The position numbers and the translations under genes were made by a program. Below the pieces are notes generated by a model. It was not told where the DNA came from, searched no databases, and saw only the letters and a list, made by a program, of their open reading frames with translations. From NCBI RefSeq assembly GCF_002105755.1, contig NZ_CP020821.1:2108001-2172000 (forward strand): 64,000 bases of DNA, written 5' to 3'. This DNA is from Mycobacterium colombiense CECT 3035 (GTDB lineage: Bacteria; Actinomycetota; Actinomycetes; Mycobacteriales; Mycobacteriaceae). This document shows, piece by piece, positions 1 to 64,000 of this stretch. Each line of letters begins with the position of its first letter. Positions within the stretch are counted from its first letter, which is position 1.

Positions 1-540
1 TTGGCTTTGCCGTCGGAGCGCGAGGCCGGCGTGCTGACCAGGCTGTGGGTGCAGCCGGTTCATCGGGCCAGCACCGTGGCCGGGCGACTGGTCGCCGAGG
101 CCGCGCGGACTATCATGTCCGCCCTCGTTCTGACCGCCTTCGGAATCGCATTGGGTCTGCGCTTCAACTACGGATGGATCGCGATGCTGGGTTTCATCCT
201 GATGCCCGTGGCGATTTCGGCCGGCATGGCGACATTGGTCATCGCCGTCGCTGCCCGCGCGGACGGCAAGGCGATGGTGACCTGGCTGGGTGCGGGGTGC
301 GTGGTGCTGCTCTTCCTGAACACCGGTGTGGCGCCCGCCGAGGTGTTTCCGGGCTGGCTACAACCGGTGGTGCGGTTCTCGCCCATCTCTCCGACGATCG
401 AGGCGATGCGCGCGCTCGCGGAGGGCGGTCCGGTGCTCTCGCCGCTGTGGCAGGCGGCTTTATGGGGCGGCGTTCTCGTCGCGGTGTTCGCGCCGGTGGC
501 GGTGCGCGGGTATCGCGCCGCCGCCGAGGCGGGGTGCTAG
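1..540 (+). CDS. ABC-2 type (DrrB/DrrC-like) permease, 5'-truncated
   Basis: C-terminal part of an ABC transporter permease; the frame is open to the window edge and the first codon is TTG, so the N-terminus probably lies outside. The 179 visible residues begin with a cytoplasmic stretch (SEREAGVLTRLWVQPVHRAS) typical of daunorubicin-resistance-type permeases, then about four or five hydrophobic segments and a conserved FSPISPTIEAMRAL loop before the last helix. In mycobacteria such permeases pair with a DrrA ATPase to move complex lipids across the inner membrane. The stop overlaps the GTG start of the next acyltransferase gene, so the two are probably co-transcribed. Family assignment is firm; the lipid exported is not known from this sequence. 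Confidence 0.8.
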   Translation: MALPSEREAGVLTRLWVQPVHRASTVAGRLVAEAARTIMSALVLTAFGIALGLRFNYGWIAMLGFILMPVAISAGMATLVIAVAARADGKAMVTWLGAGCVVLLFLNTGVAPAEVFPGWLQPVVRFSPISPTIEAMRALAEGGPVLSPLWQAALWGGVLVAVFAPVAVRGYRAAAEAGC

Positions 541-1883
541 TGGCGCGGCTGGCCCTGCTGGACCAGGCCGCCTTCCTGCGGTTGCGCGCCACCGGTCAGG
601 GCAGCACCGTGCAATCCACGTGGATCTACGACCGCGACGTGAACATCGACGAACTGCGGACCTTCAACGACAATCTCGGGGCCGGCCTGCTCGGACGCCG
701 AATCGAGCGCTCGCCGCTGCCGTTCGGGCGTCATCGCTGGGTGCTCGACAGCCGCTCGCCCGACATCGCGTGGGAAGCGCGGCGACCGCGGGGCGAGATC
801 GGCGCATGGCTCGAGCGTCGCGCACAGGTGGGCGTCGATCCCGAGCGCGGCCCGGCGTTTCATCTCGGTGTCCTGCCGTTGGACGACGGCGGCGCGGCGG
901 TCACCCTGGTGGCATCGCACTGCGTGGTCGACGGCCTCGGGCTGGTATTGGCCGTCGCCGAAGCGGTCAAGGGTGAACGACGCAATCTTGGCTATTCGCA
1001 GCCGAATTCGCGTGGGCGGGGGCGCGCCGTGCTGGAGGATCTCGTCGACGCCGTTCGCGCCCTGCCGGCGGCGATCCGAGCGCTCATCGCGACGCTGCTG
1101 CTTTTGCTCAGGGTCTCCTCCGATCAGCGGGGGCAGCCTCGGGCGCCGCGGACCGGCGGCCCTGTCCCGGTTGACGACGACCCGAATACCTCGCCGTCGG
1201 TGACGATCCAGACCGACGCCGCGGTGTGGGAGGCGCGAGCGCGCACGCTGAACGGAAGCGGCAACGCACTTTTCGTCGCTTTCGCCGCTCGCCTGGCTTA
1301 CCGGATGGGCAGGGTGCTGCCCGACGGGAACTCCGTGACCGTGGTGCTTCCGGTCAGCGACCGCACCCCCGGCGACGACCGCGCCAATGCGCTGACCTCG
1401 ATCACGCTGACCGTCGACGGCGCCGCGGTGGCCAGAGACTTGAGCGGCGTCCGCGCCGACGTCAAGAGATCGCTGACCGCCCTGGAGCGCCAGCCCAACG
1501 AAATGCTCGCCGGACTGCCGCTGATCCCGTTCACGCCACGCTGGTTGGTGCGGCGCGCCGAAGGCATCGCCATGTCGTCCGGCCAGCTGCCGGTGGGGTG
1601 TTCCAATCTCGGGAGCCTCGACAGCGCCGTTGGGCGCATCGACGGCGCGGACGCCGCCGAGGTCTCCATGCGCCTCGCGGACCAGGGCATCACCCCGGCC
1701 CGCATCGAGCAGGCACGGGGCCAATTGTTCTGCGGCACAGGCACCGTCAACGGCAGCCGGTTTCTCACCATCGTTGCGTATCAGAGCGGCGCCGGCGGCG
1801 CGACGGCCACCCGCGAGCTGGCGTGCGCCGCGCTCGCCGACCTGCAGCTGTCCGCCACCACCGTGCATGAGGGCCGGATCTGA
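540..1883 (+). CDS. condensation-fold acyltransferase (PapA/WS-DGAT-like)
   Basis: A protein of about 447 residues related to CoA-dependent acyltransferases of the PapA5 / wax-ester-synthase superfamily. The catalytic HxxxDG motif is visible as SHCVVDGLG in the N-terminal half; a second conserved region (NALTSITLTVDG, then VGCSNLGSLD) corresponds to the C-terminal lobe. Such enzymes transfer acyl chains to a hydroxyl acceptor during envelope lipid assembly. GTG at 540 overlaps the stop of the upstream permease by one base; GTG at 534 is an alternative. The next gene starts 2 bases after the stop, so this is the middle gene of an operon. The ABC permease plus acyltransferase order recalls drrC-papA5, but the sequence alone does not prove a phthiocerol-type role. 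Confidence 0.7.
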   Translation: MARLALLDQAAFLRLRATGQGSTVQSTWIYDRDVNIDELRTFNDNLGAGLLGRRIERSPLPFGRHRWVLDSRSPDIAWEARRPRGEIGAWLERRAQVGVDPERGPAFHLGVLPLDDGGAAVTLVASHCVVDGLGLVLAVAEAVKGERRNLGYSQPNSRGRGRAVLEDLVDAVRALPAAIRALIATLLLLLRVSSDQRGQPRAPRTGGPVPVDDDPNTSPSVTIQTDAAVWEARARTLNGSGNALFVAFAARLAYRMGRVLPDGNSVTVVLPVSDRTPGDDRANALTSITLTVDGAAVARDLSGVRADVKRSLTALERQPNEMLAGLPLIPFTPRWLVRRAEGIAMSSGQLPVGCSNLGSLDSAVGRIDGADAAEVSMRLADQGITPARIEQARGQLFCGTGTVNGSRFLTIVAYQSGAGGATATRELACAALADLQLSATTVHEGRI

Positions 1884-1885
1884 CG

Positions 1886-3130
1886 GTGAACGTAGGCGTT
1901 ATGGTGGATCCCCGTGCCCTGAACCGACTGGTGGGTATCGGCGCCGCCATCGCGGCGTGGACCGCACTCGTGTTGTGGTGCGCGGTCAAGGTCGTTCCGC
2001 TCGACGTGTACTGGATGTCGTATTACGCCGCCGACTACACGCACGGTTTCGTCCGACGCGGGCTCGCCGGTGAACTGGTTCGGCTGGTCCCGAACCACTA
2101 CTTCGGGGCCACGCTCGGCCTGCGCTGGGTGTCGACCGCGGTCTACCTGTGCGCGCTGGCCGCCGTCGCGGGCGTGGTGCTGTCGCACCACTATCGATCT
2201 GAGCGCCGGCTGATGGTTGCCATGCTGATTCCGTTGCTGCCGTTCGGTGTTCCGTTCGCGGCGTTCTCGGCCCGCCCCGACCTGTTCGGTGCGGCGGCCC
2301 TGGCGCTGTTCAGCTCGGCGTTGATGCTCACGCGTTCTCGCCCCGTGGCGATGGGTTGGTGCGCGGCTTACGGCGCCGTGATCGCGGTGCTGACGCTGAT
2401 GCACGAGGCGATAGGGCTGCAGTTCGCCCTGGGGACGGTGCTGGCGATCGTCGTCCTCGGCGGTGCGCTGGAATCAGGTCAGCGCCTGGGCGCGCTCCTG
2501 GCCGTGACCCCGGGTGTGATCACCACGGCCGTCGTTGCGGCGTTCGGTCGCCACGACGTCGCGTCACGACTGTGTGCTGCCGTGCCGCATCACCGGATGC
2601 CAAACCCCTTCGCGACGGTCACGTCGCCGGAGACGCTGCTGCGCTTCGTGCTCGACGGGCGGTCCAGTCAGACGGACTACCACGACTGGGTGTGCCGCAA
2701 TGTGACGCCGAACTACGACAACGGCATCTCGGATGCCATTCGCACCGTCGGTCATATCGGAGCACTCGGCCTCACCGTCTCGTTGCTCTTCGGCGCCGCC
2801 GCGGTCGCCGCGACGTTGTGGGGGCTCCGCGAGCTTTCCGGCGTGCCCCTGCGTGCGTTCGCCGAGTCGTTGCGGGGCCGGGTGGCCTGGGTTGCCGCCG
2901 GGCTGTTGCTGGTTATCCCGGTCTTCCTCACCGGCTACGACTGGACCCGCTGGCTGACAATCATCGCGTTCGACGTCGCGGTCGTGTTCATTCTCTTCGC
3001 CGCACGTCGACCGGAGATGGACCAAGCGCCCACACCAAAAACCCTGCGGCTGTTCGTTTTCCTCGCCATCGCATTCGCACTGATCCCGGTCGGCGCCGTC
3101 CCCGGTTTCGGCGGCCCGCTGATGGTTTGA
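1886..3130 (+). CDS. polytopic membrane protein of unknown function
   Basis: A 414-residue integral membrane protein with about 9-10 hydrophobic segments. Early in the chain is a periplasmic-looking motif, DYTHGFVRRGLAGEL, which recurs in actinobacterial membrane proteins near polysaccharide or glycolipid genes and resembles the first loop of GT-C-like proteins. The middle holds a charged extracytoplasmic stretch (YHDWVCRNVTPNYDNGI). GTG at 1886 is taken as the start because it lies 2 bases after the preceding stop; ATG at 1901 is in frame and possible. It closes the left-hand operon, and a strong hairpin follows. I do not recognise a specific function; an envelope-glycolipid role is inferred only from context. 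Confidence 0.6.
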   Translation: MNVGVMVDPRALNRLVGIGAAIAAWTALVLWCAVKVVPLDVYWMSYYAADYTHGFVRRGLAGELVRLVPNHYFGATLGLRWVSTAVYLCALAAVAGVVLSHHYRSERRLMVAMLIPLLPFGVPFAAFSARPDLFGAAALALFSSALMLTRSRPVAMGWCAAYGAVIAVLTLMHEAIGLQFALGTVLAIVVLGGALESGQRLGALLAVTPGVITTAVVAAFGRHDVASRLCAAVPHHRMPNPFATVTSPETLLRFVLDGRSSQTDYHDWVCRNVTPNYDNGISDAIRTVGHIGALGLTVSLLFGAAAVAATLWGLRELSGVPLRAFAESLRGRVAWVAAGLLLVIPVFLTGYDWTRWLTIIAFDVAVVFILFAARRPEMDQAPTPKTLRLFVFLAIAFALIPVGAVPGFGGPLMV

Positions 3131-3135
3131 CCGAC

Positions 3136-3152
3136 CCCCTTCTCCGAAGGGG
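3136..3152 (+). terminator. intrinsic terminator-like hairpin
   Basis: CCCCTTC (3136-3142), a 3-base loop TCC, then GAAGGGG (3146-3152) form a perfect 7-bp stem followed by TTT. It sits directly after the stop of the membrane-protein gene and before the Gap-like gene, so it probably ends the left-hand operon. Confidence 0.6.
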
Positions 3153-3265
3153 TTTACGGCCATGCACGCGTTGTGTTCCAATCCAGAAGTGGCACGGCCC
3201 ATTCCAAGCATCCGACTATCCGGCTGGCCTGTGCTAGCGGGTTCGCCTGCAATCCACCAGCCGCC

Positions 3266-4072
3266 ATGTTGATCACCCTGATCGCGATGGCTTTCGTTGT
3301 GAGCCTCGAGCCATTCCGGATCGGCATGACGGTCCTGATGCTGAACAGGCCCAGGCCGATGCTGCAGCTGCTGTCATTCTTGGGCGGCGGTTTCGCGATG
3401 GGAATGACGGTGGGGCTGCTTGTGGTGTTCGTCTTTCGACGCACGCTGCTGGGGTCTACCTATTTCACATTGCCCCGGGTGCAAATACTGATCGGCGTGT
3501 TCGCGCTACTGCTCGCCGCCACACTCGTCGCGATGGACCGCACGCACCGTTCGGGCCCGCAGCCGGGAATGCTCGCGACGCGGGTCCAACAACTGCTGAA
3601 CGGGCGTTCGCTATGGATCGCAGGCGTCGCGGGCCTCGGCATCGCGCTGCCGTCGGTGGACTATCTGGCCGCGCTGGCCGTGATCTTGGCCTCCGGTGCC
3701 ACGGCGACGACACAGGTCGGGGCGCTTCTGGTATTCAATTGTGTCGCCTTCGCTCTCGTGGAGATTCCGCTCCTTTCCTACCTGCTGGCCCCGCAGGCGA
3801 CGCACGCGTCGATGGTCGCGCTGCATGGCTGGATCCGATCACGGCGTCGCATCGAGGTCGCCGCGCTGCTGGCCGCGGTCGGCTGCGTCCTGCTTGCGAT
3901 CGGGGCGCAAACCTGTGACCGGACGGACTGCCCAGCACCGCCGGACGTGTTGTGCCGCACCGGCATTACGCCGGTTCGGGCAGACCGACGACCTCCGCCT
4001 CGCCCGACGGTAGGTCTGTCCCAGAGGCCGACTCCGGTACCTGATCGGCCAGGTACTCGGCGAGGGACCTGA
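3266..4072 (+). CDS. Gap/Sap-type glycolipid-addressing membrane protein
   Basis: Member of the SfLAP/GAP family (Sap of sulfolipid, Gap of glycopeptidolipid), small six-helix inner-membrane proteins needed for surface display of mycobacterial glycolipids. Diagnostic N-terminus: IAMAFVVSLEPFRIGMTVLM, then LLSFLGGGFAMGMTVG and alternating hydrophobic blocks to about residue 215. ATG at 3266 is chosen because the family begins at this helix. After LLAIG (near 3904) the chain continues as a Pro/Arg-rich, non-membrane tail for about 55 residues and overlaps the 3' end of the convergent pks gene by 107 bp. One extra base in the G-run at 3902-3905 would end the protein at TGA 3916-3918, as expected for the family. 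The tail is therefore suspect. Confidence 0.8.
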   Translation: MLITLIAMAFVVSLEPFRIGMTVLMLNRPRPMLQLLSFLGGGFAMGMTVGLLVVFVFRRTLLGSTYFTLPRVQILIGVFALLLAATLVAMDRTHRSGPQPGMLATRVQQLLNGRSLWIAGVAGLGIALPSVDYLAALAVILASGATATTQVGALLVFNCVAFALVEIPLLSYLLAPQATHASMVALHGWIRSRRRIEVAALLAAVGCVLLAIGAQTCDRTDCPAPPDVLCRTGITPVRADRRPPPRPTVGLSQRPTPVPDRPGTRRGT

Positions 4073-7000
4073 TCGTCGGGTAGTCGAACACCGCGGTGGC
4101 GCTGATGGTGAATGCGCCGCCGAACTGGCCGTACAGCCGGTTGCGGAGTTCAACCGCCATCAGTGAATCCGTGCCCAGGTCCAGGAATCGGCTGGTTGCC
4201 GCCGGCGGTTGCGCGAGCCTGAGGAAGCTCTGCACTTCGCGCTGGAGGAATTCGGTGAGGAAGTCGGCCCGTTGCGCGTCGGGTACCTCGTGCAGTTGGC
4301 GCAGCAACTCACTGTCACCCTGCGTCGCCTCCGCGGCACTGGGCAGGACGTGATCGAGAAGCGGTGGGCGAGAGCCGCCCAGCATTTTCGCCGCGCGCTG
4401 CCAATTCGCCTTGATGACGACCGCTTGCGCGGTGCCTTGGCCGAGAACCTCGCCGAGTGCGCTCAGCGCGGCCGTGGGCTCCAGCGGAATCATGCCCTGC
4501 GCGCCGAGATTGGCACGCGCGGCGTGCGAAGTGGCCATGCCACCCTTGGCCCAGGGTCCGAAGTTGACGGCGACCGCGGGTAGACCCCCCGCTTGGCGTT
4601 CGGCGACGAGCCCGTCGAGCAGCGCGTTGGCGGTCGCGTAGTTGGCCTGCCCCGGTGATCCGAGCACGCTGGATGCCGACGAGTACATGATGAAGAACTC
4701 GAGGTCGTCGTCCATCGTCAGCAGATGCAGGTGGTAAGCGCCAAAGGCCTTGGGTGCCAGGGTGGTGCGGAATCGATCCGGGCTCTGCTGCGGCAGTAGC
4801 CCGTCGTCGAGCACGCCGGCCAGGTGTGCCACCCCCGCGAGCGGCGGCAGCTCTGCCCGGATCCGCGCTATCAGCTCTCCGGCCTGGACCTCGTCACCGA
4901 CGTCGGCCGTAAAGGTGTGGATCCGGCACCGGTAGCGCTCCATGATGGTGGCGATCGCCGCTTGTGCGTCCGCGTCGGGCAGACGCCGACTGGTCAACAC
5001 GATGTCACCCGCGCCGAGCTGGGCCAGATAGGAGGCCGTCTGCAGGCCGAGCGCGCCGAGGCCACCGGTGATCAGATAGCTCCGATCGCCGCGCGGCTGC
5101 AGCGGCCTCGGCATCTGCACCACGATCTTGCCGATGTGGCGCGCTTGCTGCATGCGGCGGAAGGCCGACTTAGCCTCCGTCAACGGGTAGATCTCGGCAC
5201 GCACCGGCATGATCTCGCCGCTGGCCAGCGCGTCCGACACCTCGCCCAGCAGTCCCCGAATGCGCTCGGGGTCGGCCACGATCGTTCCATCCAGCGCAAC
5301 GATCTCGTAGTCGATATCGGGGCGGGCCTGCGCCATCTGCTCGCGCGTCCAGATGTCCCGCTTGGCGATTTCGGCGAACCGCCCACCTTGGGCGGTTGCC
5401 CGCACGGTCGCCTCGACGAAGCCCTCGTTGGTCAGGCTGTTGAGCACCACGTCGACGCCGGCACCGCCGGTGTCTGCGAGGATCTGATCAGCGAAATCCG
5501 TACTGCGCGAGTCATAGACGTACTCCACCCCCATTTTGCGGAGCATCGCGCGTTTGTAGCTGCTGGCGGTGGCGAACACCGTCGCGCCACACTGGCGCGC
5601 GATCTGGACCGCGGCCAGTCCGACGCCGCCGCTGGCGGCATGCACCAGCACCCGATCACCGGGTCCCAACCTGGCCCAGTCGAAGGCGAGCCGGGCCGTG
5701 AGTGCCGCAGCGGGTATCGTCGCCGCGTCCACCGCGCCCGTGCCGTCCGGCACCGGCGCCAGCAGCTGGACCGGCACGTTGACCCGGCTGGCGAACGCTC
5801 CGGGCATGAAGCCCATCACGCGCTGGCCCACTTCGAATCCGGTGACGCCGTCGCCCAATTCGGTGACGATGCCCGACAGGTCACCACCGATCAGTCCCGG
5901 ATCCCCCGGATATAGTCCGAGCACATTGAGCACATCCCGGAAGTTGAGGCCGGCCGCCTCCACTCGGATCTGCACCTCTCCGCCGGCGGGCGGTGCCACT
6001 TCGATCTCCTTCAGGCGCAGATTGTCGATCGCACCGCGTTCGGTCGGCGCCAGGACGTAGTCGGTAGCGCGCGGCATCGGCAGATAACCGCTTCGCGCCC
6101 ACGGCAGTAGCCGCGGTACCAGGAATTTCCCTTGCCGCAAAGCGAGTTCGGGTTCCTCGAGGGTTGCGCCGGCTGCGCCGCACAGCTTGGCCAGCCAGTG
6201 CACGGTGTCCTCGGCTCCGTCGTGGTCGACGAGATGGCAGCGCAGCCTCGGCTGCTCGGCGATGATCGTGCGTCCGAGCCCCCAGAGCGCCGCCTGCGCC
6301 GGGTCGACCGGCTCACCGGATTCGGCCGCCACCGCGCGTTCGGTGATGATCCACAGTCCCCCGGTGAGTTTCACCGTCTCGTCCGTCAGCGCGGCCTGCA
6401 CGGCACTGAGCAGGCTCGCGACCTCGGCCTCCAGCCGCGCGGTGAATTCGGCACTCGATTCCGCCGCGTCTGGTTGCCGGCTGCTGCGCCAGACGATGCC
6501 GGAGACCGGTGCGCGGTCGGAAGCCTGTGCGAACAGCCGCTGCCAGTGCTCCGGATCGGCGGCCGGATCGAACCGGATGCAGGCGGGCAATTCGGTTGCC
6601 AGTTCGTCGTATCCGGAAATCAGCCACGTGCCGTCGGCGTTCTCGGCGGCGTCATCCGGCGCGACCGGTGGCATCTCTTCCCAGCCGAGCGTGTACAGCA
6701 GCCGAGTGGCATCGCCACCGAGCCCGCGCAGCAATGCTTCGCGCGGCGCGCGCTTCACCGTGAACTCACGGATCCCGCCCAGGTGGCGGCCATCCCGGCC
6801 CACGAAATCGAGGTTGAAGACCAGCGTCTCCCCGTCGAGACCGCCGTTCTGCCGCCGCGCAATGCAGTAAAAGCGTTGCGGCATCCGCTCACTCAGCGTC
6901 ACCCGCCCGTAGCGCAGCGGCAAGAACAGATCGGGGACGGTACCCCGCTCGCTGGCCTCCATCAGCGACGGGAAAGCCGGGAATGCGACTCCGGTGCACA

Positions 7001-7100
7001 GATCCAGCAGCACCGGATGGACCGGCTCGTTCCCGAGATGTTCGGCGAGTTCGTCGCCGATGGCGACATCGCCGATCGCCTCGCCGTCACCGATCCACAA
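3966..7100 (-). CDS. pks: type I PKS, module 2 C-terminal part (DH half-ER-KR-ACP)
   Basis: Continuation of the PKS, separated from its N-terminal part by an apparent -1 frameshift. The TTG at 7100 is only the first in-frame start-like codon, not a believable initiation site. In order (residues of this piece): second half of DH with the catalytic-Asp region HPVLLD (28-33); ER about 355-665 with NADPH motif VHAASGGVG (486-494); KR about 672-870 with TGGLGALG, Ser808, Tyr821 and an LDD motif at 764-766 (B-type fingerprint); ACP with phosphopantetheine Ser979 in DLGTDSLM. There is no thioesterase, as usual for mycobacterial PKSs that hand the chain to a PapA. If the frame is restored, the whole enzyme is about 3,690 residues. 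Confidence 0.9.
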   Translation of the reverse strand: MWIGDGEAIGDVAIGDELAEHLGNEPVHPVLLDLCTGVAFPAFPSLMEASERGTVPDLFLPLRYGRVTLSERMPQRFYCIARRQNGGLDGETLVFNLDFVGRDGRHLGGIREFTVKRAPREALLRGLGGDATRLLYTLGWEEMPPVAPDDAAENADGTWLISGYDELATELPACIRFDPAADPEHWQRLFAQASDRAPVSGIVWRSSRQPDAAESSAEFTARLEAEVASLLSAVQAALTDETVKLTGGLWIITERAVAAESGEPVDPAQAALWGLGRTIIAEQPRLRCHLVDHDGAEDTVHWLAKLCGAAGATLEEPELALRQGKFLVPRLLPWARSGYLPMPRATDYVLAPTERGAIDNLRLKEIEVAPPAGGEVQIRVEAAGLNFRDVLNVLGLYPGDPGLIGGDLSGIVTELGDGVTGFEVGQRVMGFMPGAFASRVNVPVQLLAPVPDGTGAVDAATIPAAALTARLAFDWARLGPGDRVLVHAASGGVGLAAVQIARQCGATVFATASSYKRAMLRKMGVEYVYDSRSTDFADQILADTGGAGVDVVLNSLTNEGFVEATVRATAQGGRFAEIAKRDIWTREQMAQARPDIDYEIVALDGTIVADPERIRGLLGEVSDALASGEIMPVRAEIYPLTEAKSAFRRMQQARHIGKIVVQMPRPLQPRGDRSYLITGGLGALGLQTASYLAQLGAGDIVLTSRRLPDADAQAAIATIMERYRCRIHTFTADVGDEVQAGELIARIRAELPPLAGVAHLAGVLDDGLLPQQSPDRFRTTLAPKAFGAYHLHLLTMDDDLEFFIMYSSASSVLGSPGQANYATANALLDGLVAERQAGGLPAVAVNFGPWAKGGMATSHAARANLGAQGMIPLEPTAALSALGEVLGQGTAQAVVIKANWQRAAKMLGGSRPPLLDHVLPSAAEATQGDSELLRQLHEVPDAQRADFLTEFLQREVQSFLRLAQPPAATSRFLDLGTDSLMAVELRNRLYGQFGGAFTISATAVFDYPTIRSLAEYLADQVPESASGTDLPSGEAEVVGLPEPA

Positions 7101-7105
7101 TGATT

Positions 7106-15028
<7,923 letters not shown>

Positions 15029-15391
15029 GCGGATGTCCTCTCTGCCATGGGTGATGAAAACTCGATCCCCGCGGAGTGGGGCTCGTGAACTCGGGGCTGT
15101 GTTAGGTCTGGACGACTTGTAGGCGACACGGTGCACCACACGCAATCCCGGTTGCGCACAAGCTAATCGCCCGATGGAGCGTATGACAAGTACTTCACTG
15201 TGATGGTGTCCGACAAAAACCCTGGTGCGGTCGGGAGGCTGAGTTCCAGGAGAATTCGGGCCTTTCCGCAACCCCTCGCAATCTGTAAGTTGTTGCATTG
15301 CCGTCCGGGTATGCCAAGTTCAACGCCCGGCGCGTCACCTTGATCTCGCTACCAACCCAGCCGAACTGCGGTTATCCACGAGGGAGAAACA
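15029..15391. promoter_or_regulatory. divergent intergenic region between pks and papA
   Basis: A 363-base stretch with no convincing gene. It must hold the promoters for the leftward pks and the rightward papA. On the papA side GGGAGAA (15382-15388) lies just before the TTG start. On the pks side AGAGGA precedes the ATG. I see no obvious operator repeat. Confidence 0.5.
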
Positions 15392-16798
15392 TTGCGAATC
15401 GGGAATATCACGATCGGTTCAATCGGCGACTGGGAGCTGAGCTGCGGCCCGGTCACCTCGTGGCATCCGACAGCAGCGGCTCTTGAATCGGCTCGGCGGG
15501 CCCCGGTCAGCTCAGTGCCCGCCACCTACATGCAGACCCAACACCTTCGCGGCTATTACGAACGAAAGGCCGCCGGTCTGGACTATTCACGGCTGCTGGT
15601 GGCCACGTGTGCGATACCGGGTGAATGCGATATCGACGTTATGACGTACGCACTCAACGCGTATCTGCGTCGCCACGATACGTACCGAAGCTGGTTTGAG
15701 TACGACGGAACCGGTGAGATCGTCAGGCATATCATCGACGATCCCGCCGACATCGAATTCGCGCCGACCACGCACGGAGAAATGACGATCGACGAGTTGT
15801 ACGAGCACGCGGTCGCCACACCGGATCCGTTGCAGTGGGGTTGCTTCAGCTTCGGGGTGGTCCAGGCCGACGATCACTTCACGTTCTACGCGAGCATCGA
15901 TCATGTGCATGGGGACGCGTCGTTGATCGGTATCACGATGCTGGAGTCCTACGCGATGTATATGTCGTTGGCGGCCGGCAACGGGCCCCTGCCGCTGCCC
16001 GATGCAGGCAGCTACCACGATTACTGCGTGCAGGAGCACCGGGATACGTCGGCTCTGACCGCCGATTTGCCCGATGTACGCGCGTGGATTGATTTCGCCG
16101 AGAACAACAACGGCAGCCTCCCGGAGTTCCCGCTTCCGCTCGGCAATCCCATGGAGGCGACGGACAGCGCGATGATCACCGAAACCCTGCTTGACGCGGA
16201 ACAGACGGAGAGATTCGAATCCGCCTGCACCGCGGCGGGCGCTCGCTTCATCGGCGGCGTGTTCGCCTGTATCGCCTTGGTGGAGCACGAGTTCACCGGT
16301 GCCGTCACCTACTACGGGCTGACCCCGAGGGACACCCGCCGCACATCGGAAAACTTCGTGACGCAGGGCTGGTTCACCGGCCTGGTCCCGATCACCGTCC
16401 CCATCGCGGCGGCATCGTTCAGCGAGGCCGCGTGGGCGGCGCAGGCGTCTTTCGATTCCGGCCTGAGTTTGGCGAAGGTGCCCTACTACCGGGTGTTGGA
16501 ATTGGCGCCATGGTTGGACTGGCCTCGACCGAACTTTCCGGTGACGAACTTCCTGCATGGGGGCGCCGCTCCCCTCAATGCGGTGCTCACCGCCGAGTTG
16601 GGCGGTGCGAAGAACATCGGGATCTACTCCGACGGCCGGTACTCCTATCAGCTGACCATCTACATATTCCGGTACGGCGAGGGCACGATCATGGCGGTGA
16701 TGCACCCTGACAACCCCATTGCCCAAAAATCGGTCACACGTTACGTGGAAGCGATGAAATCCGCGTTTACGCAGGTCGCCGATCGCGGGAATTGGTGA
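15392..16798 (+). CDS. papA3: PapA-type polyketide-associated acyltransferase
   Basis: A 468-residue acyltransferase of the PapA family, which moves a PKS-bound or CoA-bound acyl chain onto a trehalose hydroxyl. The catalytic HxxxD motif is HVHGD in YASIDHVHGDASL (near residue 172). The C-terminal lobe is also present (TQGWFTGLVPITVPI, then NFPVTNFLHGG). TTG is taken as the start because GGGAGAA lies at ideal spacing and the protein begins like PapA1/2/3 (RIGNITIGSIGDWELSCG). It diverges from the PKS and runs in the same direction as the PE-PPE hydrolase 169 bases downstream. In the TPP pathway the homologous PapA3 acylates trehalose to the diacyl intermediate; that this gene does the same is inferred from synteny. 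The symbol is by similarity. Confidence 0.85.
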   Translation: MRIGNITIGSIGDWELSCGPVTSWHPTAAALESARRAPVSSVPATYMQTQHLRGYYERKAAGLDYSRLLVATCAIPGECDIDVMTYALNAYLRRHDTYRSWFEYDGTGEIVRHIIDDPADIEFAPTTHGEMTIDELYEHAVATPDPLQWGCFSFGVVQADDHFTFYASIDHVHGDASLIGITMLESYAMYMSLAAGNGPLPLPDAGSYHDYCVQEHRDTSALTADLPDVRAWIDFAENNNGSLPEFPLPLGNPMEATDSAMITETLLDAEQTERFESACTAAGARFIGGVFACIALVEHEFTGAVTYYGLTPRDTRRTSENFVTQGWFTGLVPITVPIAAASFSEAAWAAQASFDSGLSLAKVPYYRVLELAPWLDWPRPNFPVTNFLHGGAAPLNAVLTAELGGAKNIGIYSDGRYSYQLTIYIFRYGEGTIMAVMHPDNPIAQKSVTRYVEAMKSAFTQVADRGNW

Positions 16799-16967
16799 TC
16801 TGACAGGGAACGCGGGCGCCACAAGGCGTTTGGCCGGTCCTGACGCCGCTGAAGCGCGCTACGTCGACAGGCCCTACCGCACGTCACATCGGCGAGTCCG
16901 CAAGGGCCCGAAACGAATTAACAGCGTGTAGTGTGGCGGCGAGTACGGGCTATCCGGGAGTGGACAA

Positions 16968-18041
16968 GTGAAACGAGCATTCGCAACGGCACTCGCGGCG
17001 CTGCTGACGGGTTCGGTTGGTGGGTTCGGACCCAGCGTGGCAAGCGGAGACCCGGAGTTCCCCTGGCCGCCGCCGGGCCCGTCGCCAGTGGGTGCCGATG
17101 CCACCGCCAGGGTTGTCTACGCAGTCGGCGGTGCACGCCCGCCCGGCATCCCCTGGTACGAGTACACGAGCCGCGCCGGGTCCGGGTACTTTCCGAACGC
17201 CAAACGCGAGATCGTCGAGTATCCCGCTGGAGCCCTCTACGGCTGGGTGCCCCAAGAGCTGTTTCCCGGGCCACGAGACAAAATGTCCGTAGGCCAGGCG
17301 ATCGATCAAGCTGCGGACAGCCTGGATCAGACCGTTCGGAACGCAACCGAGCCGGGTGCCGTTGTCGCTTTGTCGCAAGGAAACCTCGCGCTCGACCAGG
17401 AACAGGCGCGGCTGGCCAACGACCCGAAGGCACCACCGCCAGACAAGCTGCAGTTCACGACCCTGGGCGACCCGGTCGGAACCCACGCATTCGGGGCGAG
17501 TTTTGCGTCCGGCATCTTCAAACCCGCTGACACCATCCCGTTTATCGGCTACACCATGCCTCAACCGGTCGAAAGCCAGTACGACACCAACAGGATCGTC
17601 GCCGCATACGACGGTTTCGCGGATTTCCCCGATAGGCCGGACAACCTGCTGGCCGACCTCAATGCGGTGGTTGCCACGACGGTCGTGCACACCCCTGCGG
17701 CGTTCACCGGCCCCGGAATTGTGCCACCGCAGAACATCCGGACGACGGTCAATTCCCGAGGCGCGAAGACGACGACGTATTTGGTTCCGGTGAACCATCT
17801 TCCGCTGACGTTGGGGCTGCGCTACCTCGGCTGGTCCGACAACCTGGTAAACCAGATCGATGCGGCATTGCAGCCCCAGATCGATGCGGGGTATTCCCGC
17901 AACGACAACCTCCTTACCCGGCCCGTCTCCGTGGATCCGGTCAACGGCATGGATCCGGTAGGCGTCCTGAGCCCCGGCGAACGCGACTCCATCGAAAACC
18001 TCTTCGCCCAGATTCGCGCGGTCTTCCCGCCGCCCGGCTGA
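16968..18041 (+). CDS. secreted PE-PPE-domain (Chp-like) hydrolase/transacylase
   Basis: A 357-residue exported protein with an N-terminal signal peptide (MKRAFATALAALLTGS, cut near VASG) followed by a PE-PPE-type alpha/beta hydrolase fold, without PE or PPE repeats. The nucleophile elbow is ALSQGN with Ser136; later family signatures are YDGFADFPDRPDNLLADLN and VPVNHLPL, supplying the probable Asp/His. Related proteins are Chp1 (sulfolipid), Chp2 (polyacyltrehalose) and the TPP-locus PE protein, which complete acylation outside the membrane by transferring chains between trehalose esters. GTG start. It ends one base before the stop of the convergent mmpL gene. A final transacylase role in the same glycolipid pathway is a strong contextual inference. 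Confidence 0.85.
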   Translation: MKRAFATALAALLTGSVGGFGPSVASGDPEFPWPPPGPSPVGADATARVVYAVGGARPPGIPWYEYTSRAGSGYFPNAKREIVEYPAGALYGWVPQELFPGPRDKMSVGQAIDQAADSLDQTVRNATEPGAVVALSQGNLALDQEQARLANDPKAPPPDKLQFTTLGDPVGTHAFGASFASGIFKPADTIPFIGYTMPQPVESQYDTNRIVAAYDGFADFPDRPDNLLADLNAVVATTVVHTPAAFTGPGIVPPQNIRTTVNSRGAKTTTYLVPVNHLPLTLGLRYLGWSDNLVNQIDAALQPQIDAGYSRNDNLLTRPVSVDPVNGMDPVGVLSPGERDSIENLFAQIRAVFPPPG

Positions 18042-18042
18042 T

Positions 18043-21000
18043 TCACCCGTCTGCGGCCACGGCTTGAAAGACCGTAATCTTCTTGGCCGTTGCCTGCTCC
18101 GGCGCGCGTAGCCATGGTCGCGCAGGCCACCAGCTCGCCCGTCCCAGCAGTGTCGCGATGGCCGGCACCGTAATGGTGCGCACCACGAAGGTGTCCACCA
18201 AGATGCCGGCCCCGATCACGAAGCCGGATTGCACGACGGCTCCAATGCTGGAGAACAGCAGACCGAACATGGATGCCGCGAAGATGAGGCCGGCGGCGGT
18301 GATCACTCCGCCGGTGGAACGCACGGTCCGGATGACGCCGGTCCGCACACCCGTCGGCGACTCGTCGCGCAGCCGTGACGCCAGCAGCATGTTGTAGTCC
18401 GCGCCCACCGCGACCAGCACGACGAAGGTCAATCCGGGTACGCTCCAATGCAATTGCTGCCCCAGGATCACCTGGAACAGCACGACCCCGATACCGACGG
18501 CCGACAGATAGGAGAGCATCACCGACCCGACCAGGTACAGCGGCGCGACGATCGCGCGCAGCAGGGCGATGAGGATCAGTAGCACCACGATGATGGTCAC
18601 GACCGCGATGAGCTTGATGTCGCGGTCGTAGTAGTCCCGGGTGTCGCGCAGCGTGACCGGGTACCCGGAGATCGAGATCGAGGCATCCGACAGCGCGGTG
18701 TTGGGTTGCGCCCCCTTGGCGGTGGCCAGGATCGCGTTGACCTGGTCCATCGCGGCGGTGCTGAACGGGTTCAGGTCGGTCTGGATGAAGTAGCGCACCG
18801 AATGGCCATCCGGCGAGATGAACGTCCGCGCAAGCCTTTTGAAGTCGGGCGTATCGAGGGCTCCAGGCGGCACGTTGAAGCCGGCCATCGATGGTTGTGA
18901 CGCGTCGCGGCCCATGTCCATCAGGAAACCGGAGGCCTGGCCGAGACCGGCCCCCATTCGGGTGACCTGATCGACGAGCTGCTGCACACCGTCGGCCACC
19001 TGTCGCCCGGCGCTGGCCAGGTCGTTGGCGCCCTTTTGCACCGTGGCGATCTGCGAGCGCGCCGCACCGGGGTTGTCCAGTCCCAGCCGGTGCAGCGACG
19101 CGAGAGCGCCATGGAGGGTTTGTCCGAGACGGTTCACGGTGGCGGCCAGCGTCTGAGACGACTGCGTCGACTGCAATTGGTGGAACAGGTCGCTGATGCG
19201 GCCAAGGGTTCCGTCGTCACGGGCGGTGACCAACCGGTGGAATTGGGCTCGGGCCCCGCTGCAGACCGAGCTGGCGTCACACACCACGCTGGTATCCAGC
19301 GCCGCGACCACGGCGTCGATCCACTCGAAATTGCTCATCATGGCCGAGAAATTGATCTGCAGCGTGTTGCCGAGCACCCGGACACTGCTGACAAGCTTTG
19401 TGGCGGTGTCGATGTCGCCTAGCGTCGTGCCCCCACCGAACAAGGCCGACACCGTTGCCAGGGCATCGACCAGACCACTGACGCCCCCGATCGCCTGACC
19501 CACTTGCGTGCGCACGTCACCGAGCTTGTCGGCCAACAGTCCCGCACCGGAGGACAACCGGTTCAGGTCGCCGGCGTGCCTGTTGATCAAGCTCGACGCG
19601 CCGCCCAGTTCCTTGCCGACCTGACCGGCCTGATAGGTCGCCTTGGCCTCCTCCAGCGAGCGTCCGGTGGGCCGGGTGACCCCGCGGACCATGGCGACAC
19701 CCGGGATTTGGCTCACGCGTTGGGCCAGCTGCTCCAAGTCGGCAAGGGCGCGTGGGGTGCGCAAATCTTGCGCAGAGGAGATGAACAGGTATTCCGGAAT
19801 CATCTGGTTCACCGGGAAATGGTGTTCCAGCGCCGCGTATCCGAGCGAACTGCCGGCCGAGGCGGGTAGCTGCTTGCGGTCGTCGTAGTTGAAGCCCACC
19901 AGGGTCGTGCAGGAGGCCGCGGCGATCAAGACGATCAGGCTGGCGGCCAGATAACGCGCGGGCCGGCGCACGATCCGCACCCCGGCCCGCCGCCAGAACA
20001 CGGTGGTGCGCTCCGCACGCGGCGCGATCCAGCCGCGCGGGCCGGCCACCATCATGATCGCCGGCAACAGCGTCACCGCGGCCAGAAGCGCTACCGCGAT
20101 CCCGATCGCCAGCGCGGGGCCCACCGTGGAAAATAGACCGAGGTTCGCAAACCCCATGCCCAGGAAGGTGATTCCCACCGTCCCCGCCGACGCCGCGATC
20201 ACTTTGCCGATGGACGCCATCGCCCTTTTGACGGCCCGCTGCGGGTCCTCACCGCCCCGGACGTAATCGTGATAGCGGCTGATCAAAAAGACGGCGTAAT
20301 CGGTTCCCGCTCCGGCGATCATCGCGGAGAGCAACACGATCATCTGGTTGGACACGGCCATACCGGTCAGCACCGATACCCCGGATACCACCGCCTGCGC
20401 CGTCAACAGGGAGGCGCCAATCGTGATGAGCGGCAAGAACATCGTGATCGGGTTGCGGTAGATGACGACCAGGATGATCAACAACAGAACCGCGATCGCC
20501 AACTCTATGGAGACACGGTCCTTTGCCCCGGCGTCGGTCAGGTCGGCGACCGTGGCGGCGGGCCCGGTGAGGCTGGCTTTCAGCGTCGACCCGTGCGCGC
20601 TCGCCAGCGTGTGTTGCACCAGCGCCACCACGTTGTTGTAGGCGCGATAGGACTGCGGTGTGCCCAACTCTCCGGCCAGTCCGACCGGCACCACCCACGC
20701 CTTGTGGTCCTTGCTGCTCAACACCTCACGCAACGGCGGCATGCTCAGGAAATCCTGCAGCATCACCACGTCTCTGGTGTCCTGGCGCAGCCGGTCCACC
20801 AGTGTGCCGTACAGGTTTTCGTCGTCGCGGCCCAACCCCTTGTCGTCGCTCAACAGCACGATCAACACGTTTTCCGAGCCCGCCTCGTGGAACGCCTGGT
20901 TGATCTGTTTCGCGGTGACCGTCGACGGCGCGGCAGCGGGCAGGATGGCCACCGGGTGCCGCGCGGACATCTCGGCCAACGACGGCACCGCCATCGGCAG

Positions 21001-21057
21001 CACCAGTGCGAGCAGGGCCCAGCACCCGATCACTACCAATGGCCACCGCGCGACCAA
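18043..21057 (-). CDS. mmpL10: MmpL-family RND lipid transporter
   Basis: About 1,004 residues with MMPL architecture: an N-terminal helix ([18 protein letters not shown]), a large periplasmic domain, five clustered helices including [19 protein letters not shown], a second periplasmic domain rich in coiled-coil-like helices, and a C-terminal helix bundle with [16 protein letters not shown]. The paired GxDY motifs are the proton-relay signature of MmpL proteins. It exports the trehalose lipid precursor to the periplasm, where the facing PE-PPE protein would act. The start is uncertain: TTG 21057 has no leader, while the frame upstream still encodes RIFGWLGG before a TGA. A one-base shift would connect it to an ATG giving MAKRRPERM. 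The symbol is by synteny with TPP loci. Confidence 0.88.
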
Positions 21058-21143
21058 CCCACCTAGCCAGCCGAAAATGCGTTCATCCTCTCAGGGCGTC
21101 GCTTGGCCATGACTTTAGCGTGCTTCGCGAAAACCATTGAGAA

Positions 21144-22157
21144 CTATACGGTTTCGAATTTGTTCGCGACCTCTTGCCAAGCGCACGCGTTTCTCCTGGC
21201 GATCTCGGCGACGGTGCCCGAACAGTGGACCGGAATGTTTTCGGCGATCGCGTTGACGGCGCCGATGGCAGCCATGTCGGTGGATAGTAGTCGCACGAGC
21301 CTTCTGCCCCGGTCGGAGAACCTCACCGCCGGGTCGTTTCTCAGCCGCTCGAGGAGATCGTGGTCGGGGGCCCCGCGATGCCTGCCATGTCGACCGCCGG
21401 CGGATGTGTCCTGCGAAGCGTGACCGTCCGGTTCCGGACGAGAGCTCGACGTTTTCGCAAGGCTATCGGGCAGGGGGTTTTCGCCTCTTTCGAAGCGCGC
21501 CCGCACGTCGCGCGCGGTGCTGACGGAGACGCCTGCGGTACGCGCGATCTCCCGCAATGACGCGGCCGGGTTCGTCGACAGGAATTCCGCGGCGCGCCGC
21601 CGACCGTTGATCGGGCTGATGGGACGAGATTTTCCGTCACGTCCGAGCCGGACGTCTAAGTGGGAATCTTCCCCAGTTAAACACTTGCGCAACATGGCGA
21701 CCGTTTTGTTCGACACCCCCGTGAGCACGCCGATGGAGCGATCCGAGCGATGCGGATTCGCCAAGAGGATGCGTCGCGCCGCAGCCTTTCGTTCCGAAAG
21801 GGTGAGCGGTAGGCCGTGGGTGACGTTCAGGTGCACAGCGAGCGCGAACGCTTCGGCGTCACTGCCTTCGAAAAACTTTGCTGCTATCGAGTCGTGACCC
21901 CGCAACTGCGTGGCGCGCAACCTATGCACGCCGTCGATCACCCGCATCGATGTACGGTGAATCACTATGGGAGGCAAGGGAACCGGTGATTGCGCCAAGA
22001 TCTCGATATGGCGTTCGTTCGCTTTGATCTTCCGGGGCGAATGCGAACTGTGAATTGCTGCTATAGGAACGTTCTCAACCGGCAGAGAGTGCTCTCGAGA
22101 TAGCCACTCCGCCATCGGACACGCTGGCACCCGATCCCCCTTATCGTATTGGCGCAC
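21144..22157 (-). CDS. ParB-like DNA-binding regulator (StrR-type)
   Basis: A 337-residue protein with a ParB/Sulfiredoxin-like N-terminal domain (about residues 28-115; box VIDGVHRLRATQLRG) followed by two helix-turn-helix segments (LTGVSNKTVAML near 145-156 and SLREIARTAGVSVSTA near 200-215), a charged linker and a C-terminal extension. There is no ParA partner and no parS-like context, so chromosome segregation is unlikely. Proteins of this layout (StrR, NovG, TeiR type) are pathway-specific activators of actinobacterial secondary-metabolite clusters. It lies 86 bases upstream of mmpL on the same strand, so it may control the glycolipid locus. Function is inferred from architecture and position. 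Confidence 0.72.
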   Translation of the reverse strand: MRQYDKGDRVPACPMAEWLSREHSLPVENVPIAAIHSSHSPRKIKANERHIEILAQSPVPLPPIVIHRTSMRVIDGVHRLRATQLRGHDSIAAKFFEGSDAEAFALAVHLNVTHGLPLTLSERKAAARRILLANPHRSDRSIGVLTGVSNKTVAMLRKCLTGEDSHLDVRLGRDGKSRPISPINGRRRAAEFLSTNPAASLREIARTAGVSVSTARDVRARFERGENPLPDSLAKTSSSRPEPDGHASQDTSAGGRHGRHRGAPDHDLLERLRNDPAVRFSDRGRRLVRLLSTDMAAIGAVNAIAENIPVHCSGTVAEIARRNACAWQEVANKFETV

Positions 22158-22749
22158 TAAGCGGAGCGCCCATCAATGTCGTGGTTGCTCGGCACGATGC
22201 TGTCGGTCGACCCAGGCATCAGCCAGCCATCACCGCTCAGGATTGGCATGACCGGTTTGATCTCTGTCTTTTCCGCACCGCCTTCACGACGAACTGTCTG
22301 CCCCGACCTGGATCCAGCTGTGCACACAGATTCCTGGCCGGCGGCCTGGCATGTTCGACACGGGGCGCAGTCGACGGGGGCGCGCCGACGGCCTCTTCAT
22401 CGCGTAGTCGCGATGAAGCCGCGATAGAGTTCGCGCGTGACAGGGCGGGCCCACCGTGGTCGGCAGACTGCGGGGCGTTGAACCGCTGGACGAGCTGGTC
22501 GTCGCGGGGAAAACCCTTGCGGTGAGCCTGTTCACGATCCGCTACTCCGTTTCGGGAATCTCGAGCAACGAGAATCCACCTCTCACAGTCGAGTATCAAA
22601 TTTCCATAGTGCAGCGTCGGCGTCAATTAATTTCGGGGACCAATCGCCGGTTCGCCATCGCGGCCGACATGGAGCCGGAATCGGTGCGGGCGCGCGAGGA
22701 CATGTACTGGCGAATCATCACGTAGAGCTAGGTATCCCGCTGCTGTGCA
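22158..22749. other. stretch without a recognisable gene
   Basis: About 590 bases with several short open frames on both strands (for example 22456-22725, top strand, ending EDMYWRIIT) but none with a recognisable family, good start or consistent codon use. Base composition looks less GC-rich than the flanks. It reads as degenerate DNA between the lipid locus and the catabolic island. Confidence 0.45.
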
Positions 22750-23557
22750 TCATTGCCGCTCCTGTTTTGGTACGAGCAACATGCTTACTCCATCGAAGCA
22801 AGATGGACACACATACATCTTCGGCGGCCGCAGCTTCCGGGGTCCGTCGCACCGCCGGCAAGCAGTCCCCAGATGGCCCTTGTAGAGGAGAAGGTTCTCG
22901 ACATCGGCGTTGCCTGGCTTGTCGCCACAAAACGTGGCGTGGATGACCTGCGCCATCTACGGTTCGAGTTCCGCAAGCTGAGCACGGATCACGTTCCGTA
23001 GCTCTTCTTGCCATGGCGGACGGTGCTCGAAGCGGACGTAGTCATCAGCCCAGACCCGCACGGCCCTGTCTTCTGCCGACGGACTACCGATCGTGTAGCC
23101 GCCGTCACGCAGGGGTGCTCCGATCGCGCGTCTGGCCGGGGCGACCGGGCCGGGCCTCACGGCGGATGGCGCGCGATGGCAGGCTGCGCATACCGGCGGC
23201 AAAGCTATTCCGTTCGCTGTGGCCCACTGCTCAAGCTCCGCCAGCTGTCCCGCGCAGATCTTCACGTACTGCTTTGTCGCCGCGCTTCCGCCTCGAATCT
23301 GATGGGTGAGCGTCCGGCACGCAGCCAGGTGCAGCTTCGCCTCAGCCGGGTTGTGGCTACGCGCGATGTTGAGTACGACCCCGGGCGGGGTTCGCGTCGA
23401 GCCACATGCGATAGCCGCTGTCGTCATCGCGGAATTCGCGCGCGCTCATCGTGTCATCTTCGATCTCGTGCCATGCGACACTCTCACCGGGTGCCCGGTA
23501 CCGCGCCGCAACGAGCGACAAGATCCGCGGCTGCGCTCCAAATCGATTGACTGTCAA
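22750..23557 (-). pseudogene. decayed gene of an uncharacterised actinobacterial family
   Basis: Three leftward fragments appear to be one broken gene. The first (from 23557) reads REFRDDDSGYRMWLDANP. At about 23385-23395 the frame must shift (one extra base) to continue as GVVLNIARSHNPAEAKLHLA. That frame runs to QLAELEP and meets a TAG at 22957-22959. Directly after the stop, in the same frame, it continues MAQVIHATFCGDKPGNADVE and then a Cys-pair segment (CRRCDG...CPSCF). The N-terminal pattern (WLxxNPxGxVLNI...LHxAxCRT) and the HATFxGDKPxNADVEN block are familiar from hypothetical actinobacterial proteins of unknown role. A frameshift plus an in-frame stop argue for a pseudogene. Confidence 0.55.
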
Positions 23558-23772
23558 CTGGGTTCATCCGGCGCCCGGTCGCGTTCGGCCATAACCCGAG
23601 ACGACTACCGTTCGATACCTTGTTCATATCTGGGGAGCCTGTGCGCAAGGATGCCCCAGGGCGGTTCGGGCTTGTCCAATAGGGGTCGGTGAAAGCGCTG
23701 GGATCGGTTACGAGTGCAGTTTGCCTGTAGAACACTCCGCGGGTATTCGCTCGCGCTTGTCAAGATGAGAGG

Positions 23773-24642
23773 GTGACGATGCTGCACGGAACACTTGCGA
23801 CCGTCCTGACGGCCGTCGTGGTGGCATTTATTGCCGCCAGTATGTTGCGGTCGCTTAAGAACGTGGTTCGTCACGAACGTCTCCGCCAGGAATACCGTCA
23901 AACAGTTCTGGCGATGCGCTGGTGGATGATTCCGGCGGCAATTGGCCAGCTCACCATCGTGATTGCCGTTTACATCGCGCTCGTGCGCATATTTCCGCTG
24001 CTTGGATGGGGTTGGTGGCGGATGCTGGGCAATAGCGGCAACGTCGGTCTCGCGCAGACGGGCCAGAGCGGGTTGATCTGGAAAGTGGTGGGGGTTGGGG
24101 TGCCTATTGTCGTGGCCGCTGTGGTTCCGTGGTTGGCCCACGCTGAAGAGCTGGCGTTTCGGCATCGAGCTGAACAGCAAGGTGTCCGCCGAAAAGTGAC
24201 GAGGCAAGTCACGTTCGGGTTGACCCATTTTTGGGCGGGAATACCGATCGCGGCTTGCCTAGCGCTGACCATTAGCGGGCTGTACTTCCTGATGGTGTAC
24301 TTACGCGCCATTGCGGCACTCGGCCCCGAGCTGGAAGCGGCGCGCCAAATGCCCCAGTACGAACGCCTGCCCTACCCTGCGCTGCCCGCCAACCTTAAAA
24401 GTAAAGACCCCGACGCCTGGGCGGAATTGCAGAGAGAACGTGAACGGGTACGCACAGAAAATGAGCGACGACGCAACGAATGGGCTGACACCCTTGGTGA
24501 GCAGATATCAGCTAGTCGTGACTGTGTTGATCAGGTGAGACGACGTGCGGTCGCCAAGTCCGCCGCTGCGCATGCGGTCAGCAATTGGGTGTTGATCGCC
24601 CTGCTCGTGTTGTTCCTCGTGCGGCGAGCGCTAGTGAGCTAG
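23773..24642 (+). CDS. CPBP/CAAX-protease-like membrane protein
   Basis: A 289-residue membrane protein with about five helices and a C-terminal cytoplasmic coiled-coil-like segment rich in Arg/Glu (WAELQRERERVRTENERRR) before a last helix. The central part holds EELAFR followed by FGLTH and GIPIAACLALTISG, which match the EExxxR and FxxxH motifs of the CPBP (type II CAAX/Rce1-like) glutamic intramembrane protease family. In bacteria such proteins often have unknown or immunity-like roles. GTG at 23773 lies behind a GAGAGG ribosome-binding site. It stands alone between decayed DNA and the catabolic island, with no partner gene that would define its job. Protease activity is inferred from motifs only. 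Confidence 0.6.
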   Translation: MTMLHGTLATVLTAVVVAFIAASMLRSLKNVVRHERLRQEYRQTVLAMRWWMIPAAIGQLTIVIAVYIALVRIFPLLGWGWWRMLGNSGNVGLAQTGQSGLIWKVVGVGVPIVVAAVVPWLAHAEELAFRHRAEQQGVRRKVTRQVTFGLTHFWAGIPIAACLALTISGLYFLMVYLRAIAALGPELEAARQMPQYERLPYPALPANLKSKDPDAWAELQRERERVRTENERRRNEWADTLGEQISASRDCVDQVRRRAVAKSAAAHAVSNWVLIALLVLFLVRRALVS

Positions 24643-24760
24643 CGGGAAGTCACGGAAGCTCCGCGATGCCCGAACGGTGAAGTATCACAGCGGGTTTCCG
24701 GGCGCCAGCGTGATCACGTAGTTGCATGACCGACCCACCCGCCGTGAACGAAACGGTGGA

Positions 24761-25423
24761 TCACCGGATGGCGTCGCTCATCCAGGGCTGATCCCAACGA
24801 TCAATCGCCGCCACCTGGTCAAGCGACTTGCGCCGCACCGGGTGGTGACCGCCCTTGGGCCAACCCACCGTGAGTAGAGTCGCGATCTTCCAGTCGTCGG
24901 GGATGCCGACCATGGATCGCAGTTGGTCCTCGCACGACCCATGCCACAGGGTGATCGCGGCGCCAAGGCCTTGCGCGCGGGCCGCCAACAGGAAGTTCTG
25001 GACGGCGGGAAAGATCGACCCGCCCTGCTGTAGCTCGGTGGTTCCCCGCTGCGGCTGGACACAGAACAGCACCAGCACAGGCGCCGCACCACCAACGCTC
25101 ATGTGCTCGGCCATCGCTCGCAAAACGCGCGATTTGGGGTCGTCCGCCTCGTTCTCAGGCATCGAAAAGCCATAGAACTCGGCCATAACGTCCCACGTCT
25201 GATGGGCCGCCGCCGTGACCACCTCGCGCAGGCAACCAGATCGCAGCAGGACGAACTTCCACGGCTGCTGGTTGCCTCCGGACGGAGCCCAACTCGCCGC
25301 GCGCAGACAGGTTTCCACGGCCTCGTCGGAAACCGGCTCGTCGCGATAGCGCCGCACCGAAGACGCGGTACGCATGACCTCCCAGAGATCCGCAGGCGTC
25401 TGCGGCACCGGTTGCCCGCTCAC
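24761..25423 (-). CDS. nitroreductase-family FMN oxidoreductase
   Basis: A 220-residue flavoprotein of the nitroreductase family. Visible features are the FMN-binding start SSVRRYRDEPV, the SWAPSGGNQQPWKF block, and the late GLGAAITLWHG and LLTVGWPKGG segments. Relatives reduce nitro groups, quinones or enones with NAD(P)H; in catabolic islands they can act on alpha,beta-unsaturated intermediates. The GTG start at 25423 overlaps the stop of the upstream reductase gene (GTGA overlap), so translation is coupled and the two form a leftward operon. The substrate cannot be read from the sequence. Confidence 0.85.
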   Translation of the reverse strand: MSGQPVPQTPADLWEVMRTASSVRRYRDEPVSDEAVETCLRAASWAPSGGNQQPWKFVLLRSGCLREVVTAAAHQTWDVMAEFYGFSMPENEADDPKSRVLRAMAEHMSVGGAAPVLVLFCVQPQRGTTELQQGGSIFPAVQNFLLAARAQGLGAAITLWHGSCEDQLRSMVGIPDDWKIATLLTVGWPKGGHHPVRRKSLDQVAAIDRWDQPWMSDAIR

Positions 25424-26532
25424 GGCTTCGCCTTCGCGGGCAGCAGACCGTGCCACGTTCCGCCGCGCACCGGACCGGTGACCAGAGGCAGATCGAGGGT
25501 GGACAGCAAGCCTGCCGGGGCGGCGATCACGGCCGGGATGGCGTTGAGTTCGCGCATGACAGTCGCATAGGTCAGGCCGCGCATGTTGTTGCCGCGACCG
25601 TGCATCTCGATATCGACGGTATAGGTGGGCAGACCGTCGACGATGACGCGGTAGCCACCGTGCGGCGATGGATGTCGCGGCCAATCTGGCGCGGAACCCT
25701 CGCCCATGCGAGTGATGTGTTCGAGTAGAACGCGTTCCTCACCGCCCACGATGCCGGCGAGCTTGAAGCGCATACCTCCCACGGTGCCCGGCTCGATCCA
25801 TCCCGACGCAACCTCGTATCGCCGAGTGGCCAACCATTTTTCGAGGGATATCTCCACGCGGTCGAGCGGGAGACCCATGCCGTTCGCGACGAGGTGGACG
25901 GTCGGTCCCCACAGCGCGCCGAGGCGCTCGGTGTCGAAGAGCGCGGCCGGATAGTCGGGGACGTGCCCGAACCCCATGAAGTCGAACATGATGTCGGGTT
26001 GATTGATGGGGCCGTAGTCGAGTATCTCCTGCATCGTGACGCTGTCCACACGACTGCTGAAACCTGTCATCGTCAGCGCGATCACATCGTTCGCCCAGCC
26101 GGGGTCGACGCCGCTGTTGAAGAAGCTGGTGCCGCCCTCCGCGCAGGCCGCCTCGAGCAAATCGACGGTTTCCTTGTCGGCAGCGGGCGGATAGCACATC
26201 GGCACCAACGAGGTACACACCACGTGCTTGCCCGCTCGCAGGCAGCGCGCAATGTCCTGTGCCGCTTCGTGGTAACGGTAGTCACCCGACGCGAAGTAGG
26301 CCACCACATCGGCGTCCACGGACAGTGCGCTATCAATGTTTCGCGTGGCCATGACACCGGTCGCGGGCATTCCGCACAAGTCGCCGGCGTCCTTGCCGTC
26401 CTTGGCTTCCGCATGCACCACCACGCCGGCCAGCTCCAAGCCGGGGTGCGCGATGAGGGCACGCAACGCGCCGGTGCCGACCTGCCCCGGACCCCACAGG
26501 ATTACTCGTGGCTTGCCTTGACCATTCGCCAT
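25420..26532 (-). CDS. dihydrodipicolinate-reductase-like NAD(P)-dependent dehydrogenase
   Basis: A 370-residue Rossmann-fold enzyme. The N-terminus VILWGPGQVGTGALRALIAH is the nucleotide-binding motif of the DapB-like/2,4-diaminopentanoate-dehydrogenase family; conserved downstream parts include ADVVAYFAS, GKHVVCTSLVPM and SGVDPGWANDV. In mycobacteria such proteins are widespread in lipid and steroid catabolic regions, mostly without an assigned substrate. ATG at 26532 is preferred over upstream starts because GGAAGGGG precedes it. First gene of a two-gene leftward operon with the nitroreductase, divergent from the crotonase at 26628, with a palindromic operator between them. Confidence 0.8.
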   Translation of the reverse strand: MANGQGKPRVILWGPGQVGTGALRALIAHPGLELAGVVVHAEAKDGKDAGDLCGMPATGVMATRNIDSALSVDADVVAYFASGDYRYHEAAQDIARCLRAGKHVVCTSLVPMCYPPAADKETVDLLEAACAEGGTSFFNSGVDPGWANDVIALTMTGFSSRVDSVTMQEILDYGPINQPDIMFDFMGFGHVPDYPAALFDTERLGALWGPTVHLVANGMGLPLDRVEISLEKWLATRRYEVASGWIEPGTVGGMRFKLAGIVGGEERVLLEHITRMGEGSAPDWPRHPSPHGGYRVIVDGLPTYTVDIEMHGRGNNMRGLTYATVMRELNAIPAVIAAPAGLLSTLDLPLVTGPVRGGTWHGLLPAKAKP

Positions 26533-26565
26533 CGGGCCCCTTCCGGTCATCACCTGCCGGTCCAT

Positions 26566-26581
26566 GAGAACATAGCTTCTC
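26566..26581. promoter_or_regulatory. inverted-repeat operator, site 1
   Basis: GAGAAC-ATAG-CTTCTC (16 bp, flanked by T and A to give TGAGAA-N6-TTCTCA). It lies between the divergent dehydrogenase and crotonase genes. Same architecture as the sites at 50798 and 57042. Confidence 0.65.
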
Positions 26582-26627
26582 ATATAGAGATAACACCATT
26601 ACCGGATGCAGACGAAAGGGGCGAACG

Positions 26628-27536
26628 GTGGGCGATTACGAATTCTTGAAGTGGGAGACGTTCGACGAAGGCAGGATCGTTCGGATTTCGCTGAACCGCC
26701 CCGACCAGCGAAACGCCCAGAATCGGGGGATGCTGGTCGAACTCGATGACGCGTTTGCCCGCGCCGAGTCCGATGACACCGTCCGCGTCGTCGTGCTGGC
26801 CGGCGAGGGCCCGATGTTCTCGTCCGGCCACGACATCGGCTCCAAACAGGCGCGTGCCGAGTTCAGTCCGGGCGCCGGCCAGCACCCCACCGTGACCATC
26901 AACGGAGGCACGCGGGACGGCGCGGAGCGGACCATGCTGCAGGAATGGCACTACTTCTTTCAGAACAACCTGCGCTGGCGCAACCTACGCAAGATCACGA
27001 TCGCCCAGGTGCACGGCGACGTGTTCTCGGCAGGTCTCATGCTGATCTGGGCCTGTGACCTCATCGTGGGGAGCGAGGAGGTGCGCTTCGCCGATGTGGT
27101 GGGGACACGGCTGGGCATGTGCGGCATGGAATACTTCGGCCATCCCTGGGAATTCGGACCCCGCCGCACGAAGGAACTCATGCTCACCGGTGACGCGATC
27201 GGGATCGAGGAGGCCTACCGGCTCGGCATGGTCAGCAAGATCTTCACGCGCGACGAACTCGCGGAGCGCACGTTGGAGCTGGCGCGGCGCATCTCGAAGG
27301 TCCCCACGATGGCGGCCCTGCTCATCAAGGAGTCGGTAAACCAATCAGTGGACAACATGGGTTTTTACAATGCGCTGCAATCGTGTTTCGCACTGCACCA
27401 ATTGAATCACTCGCACTGGGCCCAGATCCGCGAGGACAAGCTCCCGACCGCGGGCGAAGAGCAAGGGGTGCCGAACTGGCGAACCGCTCCCCCTGTTGTG
27501 TTGGCGGTCAAGGATCAGGTCCGGTCCGGCGCCTAA
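26628..27536 (+). CDS. crotonase-family protein (atypical active site)
   Basis: A 302-residue enoyl-CoA hydratase/isomerase-superfamily protein. The fold is clear from ISLNRPDQRNAQN, the CoA-binding FSSGHDIG and the oxyanion-hole region VHGDVFSAGLMLIWACDLIV. The two glutamates of classical hydratases are absent: the GGGxEL position reads SAGLML and the PExxLG position reads FADVVGTRLG. A simple hydratase reaction is therefore doubtful, and isomerase, hydrolase or lyase chemistry is possible. GTG start. First gene of a rightward operon, followed 4 bases later by a PaaI-type thioesterase. An operator-like palindrome sits 47 bases upstream. Confidence 0.82.
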   Translation: MGDYEFLKWETFDEGRIVRISLNRPDQRNAQNRGMLVELDDAFARAESDDTVRVVVLAGEGPMFSSGHDIGSKQARAEFSPGAGQHPTVTINGGTRDGAERTMLQEWHYFFQNNLRWRNLRKITIAQVHGDVFSAGLMLIWACDLIVGSEEVRFADVVGTRLGMCGMEYFGHPWEFGPRRTKELMLTGDAIGIEEAYRLGMVSKIFTRDELAERTLELARRISKVPTMAALLIKESVNQSVDNMGFYNALQSCFALHQLNHSHWAQIREDKLPTAGEEQGVPNWRTAPPVVLAVKDQVRSGA

Positions 27537-27540
27537 CGTT

Positions 27541-27996
27541 GTGGCGGTGAACAATAACTCACCCGAGGCGCCACGCCCGATGAACGTCACCGTGCCGGGG
27601 CATCTCTTCGCGCAGCTGCCGTTCTACGACGTCGTCGATACCGATGATTCGGTGGTCGTCGACCTGCGCAACCGACCGGATCTGACGAACCTGCGCGGCG
27701 CGCTGCAGGGTGGACTCGTCGCCACGCTCATCGACATCGCCGCCGGGCGCCTTGCGGTCAAATACGCCGGCGATGGCGGCGGGGCGGGAACCGCGGACAT
27801 GTCAATCCACTTCCTGGCACCCATCGTCGATGGCCCCGCGCGCGCTACCGCCACGTTGGTGCGCGCGGGGAAGCGGATGATCGTTGTCGGCGTCGACGTC
27901 TTCGACGTTGGCCGAAACCGGCTCGCGGCCCGCGCCACGCTGAGCTTCGCGATCCTTGCACGCCGCAACCCTGTTCACGTTGCGGCGGCCCCGTAG
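27541..27996 (+). CDS. PaaI-family hotdog thioesterase
   Basis: A 151-residue single-hotdog protein. The segment LRGALQGGLVATLIDIAAGRLA is the central helix of PaaI/YdiI-type acyl-CoA thioesterases (HGG/QGG plus Asp), followed by the strands TADMSIHFLAPI and ATLVRAGKRMIVVGVDV. Such enzymes release CoA from dead-end or over-accumulated acyl-CoA intermediates. GTG 541 or 547 could start it; both follow the crotonase stop directly. The 3' end overlaps the convergent acyl-CoA dehydrogenase gene by 22 bases. Confidence 0.8.
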   Translation: MAVNNNSPEAPRPMNVTVPGHLFAQLPFYDVVDTDDSVVVDLRNRPDLTNLRGALQGGLVATLIDIAAGRLAVKYAGDGGGAGTADMSIHFLAPIVDGPARATATLVRAGKRMIVVGVDVFDVGRNRLAARATLSFAILARRNPVHVAAAP

Positions 27997-28994
27997 CGCG
28001 CATCGGCCACCCGGTCCAACGCGACGGCAGGTTCGCCGAAAACCATTGCCCATCCCCGGACCCGGCGATAGTAGAGCTGGATGTCGCCCTCCATGCCGAA
28101 CCCGTACCCGCCGTGGATGTGCAGGCTACGCCGCGTGGCATCGCGCGCCGTCTCATAGGCGAACGCGAACGCCATCGCGGCCAGCTCAGGCACGCGTTCG
28201 GGCTCATCGGCGAATGCGCACGCCGCCTTGAGCCCCAGCAGCCGCGCCCCGTCGGCGGCAGTGGCGCTGTCGGCCAGCGGGTGGGACACCGCTTGGAAGC
28301 TTCCGATCGGGGCTCCGAAGGCGTGCCGTTGTTTGGCGTAGTCGACACCGATCTCGACTGCCTTCTTGGCCGCACCCGCCAGCGCGGCAGCCGTGAGCAT
28401 GAGCCACAAGTCAAGAGCGCCGCAGAACAGATCGCGCGCCTGCGTCCCGGCGACGAGGACGATGGGCTCGTCCTCAAGGGAGATATCCGCCAGCGGCAAT
28501 GACGCGAGGTTTTCCACCGCGACGCGGTTCTTCCCGATGGGCACCACCAGCAATCGTCCGTCGGCAAGAGCGATCACATGGTCTGCCACCGCCCCGCCCG
28601 GAACCAGTGGCAACCGGCCATCGCGCACGGCGCGCGGCGCGAACGTGACCAGCTGGTCACCCGCCATGGCCGCGCTCAGTAACCCTGCGCCCGCCTCGCC
28701 GGAGTCGGCCAGCAGTCGCGCGGCAACCTGCGCCTCGATAACAGGCGCAGACGCGACCGCGCGACCGAACTGCTCGGCGATCAGCGCAAGTTCCAGTTCG
28801 GAGGCACCCCACCCACCGGCCGCCTCACCGACCGCCATCTCGACTGCACCTGTCTCCCGCAGTGCTTTCCACAACTTGTGATCGAAGCCCGACGGCTCGG
28901 CCGCCCGCACTCTCTCCGAGGTCGACTCACGCGCAAACAGCGCGGCGAAGGAATCCACCAACTGTCTCTGTTCGCCCGTCAGGCTCAGGTCCAC
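27975..28994 (-). CDS. acyl-CoA dehydrogenase, short alpha-type subunit
   Basis: A 339-residue FadE-like protein. The N-terminal helical domain (LTGEQRQLVDSFAALFARES) and the C-terminal four-helix domain (GVDYAKQRHAFGAPIGSFQAVSHPLAD, then HIHGGYGFGMEGDI) are clear; the middle beta domain is short. Proteins of this size in actinobacterial catabolic clusters usually form alpha2-beta2 complexes with a full-length partner. The partner here is probably the divergent gene at 29100. GTG at 28994 is chosen for the GGGACGG eight bases upstream. An operator-like repeat lies between the two divergent genes. Substrate is unknown. Confidence 0.85.
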   Translation of the reverse strand: MDLSLTGEQRQLVDSFAALFARESTSERVRAAEPSGFDHKLWKALRETGAVEMAVGEAAGGWGASELELALIAEQFGRAVASAPVIEAQVAARLLADSGEAGAGLLSAAMAGDQLVTFAPRAVRDGRLPLVPGGAVADHVIALADGRLLVVPIGKNRVAVENLASLPLADISLEDEPIVLVAGTQARDLFCGALDLWLMLTAAALAGAAKKAVEIGVDYAKQRHAFGAPIGSFQAVSHPLADSATAADGARLLGLKAACAFADEPERVPELAAMAFAFAYETARDATRRSLHIHGGYGFGMEGDIQLYYRRVRGWAMVFGEPAVALDRVADARYGAAAT

Positions 28995-29027
28995 GATTAC
29001 CGTCCCATCACGTGCGGATATGGTTAC

Positions 29028-29052
29028 TCTCAAAATTGAGATTATCATTATC
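29028..29052. promoter_or_regulatory. inverted repeats in divergent promoter, site 2
   Basis: Two overlapping repeats: TCTCAA-AA-TTGAGA (29028-29041) and GAGATT-ATC-ATTATC (29038-29052). The second resembles the N3-spaced operators at 36475 and 60555. The region lies between the two divergent acyl-CoA dehydrogenase genes. Confidence 0.5.
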
Positions 29053-29099
29053 GACCATGCCGCCCCCGGGGCCCGTACGACGACAGATTGGCCTGATAC

Positions 29100-30260
29100 A
29101 TGCATTTTCAGCTCGCCGCAGATACCGCGACCTACCGCGACGGCATCCGTGCTCACCTTCGGGACATACTCACTCCCGAATTCGAAGAGCGCATCTATCG
29201 CAGCGGCGTCGCGCATGACGACGGGTTCGCCAAAAGCCTGGTCGAGAAAGGCTATTTCGCTCCGGCCTGGCCCGTCGAGCTCGGTGGGCAGAACCGCAAC
29301 GTGTGGGACGATCAGGTCCTCAAAGAGGAACTCATGCGTTTTGACGCGCCGCTCTACCTGTCCGAGACAACCAGGATGGTGGCATCGATTATTCGCGCGG
29401 TCGGCACCCCGGCGCAAAAGGATCGAATTCTGGCCGGCGCGATCAGCGGCGACATCACCATCGCCCTTGGCTTCACGGAACCCGAGTGCGGGTCGGACGT
29501 CGCGGCTGCCGCCACCAGGGCCGTTCGGGACCGCGACGAGTGGGTGATCAACGGTTCCAAGATGTTCACCACCAACGGTCACATCGCCGACTTCATATTT
29601 CTACTCGCGCGCACGAGCCCGGATAAACCGAAACATCAGGGGCTCACGATGTTTCTGGTGCCGTGTGACTCCGATGGCTTTGCGGCACAGGCGGTCTGGA
29701 CACTTTCCGGGGAACGCACCAATATCACCTTCTACAGCGATGTCCGCGTCGGCGACGAGTGGCGGATTGGTGAAGTCGATGACGGCTGGCGGGTGCTCGG
29801 GCTGTCGTTGCAGGACGAGCACGCATCCGGCTGGGGCCCGCATCTGATCCGGTTGCTGGACCATGCCGAACACTGGGCAACCACCAGCCAGGAAGACGAC
29901 GGCTCGGCACCCATCGCGAAAACCGATGTGCGGCGCCGGCTGGCCCGCATCGCGATGGAGACCGAGGTGTCGATGCTGCTGCAGCGACGGTGCGTGTGGA
30001 TGTTCGAACAGGGCGACGTCCCGGTGGCCGAGGGACCGATGTCCAAGGTATTCAGCACCGAGGCGCTCGAACGGGCCAGCCAAGACGTGGTCGAACTCGT
30101 CGGCGCCGACGGCTTACGCAGCTACCTCGAACCGAGCGCTCCCGAACGCGGACGGTTCGACCACTCATTGCGGTTCTCGTTGGGCACCACGATCTATGCG
30201 GGTACCAGTGAGGTTCAGCGCACCATCATCGCCCAGCGCGGGCTCGGCCTACCCCGTTAG
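29100..30260 (+). CDS. acyl-CoA dehydrogenase, beta-type subunit
   Basis: A 386-residue FadE-like flavoprotein with the full domain set: N-terminal helices, the FAD/substrate loop ALGFTEPECGSDVAAA, WVINGSKMFTTNG, the FVR-like region, and the C-terminal EVQRTIIAQRGLGLPR. At the usual YEGT catalytic-base position the sequence is IYAGTSEVQR, so the classical glutamate is replaced by alanine. This is common in heteromeric or side-chain-specific dehydrogenases where another residue or subunit supplies the base. ATG at 29100. Divergent from the shorter subunit at 27975-28994, and its 3' end overlaps the convergent TetR gene by 12 bases. Confidence 0.87.
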   Translation: MHFQLAADTATYRDGIRAHLRDILTPEFEERIYRSGVAHDDGFAKSLVEKGYFAPAWPVELGGQNRNVWDDQVLKEELMRFDAPLYLSETTRMVASIIRAVGTPAQKDRILAGAISGDITIALGFTEPECGSDVAAAATRAVRDRDEWVINGSKMFTTNGHIADFIFLLARTSPDKPKHQGLTMFLVPCDSDGFAAQAVWTLSGERTNITFYSDVRVGDEWRIGEVDDGWRVLGLSLQDEHASGWGPHLIRLLDHAEHWATTSQEDDGSAPIAKTDVRRRLARIAMETEVSMLLQRRCVWMFEQGDVPVAEGPMSKVFSTEALERASQDVVELVGADGLRSYLEPSAPERGRFDHSLRFSLGTTIYAGTSEVQRTIIAQRGLGLPR

Positions 30261-31046
30261 TTTCTTTGGCCGTCCGCCCCGACCGGTGGATGCCGCGCGC
30301 GAGGCCGCCTTGCGCGCGGGCTTGGTCTTGACATCCGGGGCAGGCGGCGTGACGGCTTGCTTACACCACGCCCACAATTGGTCCTCGGTCAGCTTGGATC
30401 CCTTGCCGCCCAGATGAAAAACACCGATCTGAGCGAGCGCGGTGAGCGTCGTGTTCAGCAATGTGGTCAGCTGCGCGGGGGTCAGGTCGGTGCGTACCAG
30501 GCCGGCCCGAGCACACGAGGTGATGATCTTCGTCAGGAGCTTCAGATGCGGCTCCCACACCTTGGCGAAGTCGTCCGGCCGCTCGATCTCCAGGCTCAGG
30601 TTGTAGATCGTCATGACCCGGCCGCCGACAGCTTCCGACGACTCCGCGCGCGACAGCACCCCCCGGCAGAAGGCCTCGAGCTGCTCCATCGGACCGTCGG
30701 CCGCGGCGACATCCTGCCTGATGTCCTCGGTGAACTGACTTGTCACGTTCTCGTACAGCGCCAACATGAGTTCTTCTTTGCCCGCGAAATGTTGGTAGAA
30801 AGCGCGGAGACTCAGGTTCGACCTGTCGATGAGCGTCTGGATCGTGAAGTCGGCCTTGCCTGACTCCTCTACCAATTCGAGCGCGGTGGCCAAAAATCGC
30901 GAACTGCGGGCGAGGGCACGCGCTCGCGCGGTACTCAACCGCCGCTCGATCGTGCGTTGCTGCCACGTGCCGGGCAGCTCGACCTCGGTATCGACCAGTT
31001 CTAGGCCGGTTTCGGAGTCGGAACCGGCAGGCTTCTTTGTAGGCAT
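30249..31046 (-). CDS. TetR-family regulator with AT-hook-like tail
   Basis: A 265-residue regulator. The TetR helix-turn-helix spans about residues 45-95 (ALELVEESGKADFTIQTLIDRSNLSLRAFYQHF is split here only by normal helices), ending in AFYQHFAGKEEL. A ligand-binding helical domain follows to about 230. The C-terminus is unusual: Lys/Arg/Ala-rich and ending GRGGRPKKLTG, which resembles an AT-hook (core GRP flanked by basic residues). It is the only TetR gene in the catabolic island and is the best candidate for the repeated GAGAAT/ATTCTC operators. Ligands of such regulators are often acyl-CoA esters. Its own promoter region also contains an ATTCTC half-site (near 31114). Confidence 0.88.
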   Translation of the reverse strand: MPTKKPAGSDSETGLELVDTEVELPGTWQQRTIERRLSTARARALARSSRFLATALELVEESGKADFTIQTLIDRSNLSLRAFYQHFAGKEELMLALYENVTSQFTEDIRQDVAAADGPMEQLEAFCRGVLSRAESSEAVGGRVMTIYNLSLEIERPDDFAKVWEPHLKLLTKIITSCARAGLVRTDLTPAQLTTLLNTTLTALAQIGVFHLGGKGSKLTEDQLWAWCKQAVTPPAPDVKTKPARKAASRAASTGRGGRPKKLTG

Positions 31047-31242
31047 AATGCGCTAAGAATACGCGTCCGACATGGAAAATGTACGATCTACCTATACGTG
31101 TATGTTGATTCTCACTTCGCGTAAGTCACTGTTGCCGGCGCGGCGGCCTTTCCGTCAGGGCTCGGTTGGCGTCCCGCACTAGCGGGGCACGTGGCCGCCC
31201 GGAGGTGCCCGGGCACACGAGGCGGACCCGATGCGGTACCGT

Positions 31243-31258
31243 GGAAACGGTCATTCTC
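31243..31258. promoter_or_regulatory. operator-like repeat, site 3
   Basis: GGAAAC-GGTC-ATTCTC, with one perfect half-site (ATTCTC) and one degenerate half. It lies 59 bases before the start of the amidohydrolase gene at 31317. The left half is identical to that of the site at 47966. Confidence 0.45.
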
Positions 31259-31316
31259 ATTTCCGTCTCAGTGTGCCACGAATGAAGCCACGGGCCGTTC
31301 CCGAAGGAGTGCAGCG

Positions 31317-32504
31317 TTGAGCGCAGATATCCTAATCGTCTCGCCGGACGACCATCTGGTGGAGCCGGCCGATCTGTGGACCAGCCGGCTGCCGGAGCGC
31401 TATCGAGACATCGGGCCGCGGATAGTTCGCACCCGCGGGCGCATGGATCCGTCCGTCACGTCCGACGTCGCGTTTGTCGAGGATGACGAGGGCCGCGACG
31501 CGGACATCTGGCACTACGAGGACGCGGTTATCCCGATCCCCCTCATCAGTGCGGCCGCCGGCTACGAGATCGACGAACTCACCACCGACCCGATCACGTA
31601 CGACGAGATGCGGCCGGGCTGCTTCCGTCCGGCGGACCGGCTCGCGGACATGGATATCGCCGGCATCGAGGCGTCGGCCTGTTTCCCCAATACCCTCGTC
31701 CGTTTCTGCGGTCAACGCTTCCTGTACGGCAAGGACAAAGAGCTCGCGCAGCTCTGCGTCCAGGCCTACAACGACTTCCAGATCGACGAGTGGGGCGGAA
31801 GCTCGAACGGTCGGTTGATCCCGCTTGGCATCATCCCGCTCTGGGACGTCGAACTCGCCGTCAAAGAGGTCGAACGGGTGGCGGCCAAGGGCATGCATGC
31901 CGTGTGTTTCTCGGAGCTGCCCGCTCGTCTCGATCTGCCGTCCATTCACAGCGGCTATTGGGACCCGTTCTTCGCCGCATGCGAGCGAAACCAGGTCGGG
32001 ATCATGCTGCACATCGGGTCGAGTTCTTCACTCACCAAGTCCTCCCCCGACTCGCCGCACGTCGTGACGAGCGCACTGATGGCGGTCAATTGCACTATCG
32101 CGCTGGTCGACTGGCTGTTCTCCGGCAAGCTGATGCAATTTCCCGACCTCAAGCTCGCGTTCGCCGAGGCGCAAGCGGGTTGGATCCCCTACTACCTGCA
32201 GCGTGTCGACGAGGTCTGGGAGGACCGGCGGGCGTGGGGCGGGATCCATCCCCTGCTGACCGAACCGCCCAGCAGCCAGGTACCCGGCCGAGTGTGGTTT
32301 TCCACCTTCGGCGATCCGGTCGCCTTCCGCATCCTGGATCTCGTCGGTGAGGACCAGCTCATGTTCGAAACCGACTACCCGCACAACGACACGAACTGGC
32401 CGCACAGCACCGAGGTCGCCAATAAGGCGACGGAAGGCTTGGACGAGGCAACCAAGCGAAAGGTGCTGTCCACCAACGCGAAGAACTTCTTCGGGATGGC
32501 CTAG
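31317..32504 (+). CDS. amidohydrolase-2-family metal-dependent hydrolase/decarboxylase
   Basis: A 395-residue TIM-barrel protein of the ACMS-decarboxylase-like amidohydrolase_2 family. The first metal motif is DDHLVEP (DxH instead of HxH), a middle histidine is in IMLHIGSS, and the late metal/catalytic Asp is in MFETDYPHNDT. Family members cleave C-C or C-N bonds; in CoA-based catabolic islands they may hydrolyse or decarboxylate ring-derived intermediates. TTG at 31317 is supported by GAAGGAG about eight bases upstream. The gene is monocistronic, divergent from the TetR gene, and the most distant of the four amidohydrolases in the window. Confidence 0.82.
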   Translation: MSADILIVSPDDHLVEPADLWTSRLPERYRDIGPRIVRTRGRMDPSVTSDVAFVEDDEGRDADIWHYEDAVIPIPLISAAAGYEIDELTTDPITYDEMRPGCFRPADRLADMDIAGIEASACFPNTLVRFCGQRFLYGKDKELAQLCVQAYNDFQIDEWGGSSNGRLIPLGIIPLWDVELAVKEVERVAAKGMHAVCFSELPARLDLPSIHSGYWDPFFAACERNQVGIMLHIGSSSSLTKSSPDSPHVVTSALMAVNCTIALVDWLFSGKLMQFPDLKLAFAEAQAGWIPYYLQRVDEVWEDRRAWGGIHPLLTEPPSSQVPGRVWFSTFGDPVAFRILDLVGEDQLMFETDYPHNDTNWPHSTEVANKATEGLDEATKRKVLSTNAKNFFGMA

Positions 32505-32520
32505 CACGGTTTCCCAACCG

Positions 32521-33345
32521 CTAACGGGCCTTCCAGTCCGGCTTGCGCTTCTCGAGGAAGGCGCGCGGGCCCTCGATGGCGTCTTTCGTCAGGGCCACCT
32601 TCATCCGGTAGTTCTCGGCGAGCAGCTCTGCCTCGTAGATGGGCATCGTCAGCCCTTTGCGCACGGCCATCCGTGAACCCCGGACCGCCAGCGGCGCATT
32701 CGAATTCACCACGTCGGCAATCTCCCAGGCGCGTCCCATGAGTGCTTCGTGCTCGACCACCTCGGTGAAGACACCTAAGTCGTATGCGCGCTGCGCGTCA
32801 AGCTTTTCGTGCTTGCCCATCAAGATCAGCCGCATCGCCACCGGTAGCGGAAGGATACGGGCGAGCCTGACCCCCTCACGGCCGGATGTCACGCCGATGC
32901 TGACATGTGGATCCATCAATGTCGCACGTTCGGAGGCGACGGTGATGTCCGCCGTGGTCACGAGGTCCATTCCCGCACCGCAAGCGATGCCGTTCACCGC
33001 GCAGATGATCGGCTTGGTCATTTGCAGCCATGGCGGCGTGGCCTCCTGCGGCGCATCCCACTGTCGCATCGAACTGAGAATGGGCTCGCCCTGGTTATCG
33101 ATTCCCGCCGCGTTCTCCATGTCGTGGTCCGCCGCCTTGTTGACATCCGCCCCGACGCACAAGGCGCGGCCGGCACCCGTGATGATCACCGTCCAGATAT
33201 CCTGCGACCGTTCGATTTCCGCATAGGCCATGGTCAATTCGGCGATCATCTCGTCGTTGATCGCGTTGAGCACCTCAGGACGGTTGAGGGTCACACAAGC
33301 GGTATGACCCCTGACCTCGACCTCGATCGTGTCGTAGTGTGTCAC
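32521..33345 (-). CDS. crotonase-family protein with DPHVSIG active-site variant
   Basis: A 274-residue enoyl-CoA hydratase/isomerase-superfamily protein: VTLNRPEVLNAIN, CoA-binding CVGADV, oxyanion-hole GIACGAGMDLV. The classical PExxLG glutamate region reads LMDPHVSIGV, with His in place of Glu, and the first Glu position is Asp. The two tandem crotonases at 44884 and 45696 share the DPHVSIG variant, so these form a subfamily whose reaction may not be simple hydration. It ends a leftward run that begins at the HpaI-type aldolase; the gap to the upstream dehydrogenase gene is 42 bases. Confidence 0.82.
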   Translation of the reverse strand: MTHYDTIEVEVRGHTACVTLNRPEVLNAINDEMIAELTMAYAEIERSQDIWTVIITGAGRALCVGADVNKAADHDMENAAGIDNQGEPILSSMRQWDAPQEATPPWLQMTKPIICAVNGIACGAGMDLVTTADITVASERATLMDPHVSIGVTSGREGVRLARILPLPVAMRLILMGKHEKLDAQRAYDLGVFTEVVEHEALMGRAWEIADVVNSNAPLAVRGSRMAVRKGLTMPIYEAELLAENYRMKVALTKDAIEGPRAFLEKRKPDWKAR

Positions 33346-33387
33346 CCGGTCAGGCCCTCCTCTCAGCGCATTCGGGAGCGATCGATT

Positions 33388-34467
33388 TCATTCGGCGGCC
33401 GCGGCGGCCCGGGCGGTCGGGTGAACACCGAGGATGTCGTGGAACCTGTCGCAGTAGCGAGGCCAGACATCCGGGTTCAACAAGCGAGGGGGCATCCGGC
33501 CTTCGAAGATCGTCTGCCACTGAGTGGCGGTCGCCACGGCGATGTCCCGCGCCGCCTCCACGGTGATGCCGGCGGTGTGCGGTGTCGCAACGACGTTGTC
33601 GAGCCGAAGCAGAGGGTTGTCCTGCCGGGGCGGCTCTTCGTGGAATACATCGAGACCCGCTCCAGCGATTCGACCGTTGACGAGCGCGTCGAACAACGCC
33701 GCCTCGTCATGGACCGGGCCGCGGGCCGTGGTGATGAAGAAGGCGGTCGGCTTCATCGCGGCGAACTGCGTTCTGCCGATGAGCCCGTGCGTCTCTCTGG
33801 TCAGTGGACACGTCACCTGTACGAAGTCCGACCGCTCGAGCAGCTCGCCAAGCGACACGCGCCGCACACCGCGGGTCCGTGCGGTCTCGTCGTCGAGGTA
33901 GGGGTCGAAGACCAGCACCTCCATGCCGAGCGGCGCGCACAGCTCGACGAGGCGGCCACCGATGGCACCCAGCCCGACGACACCAAGCGTCTTGCCGAGC
34001 AGTTGACTTCCCCGCAGGGACTGCCGGTCACCGAGCGGGCCGCTGCGCAACACCCGGTCGGAGACGGTGATCTTCTTGGCGAGGTCGAGCATGAATCCCA
34101 GTGCGTGCTCGGCCACGGCCTCGGCACCCGGCCCGGAGTTGTTGCACACCGCTATCCCCGCGCGCGTGCACGCATCGACGTCGATGACGTCATACCCGGC
34201 CCCGGCTGAGCAGACGGCGAGCAGGGTGGAACAGCGCGCGATCAGTGCCTGCCCGGCCAGCCACTGCGCACCGTCGGCCACCGACGCGACATCGGTTCGG
34301 GTGGCGACTTGATAGCCGTGTGCGGATTCCAATGCTGCCCAACCTTGTTCGGCGGGAGCTTTCAGATCGAGCTTGACGATATCGATTCCGGAAAGTTCCA
34401 GGATGTCCCCCGCGGCGGGGTCGGTCCACCGCTCGACGACCAACCGCGGTCGTGGCGCATCGGTCAT
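33388..34467 (-). CDS. D-isomer-specific 2-hydroxyacid dehydrogenase
   Basis: A 359-residue NAD-dependent dehydrogenase. The coenzyme motif is GVVGLGAIGG; substrate-binding and catalytic parts are visible as NNSGPGAEAVAEHALG, TTARGPVHDEAAL (Arg), GAGLDVFHEEPP (Glu) and TPHTAG (His). The family reduces 2-keto acids or oxidises D-2-hydroxy acids. ATG at 34467 is the start consistent with family length. It lies 28 bases downstream of the dioxygenase-like gene and in the same leftward run as the aldolase, so the three probably process a small oxo-/hydroxy-acid fragment. The C-terminus is Ala-rich (ARAAAAAE) and of no clear function. Confidence 0.87.
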   Translation of the reverse strand: MTDAPRPRLVVERWTDPAAGDILELSGIDIVKLDLKAPAEQGWAALESAHGYQVATRTDVASVADGAQWLAGQALIARCSTLLAVCSAGAGYDVIDVDACTRAGIAVCNNSGPGAEAVAEHALGFMLDLAKKITVSDRVLRSGPLGDRQSLRGSQLLGKTLGVVGLGAIGGRLVELCAPLGMEVLVFDPYLDDETARTRGVRRVSLGELLERSDFVQVTCPLTRETHGLIGRTQFAAMKPTAFFITTARGPVHDEAALFDALVNGRIAGAGLDVFHEEPPRQDNPLLRLDNVVATPHTAGITVEAARDIAVATATQWQTIFEGRMPPRLLNPDVWPRYCDRFHDILGVHPTARAAAAAE

Positions 34468-34495
34468 CTGCCCGGCACGCCTTTCGCGCCTGCAG

Positions 34496-35611
34496 TCATG
34501 GCCGAGCCTTGGGCTTGGCCTGCGCCGCCTTGAACATGTCGGCCAGCGCGGTGTCGACGTTGCGGTAGTCGTTGCGCGCGACCGCGCCGTCGCGTCCGGG
34601 CACCACGTCGTATCCGAGCCGCAGATCCTTGTTTTCCATGTGGAAGTACTCGCGACCGATCGGTAGACGACGATCCTCGCGCGGGACCTCCATCCAGGCG
34701 CGCAGGAAACAGCGGGCTTTCTTCGGGTCGTTGCTGCTGACGAAGTCCGACCGGGAATGACACATCGCGAAATTGTTGGCGACGGCCGCTTCCCCGGACT
34801 CCAAACGGAATTCGACCTGCTGGTCGACGAGTATGTTGCGGAGCAGTTCGACGGCCTCTTCTTGCTTCGGGGTGAATTCACGACCGAGGGTCTTCATCGC
34901 CGGCAGGATGCTGCTGTAGGTGAAGTTGATGCAGATGCGCCCGTTGATTTGGGAGAAGACGGGCACGTCATAGGGGGTGATATCGGGCTGGTCATCCGGT
35001 TGTTCGCTGCGTCGGTGGTGCGGAAAGCCTTGATAGAGCACGTCTAGCAGGTCGGGACGCTCGGCCAGGATTCGGTTGTGCGCAGCGGGCCCGCTCGCAA
35101 ACTGGCTTTCGCCGCCCTGGGCCGCCGGGTAGACGCACAGCAGCGCCAGGATGTCGGCGGCATCGTTGTGCATGGCAAGTTCGGCGCGAGACTTCGTGCC
35201 GCGCGCGGGCTGGATTCCGCCGGGCAGGATCTCTTCCTGCACACGCACCATGCGGTGGCCAAAGGAATTGTTCGACACCAAATAGCCCAGATGCGTGCAG
35301 AACGCCCAGTAGATGCGTTCGAGGTCTTCAATATCATGCTGATCGACTGGAAAGCCCCGCACGCATGCCAGGCCTTTGCCGAACATCAGGTCCTGGTAGA
35401 GCCGTCTTAGATCGTCGTCGAGGTCTGGGTGTCGAGCATCCTCCGGCGTGATGTCGTCTCGGTCTTTACCCGCGGTCTTGGCCAGGATCGATTCCAGGGC
35501 AGCCACATTGCGGGCGGACAGGTCGAAGGCGAAGTCTTCCTTGCTCGCGAAGTCCGCGCCGGTCCACGCCATGGGGTCGGTGACGCGTTCGGTGTAGATG
35601 GCTGTCGGCAT
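34496..35611 (-). CDS. TauD/TfdA-like Fe(II)/2-oxoglutarate dioxygenase
   Basis: A 371-residue protein of the TauD superfamily. The iron facial triad is recognisable as HND in ELAMHNDAAD, with the distal His in NFAMCHSRSDF; the 2-oxoglutarate-binding Arg is in CFLRAWMEV. The N-terminal part (GLACVRGFPVD) is also typical. Such enzymes hydroxylate unactivated carbons with O2 and 2-oxoglutarate, often starting breakdown of a side chain. ATG 35611 start. It sits between the HpaI-type aldolase (43 bases upstream) and the 2-hydroxyacid dehydrogenase. The substrate is unknown. Confidence 0.82.
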   Translation of the reverse strand: MPTAIYTERVTDPMAWTGADFASKEDFAFDLSARNVAALESILAKTAGKDRDDITPEDARHPDLDDDLRRLYQDLMFGKGLACVRGFPVDQHDIEDLERIYWAFCTHLGYLVSNNSFGHRMVRVQEEILPGGIQPARGTKSRAELAMHNDAADILALLCVYPAAQGGESQFASGPAAHNRILAERPDLLDVLYQGFPHHRRSEQPDDQPDITPYDVPVFSQINGRICINFTYSSILPAMKTLGREFTPKQEEAVELLRNILVDQQVEFRLESGEAAVANNFAMCHSRSDFVSSNDPKKARCFLRAWMEVPREDRRLPIGREYFHMENKDLRLGYDVVPGRDGAVARNDYRNVDTALADMFKAAQAKPKARP

Positions 35612-35654
35612 CCGGTCCTCCTGGTGGATTGGCGTCGCTCTCGGCTACTCGGTG

Positions 35655-36455
35655 TCATTCGGCACGCTCGTCATCGTGGTGGTTCTGCAGTTCGCGAAGC
35701 GCTTGCGCACGCGTTGTGGCCGCCTCGGTCATCATCCCGATGTCAGTGCCCGCCGAGATGAATCGCAAACCGACTCCCACGAATCGATTCAGCAGGTCAA
35801 CTGACTTTATTCCGGCGATGCCGAGCGCCACGCCGTGACTACGACAAGCCGCCGCGACCGATTCTACTGCATGGTGGAAATGGGCATTCTCATACTGCCC
35901 GTGGATGCCCATCGCGGCGGTCAGATCGCTCGGCCCGATGAGGATCATGTCGACACCATCGACCGAGGCGATGGAGTCGGCTGCCTCGACCGCCTCGGGA
36001 GTCTCCACCATCACCGCCACAACGGTGCGCCGTTCCAGCAACTCCACCAATTCCGGCGCTTCTCGCGGTGCGTATCCGCTGACCGCATTGGGGCCAGAGA
36101 TGGACCTGCCGCCGATCGGCGGAAAACGCGCGGCCTGAACTATCCCTTCTGCATCTTCCTTCGAATTAATATGTGGCACAATGATTCCTACAGCTCCCCC
36201 GTCCAACACCCTCGCGATGACGCTGGGATCGTGGGACGGCACCCGCACCAGGCCGGAAATTCCCGCGCCGAGCGCGCTCATACACAGCATCTGGGCGGTA
36301 TCGAGCGACGTGGATGTGTGCTCGAGATCGACGTACACGGCGTCGTAGCCGCATGCGGCCGCAACCGCGGGAATGTCGGGAGTGCGCGAGCTGAGCAGCG
36401 CCAGGCACAGCACTAGCGCCTCTCCGCGCAACGCGTCCCGCAACGCCTTTGTCAT
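35655..36455 (-). CDS. HpaI/HpcH-family class II aldolase
   Basis: A TIM-barrel aldolase of about 266 residues: YDAVYVDLEHTS (metal/base region), VRVPSHDP, GAVGIIVPHINSKEDA, MVETPEAVE (metal-binding Glu) and LIGPSDLTAAMG (metal-binding Asp). The family cleaves 4-hydroxy-2-oxo acids to pyruvate plus an aldehyde. ATG at 36455 is preferred over ATG 36509 because family members start just before TKALRDALRG and because an operator-like repeat (36475-36489) would otherwise fall inside the gene. First gene of the leftward run aldolase, dioxygenase, dehydrogenase, crotonase. Divergent from the thiolase-like gene. Confidence 0.85.
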   Translation of the reverse strand: MTKALRDALRGEALVLCLALLSSRTPDIPAVAAACGYDAVYVDLEHTSTSLDTAQMLCMSALGAGISGLVRVPSHDPSVIARVLDGGAVGIIVPHINSKEDAEGIVQAARFPPIGGRSISGPNAVSGYAPREAPELVELLERRTVVAVMVETPEAVEAADSIASVDGVDMILIGPSDLTAAMGIHGQYENAHFHHAVESVAAACRSHGVALGIAGIKSVDLLNRFVGVGLRFISAGTDIGMMTEAATTRAQALRELQNHHDDERAE

Positions 36456-36474
36456 AGGCACACGGTAGCGGACC

Positions 36475-36489
36475 GAGAATAACGTTTCC
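36475..36489. promoter_or_regulatory. operator-like repeat, site 4
   Basis: GAGAAT-AAC-GTTTCC, one perfect half-site and one degenerate half with 3-base spacing. It lies between the divergent aldolase and thiolase-like genes. A GATAAC box follows at about 36532. Confidence 0.45.
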
Positions 36490-36545
36490 ACAATATCGTC
36501 AACGGCCATTATCGGCCGCGGTCGCCGATGTGATAACGATTAGCT

Positions 36546-37691
36546 ATGCCGTCGAACCGCGTCGCCATCGTGGGCGCAGCCCTGTCCGAGTGCGGTCGGG
36601 TGCCCGACAAGACCGCCATGGCCCTCATGGCCCAGTCGTCGCGACGGGCCGTCGCCGACGCCGGGCTCACGAAGGAGGACATTGACGGGTTCGGCGGGCA
36701 CGGAACGTTGCTTCCCCCTGCGGAAGTCAGCGAGTACCTCGGCTTACGGCCTACCTGGGTCGATGCGACCAATGTCGGCGGGTCTTCGTGGGAGGTGATG
36801 GCCTGTCATGCCGCCGCCGCGATCGCGGCCGGGCAAATCGACACCGCTCTGCTGACCTACGGATCGACCGCACGCTCCGACGTCAAGCGACGAGTACGGG
36901 CGTCGGCCGCCGCGATGGGAACCGGTGGCGCGCTGCAGTACGAGGCGCCCTACGGCCCCACTTTGATCGCCAAGTACGCTATGGCGGCCAGGCGCCACAT
37001 GATCGAATTCGGCACCACCGTCGACCAGCTGGCCGAAGTCGCCATCGCAGCCCACGAGTGGGCGGCCATGAACGACAACGCGTTTGAGCGAGACCGCATC
37101 ACTGTAGGGGACGTCGCGGCGGCGCCAATGTTGGCCGATCCCTTCACCTCCAAGCATGTGTGCCTGCGTACCGACGGTGGCGGTGCCGTCGTGCTTGCCA
37201 GCGAGCGCGTGGCCCGGGATTGCGCGAAGGAACCGGTTTGGATTCTCGGAGCGGCCGACGCGACGTCGCACGTGAGCATGAGCCAATGGTCCGATTTCAC
37301 GACGTCACCGGCCGCGCGCTCGGGTCCACCCGCGTTCGCGCGCGCAGGCGTCAGCCCGAGCGACATCGATGTATGCCAACTCTACGATTCGTTTACCTCT
37401 ACCGTGCTGCTGACCGTGGAAGATCTGGGTTTCTGCGCCAAGGGCGACGGCGGGCCCTTCATCGAGTCCGGCGCGCTTCGCCCCGGCGGGGCGCTTCCGA
37501 CCAACACCGACGGCGGTGGCCTGGCTTCCTGTCACCCGGGTATGCGGGGGATGTTCCTCATGGTGGAGGCGGTAAGGCAGTTGCGCGGCGAATGCGGACA
37601 GCGCCAGGTCAGCGGGGCCGCGTTGGCGTGCGTCCATGCCATGGGTGGTTTCTTCACCCACAGCGCCACAATGATTCTGGGGAGGCAGTGA
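36546..37691 (+). CDS. thiolase-like lipid-transfer protein (probable retro-aldolase subunit)
   Basis: A 381-residue thiolase-fold protein of the SCP-x/Ltp type: VAIVGAALSECGRVPDKTA, GGSSWEVMACHAAAA, YEAPYGPTLIAKYAM, CQLYDSFTSTVLL, GGALPTNTDGGGL and HAMGGFF. The N-terminal nucleophile Cys of true thiolases is missing: the position reads TNVGGSS. Together with the DUF35 protein encoded immediately downstream (TGATG overlap), this matches Ltp2-ChsH2-type complexes that release a short fragment from a 3-hydroxyacyl-CoA by retro-aldol cleavage in steroid side-chain breakdown. The pairing is seen; the aldolase reaction is inferred from the family. Confidence 0.82.
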   Translation: MPSNRVAIVGAALSECGRVPDKTAMALMAQSSRRAVADAGLTKEDIDGFGGHGTLLPPAEVSEYLGLRPTWVDATNVGGSSWEVMACHAAAAIAAGQIDTALLTYGSTARSDVKRRVRASAAAMGTGGALQYEAPYGPTLIAKYAMAARRHMIEFGTTVDQLAEVAIAAHEWAAMNDNAFERDRITVGDVAAAPMLADPFTSKHVCLRTDGGGAVVLASERVARDCAKEPVWILGAADATSHVSMSQWSDFTTSPAARSGPPAFARAGVSPSDIDVCQLYDSFTSTVLLTVEDLGFCAKGDGGPFIESGALRPGGALPTNTDGGGLASCHPGMRGMFLMVEAVRQLRGECGQRQVSGAALACVHAMGGFFTHSATMILGRQ

Positions 37692-38125
37692 TGACGGCTC
37701 CTGATCGTCCCACGATCGACGCCGACGGCCGAGCATGGTGGTCGGCAACGCAGGACCGCAAGGTGATGGTGAACGCCTGCCGGGCCTGCGGTCAGACGTC
37801 GTTGTACGCCAGGCCATTCTGCCCGCACTGTTGGGGCGAGGACGTCGAGTTGGTGCAGGCCACCGGTCGCGCACGGCTCTACACGTGGAGCGTCGTGTAC
37901 CAAAATTCCGCCCCGTTCGACGCACGCACGCCGTACGTGCTGGCGATGGTGGACCTCGAGGAGGGGCCGCGGTTGATGACGACCGTGGAGGATTGCCGCA
38001 TCGAAGATTTGCGCGCCGACATGGAATTGATGATCGCCTTCCGCGACGACGAGGACGGATTCGTCGTCCCCGTCTTCCGTCCTGCTGCAGGCGAGGCTCC
38101 GGCGGCAGCACCCCTCACCCCGTAG
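37691..38125 (+). CDS. DUF35/OB-fold zinc-ribbon partner of the thiolase-like protein
   Basis: A 144-residue protein with an N-terminal rubredoxin-like zinc ribbon (CRACG...CPHC, residues about 30-47) and a C-terminal OB fold (GRARLYTWSVVYQ, YVLAMVDLEEGPRLMT). Such proteins bind acyl-CoA and associate with thiolase-like enzymes or with MaoC domains; here no MaoC fusion is present. ATG overlaps the upstream stop (TGATG), indicating stoichiometric co-translation. The 3' end overlaps the convergent CoA ligase gene by 11 bases. Confidence 0.85.
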   Translation: MTAPDRPTIDADGRAWWSATQDRKVMVNACRACGQTSLYARPFCPHCWGEDVELVQATGRARLYTWSVVYQNSAPFDARTPYVLAMVDLEEGPRLMTTVEDCRIEDLRADMELMIAFRDDEDGFVVPVFRPAAGEAPAAAPLTP

Positions 38126-39689
38126 CGACGAGACGGTCGGCGAGCGACCGCTCCCGCCCAACCGACCTTGCATCGAGTTTGGTGCGGTCGACCTTGCCGT
38201 TGGCGTTGACCGGAAGAGGCTCGTTCCAGAACACGAGCTCTTCGGGCAGTTTGTATTTCGGAAGTCCTTCCGCGACAAGAGCACGGGCGACTTCAGCGAG
38301 CGACATCTCGATGCCGGGTTCGAGCACGACGGCCATGGCCAGTCGCTCACCCGTGGTGGAGTCCGGGACGGAGTAGGCGGCACATTCGCGTACGCCGCCT
38401 ATCCTCGAGACGGCTTCCTCCACTTCGGCGGCCGGGATCTTCAGCCCGTTGCGAATCACGATGTCCTTGATCCGACCGATGATCCGCACCCGCCCGTCTA
38501 CAACCTCTGCCACATCGCCGGTACGGAACCACTCGCCCTCGAACGCCTGTTGATCGTCCTCGGCATCGATGTAACCGAGAAAAGTGTGCGGACCCTTGAT
38601 GCAGCACTCGCTGGGTTCGGCCAGGGAACCGACCCGCACCTCGACCTCACCGAGGGGCACTCCGTCGTCGGCGTGGCGGACTTCTCGAGGCTCGGTTCGC
38701 AGGCCGGAGGTACTGACCGGGACCTCCGAGGAGCCGTAGGCGCGCATGACGACGATGCCGAAATCGTCTTCGATGCGTTCGACGATTCGCCGGTCCAGCA
38801 TTGTGCCGCCCAGATACACCGCACGTAATGGCATGACGGCGTCGCGGGTCATCGCCTCATCGAGCATCCGGTCCAGCAGCCGGTCCGGGCCCCCATACCA
38901 GGTGGCACCGGACGTGACCAGGAGGTCACAGGTCGCCGACGGATCCCAGCGATCTTCGAGGATCACCGGTACCGCCAGCATCGGGCCGATGAACAGGGCT
39001 TGCAGCACGCCCGTCACCGATGCCAGCGGGCTGATCAGAAAGATCCGGTCGTCGGCGCCGAGTCCCGCTGCGGCAATGTAATTCGCCGAAGCCTTGGCCA
39101 ACGTGCTCAGCGAGTGAATCACGCCCTTGGGCCGAGAGGTCGTCCCCGAGGTGTAGAGCACAAAACACGGCTCATCTGCCGGCCGCACCGGGCGGACGGG
39201 CCGGTCGGTGGCCGTTCGGTCATCGGCACCGCAGTCAATCCAACGACAACTCCGCGCCAACTCCGGCTCGGCGATCTTCGCCCAGTTCGGCGCAGCGCCG
39301 TATTGCGCACCGGTGCATGTGAGGATGTCGGCGATCTGCGTGGCGCCGGCATTACGCGGCACGAGCAGAACCACCGCATCGACTCGCAGCGCAGCGTGGA
39401 TCGACACCACAGAATCCACGTCGTTACCGACTACCAGGACGAGCGCGCTTCCCGGAGCAACGCCGGCATCGACCATCGCGTGAGCGACCGAATCGACGCG
39501 CTTGTCCAGTTCACTGTAGGTCAGTTCGGAGCCTCGATCGATCACGGCGACGCGATCCGGGTGCCGAGACGCGATCGATCGCACCACGTCGCCCGGCTCC
39601 GGCCTCCAGAAGCCTGCCGCGCGATAGCGGGACCGCACTTCGTCGGCGCGCCGCCGCGCGTGTCCTAGCAACCCAACCGGGCCAGTCAT
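38115..39689 (-). CDS. AMP-dependent acyl-CoA synthetase (FadD-type)
   Basis: A 524-residue adenylate-forming ligase with motifs LYTSGTTSRPKG (P-loop), AYGSSEVP (A5-like), WFRTGDVA and the GRIKDIVIRNGLKI hinge, and a C-terminal catalytic Lys in NANGKVDRTKL. It activates a carboxylic acid with ATP and CoA for entry into the pathway. ATG at 39689 is preceded by GGAGGAAA at ideal spacing. It diverges from the SDR gene at 39746. The carboxylic acid is unknown; the protein lacks the insertion typical of FAALs, so it is not an obvious substitute for the missing fatty acyl-AMP ligase of the PKS locus. Confidence 0.88.
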   Translation of the reverse strand: MTGPVGLLGHARRRADEVRSRYRAAGFWRPEPGDVVRSIASRHPDRVAVIDRGSELTYSELDKRVDSVAHAMVDAGVAPGSALVLVVGNDVDSVVSIHAALRVDAVVLLVPRNAGATQIADILTCTGAQYGAAPNWAKIAEPELARSCRWIDCGADDRTATDRPVRPVRPADEPCFVLYTSGTTSRPKGVIHSLSTLAKASANYIAAAGLGADDRIFLISPLASVTGVLQALFIGPMLAVPVILEDRWDPSATCDLLVTSGATWYGGPDRLLDRMLDEAMTRDAVMPLRAVYLGGTMLDRRIVERIEDDFGIVVMRAYGSSEVPVSTSGLRTEPREVRHADDGVPLGEVEVRVGSLAEPSECCIKGPHTFLGYIDAEDDQQAFEGEWFRTGDVAEVVDGRVRIIGRIKDIVIRNGLKIPAAEVEEAVSRIGGVRECAAYSVPDSTTGERLAMAVVLEPGIEMSLAEVARALVAEGLPKYKLPEELVFWNEPLPVNANGKVDRTKLDARSVGRERSLADRLVATG

Positions 39690-39703
39690 GGTTTTCCTCC
39701 GAT

Positions 39704-39719
39704 GCAAATGATCGCTCTC
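39704..39719. promoter_or_regulatory. weak operator-like repeat
   Basis: GCAAAT-GATC-GCTCTC, a degenerate match to the GAGAAT-N4-ATTCTC pattern, between the divergent CoA ligase and SDR genes. Weak on its own; listed because position and spacing agree with the other sites. Confidence 0.25.
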
Positions 39720-39745
39720 GATTAAGCAAATGTAACCTCTCCTGC

Positions 39746-40612
39746 ATGCATGCAATGACTTTCGACGACCAGGTAGCCATCGTCACCGGCGCCGGCGGCG
39801 GGCTCGGCCGCTGCCATGCGCTCGAACTCGCCCGGCGCGGTGCCCGGGTTGTGGTCAACGACCTCGGCAGTTCGGTGGACGGCAGCGGCTCATCGAGCTC
39901 GGCGGCCCAAGCCGTGGTCGACGAGATCACCGCGGCCGGGGGGACCGCGATCGCCAACGGCGACTCCGTAGCCACCGAGGAGGGCGGCGCGGCGATCGTG
40001 GCGACCGCGATGGAGGCCTTCGGGCAGGTTGATGTGCTGGTGAACAACGCGGGGATCCTGCGCGACGCCGCGTTCAAGAACATGACCGCCGATCAGGTCG
40101 ACGCCGTCATGGCTGTGCATCTCTCCGGAGCGTTCAACGTCACTCGGGCGGTGTGGGCGGTCATGCGGGCGCAAAAATACGGCAGGATCGTCCAGACAAC
40201 CTCGGGCACTGGGCTTTTCGGCAATTTTGGCCAGGCCAACTACGGCGCCGCCAAGATGGGTCTGGTGGGCATGATGCACGTCCTTGCCATCGAAGGCGCC
40301 CGCAATGGCATTGCCGTCAACGCCATCGCGCCCATCGCGCTGACACGAATGACCGAGGACATCATGGGCGAAGCCGGCAAAGCCATGCAGCCAGAGCTCG
40401 TCACGCCCGTTGTGGTCTATCTGTGTCATCGGTCATGTGACCGCACTGCACACATCTATTCCGTGGGGGCGGGGAAGGTGTCACGGGTGTTCATCGGTGT
40501 CACCAAGGGAATCGAGGACACGGCGCTGACGGCCGAGTCGGTGGCAGAGTCGATCGACGACATCGATGACACCGCCACCTTCACCATTCGCGGTGGGCCC
40601 ACGGCAGGCTGA
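39746..40612 (+). CDS. SDR, (3R)-hydroxyacyl-CoA dehydrogenase-like
   Basis: A 288-residue short-chain dehydrogenase. The NAD motif is TGAGGGLGRCHA; NNAGILRD and the catalytic YGAAKMG (YxxxK) with upstream Ser in TTSGTG are intact. The GLGRCHALELARRGARVVVND pattern and a longer C-terminus (VGAGKVSRVFIG) are typical of the dehydrogenase part of peroxisomal multifunctional enzyme 2 and its actinobacterial homologues, which oxidise 3-hydroxyacyl-CoA. ATG 39746 or 39755 could start it. Convergent with the PaaG-like crotonase. Confidence 0.85.
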   Translation: MHAMTFDDQVAIVTGAGGGLGRCHALELARRGARVVVNDLGSSVDGSGSSSSAAQAVVDEITAAGGTAIANGDSVATEEGGAAIVATAMEAFGQVDVLVNNAGILRDAAFKNMTADQVDAVMAVHLSGAFNVTRAVWAVMRAQKYGRIVQTTSGTGLFGNFGQANYGAAKMGLVGMMHVLAIEGARNGIAVNAIAPIALTRMTEDIMGEAGKAMQPELVTPVVVYLCHRSCDRTAHIYSVGAGKVSRVFIGVTKGIEDTALTAESVAESIDDIDDTATFTIRGGPTAG

Positions 40613-40622
40613 CGCCTTGAGG

Positions 40623-41447
40623 TCAGCGGCCGAGGAACTTGGGCGTGCGGCGTTCGGCGAAGGACGCAAGGCCTTCCTGGAGGTCCGCCGTGCGCGACAC
40701 CACCTCCTGCGCCCACGCCTCCTGCTCGAATGCGCGATGCCGATCGGACTCCGACGACACCGACAACAGCCGCTTGGTCAGCGACAGCATCACCGTCGGC
40801 CCCGCGGCCAAGCGGCCGGCGAACTCCTCGGCGACCGCGTCGGTGTCTTCCGGAGCGGTCACGCGATTGACCAGGCCGAGCCTTTCGCACGCGGCCGCAT
40901 CGACCGGCTCACCAAGCATCAGCAGTTCGGTCGCCTTGCGCAGGCCCACGATCCTCGTCAGAAGGTGGATGGCACCGGAATCCGGCAGAATCCCACGATG
41001 CACGAACGCCTCGACAAGCCTTGCCTCCGTTGACATGACGACCAGGTCGCACGCCAGAACCAGACTGGCGCCCGCCCCGGCGGCGGTGCCCTTGACCGCC
41101 GCGACAACCGGCTTGTCACAATCGAGGATGGAGGAGACCAGCCGCTGCCAACCCTGCTGAAGCATCCGCGCGATGTCGCCCGGACGCCGGGATATCGCCT
41201 CGGCGGCGGCCCCCGCGCCCTCCGGCCGCGGCGCGAGTCCAGCACCTGAGCAGAAGTGCCGACTACCCCTGGCGCTCAACAACACCGCGCGGACATCGGG
41301 GTTGTCATTGGCCTGCACGAAAGCCTCCGTTAGGGCATCACGTGCCAACGGCGACAACGAGTTTCCCGCTTCCTGGCGATCAATTGCCACCCGAGCGACG
41401 CCGTCGGCGCCGATCGCACACACGATTCCGGATGCTTCGTCTGACAT
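40623..41447 (-). CDS. PaaG-like enoyl-CoA isomerase/hydratase
   Basis: A 274-residue crotonase. Oxyanion region GTAAGAGASLVLACDLVV; the late motif GILPDSGAIHLLTRIVG has the Asp-containing PDSG loop of PaaG-type isomerases rather than the two glutamates of hydratases. PaaG shifts double bonds and isomerises epoxyphenylacetyl-CoA to oxepin-CoA; here the substrate is unknown. ATG at 41447 follows AGGGGTG. Divergent from the hotdog dehydratase gene at 41549. Confidence 0.84.
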   Translation of the reverse strand: MSDEASGIVCAIGADGVARVAIDRQEAGNSLSPLARDALTEAFVQANDNPDVRAVLLSARGSRHFCSGAGLAPRPEGAGAAAEAISRRPGDIARMLQQGWQRLVSSILDCDKPVVAAVKGTAAGAGASLVLACDLVVMSTEARLVEAFVHRGILPDSGAIHLLTRIVGLRKATELLMLGEPVDAAACERLGLVNRVTAPEDTDAVAEEFAGRLAAGPTVMLSLTKRLLSVSSESDRHRAFEQEAWAQEVVSRTADLQEGLASFAERRTPKFLGR

Positions 41448-41462
41448 CTCGTTCACCCCTGC

Positions 41463-41477
41463 GTTAACGGCGTTTCC
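41463..41477. promoter_or_regulatory. weak operator-like repeat
   Basis: GTTAAC-GGC-GTTTCC between the divergent crotonase and dehydratase genes. On the other strand it reads GGAAAC-GCC-GTTAAC, sharing the GGAAAC half with the sites at 31243 and 47966. Weak evidence alone. Confidence 0.25.
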
Positions 41478-41548
41478 GTTTTTCGGGTATCTTAATTTCC
41501 ACCTTGTCCGGGCTACTACACGGGCCGCCACAACGAGGAGGCAATCCG

Positions 41549-42799
41549 ATGGGGCAGACGGGCCTGATCACCGATGAGGGATTGGCCATGTTGCGGGCTA
41601 CCATCGGCATCGCCGTTCCACACACGCAGCCGCCGCACTACTACCGCCCCAACGAGGACACGTTTCGTCACGTCGCCGAAAGCTATGGTGACGCCAATCC
41701 GTTGTGGGCCGACCCCGAATACGCCGCGAAGTCTGTGTGGGGCGAGTCTGTCGCCCCACCCGCTCTCGTCGGCGGCGACACGCTGATCGGGGAGGACGAA
41801 GTCACGACGCTCTCGGACGAGGACCGCGCACTGACCAAGGGCGACCCACTGCGCGGGGTGCATGCCTTCTACGCCTCGTCGGCTCGGGAATGGTGGGCGC
41901 CGCTGCGCGCCAACCACCGCGTCTTCAGGCGCAATGCCCTGGTGGCCGCGCTCGACAAGAGCAGCGAGTTCGCCGATCGCGCCATCCACGAGTGGTCGGC
42001 CCAGGTCTTCCGCGATGACGAGGGCACGATCCTGGGCGGCCAATACCGCAACATGATTCGCACGGAGCGCAGCAAGGCACGCGGCCGAAAGAAATACGAC
42101 GCCGTCGAGCTCAAGACCTGGACCGCCGACGAGATCGCCGAGCTCGACGAACGCTATGCGCGCGAAAGCCCGCGCGGTGCCGAACCGCGGTGGTGGGAAG
42201 ACGTCAACGAGGGCGACGAGCTAGGGTCGCTGACAAAGGGGCCGCTGACGGTCACCGACATGGTCTGCTGGCACGTCGGCATGGGCACCGGCATGTACGG
42301 CGTGCGACCGTTGAGATTGGCGTGGCGCAACCGGCAACGCATCCCCCGCTTCTATACGCCCAACGAATACGGCGTTCCCGATGCCCAGCAGCGCGTGCAC
42401 TGGGAGCCGGATGCCGCGCGCGACGCGGGCAATCCCACGACGTTCGACTACGGGCGCATGCGCGAAACTTGGCTCATCCACTTGTGCACGGACTGGATGG
42501 GTGACGACGCCTGGCTGTGGAAGCTCGATTGCGAGTTTCGTCTGTTCAATTACGTCGGTGACGTGCACACCATCACCGGCACCGTGACCCGCAAGTACCT
42601 CGCCGACGGTGAACGTCCCGCCGTCGACCTCGAACTCGCGGCGACCAACCACCGCGGCCAGATCACCGCACCCGGACACGCGACCATCCTGTTGCCCAGC
42701 CGCGACCGGGGCCCCGTGCGCCTGCCCGAGCCACCGGGCCGCGCGGACAACCTGAGCGAGCTGCTGGCCGCCGTCATCGAACAGTTCGCCGAGCGCTGA
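41549..42799 (+). CDS. double-hotdog MaoC-like acyl dehydratase
   Basis: A 416-residue protein with an N-terminal FAS1/MaoC-N-type hotdog (YYRPNEDTFRHVAESYGDANPLWADPEYA, GESVAPPAL, which is quoted in two parts) and a C-terminal MaoC-like half (WWEDVNEGDELGSLTKGPLTVTD). Proteins of this type hydrate 2-enoyl-CoA to (R)-3-hydroxyacyl-CoA or act as heteromeric partners. ATG at 41549 sits behind CGAGGAGG. First gene of a tightly spaced rightward operon of six genes: dehydratase, PaaG-like crotonase, acyl-CoA dehydrogenase, two crotonases, CoA ligase. The spacer to the next gene is 4 bases. Confidence 0.82.
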   Translation: MGQTGLITDEGLAMLRATIGIAVPHTQPPHYYRPNEDTFRHVAESYGDANPLWADPEYAAKSVWGESVAPPALVGGDTLIGEDEVTTLSDEDRALTKGDPLRGVHAFYASSAREWWAPLRANHRVFRRNALVAALDKSSEFADRAIHEWSAQVFRDDEGTILGGQYRNMIRTERSKARGRKKYDAVELKTWTADEIAELDERYARESPRGAEPRWWEDVNEGDELGSLTKGPLTVTDMVCWHVGMGTGMYGVRPLRLAWRNRQRIPRFYTPNEYGVPDAQQRVHWEPDAARDAGNPTTFDYGRMRETWLIHLCTDWMGDDAWLWKLDCEFRLFNYVGDVHTITGTVTRKYLADGERPAVDLELAATNHRGQITAPGHATILLPSRDRGPVRLPEPPGRADNLSELLAAVIEQFAER

Positions 42800-42803
42800 G
42801 CAC

Positions 42804-43610
42804 ATGAGTTACCCCAGTGTCCCTGGCCTTCTGGCCGAACAGCAGGGCCCGGTCCTGCGGCTGACCCTCGACCGCGCCGAACGCCGCAATGCCGTCAACG
42901 ACGCCATGCTCGACGCGATGATCGCCAATCTGGCCGACGCAGGCATCGACGAATCGGTGCGGGTGATCAGGATCGACGCCAACGGTCCGGACTTCTGCGC
43001 AGGCGCGGACCTGATCGCCAACAACGCGAAATCCGAACGGAAACCACGCGTGGGCAGCACGCAGCGCCGCCTACCGCACAAGGCTAACCGGCTGATTCCG
43101 TTGATGCTGGAGACGCAGGTGCCCATCGTCTCCGTGGTCCGCGGTTGGGCGACCGGGCTGGGCTTTCACCTCGCGCTGGCGTCAGACTTCTGCGTGGCCG
43201 CCGACGAGGCCCGGTTCTGGGAGCCCTTCATGGCCCGCGGCTTCACCCCGGACAGCGGCGCGGCCTGGTTGCTGCCACGGCTTATCGGACTGGTACGCAC
43301 CAGGCAACTGCTGATGCTGGGCAGGGAAATCACCGGAGCCGGCGCCGCCGAGTGGGGCATCATTCATGGCTCCTATGCCTCCGACGAATTGGCCTCGGTT
43401 GCAGGGCAACTCATCGAGCAACTGGCTCAAGCTCCCACGGTTTCGCTGGGGCTCACCAAGTGGCTGCTGCACAGCGGCAACGGCCTCGATCTTGACCGCC
43501 ATCTCCAGAATGAGGCGCTTGCACTCGAATTATCGAGTCGCAGTGACGATTTCAAGGAGGGCCTGGCGGCGTTCCGCGACAAGCGTGACGCGCAATTCTC
43601 GGGCCGTTGA
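42804..43610 (+). CDS. PaaG-like crotonase
   Basis: A 268-residue enoyl-CoA hydratase/isomerase-family protein: LTLDRAERRNAVND, CAGADLI, GWATGLGFHLALASD and the PaaG-type loop GFTPDSGAAWLLPRLIG with Asp. Related to the gene at 40623 but clearly diverged. Second gene of the six-gene operon; 17 bases separate it from the dehydrogenase gene. Double-bond isomerisation is more likely than hydration, by family. Confidence 0.85.
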   Translation: MSYPSVPGLLAEQQGPVLRLTLDRAERRNAVNDAMLDAMIANLADAGIDESVRVIRIDANGPDFCAGADLIANNAKSERKPRVGSTQRRLPHKANRLIPLMLETQVPIVSVVRGWATGLGFHLALASDFCVAADEARFWEPFMARGFTPDSGAAWLLPRLIGLVRTRQLLMLGREITGAGAAEWGIIHGSYASDELASVAGQLIEQLAQAPTVSLGLTKWLLHSGNGLDLDRHLQNEALALELSSRSDDFKEGLAAFRDKRDAQFSGR

Positions 43611-43627
43611 GGAATGCCGAAAAGACC

Positions 43628-44887
43628 ATGACACAACTACCGATCACCCAGGACACCCCGGTTGACGTTGCAGTCGCCGTAGTGCGGCAATGGATCGACG
43701 CCGAGGTTCCGGCCGCGTGGCGTTCGGCGGCGGCCGAGGGGCCCGCCGCGCTACGGGCCGTTCGCTCCCCCGCCGACTACCGGAGGTGGTACCCCGAGTT
43801 CGCGCGCACAGGTCTGGTGGCGCCTACGTGGCTTCGCGACCACGGTGGCCTCGGCGTCCACAACGAGGTCGCGCGCGCAATCGAAGGCGTGCTCGCGCCG
43901 TTGCGTCTCGCGCGACTCAACCCGCTGGGGCTCAACAACGCCGCCGCCGCGTTGTTCAGTCACGGGACGGAGGAACAGCGCCGACGTTTCCTGCCACCGA
44001 TCGTGCGTAACGAGGAGAAGTGGTGCCAGTTGTTCAGCGAGCCGGGCGCGGGGTCGGACCTCGCGTCGCTCGCCACCAGGGCCGTACGCGACGGCTCGGG
44101 AGACGACGCAGGCTGGGTGATCTCCGGCCAGAAGGTATGGACCACGTGGGCCGACGAGGCTGATTTCGCGATCCTGTTGGCGCGGACCGATCCCGACCAG
44201 CCCAAGCACAAAGGCATCACCTACTTCCTGCTCGACATGCGTCAGCCGGGTGTCGAGGTGCGACCGCTTCGCCAGATCACCGGCGAGGCCGAATTCAACG
44301 AGGTCTTCCTCGACGGAGCGCGGGTGCCGGACGCCCAGCGCGTCGGCGCCGTAAACGACGGCTGGCGCGTCAGTGCCTCGACGCTGTCCAGTGAGCGACA
44401 GATGGTGTCGGGCTCCGGTTCGGGTGGGATGGGCCGCCTCGGTGGCTCGAGCGCCGATCGGCTGATCGCACTCGCCAAGGAGACCGGACGATGGGGCGAT
44501 CCGGTGATCCGGAACAAGGTGATGCATTTGTGGGCGCAAGAGCAGGTCCGCGGCTGGACCAACGAGCGTGTGCGCGCAGCACTTTCAGCCGGGCAGTCAC
44601 CCGGCGCGGCGTCCTCGATCGGCAAGGTGCACCAGGCCACCCTCAATCAGCAGATACAGGACCTGATGGTCGATCTGCTGGGTACGGATGCGATCGCCTG
44701 GCCCGCCACCGACGATCCTGACCTGCTGCCCCGCGACGTCCACGGCATGATGCGCAGCCTCGCCAACGGAACCGAGGGTGGCACCACCGACATCAACAAG
44801 AACATCCTCGGCGAGCGTGTCCTCGGGTTACCCAAGGAGCCTGACCCCTGGAAAGGCAAACCCTGGAAGGACATTCCCCGCTCATGA
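43628..44887 (+). CDS. acyl-CoA dehydrogenase (FadE-type)
   Basis: A 419-residue flavoprotein. Substrate/FAD loop QLFSEPGAGSDLASLATRA, GWVISGQKVWTTWA, and near the C-terminus NGTEGGTTDINKNILGERVLGLP, where the Glu of EGGT aligns with the classical catalytic base. It carries out alpha,beta-dehydrogenation of an acyl-CoA and passes electrons to ETF. ATG 43628 is preferred over the TTG at 43607, which overlaps the upstream stop. The stop overlaps the next crotonase start (ATGA). Confidence 0.88.
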   Translation: MTQLPITQDTPVDVAVAVVRQWIDAEVPAAWRSAAAEGPAALRAVRSPADYRRWYPEFARTGLVAPTWLRDHGGLGVHNEVARAIEGVLAPLRLARLNPLGLNNAAAALFSHGTEEQRRRFLPPIVRNEEKWCQLFSEPGAGSDLASLATRAVRDGSGDDAGWVISGQKVWTTWADEADFAILLARTDPDQPKHKGITYFLLDMRQPGVEVRPLRQITGEAEFNEVFLDGARVPDAQRVGAVNDGWRVSASTLSSERQMVSGSGSGGMGRLGGSSADRLIALAKETGRWGDPVIRNKVMHLWAQEQVRGWTNERVRAALSAGQSPGAASSIGKVHQATLNQQIQDLMVDLLGTDAIAWPATDDPDLLPRDVHGMMRSLANGTEGGTTDINKNILGERVLGLPKEPDPWKGKPWKDIPRS

Positions 44888-45699
44888 CGGGCTATCAACG
44901 GGTGATCGTGACGAAAGGCGACGGGATCGGCTGGCTGATTCTCAACCGGCCCGACGCGGGCAACGCCTTCGACGCCCTGATGCTCGACGAACTCGAATCT
45001 GCTTGGGCCGACCTCGATTCCGACCCCGACGTCCGCGTCATCGTCAACGCCGCCAACGGCGGGGCGTTCTGCACCGGAATGGATGTAGTCCAGGTCGCGC
45101 GTGACAAGGAGGCTATGCGGCTTCACTCCCGCCGAACCAGAGACGCCGAGCTGAAGATCTCGTCCTGGCACTGCGACGTCTGGAAGCCGGTGATCGCCGC
45201 GGTCAATGGGGTGTGCGCCGGGGGCGGTCTGCATTTGGTGGCCGACGCCGACATCGTGATCGCGGCCGAGGGCGCGTCGTTCGTCGACCCCCACGTGTCG
45301 ATCGGCCAGGCAGTCGCCTACGAGGCCATCACGCTGCTGCGCAAGTCCCCGATGGAGGCCGTGCTTCGAATGACGCTGAGCGGCAGGAGTGAACGCCTCT
45401 CGGCTCGGCGCGCTCACCAGTTGGGGATTTTGTCGGAGGTCGTGCCGCCCGATCGACTTCGTGCAGCGGCGGGGCGCCTCGCGGCCGCGATCGCCATGAA
45501 TTCGCCTACCGCGATGCGCGCCACCAAGAAGGCCCTCTGGCGCTCCTTGGAAGTCGGAATGACGCAGGCCCGCAGCGATGCGGCCGCCGAGATCTGGCGG
45601 CTGCGCAACCACCCCGACCACGCCGAGGGCGTCCGGGCGTGGCGCGAGAAGCGCGTGCCGCAGTGGCAACCGCTGCCAGATGTCGCGGAGGTGTCATGA
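44884..45699 (+). CDS. crotonase-family protein, first of a tandem pair (H/H active-site variant)
   Basis: A 271-residue crotonase: ILNRPDAGNAFDAL, CTGMDVVQ, NGVCAGGGLHLVADADIVIA and SFVDPHVSIGQAVAYEAI. Both glutamate positions of classical hydratases are histidine (GGGLH and DPHVSIG). It is paralogous to the next gene, with which it shares a coupled ATGA junction. The changed active site suggests a non-hydratase reaction, for example hydrolytic ring or C-C cleavage as done by some crotonase-fold enzymes in steroid and benzoate catabolism; that is a hypothesis. Confidence 0.82.
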   Translation: MTGYQRVIVTKGDGIGWLILNRPDAGNAFDALMLDELESAWADLDSDPDVRVIVNAANGGAFCTGMDVVQVARDKEAMRLHSRRTRDAELKISSWHCDVWKPVIAAVNGVCAGGGLHLVADADIVIAAEGASFVDPHVSIGQAVAYEAITLLRKSPMEAVLRMTLSGRSERLSARRAHQLGILSEVVPPDRLRAAAGRLAAAIAMNSPTAMRATKKALWRSLEVGMTQARSDAAAEIWRLRNHPDHAEGVRAWREKRVPQWQPLPDVAEVS

Positions 45700-46496
45700 C
45701 ATACCAGAGGCTCATCGTCGAACGGCGCGGCCCGGTCGGATGGATCATCAACGATCGCCCAGATCGCCTCAACGCCTACGACGTCGTGATGCGGGAGGAA
45801 TTCCCGAGGGCCTGGGCGGAATTGAACACCGATCCCAACGTCCGCGTCATCGTGCACACCGGAAACGGGCGGGCCTTCCAGGTCGGCGCCGATGTCGAGG
45901 AACTCGATGGCGAGGCCGTGCTGCAGTTTCAGGAGACCATGCGCACGCTGGACCTGAAGCTGACGGCCTGGCACTGCAACGTCGGCAAGCCGGTCATCAC
46001 CGCCGTCAACGGGGTGTGCGCCGGCGGCGGGCTGCACTGGGTGGCCGACGCCGACATCGTCATCGCGTCGTCGGATGCGACCTTCGTCGATCCGCACGTG
46101 TCGATCGGACAGGTCAGCGCCCTGGAAACCATTGCGCTGATGCGCAAGATGCCGGCAGAGGCCGTGCTGCGAATGGCCTTGGTGGGTAGCCATGAACGCC
46201 TCAGCGCCCAGCGTGCATACCAGCTCGGCATGATCAGCCAGGTGGTCGATCCGCCCGATAGGCTGCGCGAGGTCGCCCAGGAGCTCGCCGAGAAGATCGC
46301 GCGCAATTCACCGGCCGCGATGCGCGCCACCAAGCGGGCGCTATGGGGCGCGCTCGAATACGGGCTGACGGATGCGTGCCGAGAAGGCGCGAAGCACCTG
46401 ACCTCGATGTGGGGGCACCCGGACCAGAACGAGGGACCGCTTGCCTTCGCGGACAAGCGAACTCCGAGTTGGGCTCCGCTGGAGGCCGATTCGTGA
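45696..46496 (+). CDS. crotonase-family protein, second of a tandem pair
   Basis: A 266-residue paralogue of the preceding gene. It keeps the same order of motifs: NDRPDRLNAYD, QVGADVEEL, NGVCAGGGLHWVADADIVIA and FVDPHVSIGQVSALETIAL. Glu-to-His changes are at the same two positions. The CoA-binding loop is FQVGAD instead of FCTGMD, so the substrates may differ. ATG overlaps the previous stop and its own stop overlaps the GTG of the CoA ligase, so translation of all three is coupled. The pair probably arose by tandem duplication. Confidence 0.82.
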   Translation: MTYQRLIVERRGPVGWIINDRPDRLNAYDVVMREEFPRAWAELNTDPNVRVIVHTGNGRAFQVGADVEELDGEAVLQFQETMRTLDLKLTAWHCNVGKPVITAVNGVCAGGGLHWVADADIVIASSDATFVDPHVSIGQVSALETIALMRKMPAEAVLRMALVGSHERLSAQRAYQLGMISQVVDPPDRLREVAQELAEKIARNSPAAMRATKRALWGALEYGLTDACREGAKHLTSMWGHPDQNEGPLAFADKRTPSWAPLEADS

Positions 46497-47944
46497 GTCT
46501 CGTCGACCTGCTGGACGGCCTGCCCGAGGTCGCCGTGCACACGCTCGATGTCGATATGTCGCGCGACGAGCTCAGGGCCAGCGCCGAACGGCTCGGGACA
46601 TTGCTTGCCGGATGCGGACTGGCTATCGGTCAGGTGGTCGCCGCGATGCTGCCCAACGACGCCACCACCGTCGCCGCGCTGTTCGGCACGTGGCGCGCCG
46701 GCGGCGTATACACACCACTGAACCCTAGGGCGGCAGATGCGGAGATCGTCAGCCAGCTCGAGACCCTGCATCCCGTCGCCATCGTCACGACTCCCGAACT
46801 CGCCGAACGCTTCACGACGTTCGGGTTGCCGGTACTGCGGGGCAAGGACGGGTCGTGGTCAACGACCGCCGGGGCTCGTAATCCCATCGATCCTCGGCAG
46901 TACGACGCTGATGTGGCCCTACTGCAGTTCACGTCAGGCACCACGGGTCCGCCAAAACCGGTGCCGCTTCGTCACACCACGGTGCTCGATCTGATCGACC
47001 GGCTGCTGACCAAACTCCGCGGCACGAAATCCGCCACGGACAAGCCGAAGCGCCCGCCGATGCCCAACCTGGTGCCGTTGTCGTTGTCGCTGTGGGCCGG
47101 CATCTATCAAGTGTTGTTCGCGTTCCGGGCCGGCTCGGGCGTGGTGCTGATGGACCGGTTCTCTCCGGCGGATTTCGCGGCGCTGGTCAAGCGCCACCAG
47201 CTTCGCTCCACGGTGCTGCCGCCCGCGGCGCTCACGATGGTTTTGCACGACGACTCGGTTACGGACCTCTCGCCGTTGAAGATCGTGCGGTCGATCACCG
47301 CTCCCCTGTCACCCGTTCAGGCGGTCCGGTTCCGGGACAGGTTCGGGGTCATCGTGCTGAACTCCTACGGCCAGACCGAACTTGGGGGTGAGGTGGTGGG
47401 CTGGTCTGCCGCCGATGCGCGCGAATGGGGCGAGACCAAATTGGGTTCGGTCGGCAGGCCGTTGCCCGGCATCGACGTCACGATCGCCGACGACGAGGTG
47501 ATGGTCCGCACGCCGACCACATCCGCTCGGAAGATCGATCCGGCCTTCTTGGACCGGCTCACCGACGACGGCTGGTTCCACACCGGCGACCTCGGCTGGT
47601 TTGACGACGACGGATTCCTGTGGCTCGACGGTCGAGTGTCGGACATGATCAATCGCGGTGGCCTCAAGGTGTTTCCCGGGACGGTGGAGGACGTGCTTTT
47701 GGCCGCCGACGGCGTGCGGGAAGCCGCCGTGGTCGGCGTTCCCGACGAGCGGCTCGGGGAGGTGCCGTGGGCATTCGTTGTCAGAGGCGACGAGTCGGTC
47801 TCCGAAGCCGGCCTCGTGTCATGGTGTCGAGATCGTCTGACCCCGTATCGGGTTCCGGTACGCATCGTGTTCGTCGAACAGCTGCCCCGCAACGATGTCG
47901 GCAAGGTGGTCAAACGCGACCTGGCAGCGCTCGCGGGCACCTGA
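46493..47944 (+). CDS. AMP-dependent acyl-CoA ligase (class I adenylate-forming)
   Basis: A 483-residue ligase, shorter than usual at the N-terminus but with all core motifs: LLQFTSGTTGPPKP, NSYGQTELGG, WFHTGDLGWFDDDGF, GRVSDMINRGGLKV and a C-terminal NDVGKVVKRDL with the catalytic Lys. GTG at 46493 overlaps the upstream crotonase stop (GTGA). Last gene of the six-gene operon; being co-translated with two unusual crotonases, it probably activates the same substrate they process later, or re-activates a released acid. Confidence 0.86.
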   Translation: MSLVDLLDGLPEVAVHTLDVDMSRDELRASAERLGTLLAGCGLAIGQVVAAMLPNDATTVAALFGTWRAGGVYTPLNPRAADAEIVSQLETLHPVAIVTTPELAERFTTFGLPVLRGKDGSWSTTAGARNPIDPRQYDADVALLQFTSGTTGPPKPVPLRHTTVLDLIDRLLTKLRGTKSATDKPKRPPMPNLVPLSLSLWAGIYQVLFAFRAGSGVVLMDRFSPADFAALVKRHQLRSTVLPPAALTMVLHDDSVTDLSPLKIVRSITAPLSPVQAVRFRDRFGVIVLNSYGQTELGGEVVGWSAADAREWGETKLGSVGRPLPGIDVTIADDEVMVRTPTTSARKIDPAFLDRLTDDGWFHTGDLGWFDDDGFLWLDGRVSDMINRGGLKVFPGTVEDVLLAADGVREAAVVGVPDERLGEVPWAFVVRGDESVSEAGLVSWCRDRLTPYRVPVRIVFVEQLPRNDVGKVVKRDLAALAGT

Positions 47945-47965
47945 CGCCCACCCCGCATCGGATGC

Positions 47966-47981
47966 GGAAACGACTGTTCTC
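47966..47981. promoter_or_regulatory. operator-like repeat, site 5
   Basis: GGAAAC-GACT-GTTCTC. It lies 56 bases before the first small membrane-protein gene. A further TGAGAG element follows at about 47987. Confidence 0.45.
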
Positions 47982-48037
47982 ATGATTGAGAGTGATGCTA
48001 ACGTCTGGGGAAAGGCGTTGCTTCGACCGGAGGGTCT

Positions 48038-48136
48038 ATGTGGCAGGAACTGATCCGCATCGCGGTGACCTGGGTAGTGATGTGCGGGCTGGTCGCCTTC
48101 TTTTACTGGATGCTGGCCAACATCGGCACGTTCTGA
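48038..48136 (+). CDS. 32-residue single-helix membrane peptide
   Basis: A short ORF with a strong GGAGGG ribosome-binding site at 48029-48034. The product starts MWQELIRIAVTWVVMCG and continues through one transmembrane helix to NIGTF. It is the first of four consecutive small or membrane protein genes on the same strand. Its size is like that of accessory single-helix subunits of membrane enzyme complexes, but I recognise no family. Confidence 0.6.
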   Translation: MWQELIRIAVTWVVMCGLVAFFYWMLANIGTF

Positions 48137-48147
48137 CAAGCGCGGGA

Positions 48148-48273
48148 GTGACCGTGGACGATCAGGATCGACGACGGAAGCGCGGCTTGATCGCGTTTCA
48201 GATCTTCATCTACGGAGTACTGATCGCGATGTTTGTGATCCAGCTCCAGATGTATTTCACGAGGGATTGGTAA
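48148..48273 (+). CDS. 41-residue single-helix membrane peptide
   Basis: GTG at 48148 (or 48154) opens a 41-residue product with a charged N-terminus (TVDDQDRRRKRG) followed by one hydrophobic helix (LIAFQIFIYGVLIAMFVI) and a short FTRDW end. The basic N-terminus predicts an N-in topology. It begins 11 bases after the previous micro-gene and ends 6 bases before the next membrane-protein gene. No family recognised; conservation of this arrangement would support function. Confidence 0.6.
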   Translation: MTVDDQDRRRKRGLIAFQIFIYGVLIAMFVIQLQMYFTRDW

Positions 48274-48279
48274 TCGATC

Positions 48280-48963
48280 GTGAGTCCAACCCCCTCGCTC
48301 GCCATAGACGAGCACGATGCACAGACCCGTGCTATTCAACGGCGCGCGGATCGCTGGTGCATCGCAGGTACCGCAGTCATGGGCACCCTCGTCCTCGGAA
48401 TCGTCGGACTGCCGGTGTTTTGCCGAGGCATCTATCTTCTGAGAAAGGCGCAGCGCGAAGGATTGTCGGTGCGGCCGATGATGGTCACGCTCATCGGTTA
48501 CGTCATCATCCTCGACGCCGCGCTGAACAGTATCGGCTGGGCGCTTGATCTATTCGCCAACCACGCTTTGATCACGCGCACGGTTTTCACGGCATGGGGC
48601 AACTTGATCGACGCCGGCTACTTCTGGCACTACAACGAACTCTGGATCGGCGGAGCCAGCGCCCCCGGCGAGAAGGCCTGGGTCATGGTCTGCGTGTTGA
48701 TCGTGTTCCCGATGCGCATCGCCGCTGCCATCGGTCTGCTTCAAATGAAGCGGTGGGGGCACCAGTGGACGATCGTGACGTGTTGGTTCGGAGTAGTCGT
48801 GTGGACCGGTTACATCTTCAACATGACGCTGTACGCCGACGTCCGATATGCGGCAGTCGGGCTGCCGGTTCTCGGCTGGTGGGCGTTCAACATCTTCTAC
48901 GTGACGCCGTTCCTCGCCATTCCGTATCTACACACCGTCAACCGAGAGATCTTCTCCGACTAG
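48280..48963 (+). CDS. polytopic membrane protein, unknown family
   Basis: A 227-residue protein with about five transmembrane helices and conserved-looking polar residues within or near them ([50 protein letters not shown]). The frequent His, Asp, Glu and Trp at membrane boundaries suggest an enzyme or cofactor-binding membrane protein rather than a simple transporter. GTG at 48280. Third of four membrane-associated genes. I do not recognise a family with certainty; a sterol-isomerase- or spirocyclase-like membrane enzyme is possible but unproven. Confidence 0.6.
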
Positions 48964-48979
48964 CATCGAAGGGGCCGTC

Positions 48980-49399
48980 GTGTCTAATTCCGCTGTGGAG
49001 CCGGATGTTACGGCTGAATCGCTGGCGATCGGAACCATGCCGACGTGGGCGCGAATGCACAAGTGGCTCAAACGCGGCCTGTACGTCTGTCTATTCGGGT
49101 TGGTGCTCGAGGGCTCGTTGACCGTCCCGGTGATGGCAGTCTGGTATGGCTGGCCGACGCTGTCACTGACCGAGATTTGCAGTGAGCTCATGAAGGTCCG
49201 CTTCTCCGACGACAGTCTCGAATGCCGGCAGCCCTACCCGCTCGGCGGACCTCCGTTCGGTGGCGCACCTGAAGCGGCCGGTCAGCACACGGCACGTGAC
49301 GACTGGGGCATCCAACCCAAGCCGCGGTACGCAAGAATCGGGTTCCGGGAATTGGTGACAATTCACGATGAACGCATAGCTCGCCAGTCGAGCCGGTGA
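48980..49399 (+). CDS. small single-helix membrane-anchored protein
   Basis: A 139-residue protein with a cytoplasmic N-terminus (about 35 residues), one helix ([25 protein letters not shown]) shown here only by its position at about 33-57, and a C-terminal extracytoplasmic part with two cysteines ([15 protein letters not shown]) that could pair. GTG at 48980. It closes the membrane quartet and is followed directly by two SDR genes (next GTG 2 bases after the stop). No family recognised. Confidence 0.55.
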
Positions 49400-49400
49400 C

Positions 49401-50006
49401 GTGGCCCCGTCCATCGCCGTCTTGGGGTTGGCCGACGACTTGACGCGCGGGCTGGCAGACAAACTCGACGCGATCGTCGTGGAACCAGAACGGGTTCTGC
49501 CATCAGACATCACCGGCGCGGTCGTGGTCGTCGCTACCGATCCTCCCCAGCGACCCTCCGATTTGGTGAGCCTTAACGGCGAAGATTGGGATCGCATAGT
49601 CGATGGCATGATGTGGCACACCCTCACTGGGTTGCAACGAGCGCGCTCCGCCTTTACCGCCGACATGAGGCGAATCGTCGTAGTCGTACCGACGATCGGC
49701 ATGGCGGGAGCAGCCCAACTGGTGGCCTACACCACCGCGCTGGAAGGCATCCGGGCGATGGCGAAATCTGCAGCGCGGCAATGGCTGTCGCAAGGGGTTT
49801 TTGTCAACCTCGTCGCGGCTCCGCTGCGCCTGTTCGCTCCTGCGATGGACGGGGTCTCCGCACACCTCGCTGCCGCGGTGCGCTACGACGACTCGACGCT
49901 TCTCCATTCGGTTGCCGCAGCGGTGGCGTTTCTCTTGCGCCCCGACATCGGCCACGTGCTGGGTGAGACGATCGTCGTCGACGGAGGGGCGCTGATGCTG
50001 CCATGA
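49401..50006 (+). CDS. SDR-like protein lacking catalytic motifs
   Basis: A 201-residue protein that aligns with the short-chain dehydrogenase fold in its C-terminal two thirds (IVVVVPTIGMAGAAQLVAYTTALEGIRAMAKSAARQW split here as IVVVVPTIGM and YTTALEGIRAM; end VLGETIVVDGGALMLP). The N-terminal glycine-rich NAD motif is absent and the YxxxK motif reads YTTAL, without the lysine. It is therefore probably catalytically dead and may serve as a structural partner of the canonical SDR encoded next (ATGA overlap). GTG 49401. Function inferred from pairing. Confidence 0.65.
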   Translation: MAPSIAVLGLADDLTRGLADKLDAIVVEPERVLPSDITGAVVVVATDPPQRPSDLVSLNGEDWDRIVDGMMWHTLTGLQRARSAFTADMRRIVVVVPTIGMAGAAQLVAYTTALEGIRAMAKSAARQWLSQGVFVNLVAAPLRLFAPAMDGVSAHLAAAVRYDDSTLLHSVAAAVAFLLRPDIGHVLGETIVVDGGALMLP

Positions 50007-50761
50007 GCCTGCGTGGTCTCACAACGCTAGTGACGGGTTCGGGCGCCGGCGTCGGCCGTGGCATCGCACTGGCTCTCGCGGCGGCAGGAGCGCACGTCGT
50101 CGTCGCCACCAGATCCGAGGCGGGATCTGCCGTCGCCGATGAGATCACCGCACGTGGGCACGAAGCGACGTGGGCACGATGCGATGTGACCGACAGCGAA
50201 GCCGTCGCCGGTGCAATCGATCTGTCGTTGGCGACCACCGGCCGACTCGATGCCGTCGTGCACAATGCCACGAGCAACGTATCCAGCCAGCCACACCAAC
50301 TGGCTGACGTCAATCGTGCGCTTTGGGCGGCGCACTACTCGGTGTCATTGCGCGGAGCTTACTACTGCGCCACGTCCGCATTTCCCGCTTTGAAGAAGCG
50401 GGGCGGAACATTCCTCGTAATGACCTCGCCCGCCGGCATCGAAGGCAGTGCGACACTGCCGCTCTACGCCACGATGAAGGGAGCGTTACGCGGATTCGCC
50501 AAGAGCCTTGCGCGTGAGTGGGCCCCTCACCGCATCACGGTGAATGTGGTTTCGCCGCTCGCCTACTCACCGTCGATGACTGCGGCGATCGAGGCCGATC
50601 CGGCGATGGGAGAAAGGCTGGAACGCCAAATACCGCTGGGACGCATCGGAGACCCTGAACGCGATGTCGGCTCAGCCGTCGCGTTCCTCGTCGGCCCCGC
50701 CGCACGCTACATCACCGGTCAGACGCTGGGTGTCGACGGTGGGCATTTCATGAACCTCTGA
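50003..50761 (+). CDS. canonical short-chain dehydrogenase/reductase
   Basis: A 252-residue FabG-like SDR: TGSGAGVGRGIAL cofactor motif, Ser in MTSPAGIEG, YATMKGA active site (Tyr/Lys) and the C-terminal ITGQTLGVDGGHFMNL. It would oxidise or reduce a hydroxy/keto group of a pathway intermediate. Its ATG overlaps the stop of the inactive-looking SDR paralogue, which suggests a heteromeric enzyme. Last gene of the rightward operon that starts at 48038. Confidence 0.88.
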   Translation: MSLRGLTTLVTGSGAGVGRGIALALAAAGAHVVVATRSEAGSAVADEITARGHEATWARCDVTDSEAVAGAIDLSLATTGRLDAVVHNATSNVSSQPHQLADVNRALWAAHYSVSLRGAYYCATSAFPALKKRGGTFLVMTSPAGIEGSATLPLYATMKGALRGFAKSLAREWAPHRITVNVVSPLAYSPSMTAAIEADPAMGERLERQIPLGRIGDPERDVGSAVAFLVGPAARYITGQTLGVDGGHFMNL

Positions 50762-50797
50762 GCCCGGTCGTCGACGGATACAACCGTTTGCTATCTT

Positions 50798-50813
50798 GAG
50801 AATCTACATTCTC
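50798..50813. promoter_or_regulatory. inverted-repeat operator, site 6
   Basis: GAGAAT-CTAC-ATTCTC, perfect 6-bp arms with 4-base spacer, 20-35 bases upstream of the amidohydrolase start. One of the two best examples of the repeated motif. Confidence 0.7.
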
Positions 50814-50832
50814 TCACATGCTGGAGGCGCGG

Positions 50833-52011
50833 GTGAACGACAACAAGGCAGTAGAAGTCTGGGACGCCGACAATCACATGTACGAGACCATCGACGCCTA
50901 CACCCGGTATCTGCCGGAGAAGTACTCCGAGGCACTGAAGTTCATCGATGTCAACGGCCGCAAGAAGCTGCAGATCTTGGGCACAGTCACCGAGTGCATC
51001 CCCAACCCGACATACGAGGTGATCCCTACCCCGGGCGCTTGGTCCGATTACTTCCGGGGCATAAACCCAGAGGGCAAGACATTGCGCGAACTCGCCGAAC
51101 CGATCCGCTGCCCCGATGAGTTCCGCCGGCCCGACCTACGCCTGGCCCTGATGGACCGGCAGGGCGTCTACGGTGCCGTGATGTTCCCGACTACAGCAGG
51201 CATGCTCGAGGAAAGGACCAAATCTGACACCGAGCTCACCCACGCGGTCACGCATGCGTTCAATCGTTGGTTACTCGACGACTGGACGTTCAACTACCAG
51301 GACCGAATCTTCCCCGTTCCGGCAATCTCGCTGAACGATCCCGTGCTGGGCGTCCAGGAACTCGAATGGTGCCTGAACAATGGCGCCCGGACGGTACTGA
51401 TCCGGCCCGCACCCGTTCCGCGCGAGGACGGCACGTCGCGGTCACCGGCGCTGCCGGAGTTCGACGATTTCTGGCGACTGGTCGAGAATTCGGGTATCTC
51501 GGTGCAGATGCACAACTCGGACTCCGGCTATGAGCGCTACGTCGACGACTGGGAGGAAGCTACGGAGTTCAACGGATTCGCGCTGAGCAAGCTACGGGGT
51601 TTCATCTACGAGGAGAGCCGAAACATCTTCGACACTCTTGCGGCGTTCATCGCGCACGGGGTCTTCGAGCGCTTCCCCGGGGTACGCATCGGCGTGGTCG
51701 AGAACGGCGGCTCGTGGGCACACCGCCTGTTGGATGTGTTCGACCGCGTATACCGCAAGAGGCCATACGACTTCAGCGAGCATCCCTGCGAAGTCTTCCG
51801 CAGACACGTGTGGATCAATCCGTTCCACGAGGAGGACATGTCGCACCTCATCGACATCCTGGGTGCGGATCGCGTGATGTTCGGCTCGGACTACCCGCAT
51901 CCCGAGGGGCTGGCCGAGCCCGCGGATTTCGTCAAGGAGCTCGAGGATCTTCCGGAGGACACCAGGGCGCGAGTGATGGGCGGCAACCTCAAGGAGCTCA
52001 TCGGTGTCTAG
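50833..52011 (+). CDS. amidohydrolase-2-family protein
   Basis: A 392-residue TIM-barrel metal hydrolase. The first motif is WDADNHMYE (DxH), the middle His in SVQMHNSDS, and the late motif FGSDYPHPEG. GTG at 50833 is preferred to ATG 50818 because GGAGG lies at 50823-50827 and the upstream ATG has no ribosome-binding site. It is a close paralogue of the gene at 60614 (shared DNHMYET, IPNPT and WTFNY blocks). Monocistronic, directly behind a perfect operator repeat. The reaction is unknown; the family includes decarboxylases and C-C hydrolases. Confidence 0.84.
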   Translation: MNDNKAVEVWDADNHMYETIDAYTRYLPEKYSEALKFIDVNGRKKLQILGTVTECIPNPTYEVIPTPGAWSDYFRGINPEGKTLRELAEPIRCPDEFRRPDLRLALMDRQGVYGAVMFPTTAGMLEERTKSDTELTHAVTHAFNRWLLDDWTFNYQDRIFPVPAISLNDPVLGVQELEWCLNNGARTVLIRPAPVPREDGTSRSPALPEFDDFWRLVENSGISVQMHNSDSGYERYVDDWEEATEFNGFALSKLRGFIYEESRNIFDTLAAFIAHGVFERFPGVRIGVVENGGSWAHRLLDVFDRVYRKRPYDFSEHPCEVFRRHVWINPFHEEDMSHLIDILGADRVMFGSDYPHPEGLAEPADFVKELEDLPEDTRARVMGGNLKELIGV

Positions 52012-52096
52012 CCGAGTCCGACAGACCGCTTCAGATACAGCTACGCCGGATGCGCACCGAGGGACGGTGCCCGCATGTCGAACCGGAGTGTGAACA

Positions 52097-53656
52097 TCAA
52101 GTTTTGCTCCCAAACCGGGCCCGCAATTCGGTTTTGAGCACCTTGCCGGTGAGGTTGCGGGGCAGCGCATCAACGACTTCGAGTCGTTCGGGGGTCTTGT
52201 GCTTGCTCAGGCCTCGCGCTTGACAGTGTTCGAACACCGACGAGAGCGTCACCGCCGCGCCAGGGCGCGCCACGACGACGGCGCATACCCGCTCGCCGGT
52301 CCGCTCATCGGGCACGCCGATGACCGCGACGTCGGCCACTGCCGGGTGACTCGCCAGTATGCCCTCGATCTCGAGCGCCGAGATGTTCTCCGCATTGCGG
52401 ATGATCGCATCCTTGATTCGGCCGGTGACCACCAGGTTGCCGTCGTCGTCGATGCGGCCCAGATCCCCTGTGCGAAACCATCCTTGCGCATCGAAGGCGT
52501 CGGCGTCCAAAGATGGGTCGACGTAGCCGAGGAAGCATTGCGGCCCCTTGAGCCGCAGCTCTCCCACCGCTCCGCGCGGGACCTGCTGTTCCGTTTCGTC
52601 GACGACCCTGACCGCAACGCCCGCCACCGGTTTGCCAACGGTGTGATCCAGCAGTTCCGCAGGGCCATTCGGCGCCTGGGACGTGGCGACCGGAAATTCG
52701 GTCAGGCCCCAGGAATTGGCCACGCCGTCCACCGAAAGTGTTTGCCGCACTTGACGACCAAGCTCAGGGGTGATCGGCGCGCCGCCGCCGACGCATCCAC
52801 GCAGGTCCGGGTAGAGCGGTTCCCCACCATGTTTCGCCTGTGCCGCCATGAAGGCGACGAAGAAGGGGGTCGCGCTGCCCAACAGGGTCGGCCGGTGCGC
52901 CGCAATGGCCAGAGGTGTCTCGACCGGGTCGAAGGCGTCGAAGAGCACCAACCTCATGCCGGTAAGCAGGCCGGCGGCCAGCATGGCGGCGCCGCCGATA
53001 TGCGAAACCGGGAACGCGATCGGGTTGACGTCGCTGCTGGTCGCCCCGACGATCCCGATAACCCCGGCCGAGCCGGCGATGACCGAGCGGTCGCAGTGGC
53101 GTGCGCCTTTCGGTGCCGCCGTCGTGCCTGACGAGTAGTAGATCCAGCGCGGATCCTCGTCACCACGTGGCGGCGGCGGCAGCGCCCCCGGATCGCCGAC
53201 AGGCAGCCGGAGCTCGTCGGTGATCGGCGCGTCGTGGTCGATGACGACGACGGACATGGGCCTCTCACTGGCGAGGCGGTGCGCGAGCGAAATGTGGTCA
53301 AAGCCGCGCCATACTCCCGGCACGATGAACACTTCTGTCGCTAGTTGCGTTGTAGCAAACCGTAATTCGCTTTCGCGCCAGATCGGCAGCACCGGGTTCT
53401 GGACGGCGCCAAGGCGCGTCAACGCCGTCATGACGACCATCGTCTCCAGTGTGGTCGGCAATTGCCACGACACCACCGTGCCGGCGCCGATGCCCCGCTG
53501 CGCGAGCGCCGCCGCACACGTCAGCGCGGAGTCCCGCAGCTGCGCGCAGGACAGGGTGCGCCCGTAGTCATCCGCGAGGACCACCCAGTCGGGGTGTGCC
53601 CGCGCTGCGGTCTCCACCAGCGACCAGTACGTCTGCGCGGTGCGATGCATGCTCAC
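52097..53656 (-). CDS. AMP-dependent acyl-CoA synthetase
   Basis: A 519-residue ligase: IYYSSGTTAAPKGARH, SWGLTEFPV, WFRTGDLGRIDDDGN, GRIKDAIIRNAENI and C-terminal LTGKVLKTEL with the catalytic Lys. GTG at 53656 overlaps the stop of the upstream dehydrogenase (GTGA); ATG 53650 is also possible. Last gene of a leftward four-gene operon: amidohydrolase, short dehydrogenase, long dehydrogenase, ligase. It probably activates the acid that the dehydrogenase pair then oxidises. Confidence 0.87.
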   Translation of the reverse strand: MSMHRTAQTYWSLVETAARAHPDWVVLADDYGRTLSCAQLRDSALTCAAALAQRGIGAGTVVSWQLPTTLETMVVMTALTRLGAVQNPVLPIWRESELRFATTQLATEVFIVPGVWRGFDHISLAHRLASERPMSVVVIDHDAPITDELRLPVGDPGALPPPPRGDEDPRWIYYSSGTTAAPKGARHCDRSVIAGSAGVIGIVGATSSDVNPIAFPVSHIGGAAMLAAGLLTGMRLVLFDAFDPVETPLAIAAHRPTLLGSATPFFVAFMAAQAKHGGEPLYPDLRGCVGGGAPITPELGRQVRQTLSVDGVANSWGLTEFPVATSQAPNGPAELLDHTVGKPVAGVAVRVVDETEQQVPRGAVGELRLKGPQCFLGYVDPSLDADAFDAQGWFRTGDLGRIDDDGNLVVTGRIKDAIIRNAENISALEIEGILASHPAVADVAVIGVPDERTGERVCAVVVARPGAAVTLSSVFEHCQARGLSKHKTPERLEVVDALPRNLTGKVLKTELRARFGSKT

Positions 53657-54855
53657 CGGCTCGGCAACCCCAGTCGGCGCTTGGCAAGAATATTGCGCAT
53701 CATCTCCGAGCTGCCACCCGATATCGTGTAGGCGCGCGACCATAGCCAGCATTCACGCAACCTCTGTTTGGCCTTCTGAAGTTCCTCGTCCGCAACATCG
53801 GTGACCGTCGCAGACGCTGCCAGCTGCGCGCCATAGGCCGCGACGCGGTGATAGGTCTCGGCGAAACTCAATTTGGCGATCGAGCCGTCACCCGGTCGTT
53901 CTTCGCCCGATGTCAGGCGCTCCACATGATCGTCGATGAACGCCTTGGCCACCTCGACCTCCACGGCCAACTCGGCGACCTCCTGGCGGACGTCGCCGCG
54001 CTTCAACGCCGGCGCACCGTCCCCATGCGCGTGCCTGGCCACCAGGACGAGGTCATCGATCAGCAGCTCCAGCAGGACGACGTTCCCGCCGATGCCGAAT
54101 CGTTCAAAGTCCAGGCCCGCCATGATGATCGGCCAGCCTTGGCCCACTTCGCCGATCAGGCTCTCCGCGGGCAGGGTCACGCCATCGAGAAATACTTCAT
54201 TCACCTCGATCGCCTCGTTTATCGTCCGGATTGGGCGAACTTCGACTCCGGGCGTCGACAGCGGCACCGCGAACACCGACAAGCCGTGGTGGCGCGACGA
54301 CGCCGGGTCGGTGCGGATCAGGGCGAGGCCCATGTCGGCCCAGTGGCCGTCGGTTATCCAGATCTTCTGCCCGTCGATCAACCAGCTGCCATCGATTTGC
54401 CGCGCACCGCGGCTGCGCACCGCGGCAATGTCGCTGCCCGCGTCGGGCTCGCTGAGCAGCTGGCACCAGACATGCTCACTGCGCCGGATAGGGGGAAGCA
54501 GGGTTTGCTTCTGCTCGGCAGATCCGAAGTGCAACAGGACGTGTGCGGCCAGGTTGACCTGGTCGACGGGCCGTGGCGCGCGGGCGCGCAGTATCTCCTC
54601 ACTCACGATGCGGTCGTGCAACGGGTGGTGATCGGCGCGACCGCCGTTTTCGACCGGCCAGTCCGCCCCGACAAACCCCGCCTCGAACAATCCCGCAAAC
54701 CAGGCCCGCAGCCGGGCTTCCTGTTCGGCGGTCTCGGGCGCTCGGTGACCTTCGCGCGCCTCGATCGCCGGCGCATGTCGGGCGATGTGTGCCCTGACGC
54801 GCTCCCTGAACTCCGCCAGCTGCGTGTCGGTGGGTCGCGCCCCGAAAGCGCTCAC
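53653..54855 (-). CDS. acyl-CoA dehydrogenase, long subunit of a pair
   Basis: A 400-residue FadE-like flavoprotein: WPVENGGR, QLLSEPDAGSDIAAV, WLIDGQKIWITDG and C-terminal YTISGGSSEMMRNILAKRRLGLP. The usual YEGT base is replaced by ISGGS. The start codon GTG at 54855 overlaps the stop of the shorter dehydrogenase gene (GTGA), which argues for a stoichiometric alpha/beta enzyme like those of steroid side-chain catabolism. The two-subunit structure is inferred. Confidence 0.87.
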   Translation of the reverse strand: MSAFGARPTDTQLAEFRERVRAHIARHAPAIEAREGHRAPETAEQEARLRAWFAGLFEAGFVGADWPVENGGRADHHPLHDRIVSEEILRARAPRPVDQVNLAAHVLLHFGSAEQKQTLLPPIRRSEHVWCQLLSEPDAGSDIAAVRSRGARQIDGSWLIDGQKIWITDGHWADMGLALIRTDPASSRHHGLSVFAVPLSTPGVEVRPIRTINEAIEVNEVFLDGVTLPAESLIGEVGQGWPIIMAGLDFERFGIGGNVVLLELLIDDLVLVARHAHGDGAPALKRGDVRQEVAELAVEVEVAKAFIDDHVERLTSGEERPGDGSIAKLSFAETYHRVAAYGAQLAASATVTDVADEELQKAKQRLRECWLWSRAYTISGGSSEMMRNILAKRRLGLPSR

Positions 54856-55817
54856 CAGCCGGACACCTCCGCCAGCAGCGCCCGACTCGACCGCGCCGTG
54901 CCCATCAGGTGAGCGTTGGTAAAGACACGACGCAGCTCGTGGTGCAGCGGGTACTCCCAGGTAAACCCGATACCGCCGGACAGTTGCATGCACTCGTCCA
55001 CTGCGGCGGTGGCTTTCGCCGCGACGAATGCGTGCGCCGCCGCCGTCAGCGCGGTCGCCCTTTCGTCGGCGCAGGCGATCGCCCGCGCCGCCCTCATGAC
55101 GACGGCGCGCGCCTTGACCTCGAAGACCAGTAGTTCGACGAGTCGGTGCTGAACCGCTTGGAAACTCGCGATCGGCGACCCGAACGCGACGCGCTCCTTG
55201 AGGTATGCCGTCAGGCGTTCAAGGGTCATTGACACGGCGCCAACGGAGTCGGCGGAAACGAGGAGGCGAGCCGCGTCGACCAGGACGCCCGCCCGCTCGG
55301 GCGGTCCGATCAGGGCGCCGGGCGCGTCCGCGACATCGAGGCGCCATACCGGCCTGGTGACGTCCAGCAGATCGGCGTCCAACTCGAACCTCGCGTGATC
55401 CAGGTCGCCCAACAAATGAACCCCGTTGCGCCCCAACAGGACGACAACGTCGATGTCGTCCCGGATGACCCGCACGGAGTGGTCAACACAGGCGAAGCCC
55501 GCCGTCACCGAGCCGGCGAGCAAGCCGGGCAGCAACTGTTCCCTGATCCCCTCGGGGGCGCGGGCAAGCGCCGCGGCGGCCATCGTCGTTCCGAACCATG
55601 CCGACCCGTCCTGCGCTCGCCCGAGTTCCTCGGCCACGACGCACGTCTCGACCGGACGCCAGCCGGCGCCACCGATGGCCTCCTCGACGAGCAGGCCGGT
55701 CCAGTCCATCGCCGCAAGGTCCTTGACGGATCCCGTCTCGGCACGTTCGGCCAGGAACTCTCGCGCCGATGCCCTCAGCAGGTCGAGGTCGACGTTGTCT
55801 GAGTGCTGGTCCGCCAT
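54852..55817 (-). CDS. acyl-CoA dehydrogenase, short subunit of a pair
   Basis: A 321-residue FadE-like protein with a reduced middle domain. N-terminal helices (DLDLLRASAREFLAER), the GGAGW loop, and the C-terminal domain (KERVAFGSPIASFQAVQHRLVE, given here as ERVAFGSPIASFQAVQHR; LSGGIGFTWEYPLHHELRR). ATG at 55817 lies 7 bases after the amidohydrolase stop. Together with the next gene it forms an overlapping pair. Its arrangement mirrors the other short/long pair at 27975/29100. Confidence 0.85.
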   Translation of the reverse strand: MADQHSDNVDLDLLRASAREFLAERAETGSVKDLAAMDWTGLLVEEAIGGAGWRPVETCVVAEELGRAQDGSAWFGTTMAAAALARAPEGIREQLLPGLLAGSVTAGFACVDHSVRVIRDDIDVVVLLGRNGVHLLGDLDHARFELDADLLDVTRPVWRLDVADAPGALIGPPERAGVLVDAARLLVSADSVGAVSMTLERLTAYLKERVAFGSPIASFQAVQHRLVELLVFEVKARAVVMRAARAIACADERATALTAAAHAFVAAKATAAVDECMQLSGGIGFTWEYPLHHELRRVFTNAHLMGTARSSRALLAEVSGW

Positions 55818-55824
55818 GCCGCTG

Positions 55825-57021
55825 CTAACTCCGGGAGAGCAACTGGTCGGCGTTGTCGCGCATGATCCGTCGCTTGGCGGCGTCGTCGAGCGGGTCGAGC
55901 AGCTTGGCGAACTCGGCCGGCACGGCAAGGCCTTCGGCGTGCGGGTAGTCCGAGCCCATCACCAAACAGTCGTCGTATCCCAAGCCGGCGACTATCGCCG
56001 GTATGTCGTCCTCGGGGTAGGGCACGACACGGACGTGACGGCGGAAGATCGCCGACGGCCGCTCGGTCAGCTTCCCGCCGATCCACGGGCCGTTACGGCC
56101 CATACCGCGGCTCTTGTCCATGTGCCTGACGAAGAACGGCACCCATTCCGCTCCGTGCTCGGCGACGAGGACGTTCAGACCCGGGAAGCGGCCGAAGAGG
56201 TTGTCGAAGATGAGCGCCGACAACGTTTCCTCGATGGGCCGCTGGCCGTACACGTTCATCCACTGCCATGCCGACATGTGCCAGGAAGCGGGGTCGGAGT
56301 TTTGCCCCCAGGCCGGCGAGATCGCATTGAAGTACCAGAACGGCATGATGTGGAACACCAAGACGCAGCCGGCCTCCTGCAGGCGCGCGTAGATCGGGTC
56401 GAAGTACGGGTCGCCGGGCGATCGGCCGTAGGCCGGCCCAGTGGGCAGCAGCACGAACTTGGCGCCCTGGGCGATGATTGCCTCCGTTTCTGCGATCGCA
56501 GAATCCAAGTCGCGCAACGACATCAGCGCCGTGGCGTAGATCCGGTCCTCGTAGTTGAAGCCCCATTCCTCGTCAAACCATCGGTTGAACGACCGAAGAT
56601 TCGCATACAGCGCCGCTGTGTCGTCGACGTAGTGTTCGGCGGCCAGCGCCATTCCGCTTGGATAAATGACCATGCGGTCGATGTTCTGCTCGGCCATGAC
56701 GGCCAGGCGCGCGTTGCGCTCGATGAATTCCGGTTGCATAGGCTGCGGCTCGTAGGACTCCTCGGGGTTGCCCGATCCCATCTGCTTGAGCATCTCCTTG
56801 AGCGAGCCGGGCCGGTAGGCGACGTCGAGACCAAGCCCACCTTCGCTGTTGAAGGTGGCCACTCGGCGGCCCGCAAGGATCACCTCGACGCCGTCCGCCC
56901 CGCGCACCGTGGTGATCGCCCGGTCCTGAAACTCCTCCGGCAGATAACGGGTGAACGCATCCCGTGTCTCGTAGCAGTGGGTGTCGCAGTCAAAGATGCC
57001 GTAGTCGAGTTTCGTCGTCAC
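55825..57021 (-). CDS. amidohydrolase-2-family protein
   Basis: A 398-residue TIM-barrel metal hydrolase: first motif FDCDTHCYE (DxH), His in LVFHIMPFW, late motif VMGSDYPHAEG. It differs from the 50833/60614 pair by an aromatic-rich middle (FWYFNAISPAWGQ, then SAWQWMN), so the substrate pocket is probably different. GTG at 57021 is chosen for GAAGGAG upstream and family start. First gene of the leftward operon with the dehydrogenase pair and CoA ligase. A perfect operator repeat lies 21-36 bases upstream. Confidence 0.84.
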   Translation of the reverse strand: MTTKLDYGIFDCDTHCYETRDAFTRYLPEEFQDRAITTVRGADGVEVILAGRRVATFNSEGGLGLDVAYRPGSLKEMLKQMGSGNPEESYEPQPMQPEFIERNARLAVMAEQNIDRMVIYPSGMALAAEHYVDDTAALYANLRSFNRWFDEEWGFNYEDRIYATALMSLRDLDSAIAETEAIIAQGAKFVLLPTGPAYGRSPGDPYFDPIYARLQEAGCVLVFHIMPFWYFNAISPAWGQNSDPASWHMSAWQWMNVYGQRPIEETLSALIFDNLFGRFPGLNVLVAEHGAEWVPFFVRHMDKSRGMGRNGPWIGGKLTERPSAIFRRHVRVVPYPEDDIPAIVAGLGYDDCLVMGSDYPHAEGLAVPAEFAKLLDPLDDAAKRRIMRDNADQLLSRS

Positions 57022-57041
57022 CGCTTCGCTCCTTCGGGGGC

Positions 57042-57057
57042 GAGAATGCTTATTCTC
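57042..57057. promoter_or_regulatory. inverted-repeat operator, site 7
   Basis: GAGAAT-GCTT-ATTCTC, perfect 6-bp arms and 4-base spacer, the same as the site at 50798 outside the spacer. It lies just upstream of the leftward amidohydrolase operon and in the divergent gap before the dehydrogenase at 57364. Confidence 0.7.
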
Positions 57058-57363
57058 TATTTTCACAAAACATACTATCCTGATCCGGAAATGGCTATCC
57101 CGGTCGGGATAACCAGCTGCCCGCACGAGTGGCGCGCCGGCCCGGCCGCCACCGCACCAAGGAAGACATGAGCCCACCAAAACCGATGACGGACAATGCG
57201 ATCGGCTGGGCGCCCGTGACACTTCGAATCACCGCGCTCGGCAGGGCAACTCTCACAGCGGCCGAGATGCGCTCGAGTGCAATATCCGCGACCGGAATCT
57301 CCGGGGTCCGCTGCGCGTCCCCCGAAACCATGGACGGCCCCGAACCCACGTTGGAGGACGTGC
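57058..57363. other. long leader before the rightward dehydrogenase gene
   Basis: About 305 bases between the operator and the GTG at 57364. A short top-strand frame (57129-57377) runs through it but resembles nothing known. The first 60 bases are notably AT-rich (around 57058-57100), consistent with a promoter. Confidence 0.4.
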
Positions 57364-58479
57364 GTGCCGACAAATGAGCTCGATGACCTGCGCGGCGTCG
57401 TGCGCGAATACCTGGCCGCGACGTCACCCAGCGAGACCGTTCGCAGGTTGATGGCGACGGATACCGGCTACGACGAGGTTTCGTGGCGCCAGATGGCGGG
57501 CGAGTTGGGCCTGCACGGCATCGCGGTGCCGGAGCGATGGGGTGGGGGCGGCGCCGGCGTGGTCGAGCTTGCGGTGGTCTTCGAGGAAATGGGGCGCGCG
57601 CTGTCGTGTTCTCCCTTTTTCGCCACGGTAGGGCTGGCCACCCAAGCCATTCTCGCCAGTGACGACGACGCTGCGGTGGAGCAGCTGATTCCAGGGTTCA
57701 TCGACGGCTCTAGTACCGCGACGCTGATCCTCAATGGCCGGCTCGGCGAGTGGGACCCCGACGCCGTGACGCTGCGGGCTGACCGCACCCGCAGCGGTTA
57801 TCGGATCCACGGTGAGGCACCGCTGGTGATCGACGGTCACACCGCGGACGTCGTCCTGGCGGCGGCGAGAACAACCGCAGGCATCTCGTTGTTCGCGGTA
57901 CGCGCCGGGGCACCGGGTCTTCGTCGCACACTGTTGGCGGGGCTCGACCGCACCCGCAAAGTGGCCAGCGTTCAGTTCGATGATGCTCAAGCAGAGTTGA
58001 TCGGAAGGGACGGGGAGGCCGCGAGTTTCCTTGCGCGGACGTCGGATCTCGCCCTCACCGCGCTGAGCGCCGAACAGGTCGGTGCAGCGCAACGCTGCCT
58101 CGACATGGCCGTCGATTACGCCAAGAACCGAATTCAGTTCGGGCGGCCCATCGGCAGTTTCCAAGCCGTCAAGCATCGATGCGCGGACATGTTGGTTCAG
58201 GTGGAGGGCGCACGGTCGGCCGCGTCGCATGCGGCCGACGCAGCGGCAACCGATGACCTGCCAACCGCAGCGTCGGTCGCCAAAATGGTGTGTTCGGAGG
58301 CCTTCATGCAGGTGGCGCTCGACAACATGCGCATCCACGGCGGCATCGGCTTCACCTGGGAGCACGACGCCCACTTGTTCGTCCGACGCGCCAAAGCAAC
58401 CCAGTTGATCTTCGGCGCGCCCGACTACCACGCCCAGCGTTTGGCCGCGCTGGTCTCCGGACCGAAAGGACCCTTGTGA
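57364..58479 (+). CDS. acyl-CoA dehydrogenase, short type
   Basis: A 371-residue FadE-like protein. N-terminal helical region, GIAVPERWGGGGAG loop, a compact middle domain, and the C-terminal block DYAKNRIQFGRPIGSFQAVK with IHGGIGFTWEHDAHLFVRR. GTG at 57364 is preceded by TTGGAGGACG. Its stop overlaps the start of the flavin-dependent (LLM) enzyme gene (GTGA), so the two are translated together. No long partner is adjacent; it may act alone or with one of the other dehydrogenases. Confidence 0.86.
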   Translation: MPTNELDDLRGVVREYLAATSPSETVRRLMATDTGYDEVSWRQMAGELGLHGIAVPERWGGGGAGVVELAVVFEEMGRALSCSPFFATVGLATQAILASDDDAAVEQLIPGFIDGSSTATLILNGRLGEWDPDAVTLRADRTRSGYRIHGEAPLVIDGHTADVVLAAARTTAGISLFAVRAGAPGLRRTLLAGLDRTRKVASVQFDDAQAELIGRDGEAASFLARTSDLALTALSAEQVGAAQRCLDMAVDYAKNRIQFGRPIGSFQAVKHRCADMLVQVEGARSAASHAADAAATDDLPTAASVAKMVCSEAFMQVALDNMRIHGGIGFTWEHDAHLFVRRAKATQLIFGAPDYHAQRLAALVSGPKGPL

Positions 58480-59378
58480 CCGTCTCCTTCTCCCTTGAAC
58501 TGCCCACGCAGCGTGTCGAGGCAGTCGATGAGTTCGTAACCGCCGAAGCCATCGCCGACGTAGCACGGGTGGCCGAGGCAAGCGGATTCGCGGCCGTACA
58601 CGTCACCGATCACCCCGCACCCGACGCCAAGTGGCTCGACCACGGCGGCCACCACGCCCTCGACCCGTTCGTCGCCTTGGCATTCGCCGCCGCCGCAACC
58701 ACCGACGTCAAGCTGTTGACCAACGTCTACATCGCCGCCTACCGCAACCCGTTTCTCGGCGCCAAGTCGATTCAAAGCCTCGCGACGCTCTCGAAGGGGC
58801 GGCTCATCCTGGGGACCGCTGCGGGTTACCTCAAGCCCGAATTCAAAGCCCTTGGAGTCGATTTCGACAACCGCGGCGCTCTGCTCGACGAGGCGCTCGA
58901 CGTGCTGGACAAGGTGCTCACGGGTGAGGACATCGCCTACGAAGGAAGCTCCTTTTCCGCGCGTGGTGTTCGCCTGCGCCCGCTGCCGTCGAGCCCCCCT
59001 CCGGTGTGGGTCGGGGGCAACAGCAAGCCTGCCGTTCGGCGGGCGGTATCGCGCGCTCAGGGATGGGCACCGTTCAACACGTTCGGCTACGCTGCTGCGT
59101 CGCGCACCGCAGAGATTTCGACGATCGCCGAGTTGAAGCTGGCCATCGACTGGGCCAAGGAATACGCGGCCGAAATCGGCCGCACCGCACCATTGGACAT
59201 CTGCTTTTCCGCGGGAAATCTGTTGGATGACAGCAGATCAGCCGACGAGCGTCATGCGACGATCGAAAGCCTTGCCGCGGCCGGGGTCACCTGGCTCACC
59301 GTCGCGCCGGCGGGTACCGACCGAACCGAACTCATCGACCGTTCGCGCGCCTTCGCCAAAGAATTCATCACGCAATGA
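58476..59378 (+). CDS. LLM-class (luciferase-like) F420/FMN oxidoreductase
   Basis: A 300-residue TIM-barrel flavin enzyme: HVTDHPAPDAKWL, DPFVALAFAAAATTDVKLLT, NPFLGAKSIQSLATLSKGR, LGTAAGYLKPEF and PPPVWVGGNSKPAVRRA. These are typical of the mycobacterial F420-dependent LLM subfamily. In catabolic clusters such proteins act as monooxygenases (Baeyer-Villiger-like) or hydride-transfer dehydrogenases. GTG at 58476 overlaps the previous stop. Cofactor (F420 against FMN) cannot be decided from the sequence. Confidence 0.85.
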   Translation: MTVSFSLELPTQRVEAVDEFVTAEAIADVARVAEASGFAAVHVTDHPAPDAKWLDHGGHHALDPFVALAFAAAATTDVKLLTNVYIAAYRNPFLGAKSIQSLATLSKGRLILGTAAGYLKPEFKALGVDFDNRGALLDEALDVLDKVLTGEDIAYEGSSFSARGVRLRPLPSSPPPVWVGGNSKPAVRRAVSRAQGWAPFNTFGYAAASRTAEISTIAELKLAIDWAKEYAAEIGRTAPLDICFSAGNLLDDSRSADERHATIESLAAAGVTWLTVAPAGTDRTELIDRSRAFAKEFITQ

Positions 59379-59385
59379 CGGTTCC

Positions 59386-59832
59386 TCAGGCCATCCGGCT
59401 GTTGGCCGCGAACGCATCCACACCGATCTTGCGATGAGCGAACAGCCACCGGCCGTCCGTGGGGACGAGGACATCGCGGTAGCGGCCCCAATGGTCGAGC
59501 CCCACCTCAGTGTGGACGGCAAAGTAACTGCTGACCTCAACCCTGTCGCGGGCCACCGATGCGAAGTTGATGCTGGACACGTGGTGGCGGACGTGAGTCG
59601 GTGGCTGCCGCGCCGGCGGGCCCGGCTGCGAAGGCCGCGTCATCGCCGCACCGAGGCCGGCCTCGATTTGCGCGGGCCCGGTCAGTGGCTCGGCACCGCC
59701 GGTGAATTCCAGCACACCATCGTCGCAGAAGCATGCTGCCAGTGCGCGGAGATCGAATCGATCGGTGGCGGCGGTGTAGTCGGCCAACGTCTGCCGTACC
59801 GACTCCCTCACTTCGAGCTCCCAAATCTCCAT
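59386..59832 (-). CDS. SnoaL/NTF2-like small protein
   Basis: A 148-residue cone-shaped NTF2-fold protein: RQTLADYTAATDRFDLRALA, FCDDGVLEFTGG, THVRHHVSSINF, GRYRDVLVPTDGRWLFAHRK. SnoaL-like proteins in catabolic and polyketide clusters act as isomerases, hydratases or cyclases on ring systems. ATG at 59832 sits behind GAGGAGGG. Convergent with the LLM gene and divergent from the isochorismatase-like gene. Reaction unknown. Confidence 0.8.
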   Translation of the reverse strand: MEIWELEVRESVRQTLADYTAATDRFDLRALAACFCDDGVLEFTGGAEPLTGPAQIEAGLGAAMTRPSQPGPPARQPPTHVRHHVSSINFASVARDRVEVSSYFAVHTEVGLDHWGRYRDVLVPTDGRWLFAHRKIGVDAFAANSRMA

Positions 59833-59866
59833 CGGCCCTCCTCGTGGAAATTGCTTCACCGCACAC

Positions 59867-59882
59867 GATAACGTGTATTCTC
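59867..59882. promoter_or_regulatory. operator-like repeat overlapping a leaderless promoter, site 8
   Basis: GATAAC-GTGT-ATTCTC, immediately before the ATG at 59883. GATAAC at 59867-59872 is placed like a -10 element for a transcript beginning at the ATG, so the operator half-site would cover the transcription start. Confidence 0.5.
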
Positions 59883-60512
59883 ATGCCCCAACCCAGCCTC
59901 CGCGAACTGCTTGATCCCGCCACCACCGCACTCGTGACCCAGGAATGCCAAGGCGGGGTGATAGGCCCACAGGCCGGACTACCGCTGCTCGCCGACGAGG
60001 CGCGCCGCGAGGCCGTCCCCAACATCGCCACACTGCTCGATGCTGCCCGAGCGGCGGACGTCACCGTCGTGCACTGTCTGATCCAACGGCGTGCTGACGG
60101 CCGCGGCTCCAATACCAACGCACGGCTGTTCGCGGCGGGCAACTCCTTTACCGCCGACCTCACTCCGGGTAGCTCGGGCGCCTCGGTCCTGCCGGAGTTG
60201 GGTCCACGCGATACCGACCTCGTTCTGACCCGAACCCATGGCGTCGGCCCGATGTGCGGTACCGATCTCGATTCCGTGCTTCGTAATCTCGGCGTCAAGA
60301 CGATTGTCGGAGTTGGCGTTTCGGTCAACGTGGCGATCACGAATTTCGTCATGGACGCGGTCAACCGGGGCTATCAGTTCGTCTTACCGCGGGATGCGGT
60401 GAGTGGATACCCGCGTGAGTATGCCGATTCGATCATCGACAACACCCTGTCCCTGCTCGCCACGGTGACCCGGTCCAGCGCCGTCGTCGACGTGTGGAAT
60501 GGATTGAAGTAG
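59883..60512 (+). CDS. isochorismatase-like hydrolase lacking the catalytic Cys
   Basis: A 209-residue alpha/beta protein of the isochorismatase (cysteine hydrolase) fold. The first strand reads TALVTQECQGGV (Glu where Asp is usual), and the region of the nucleophile reads VGVSVNVAITNFVMDA, with Ala in the place of Cys. A cysteine-hydrolase reaction is therefore unlikely; true isochorismatases also lack the Cys, so vinyl-ether-type hydrolysis or a binding role remains possible. ATG at 59883 has no ribosome-binding site and directly follows the promoter/operator, which suggests a leaderless mRNA. Confidence 0.78.
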   Translation: MPQPSLRELLDPATTALVTQECQGGVIGPQAGLPLLADEARREAVPNIATLLDAARAADVTVVHCLIQRRADGRGSNTNARLFAAGNSFTADLTPGSSGASVLPELGPRDTDLVLTRTHGVGPMCGTDLDSVLRNLGVKTIVGVGVSVNVAITNFVMDAVNRGYQFVLPRDAVSGYPREYADSIIDNTLSLLATVTRSSAVVDVWNGLK

Positions 60513-60554
60513 AGCGCCGGGACGACCCCGATCTGGATGTTGCGCCCTCAGGAT

Positions 60555-60569
60555 GATAACGTCGTTCTC
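60555..60569. promoter_or_regulatory. operator-like repeat, site 9
   Basis: GATAAC-GTC-GTTCTC, 45-59 bases upstream of the amidohydrolase start at 60614. It has the GATAAC half of site 8 with a 3-base spacer as at 36475. Confidence 0.45.
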
Positions 60570-60613
60570 ATATAGCGTAAATGATCATATTCGCTGCTCA
60601 GGAGGAAAGTTCA

Positions 60614-61807
60614 ATGTCTTCCCGTTCCTTGCCGTACCCGGTTTTCGATATCGACAACCATATGTACGAGACGACGGATGCCCTCACGAAGTACCTGCCG
60701 AAAGAGCATCGCGGGAAGGTCGGTTACGTCGAGGTCAATGGCCGTCCGAAACTCGTCGTCAAGGATCACATCAGCCATATGATCCCCAACCCGACCTTCG
60801 CGCGCGTTGCCCGGCCGGGCAGCGCCGAGGACTACTTTCTCGGCAACAACCCCGAGGGCCTCAACTTTCGTGAGTTCGTCGGCCAGGCAATGGATGTCAT
60901 TCCCGCCTATCAAGCTCCGGCGCCCCGATTGGAGCTGATGGACGAACTGGGCCTCGACCAATGCGTGATGTACCCGACGCTCGCCAGCCTTATCGAGGAG
61001 CGCACCACCGACGACGTCATCCTCACCCACGCGATCATTCACGCGCTCAACGAGTGGATGCACGAGCACTGGACGTTCAACTACCACGACCGGATCTTCG
61101 CGACCCCCGTCATCTGCCTGCCCCTGGTGGATGAAGCCATCAGGGAATTTCACTGGGGCCTCGAGCACGGCATGAAGACATTCCTGGTGCGGCCCGCACC
61201 CGTGCCCAGCCGCTTCGGCGGCTCGCGCTCCATGGGGCTGCCCGAGTTCGACCCGTTCTGGGAAGAGGTCGTGAACGCCGGCATGCCGGTCACCATGCAT
61301 GCCTCGGACAGCGGGTACCAGAAGCACCTCATGGAGTGGGAGGGCGGGGACGAGTACCTGTCCTTCAAGCCGAGCGCGTTACGTGAGGTCGTGATGGGTC
61401 ACCGCGCCATCGAGGACACCCTCGCCGCGATGATCTGCCACGGCGCCCTGTCCCGCTTCCCGGATCTGAAGATCTTCTGCGTCGAGAACGGCAGCGGATG
61501 GGTGCGCAATCTGCTCGAACAGCTGAACACCGCGTACAAGATCATGCCCAAGGAGTTCGACGAGCACCCGGTCGAGGTTTTCAAGCGAAACATCTACATC
61601 CATCCGTTCCTCGAGGACGACCTCAAGGGGATTATCGACATCATGGGCGAAGATCACGTGATGTTCGGCTCCGATTTCCCGCACCCCGAGGGTATCGGTG
61701 ACCCGCTGAGCTTCGTCGACCGGCTTGATGGGGTATCGGAGACTGCTAAGGCGAAGATTATGGGCGGCAACGCGATTGAGCACTTAGGCCTGAAGGTGCC
61801 GGCATGA
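60614..61807 (+). CDS. amidohydrolase-2-family protein
   Basis: A 397-residue TIM-barrel metal hydrolase, paralogue of the gene at 50833: FDIDNHMYETTDA (DxH), PVTMHASDSGY (His) and FGSDFPHPEG. Both share an N-terminal extension with DHISHMIPNPTFARV-like sequence before the barrel continues. ATG at 60614 follows GGAGGAAAG. The stop overlaps the MaoC dehydratase start (ATGA), so here the amidohydrolase is translationally coupled to a CoA-ester hydratase, which implies a CoA-linked substrate. Confidence 0.85.
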   Translation: MSSRSLPYPVFDIDNHMYETTDALTKYLPKEHRGKVGYVEVNGRPKLVVKDHISHMIPNPTFARVARPGSAEDYFLGNNPEGLNFREFVGQAMDVIPAYQAPAPRLELMDELGLDQCVMYPTLASLIEERTTDDVILTHAIIHALNEWMHEHWTFNYHDRIFATPVICLPLVDEAIREFHWGLEHGMKTFLVRPAPVPSRFGGSRSMGLPEFDPFWEEVVNAGMPVTMHASDSGYQKHLMEWEGGDEYLSFKPSALREVVMGHRAIEDTLAAMICHGALSRFPDLKIFCVENGSGWVRNLLEQLNTAYKIMPKEFDEHPVEVFKRNIYIHPFLEDDLKGIIDIMGEDHVMFGSDFPHPEGIGDPLSFVDRLDGVSETAKAKIMGGNAIEHLGLKVPA

Positions 61808-62280
61808 TCGAGGCCCCCGTGTCCCCGACGGTTTACGACGGAATCGCCGACTTCGAGGCTCACGTCGGCGAGCACCTCGGTTTCAGCGGTTGGCGGCAGG
61901 TCACTCAGAAGGAAATCGACCTGTTCGCGGAGGCGACCGGTGATCATCAATGGATTCATGTCGATCCGGAGAAGGCGGCCGCCGGCCCGTACGGCAAGAC
62001 CATTGCACACGGTTATCTGACATTGTCGCTGGTACCCATTCTCGTGCAACAGATCTACCGGGTGACAGGATTGGCGATGCAGGTCAATTACGGCAGCGAC
62101 AAACTGCGCTTCCCCGCACCGGTACCGGTCGACAGCTGGATCAGGGCGGGCGCGGAACTCGTCAGGGTGGACCGCAATGACAAGGGCGGCAGGGCCACGG
62201 TCCGCGTCACCGTCGAAGTCGAGGGCAGCGACCGCCCGGCGTGCGTCGTCGACACGATCGCCGCGATGGTCGACGCCTGA
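61804..62280 (+). CDS. MaoC-family (R)-specific enoyl-CoA hydratase
   Basis: A 158-residue single-hotdog hydratase. The signature ATGDHQWIHVDPEKAA contains the catalytic Asp and His; IAHGYLTLSLVP and FPAPVPVDSWIRAG follow as in the mycobacterial HtdZ/Rv0130 type. It hydrates 2-enoyl-CoA to (R)-3-hydroxyacyl-CoA. ATG overlaps the amidohydrolase stop. Convergent with the CaiB/BaiF gene. Confidence 0.88.
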   Translation: MIEAPVSPTVYDGIADFEAHVGEHLGFSGWRQVTQKEIDLFAEATGDHQWIHVDPEKAAAGPYGKTIAHGYLTLSLVPILVQQIYRVTGLAMQVNYGSDKLRFPAPVPVDSWIRAGAELVRVDRNDKGGRATVRVTVEVEGSDRPACVVDTIAAMVDA

Positions 62281-62304
62281 TCTGACGCGCGCGGCCATTC
62301 GCGC

Positions 62305-64000
62305 CTACGCGTTGAGCACGCGTTCTCCGATGACTCGTTGTTCACGCAGCGAAGCAATCTCCTGGGCAGACAGGCCCAGTGCCCCAAGCACTTCGGAGTT
62401 GTGCTGCCCGAGGGTCGGCGCCGCGGTCCGGTGCTGGTGCGCGGGTCCCGGCGAGATCCGGAATGGCCACCCGGGAAATCGATGTCGCCCAGTGATCGAA
62501 TGGTCCAAATCCTGATAGAAGCCCCGCGCATCGAGCTGCTCGACGTCATACATCTGATCGGCCGGCAGGAGTCGTTCGGCCGGCACACCCCGCCGGCCGA
62601 ACGTGGCGACGACCTCCGCCGCGGTTCGCCCGCACGTCCAACTCGTCAGAACCTCGTCGAAGTCGTCGTGATTCTCCCGGCGCGCTGCTGCGTTGGCAAA
62701 TCTCGGATCGCCGCACAAGTCCGAGCGGTCGATGGCGTCCAATACCGCAAGCCAGTCCGCGTCATCACGCACGGAGAGCGCGACCCACTCGTCGGCATTG
62801 CTCGTCGTGTAGACGCCCTGGGCGTACCAACGGTGACGATTTCCCTCGCGGGGCCGCACCGATCCCGTCAACGAGTATTCGATGACGGGTTCGGCGGTCA
62901 CGGCCGCGCCGACCTCGATTTGCGCGACCTCGATCAGCTGCCCCGCACCGGTGGATCGCCGATGTTCGAGCGCAGCCAGCAGCGCCACACACGCGTGTAC
63001 GCCGGCGATCGGGTCGGCCGGCCCCTGCAGGTTGCAGGGCGGGCCTTCCGCATAACCGGTCGCGGCCGACATGCCTGATACCTGTTCGATATTCAGCGCC
63101 CAGCCCACGTAGTCACGCCACGGACCCTCCAGCCCGAATCCCGGCATCCGCACCATGATCACGCCGGGATTGAGGCGCACGATGGAGTCGTAGTCCAGCC
63201 CGAATTGTTCGACCACGCGCGGCGAGAAGTTCTCCACCACCACATCGGCTTCGGCGGCCAGACGCAACGCCAGCTCGCGGCCAGTCGCGGAGGTGAGGTC
63301 GAGCGTGATGTCGCGCTTGTTGAGATTGGTTCCCTGCCATAGTGGGCCCCGCTCGTACCAGTCGTCGCCCTCACGCAACAGCGAGCCCGAGTAACGATGT
63401 CCATCGGGTCGCTGGATGGACTCGACCTTGACCACGTCGGCGCCGAACGCACCGAGGTAGCACGTCAGATACGCGCCCGCCCAGAAAGTGCTCAAGTCGA
63501 ACACCTTCAAACCCGCGAACGGCAGCGAGATGTCGGGGACGTCGCCCGACCAGCGGGGTTCGCCGCGCTCGCTCCACGTCGGCTTCACATCCGTCCGGAC
63601 GGTGGGAGCGGGCAACGGCGGCGGGACCGGAGTCTTCGAAAGCCGGAACGGCGCACCTGGTCGCGTGAATCGCCATGCATCACAGGCCGACTCGATGAAG
63701 AATCCTCGCTCGGCATACTGGGGACAGCCCAGAATGGTGTCCCCCTCGGTGATCGGTGCCGCGGGGATTCGCATGGCTTGACTCAATTCGACCAGGTCAG
63801 CAACGGACATCGAGTCAAGGAAGGGCTGGGCCTTGGCGAAGAACTCGTCGCGCTCAGGGCCGCCGAGCATGATGGCGAGCTGATGGTCACCGAACTCGGG
63901 CAGCCCGACCATTGCGCACACGTCCAGCCAGTGCTGGCCGGTCAGGCAGTTGATCCCGATCCAACCGTCGGCGGCGTGCACGATACCCAGCATCGGCGCC
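62305..64000 (-). CDS. CaiB/BaiF family III CoA-transferase, tandem-domain, truncated at window edge
   Basis: About 565 residues are visible; the frame is open to base 64000, so the N-terminus is outside. The first visible part (IVHAADGWIGINCLTGQHW, CAMVGLPEF, AAPITEGDTI) is the C-terminal half of one CoA-transferase domain. A second, complete domain begins at LPFAGLKVFDLSTFWAGAYL and includes DVVKVESIQRPDGHR, NKRDITLDLTSATGRELAL and VVVENFSPRVVEQFGLDY. The protein is therefore a fusion of two CaiB-like domains, which in nature usually form interlocked dimers. It would transfer CoA between acids, saving ATP. Donor and acceptor are unknown. Confidence 0.85.
   Translation of the reverse strand, partial: APMLGIVHAADGWIGINCLTGQHWLDVCAMVGLPEFGDHQLAIMLGGPERDEFFAKAQPFLDSMSVADLVELSQAMRIPAAPITEGDTILGCPQYAERGFFIESACDAWRFTRPGAPFRLSKTPVPPPLPAPTVRTDVKPTWSERGEPRWSGDVPDISLPFAGLKVFDLSTFWAGAYLTCYLGAFGADVVKVESIQRPDGHRYSGSLLREGDDWYERGPLWQGTNLNKRDITLDLTSATGRELALRLAAEADVVVENFSPRVVEQFGLDYDSIVRLNPGVIMVRMPGFGLEGPWRDYVGWALNIEQVSGMSAATGYAEGPPCNLQGPADPIAGVHACVALLAALEHRRSTGAGQLIEVAQIEVGAAVTAEPVIEYSLTGSVRPREGNRHRWYAQGVYTTSNADEWVALSVRDDADWLAVLDAIDRSDLCGDPRFANAAARRENHDDFDEVLTSWTCGRTAAEVVATFGRRGVPAERLLPADQMYDVEQLDARGFYQDLDHSITGRHRFPGWPFRISPGPAHQHRTAAPTLGQHNSEVLGALGLSAQEIASLREQRVIGERVLNA

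Follow-up and report, generated by a model that had tools for sequence, protein, structure and literature searches.

A conserved operator-like motif, GAGAAY-N4-RTTCTC, recurs well above random expectation in a catabolic gene island of Mycobacterium colombiense CECT 3035. Very probably its copies are operators, mostly paired, of TetR1, a TetR-family regulator encoded within the island, which would repress the CoA-dependent catabolic operons and its own gene, tetR1, and which is a diverged relative of a second regulator, TetR1b. Repression as the mode of action, and a terpenoid- or steroid-like substrate for the island, are what we infer. The 16-bp palindrome is conserved at about eleven promoter regions within the window (the whole 64,000-nucleotide stretch analysed here, whose coordinates are used throughout) and at several more outside it (Table 1).

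A palindrome concentrated in the promoters of the island

An initial annotation, made from the letters alone, had proposed that a palindrome GAGAAT-N3/4-ATTCTC is repeated across the island; this repeat is real, conserved and far beyond chance. The perfect form matches twice (50798 and 57042), against none in 100 shuffles, while 26566, which had been listed with these two as perfect or near-perfect, has two mismatches to the strict form. The related copies claimed at 29038, 31243, 36475, 47966, 59867 and 60555 score 16.7 to 23.9 bits with a matrix trained on 106 sites, from which the sequence of M. colombiense itself was left out; an earlier, iteration-refined matrix was dropped, conserved coding sequence having leaked into it. 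As to the copies described as weaker, 39704 is degenerate here but strong in many relatives, whereas 41463, at just 2.7 bits, is left without matrix support; the block of about 40 bp that holds 41463 and 41485 is conserved in all five genomes compared. Both proposed spacers occur, but four bases are the rule and three are found at a few promoters only. In 60 loci searched with at most one mismatch, the 4-bp spacer gave 109 matches and every other spacer from 0 to 8 gave at most 9, with eleven scrambled half-sites at the 4-bp spacing giving 0 to 17.

Over 124 kb, the matrix at 14 bits or more found nine intergenic sites vs. 0.06 expected and four sites labelled coding, 35876, 76975, 83115 and 88406, vs. 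0.53 expected, so that matches are not spread evenly between coding and intergenic DNA. When mismatches were counted instead (at most two, spacers 3 and 4), 15 of 37 motif matches were intergenic, as compared with 0 to 4 for shuffled half-sites (25 draws, some of them duplicates); since the shuffles reached 5 to 72 matches in total, a range that includes 37, the excess resides in intergenic DNA and not in the total count. Across the whole genome, the tight form of the motif occurs at seven places, all inside the catabolic island (control, 0), and with up to two mismatches 11 of 34 places lie in the island (reversed control, 5). Cumulatively, the shuffles, the genome-wide reversed control, the matrix expectation and the empty control for the tight form exclude a chance origin of the motif. 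A one-mismatch site at genome position 4613738 adjoins a purA-like gene (as read from its ORF) and is probably a chance match.

The initial annotation placed all copies in intergenic promoter regions. The site at 36475, although inside an automatic gene call, is upstream of the likely gene start, because the first codons of that call are not conserved and contain stops in two relatives, and 29038 lies in the stretch that separates the divergent gene 29100 from the putative N-terminal residues of 27975. Good-scoring sites inside genes are present at 35876 and 88406; the latter, one of the seven tight-form places, was not counted as an operator because it lies within the gene at 88340 and has no partner palindrome. 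The island itself does not end with the window but reaches at least 83 kb on the same coordinates, with sites at 76975 (labelled coding, but within an over-extended N-terminus), 82901 and 83115 (overlapping the final codons of an ORF of 151 aa that has no Pfam match). Two further sites outside the window, 66335 and 91374, are poorly conserved (1 of 5 and 1 of 21 sequences, respectively), and membership of the regulon is not clear for the igr-like operon at 66393, because its site is found in one of five genomes and its promoter has a different conserved palindrome.

Between 24.8 and 62.3 kb a promoter site was found for most catabolic operons, with none for 52097, 53848 or 62305. All four amidohydrolase promoters of the window carry one, in agreement with the suggestion that a regulon links four amidohydrolases with CoA pathway genes. 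Set against amidohydrolase-related dinuclear oxygenases, the protein encoded at 31317 gave its best alignments, of 180 and 106 bits, with DitZ and PtmU3 respectively, with some His, Glu and Asp positions in common. The lipid locus promoters had been described as free of copies and the matrix likewise finds none there: the 42 kb of the lipid side hold no intergenic site at 8 bits or more and two coding sites at 10-11 bits, both outside the window.

Two palindromes whose centres are 21-23.5 bp from each other make up most operators: across six species, this arrangement was found at 58 of 79 sites (15.1% expected from shuffles). The partner palindromes are weak, with a mean score of -2.3 in M. 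colombiense vs. -6.2 in shuffles, and no partner at this distance was found for 31243, 66335 or 88406.

Table 1. Candidate operators, regulators and amidohydrolases of the island. Operator scores are matrix bits; N3 marks scoring with a 3-bp spacer.
Coordinates	Strand	Feature	Genes served or description	Score (bits)	Conservation
26566..26603	.	paired operator, GAGAAC-N4-CTTCTC with partner GATAAC-N3-ATTACC at +22.5	divergent gap 25420(-)/26628(+)	25.6	upstream of 26628, 55/56 sequences >=14
29017..29052	.	paired operator, primary site 29038, 3-bp spacer	divergent acyl-CoA dehydrogenase genes 27975(-)/29100(+)	17.5 (N3)	30/59 sequences >=14 at N3; also in Williamsia
31075..31113	.	two weaker sites, 31075 and 31098, 23 bp apart	near TetR1 start	7.7 and 10.4	part conserved among the TetR1 orthologues listed (35/60 loci and own)
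31243..31258	.	site without partner	TetR1/amidohydrolase divergent gap	18.1	upstream of 31317, 59/63 sequences
36475..36513	.	paired operator, partner +23.5	HpcH-type operon (-)/thiolase gene 36546(+)	17.2 (N3)	3-bp spacer by matrix here, 4-bp in orthologues of other clades
39704..39741	.	degenerate operator, partner +22	CoA ligase 38115(-)/SDR 39746(+)	8.9	upstream of 38115, 27/43 sequences >=14
41463..41500	.	tentative; degenerate sites 41463 and 41485 in one block	40623(-)/operon 41549-47944(+)	2.7 and 2.6	
47966..48002	.	paired operator, partner +21.5	upstream of 48040/48280(+)	16.7	
50776..50813	.	paired operator, perfect palindrome 50798	amidohydrolase 50833(+)	24.3	9/9 sequences
57042..57079	.	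paired operator, perfect palindrome 57042	amidohydrolase 55825(-)	24.1	5/5 sequences
59846..59882	.	operator, primary site 59867, weak partner -21.5	abuts start codon of 59883(+), divergent from 59386(-)	23.9	5/5 sequences
60555..60592	.	paired operator, 3-bp spacer, partner +22.5	amidohydrolase 60614(+) and MaoC 61804(+)	21.8 (N3)	N3 in 4/5 genomes, N4 in the fifth
30249..31046	-	TetR1, proposed palindrome binder	TetR-family regulator, 265 aa; Pfam TetR_N PF00440	31.5 (cutoff 24.0)	
72527 (L016:8527-9165)		other TetR of the island			
31317..32504	+	PF04909 amidohydrolase-family protein	closest solved relatives DitZ, PtmU3		
50833..52011	+	PF04909 amidohydrolase-family protein			
55825..57021	-	PF04909 amidohydrolase-family protein			
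60614..61807	+	PF04909 amidohydrolase-family protein			

TetR1 as the candidate regulator

Among 248 mycobacterial genomes, at least two perfect copies of the palindrome are present in 53 of the 55 that carry TetR1 and in 10 of the 193 that do not (Fisher P = 3.7e-41, a value that overstates the association, since neither orthologous promoters nor genomes from a single genus are independent samples). The exceptions are two TetR1 genomes with a single perfect copy and the ten genomes without TetR1, which have 2 to 4 copies. Since TetR1 travels with the gene cluster, this association alone cannot separate it from the other cluster genes, and the main answer to the objection is the related candidate site found at TetR1 relatives elsewhere. 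In seven of eight loci encoding such relatives (58-64% identity), GAGAG[GT]-N3-RTTCTC or a close form lies upstream, whereas none of 32 control upstream regions has it and random windows have it in 6 of 3000 cases; the one relative without the site (L109) is the sole one with close island-gene homologues nearby (about 70% identity). Further, upstream of TetR1 a score of at least 14 is reached in 54 of 64 sequences, and the gap between TetR1 and the amidohydrolase gene holds conserved sites. An SbtR-like C-terminal domain, TetR_C_43, scores 23.9 bits in TetR1 (cutoff 27) and is annotated in some orthologues. Modelling yielded a poor structure for TetR1 (mean pLDDT 58.1), which is uninformative on ligand or pairing.

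The island encodes another TetR protein, at 72527, and this location makes it conceivable that it is the regulator and TetR1 a mere bystander, which we nevertheless consider very improbable. Six genomes with TetR1 but without a 72527 orthologue average 2.67 motif copies, and seven genomes with the reverse combination average 0.14 (orthologues of 72527 being set by a hand cut at about 67% identity). Moreover, in the promoter of the 72527 operon it is another palindrome, CGGACA-N13-TGTCYG, that is conserved, and the GAGAAY motif occurs there in just one of five genomes. Allowing one mismatch, the genome contains 23 forward matches to CGGACA-N13-TGTCYG vs. 16 to its control; as the pattern is not rare, its own candidacy rests on its conservation, judged by eye, in five of five genomes. 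The single regulon envisaged in the initial annotation is well supported, and the TetR protein at 30249 is its best candidate regulator.

A putative sister system with a 3-bp spacer

A second island in the same genome encodes its own TetR1 relative, TetR1b, between palindromes with a 3-bp spacer, 11 of 14 of which are paired (13.2% expected by the null). TetR1b is found in 206 of the 248 genomes, including all 55 with TetR1, and at least two perfect N3 copies occur in 200 of these 206 vs. 1 of the 42 genomes without it; the exceptions are six TetR1b genomes with fewer than two and a single genome that lacks a TetR1b match but contains eight. The putative recognition helices are similar (SNLSLRAFYQHF in TetR1 vs. 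SRQSLRSFYLQF in TetR1b). TetR1 is a diverged relative of TetR1b, and TetR1b appears to use the same half-sites, at the N3 spacing, to control the second catabolic island. That the motif is functionless and conserved through the common descent of neighbouring DNA is scarcely credible, even though many of the compared loci are orthologous: the palindrome is kept while its flanks diverge, the same half-sites recur at a separate island and at separate TetR1 relatives, and perfect N3 copies exist in 205 of 248 genomes, with controls near zero.

We put at about an even chance the proposal that one genome houses a pair of paralogous TetR regulons, separated mainly by one spacer base, with TetR1b at GAGAAT-N3-ATTCTC and the accessory TetR1 at GAGAAY-N4-RTTCTC, both paired two helical turns apart, and with the few 3-bp sites of the TetR1 island representing cross-talk. 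Somewhat unlikely, in our estimate, is joint action of both proteins on the window, with 29038, 36475 and 60555 cross-regulated by TetR1b. The 3-bp form is kept in several species at these three promoters and TetR1b accompanies TetR1 in every genome, but the promoters at 36475 and 60555 have the 4-bp form in other species, and for this reason one protein tolerating both spacings would account for the 3-bp sites equally well.

Mode of action and relation to known systems

We propose that one TetR1 dimer would bind the strong palindrome and another its weaker partner, both on the same DNA face and two helical turns from each other. This pair of dimers would block transcription of tetR1 itself and of the CoA-dependent catabolic operons until released by an intermediate of the pathway, which may be a CoA thioester or a polycyclic acid resembling a terpenoid or steroid. 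That TetR1 is instead an activator, or the motif a promoter element for an alternative sigma factor, seems improbable: the motif is palindromic and serves divergent gaps, and for most targets its centre is 8 to 66 bp away from the start codon, the motif at 59883 reaching the start codon itself.

KstR and KstR2 are TetR repressors of mycobacterial sterol catabolism and resemble the proposed system in repressor type and in having palindromic operators across a large CoA-dependent catabolic island. However, their AAC-N2-GTT differs from the AAY-N4-RTT, mostly paired, seen here. Their control of the island was set aside, as 124 kb contain no exact match to either consensus (that of KstR being taken from the initial annotation, which had likewise judged neither to fit). 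Against the NCBIfam KstR equivalog, TetR1 gave no match at E 0.001 and TetR1b reached 21 bits (cutoff 280). Tandem operators of Tn10 TetR also place two neighbouring palindromes in a single control region, but they serve one divergent promoter pair and no regulon, and differ in sequence and distance. Two dimers per operator region, as proposed for TetR1, are described for DarR, and cited for QacR, in PMC10636190; the two DarR palindromes overlap in a 20-bp operator, whereas those described here are adjacent, about 22 bp from centre to centre. A survey of mycobacterial TetR motifs predicted palindromes at TetR genes, its table covering 30 genes under M. tuberculosis numbers (PMC4482099); its main text, apart from the logos, which are images, contains no GAGAA or ATTCTC string. 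The exact motif strings had no match in the open-access literature, and none of the open-access titles and abstract openings listed describes the cluster or the motif.

For a catabolic island of about 60 kb, our findings name a regulator, an operator and a set of genes that can be put to the test, and they point to a second regulon in around four fifths of the mycobacterial genomes examined. With the same half-site and one spacer base between them, TetR1 and TetR1b may represent a natural case for the insulation of duplicated regulators, and reporter induction from these operators would be a direct way to screen for the substrate of the island.

Distribution and conservation of the palindrome

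The initial annotation had proposed that a repeated palindrome, GAGAAT-N3/4-ATTCTC, marks a candidate regulon of the catabolic island (island 1), and had expected a concentration there, few chance matches and a scarcity of sites within coding regions. Two exact copies occur in the window and none in 100 shuffles. Throughout the host genome, a single contig of 5.58 Mb in which the window occupies 2108001-2172000, a search allowing up to two mismatches returned 34 places, and the reversed control five; island 1 holds 11 of the motif's places, among them all three perfect ones. The tighter form GAKAAY-N4-RTTMTC has all seven of its places in island 1 and none in the control. One of these seven, 88406, lies inside a gene and was not counted as an operator. 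Plain counting over 124 kb (up to two mismatches, spacers of 3 and 4 bp) gave 37 matches, 15 of them intergenic, vs. 5 to 72 matches, 0 to 4 intergenic, for shuffled half-sites, so that the excess over chance is seen between genes but not in the total. A scoring matrix was trained on 106 unique sites taken elsewhere than in the own genome, largely orthologous to the sites found, and hence measures conservation and enrichment together; at 14 bits or more it detected nine intergenic sites in the 124 kb (0.06 expected), and four labelled coding (0.53 expected). On the lipid side (42 kb) no site reached 12 bits and only two coding matches scored 10-11, which agrees with the claim that the lipid locus promoters carry none.

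In 60 related loci, spacer 4 gave 109 matches at up to one mismatch, every other spacer from 0 to 8 at most nine each, and the count for scrambled half-sites never exceeded 17. In four other genomes, stretches of 80-95 kb have retained most of the genes and their order, with some rearrangement in two of them (G085 and G125), and many of the same promoters have sites there too. With our own sequence included each time, a site scoring at least 14 bits was found upstream of 26628 in 55/56 sequences, of 31317 in 59/63, of 50833 in 9/9, and of 55825, 59883 and 76544 in 5/5 each. Operon-internal genes mostly have no such upstream site (32521, 0/63), the exception being 34496 (10/60), by way of a site inside an HpcH-type gene. 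This in-gene site (window 35876-35891, 18.4 bits) also occurs in related clusters and is either an operator within the gene or a coding coincidence. The 3-bp spacer fits better at 29038, 36475 and 60555, where its score stays at 14 or above in 30/59, 15/57 and 4/5 sequences, respectively; such scores also occur near the first two promoters in Williamsia, and some species have the 4-bp form instead at 36475 and 60555.

The candidate regulator and its putative operators

The TetR-family protein at 30249..31046 (-), TetR1, had been suggested as the regulator of a single regulon. In a search of 248 genomes of the genus (E 1e-40) it was found in 58; three of these have no more than a 60-64% identical relative and were grouped with the genomes lacking TetR1. 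At least two perfect copies of GAGAAYN4RTTCTC were present in 53 of the remaining 55 vs. 10 of the 193 others. A second TetR of island 1, at 72527, was weighed as the motif's regulator, its orthologues being cut by hand at ~67% identity; it was rejected because the motif dissociates from it, with a mean of 0.14 perfect copies in the seven genomes holding it without TetR1 vs. 2.67 in the six with the reverse. Further, of eight loci encoding TetR1 relatives (58-64% identity), seven carry, upstream of the relative, a closely similar site with 3-bp spacing (controls 0/32 and 6/3000), and the matchable neighbours in these seven are at most 48% identical to island-1 genes; the eighth locus, L109, has no upstream site and has neighbours ~70% identical to two island-1 genes. 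Together, the association and the sites at relative loci argue for TetR1 as the probable regulator.

When 12 to 33 bp on both sides of each site were scanned, the best second site lay at 21-23.5 bp for 13 of 16 own sites, including the in-gene site at 35876, whose partner is weak; no partner was found at this distance for 31243, 66335 and 88406. In stretches of six species the figure was 58/79 vs. 477/3160 in flank shuffles (binomial value 6e-31, which ignores the non-independence of orthologous sites). Most site centres lie 8 to 66 bp upstream of the target start, and sites also occur near TetR1's own start. From these sequence features (palindromes, their pairing, their position before starts including that of TetR1, and their association with TetR1) we infer that two dimers may bind each operator, that the target genes would be repressed, and that a pathway intermediate would bring about release. 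Upstream of TetR1, a stretch like ATCAACATACACGTGTAGGTAGAT (window 31075-31120), conserved in many aligned orthologues, is possibly its core promoter.

Gene content and hosts of island 1

Pfam scans of called genes reveal a large, CoA-dependent catabolic island from ~24.8 kb to past the window end, with acyl-CoA dehydrogenases, enoyl-CoA hydratases, CoA ligases, thiolase/ChsH2-like pairs, a TauD-type oxygenase and five PF04909 amidohydrolase-family proteins, four of them within the window. Its P450s lie outside, where a CYP125-like P450 and a lipid-transfer-type thiolase are found. An operon at L016:2393-9165 (window 66393-73165), with a P450, two acyl-CoA dehydrogenases, a ChsH-like gene and a lipid-transfer-type thiolase, resembles the igr side-chain operon but has a different gene order. 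In front of it, at genome 2174340-2174364 (window 66340), the palindrome CGGACA-N13-TGTCYG is present in 5/5 genomes and is a candidate operator of another TetR gene that follows the operon. The nearest PDB relatives of the 31317 amidohydrolase are DitZ and PtmU3, of which PtmU3 is named as one of this family's dinuclear monooxygenases (PMC10811679). From the DitZ/PtmU3-like amidohydrolase, CYP125-like P450 and lipid-transfer-type thiolase one may guess that the substrate resembles a terpenoid or steroid.

TetR1 relatives were found in Mycobacterium and its split genera, in one Williamsia record and as one distant Dietzia match; TetR1 itself occurs in 8 of 298 genomes across the order, all eight from the same genus (76 of the genomes). 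In the Williamsia record (L076:2587-18691) the cluster is shorter; it includes TetR1 (67% identity) and sites that match.

A probable sister regulon with a 3-bp spacer

The 3-bp form GAKAAYN3RTTMTC occurs at 13 places in the own genome (control 0): one in island 1 (60555), ten at 3221320-3332106 within a second catabolic island, and two elsewhere. These last are isolated matches outside both islands, at genome 3807189 and 5544858 (L124 and L125).

Second catabolic island and its TetR1 relative
Feature	Coordinates	Sites	Relation to TetR1
Island 2, second catabolic island	genome 3215001-3345000 (L117-L123)	3-bp-spacer sites	holds its own TetR1 relative
TetR1b	L120:14960-15610	between 3-bp sites	31% identity, E 4e-31

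The products of ten scanned island-2 genes include amidohydrolase, P450, thiolase, acyl-CoA dehydrogenase, CoA-transferase, CoA-ligase and Rieske proteins. At up to one mismatch, island 1 has nine sites with the 4-bp and two with the 3-bp spacer, island 2 none and 11, and other spacers give at most one each in either island. Pairing recurs in island 2, with a partner at 21-23.5 bp for 11 of 14 sites (at least 15 bits), and 12 of 13 are intergenic (61920 left out of the 14). Of the 248 genomes, 206 encode TetR1b (E 1e-60) and 205 contain the perfect 3-bp motif; at least two perfect copies occur in 200 of the 206 genomes with TetR1b vs. 1 of the 42 without, the exceptions to the association being six TetR1b genomes and genome G148. 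In the 151 genomes with TetR1b but no TetR1, the mean copy number of the perfect 4-bp motif is 0.27, vs. 3.42 in those with TetR1.

No paper contained the exact motif strings in a search of open-access text, and none of the titles and abstract starts listed by topic searches of that literature describes the island-1 cluster. TetR-controlled catabolic regulons are of a known kind; what is unusual here is the paired layout at most promoters, together with two putative sister regulators set apart by a single base of spacing.
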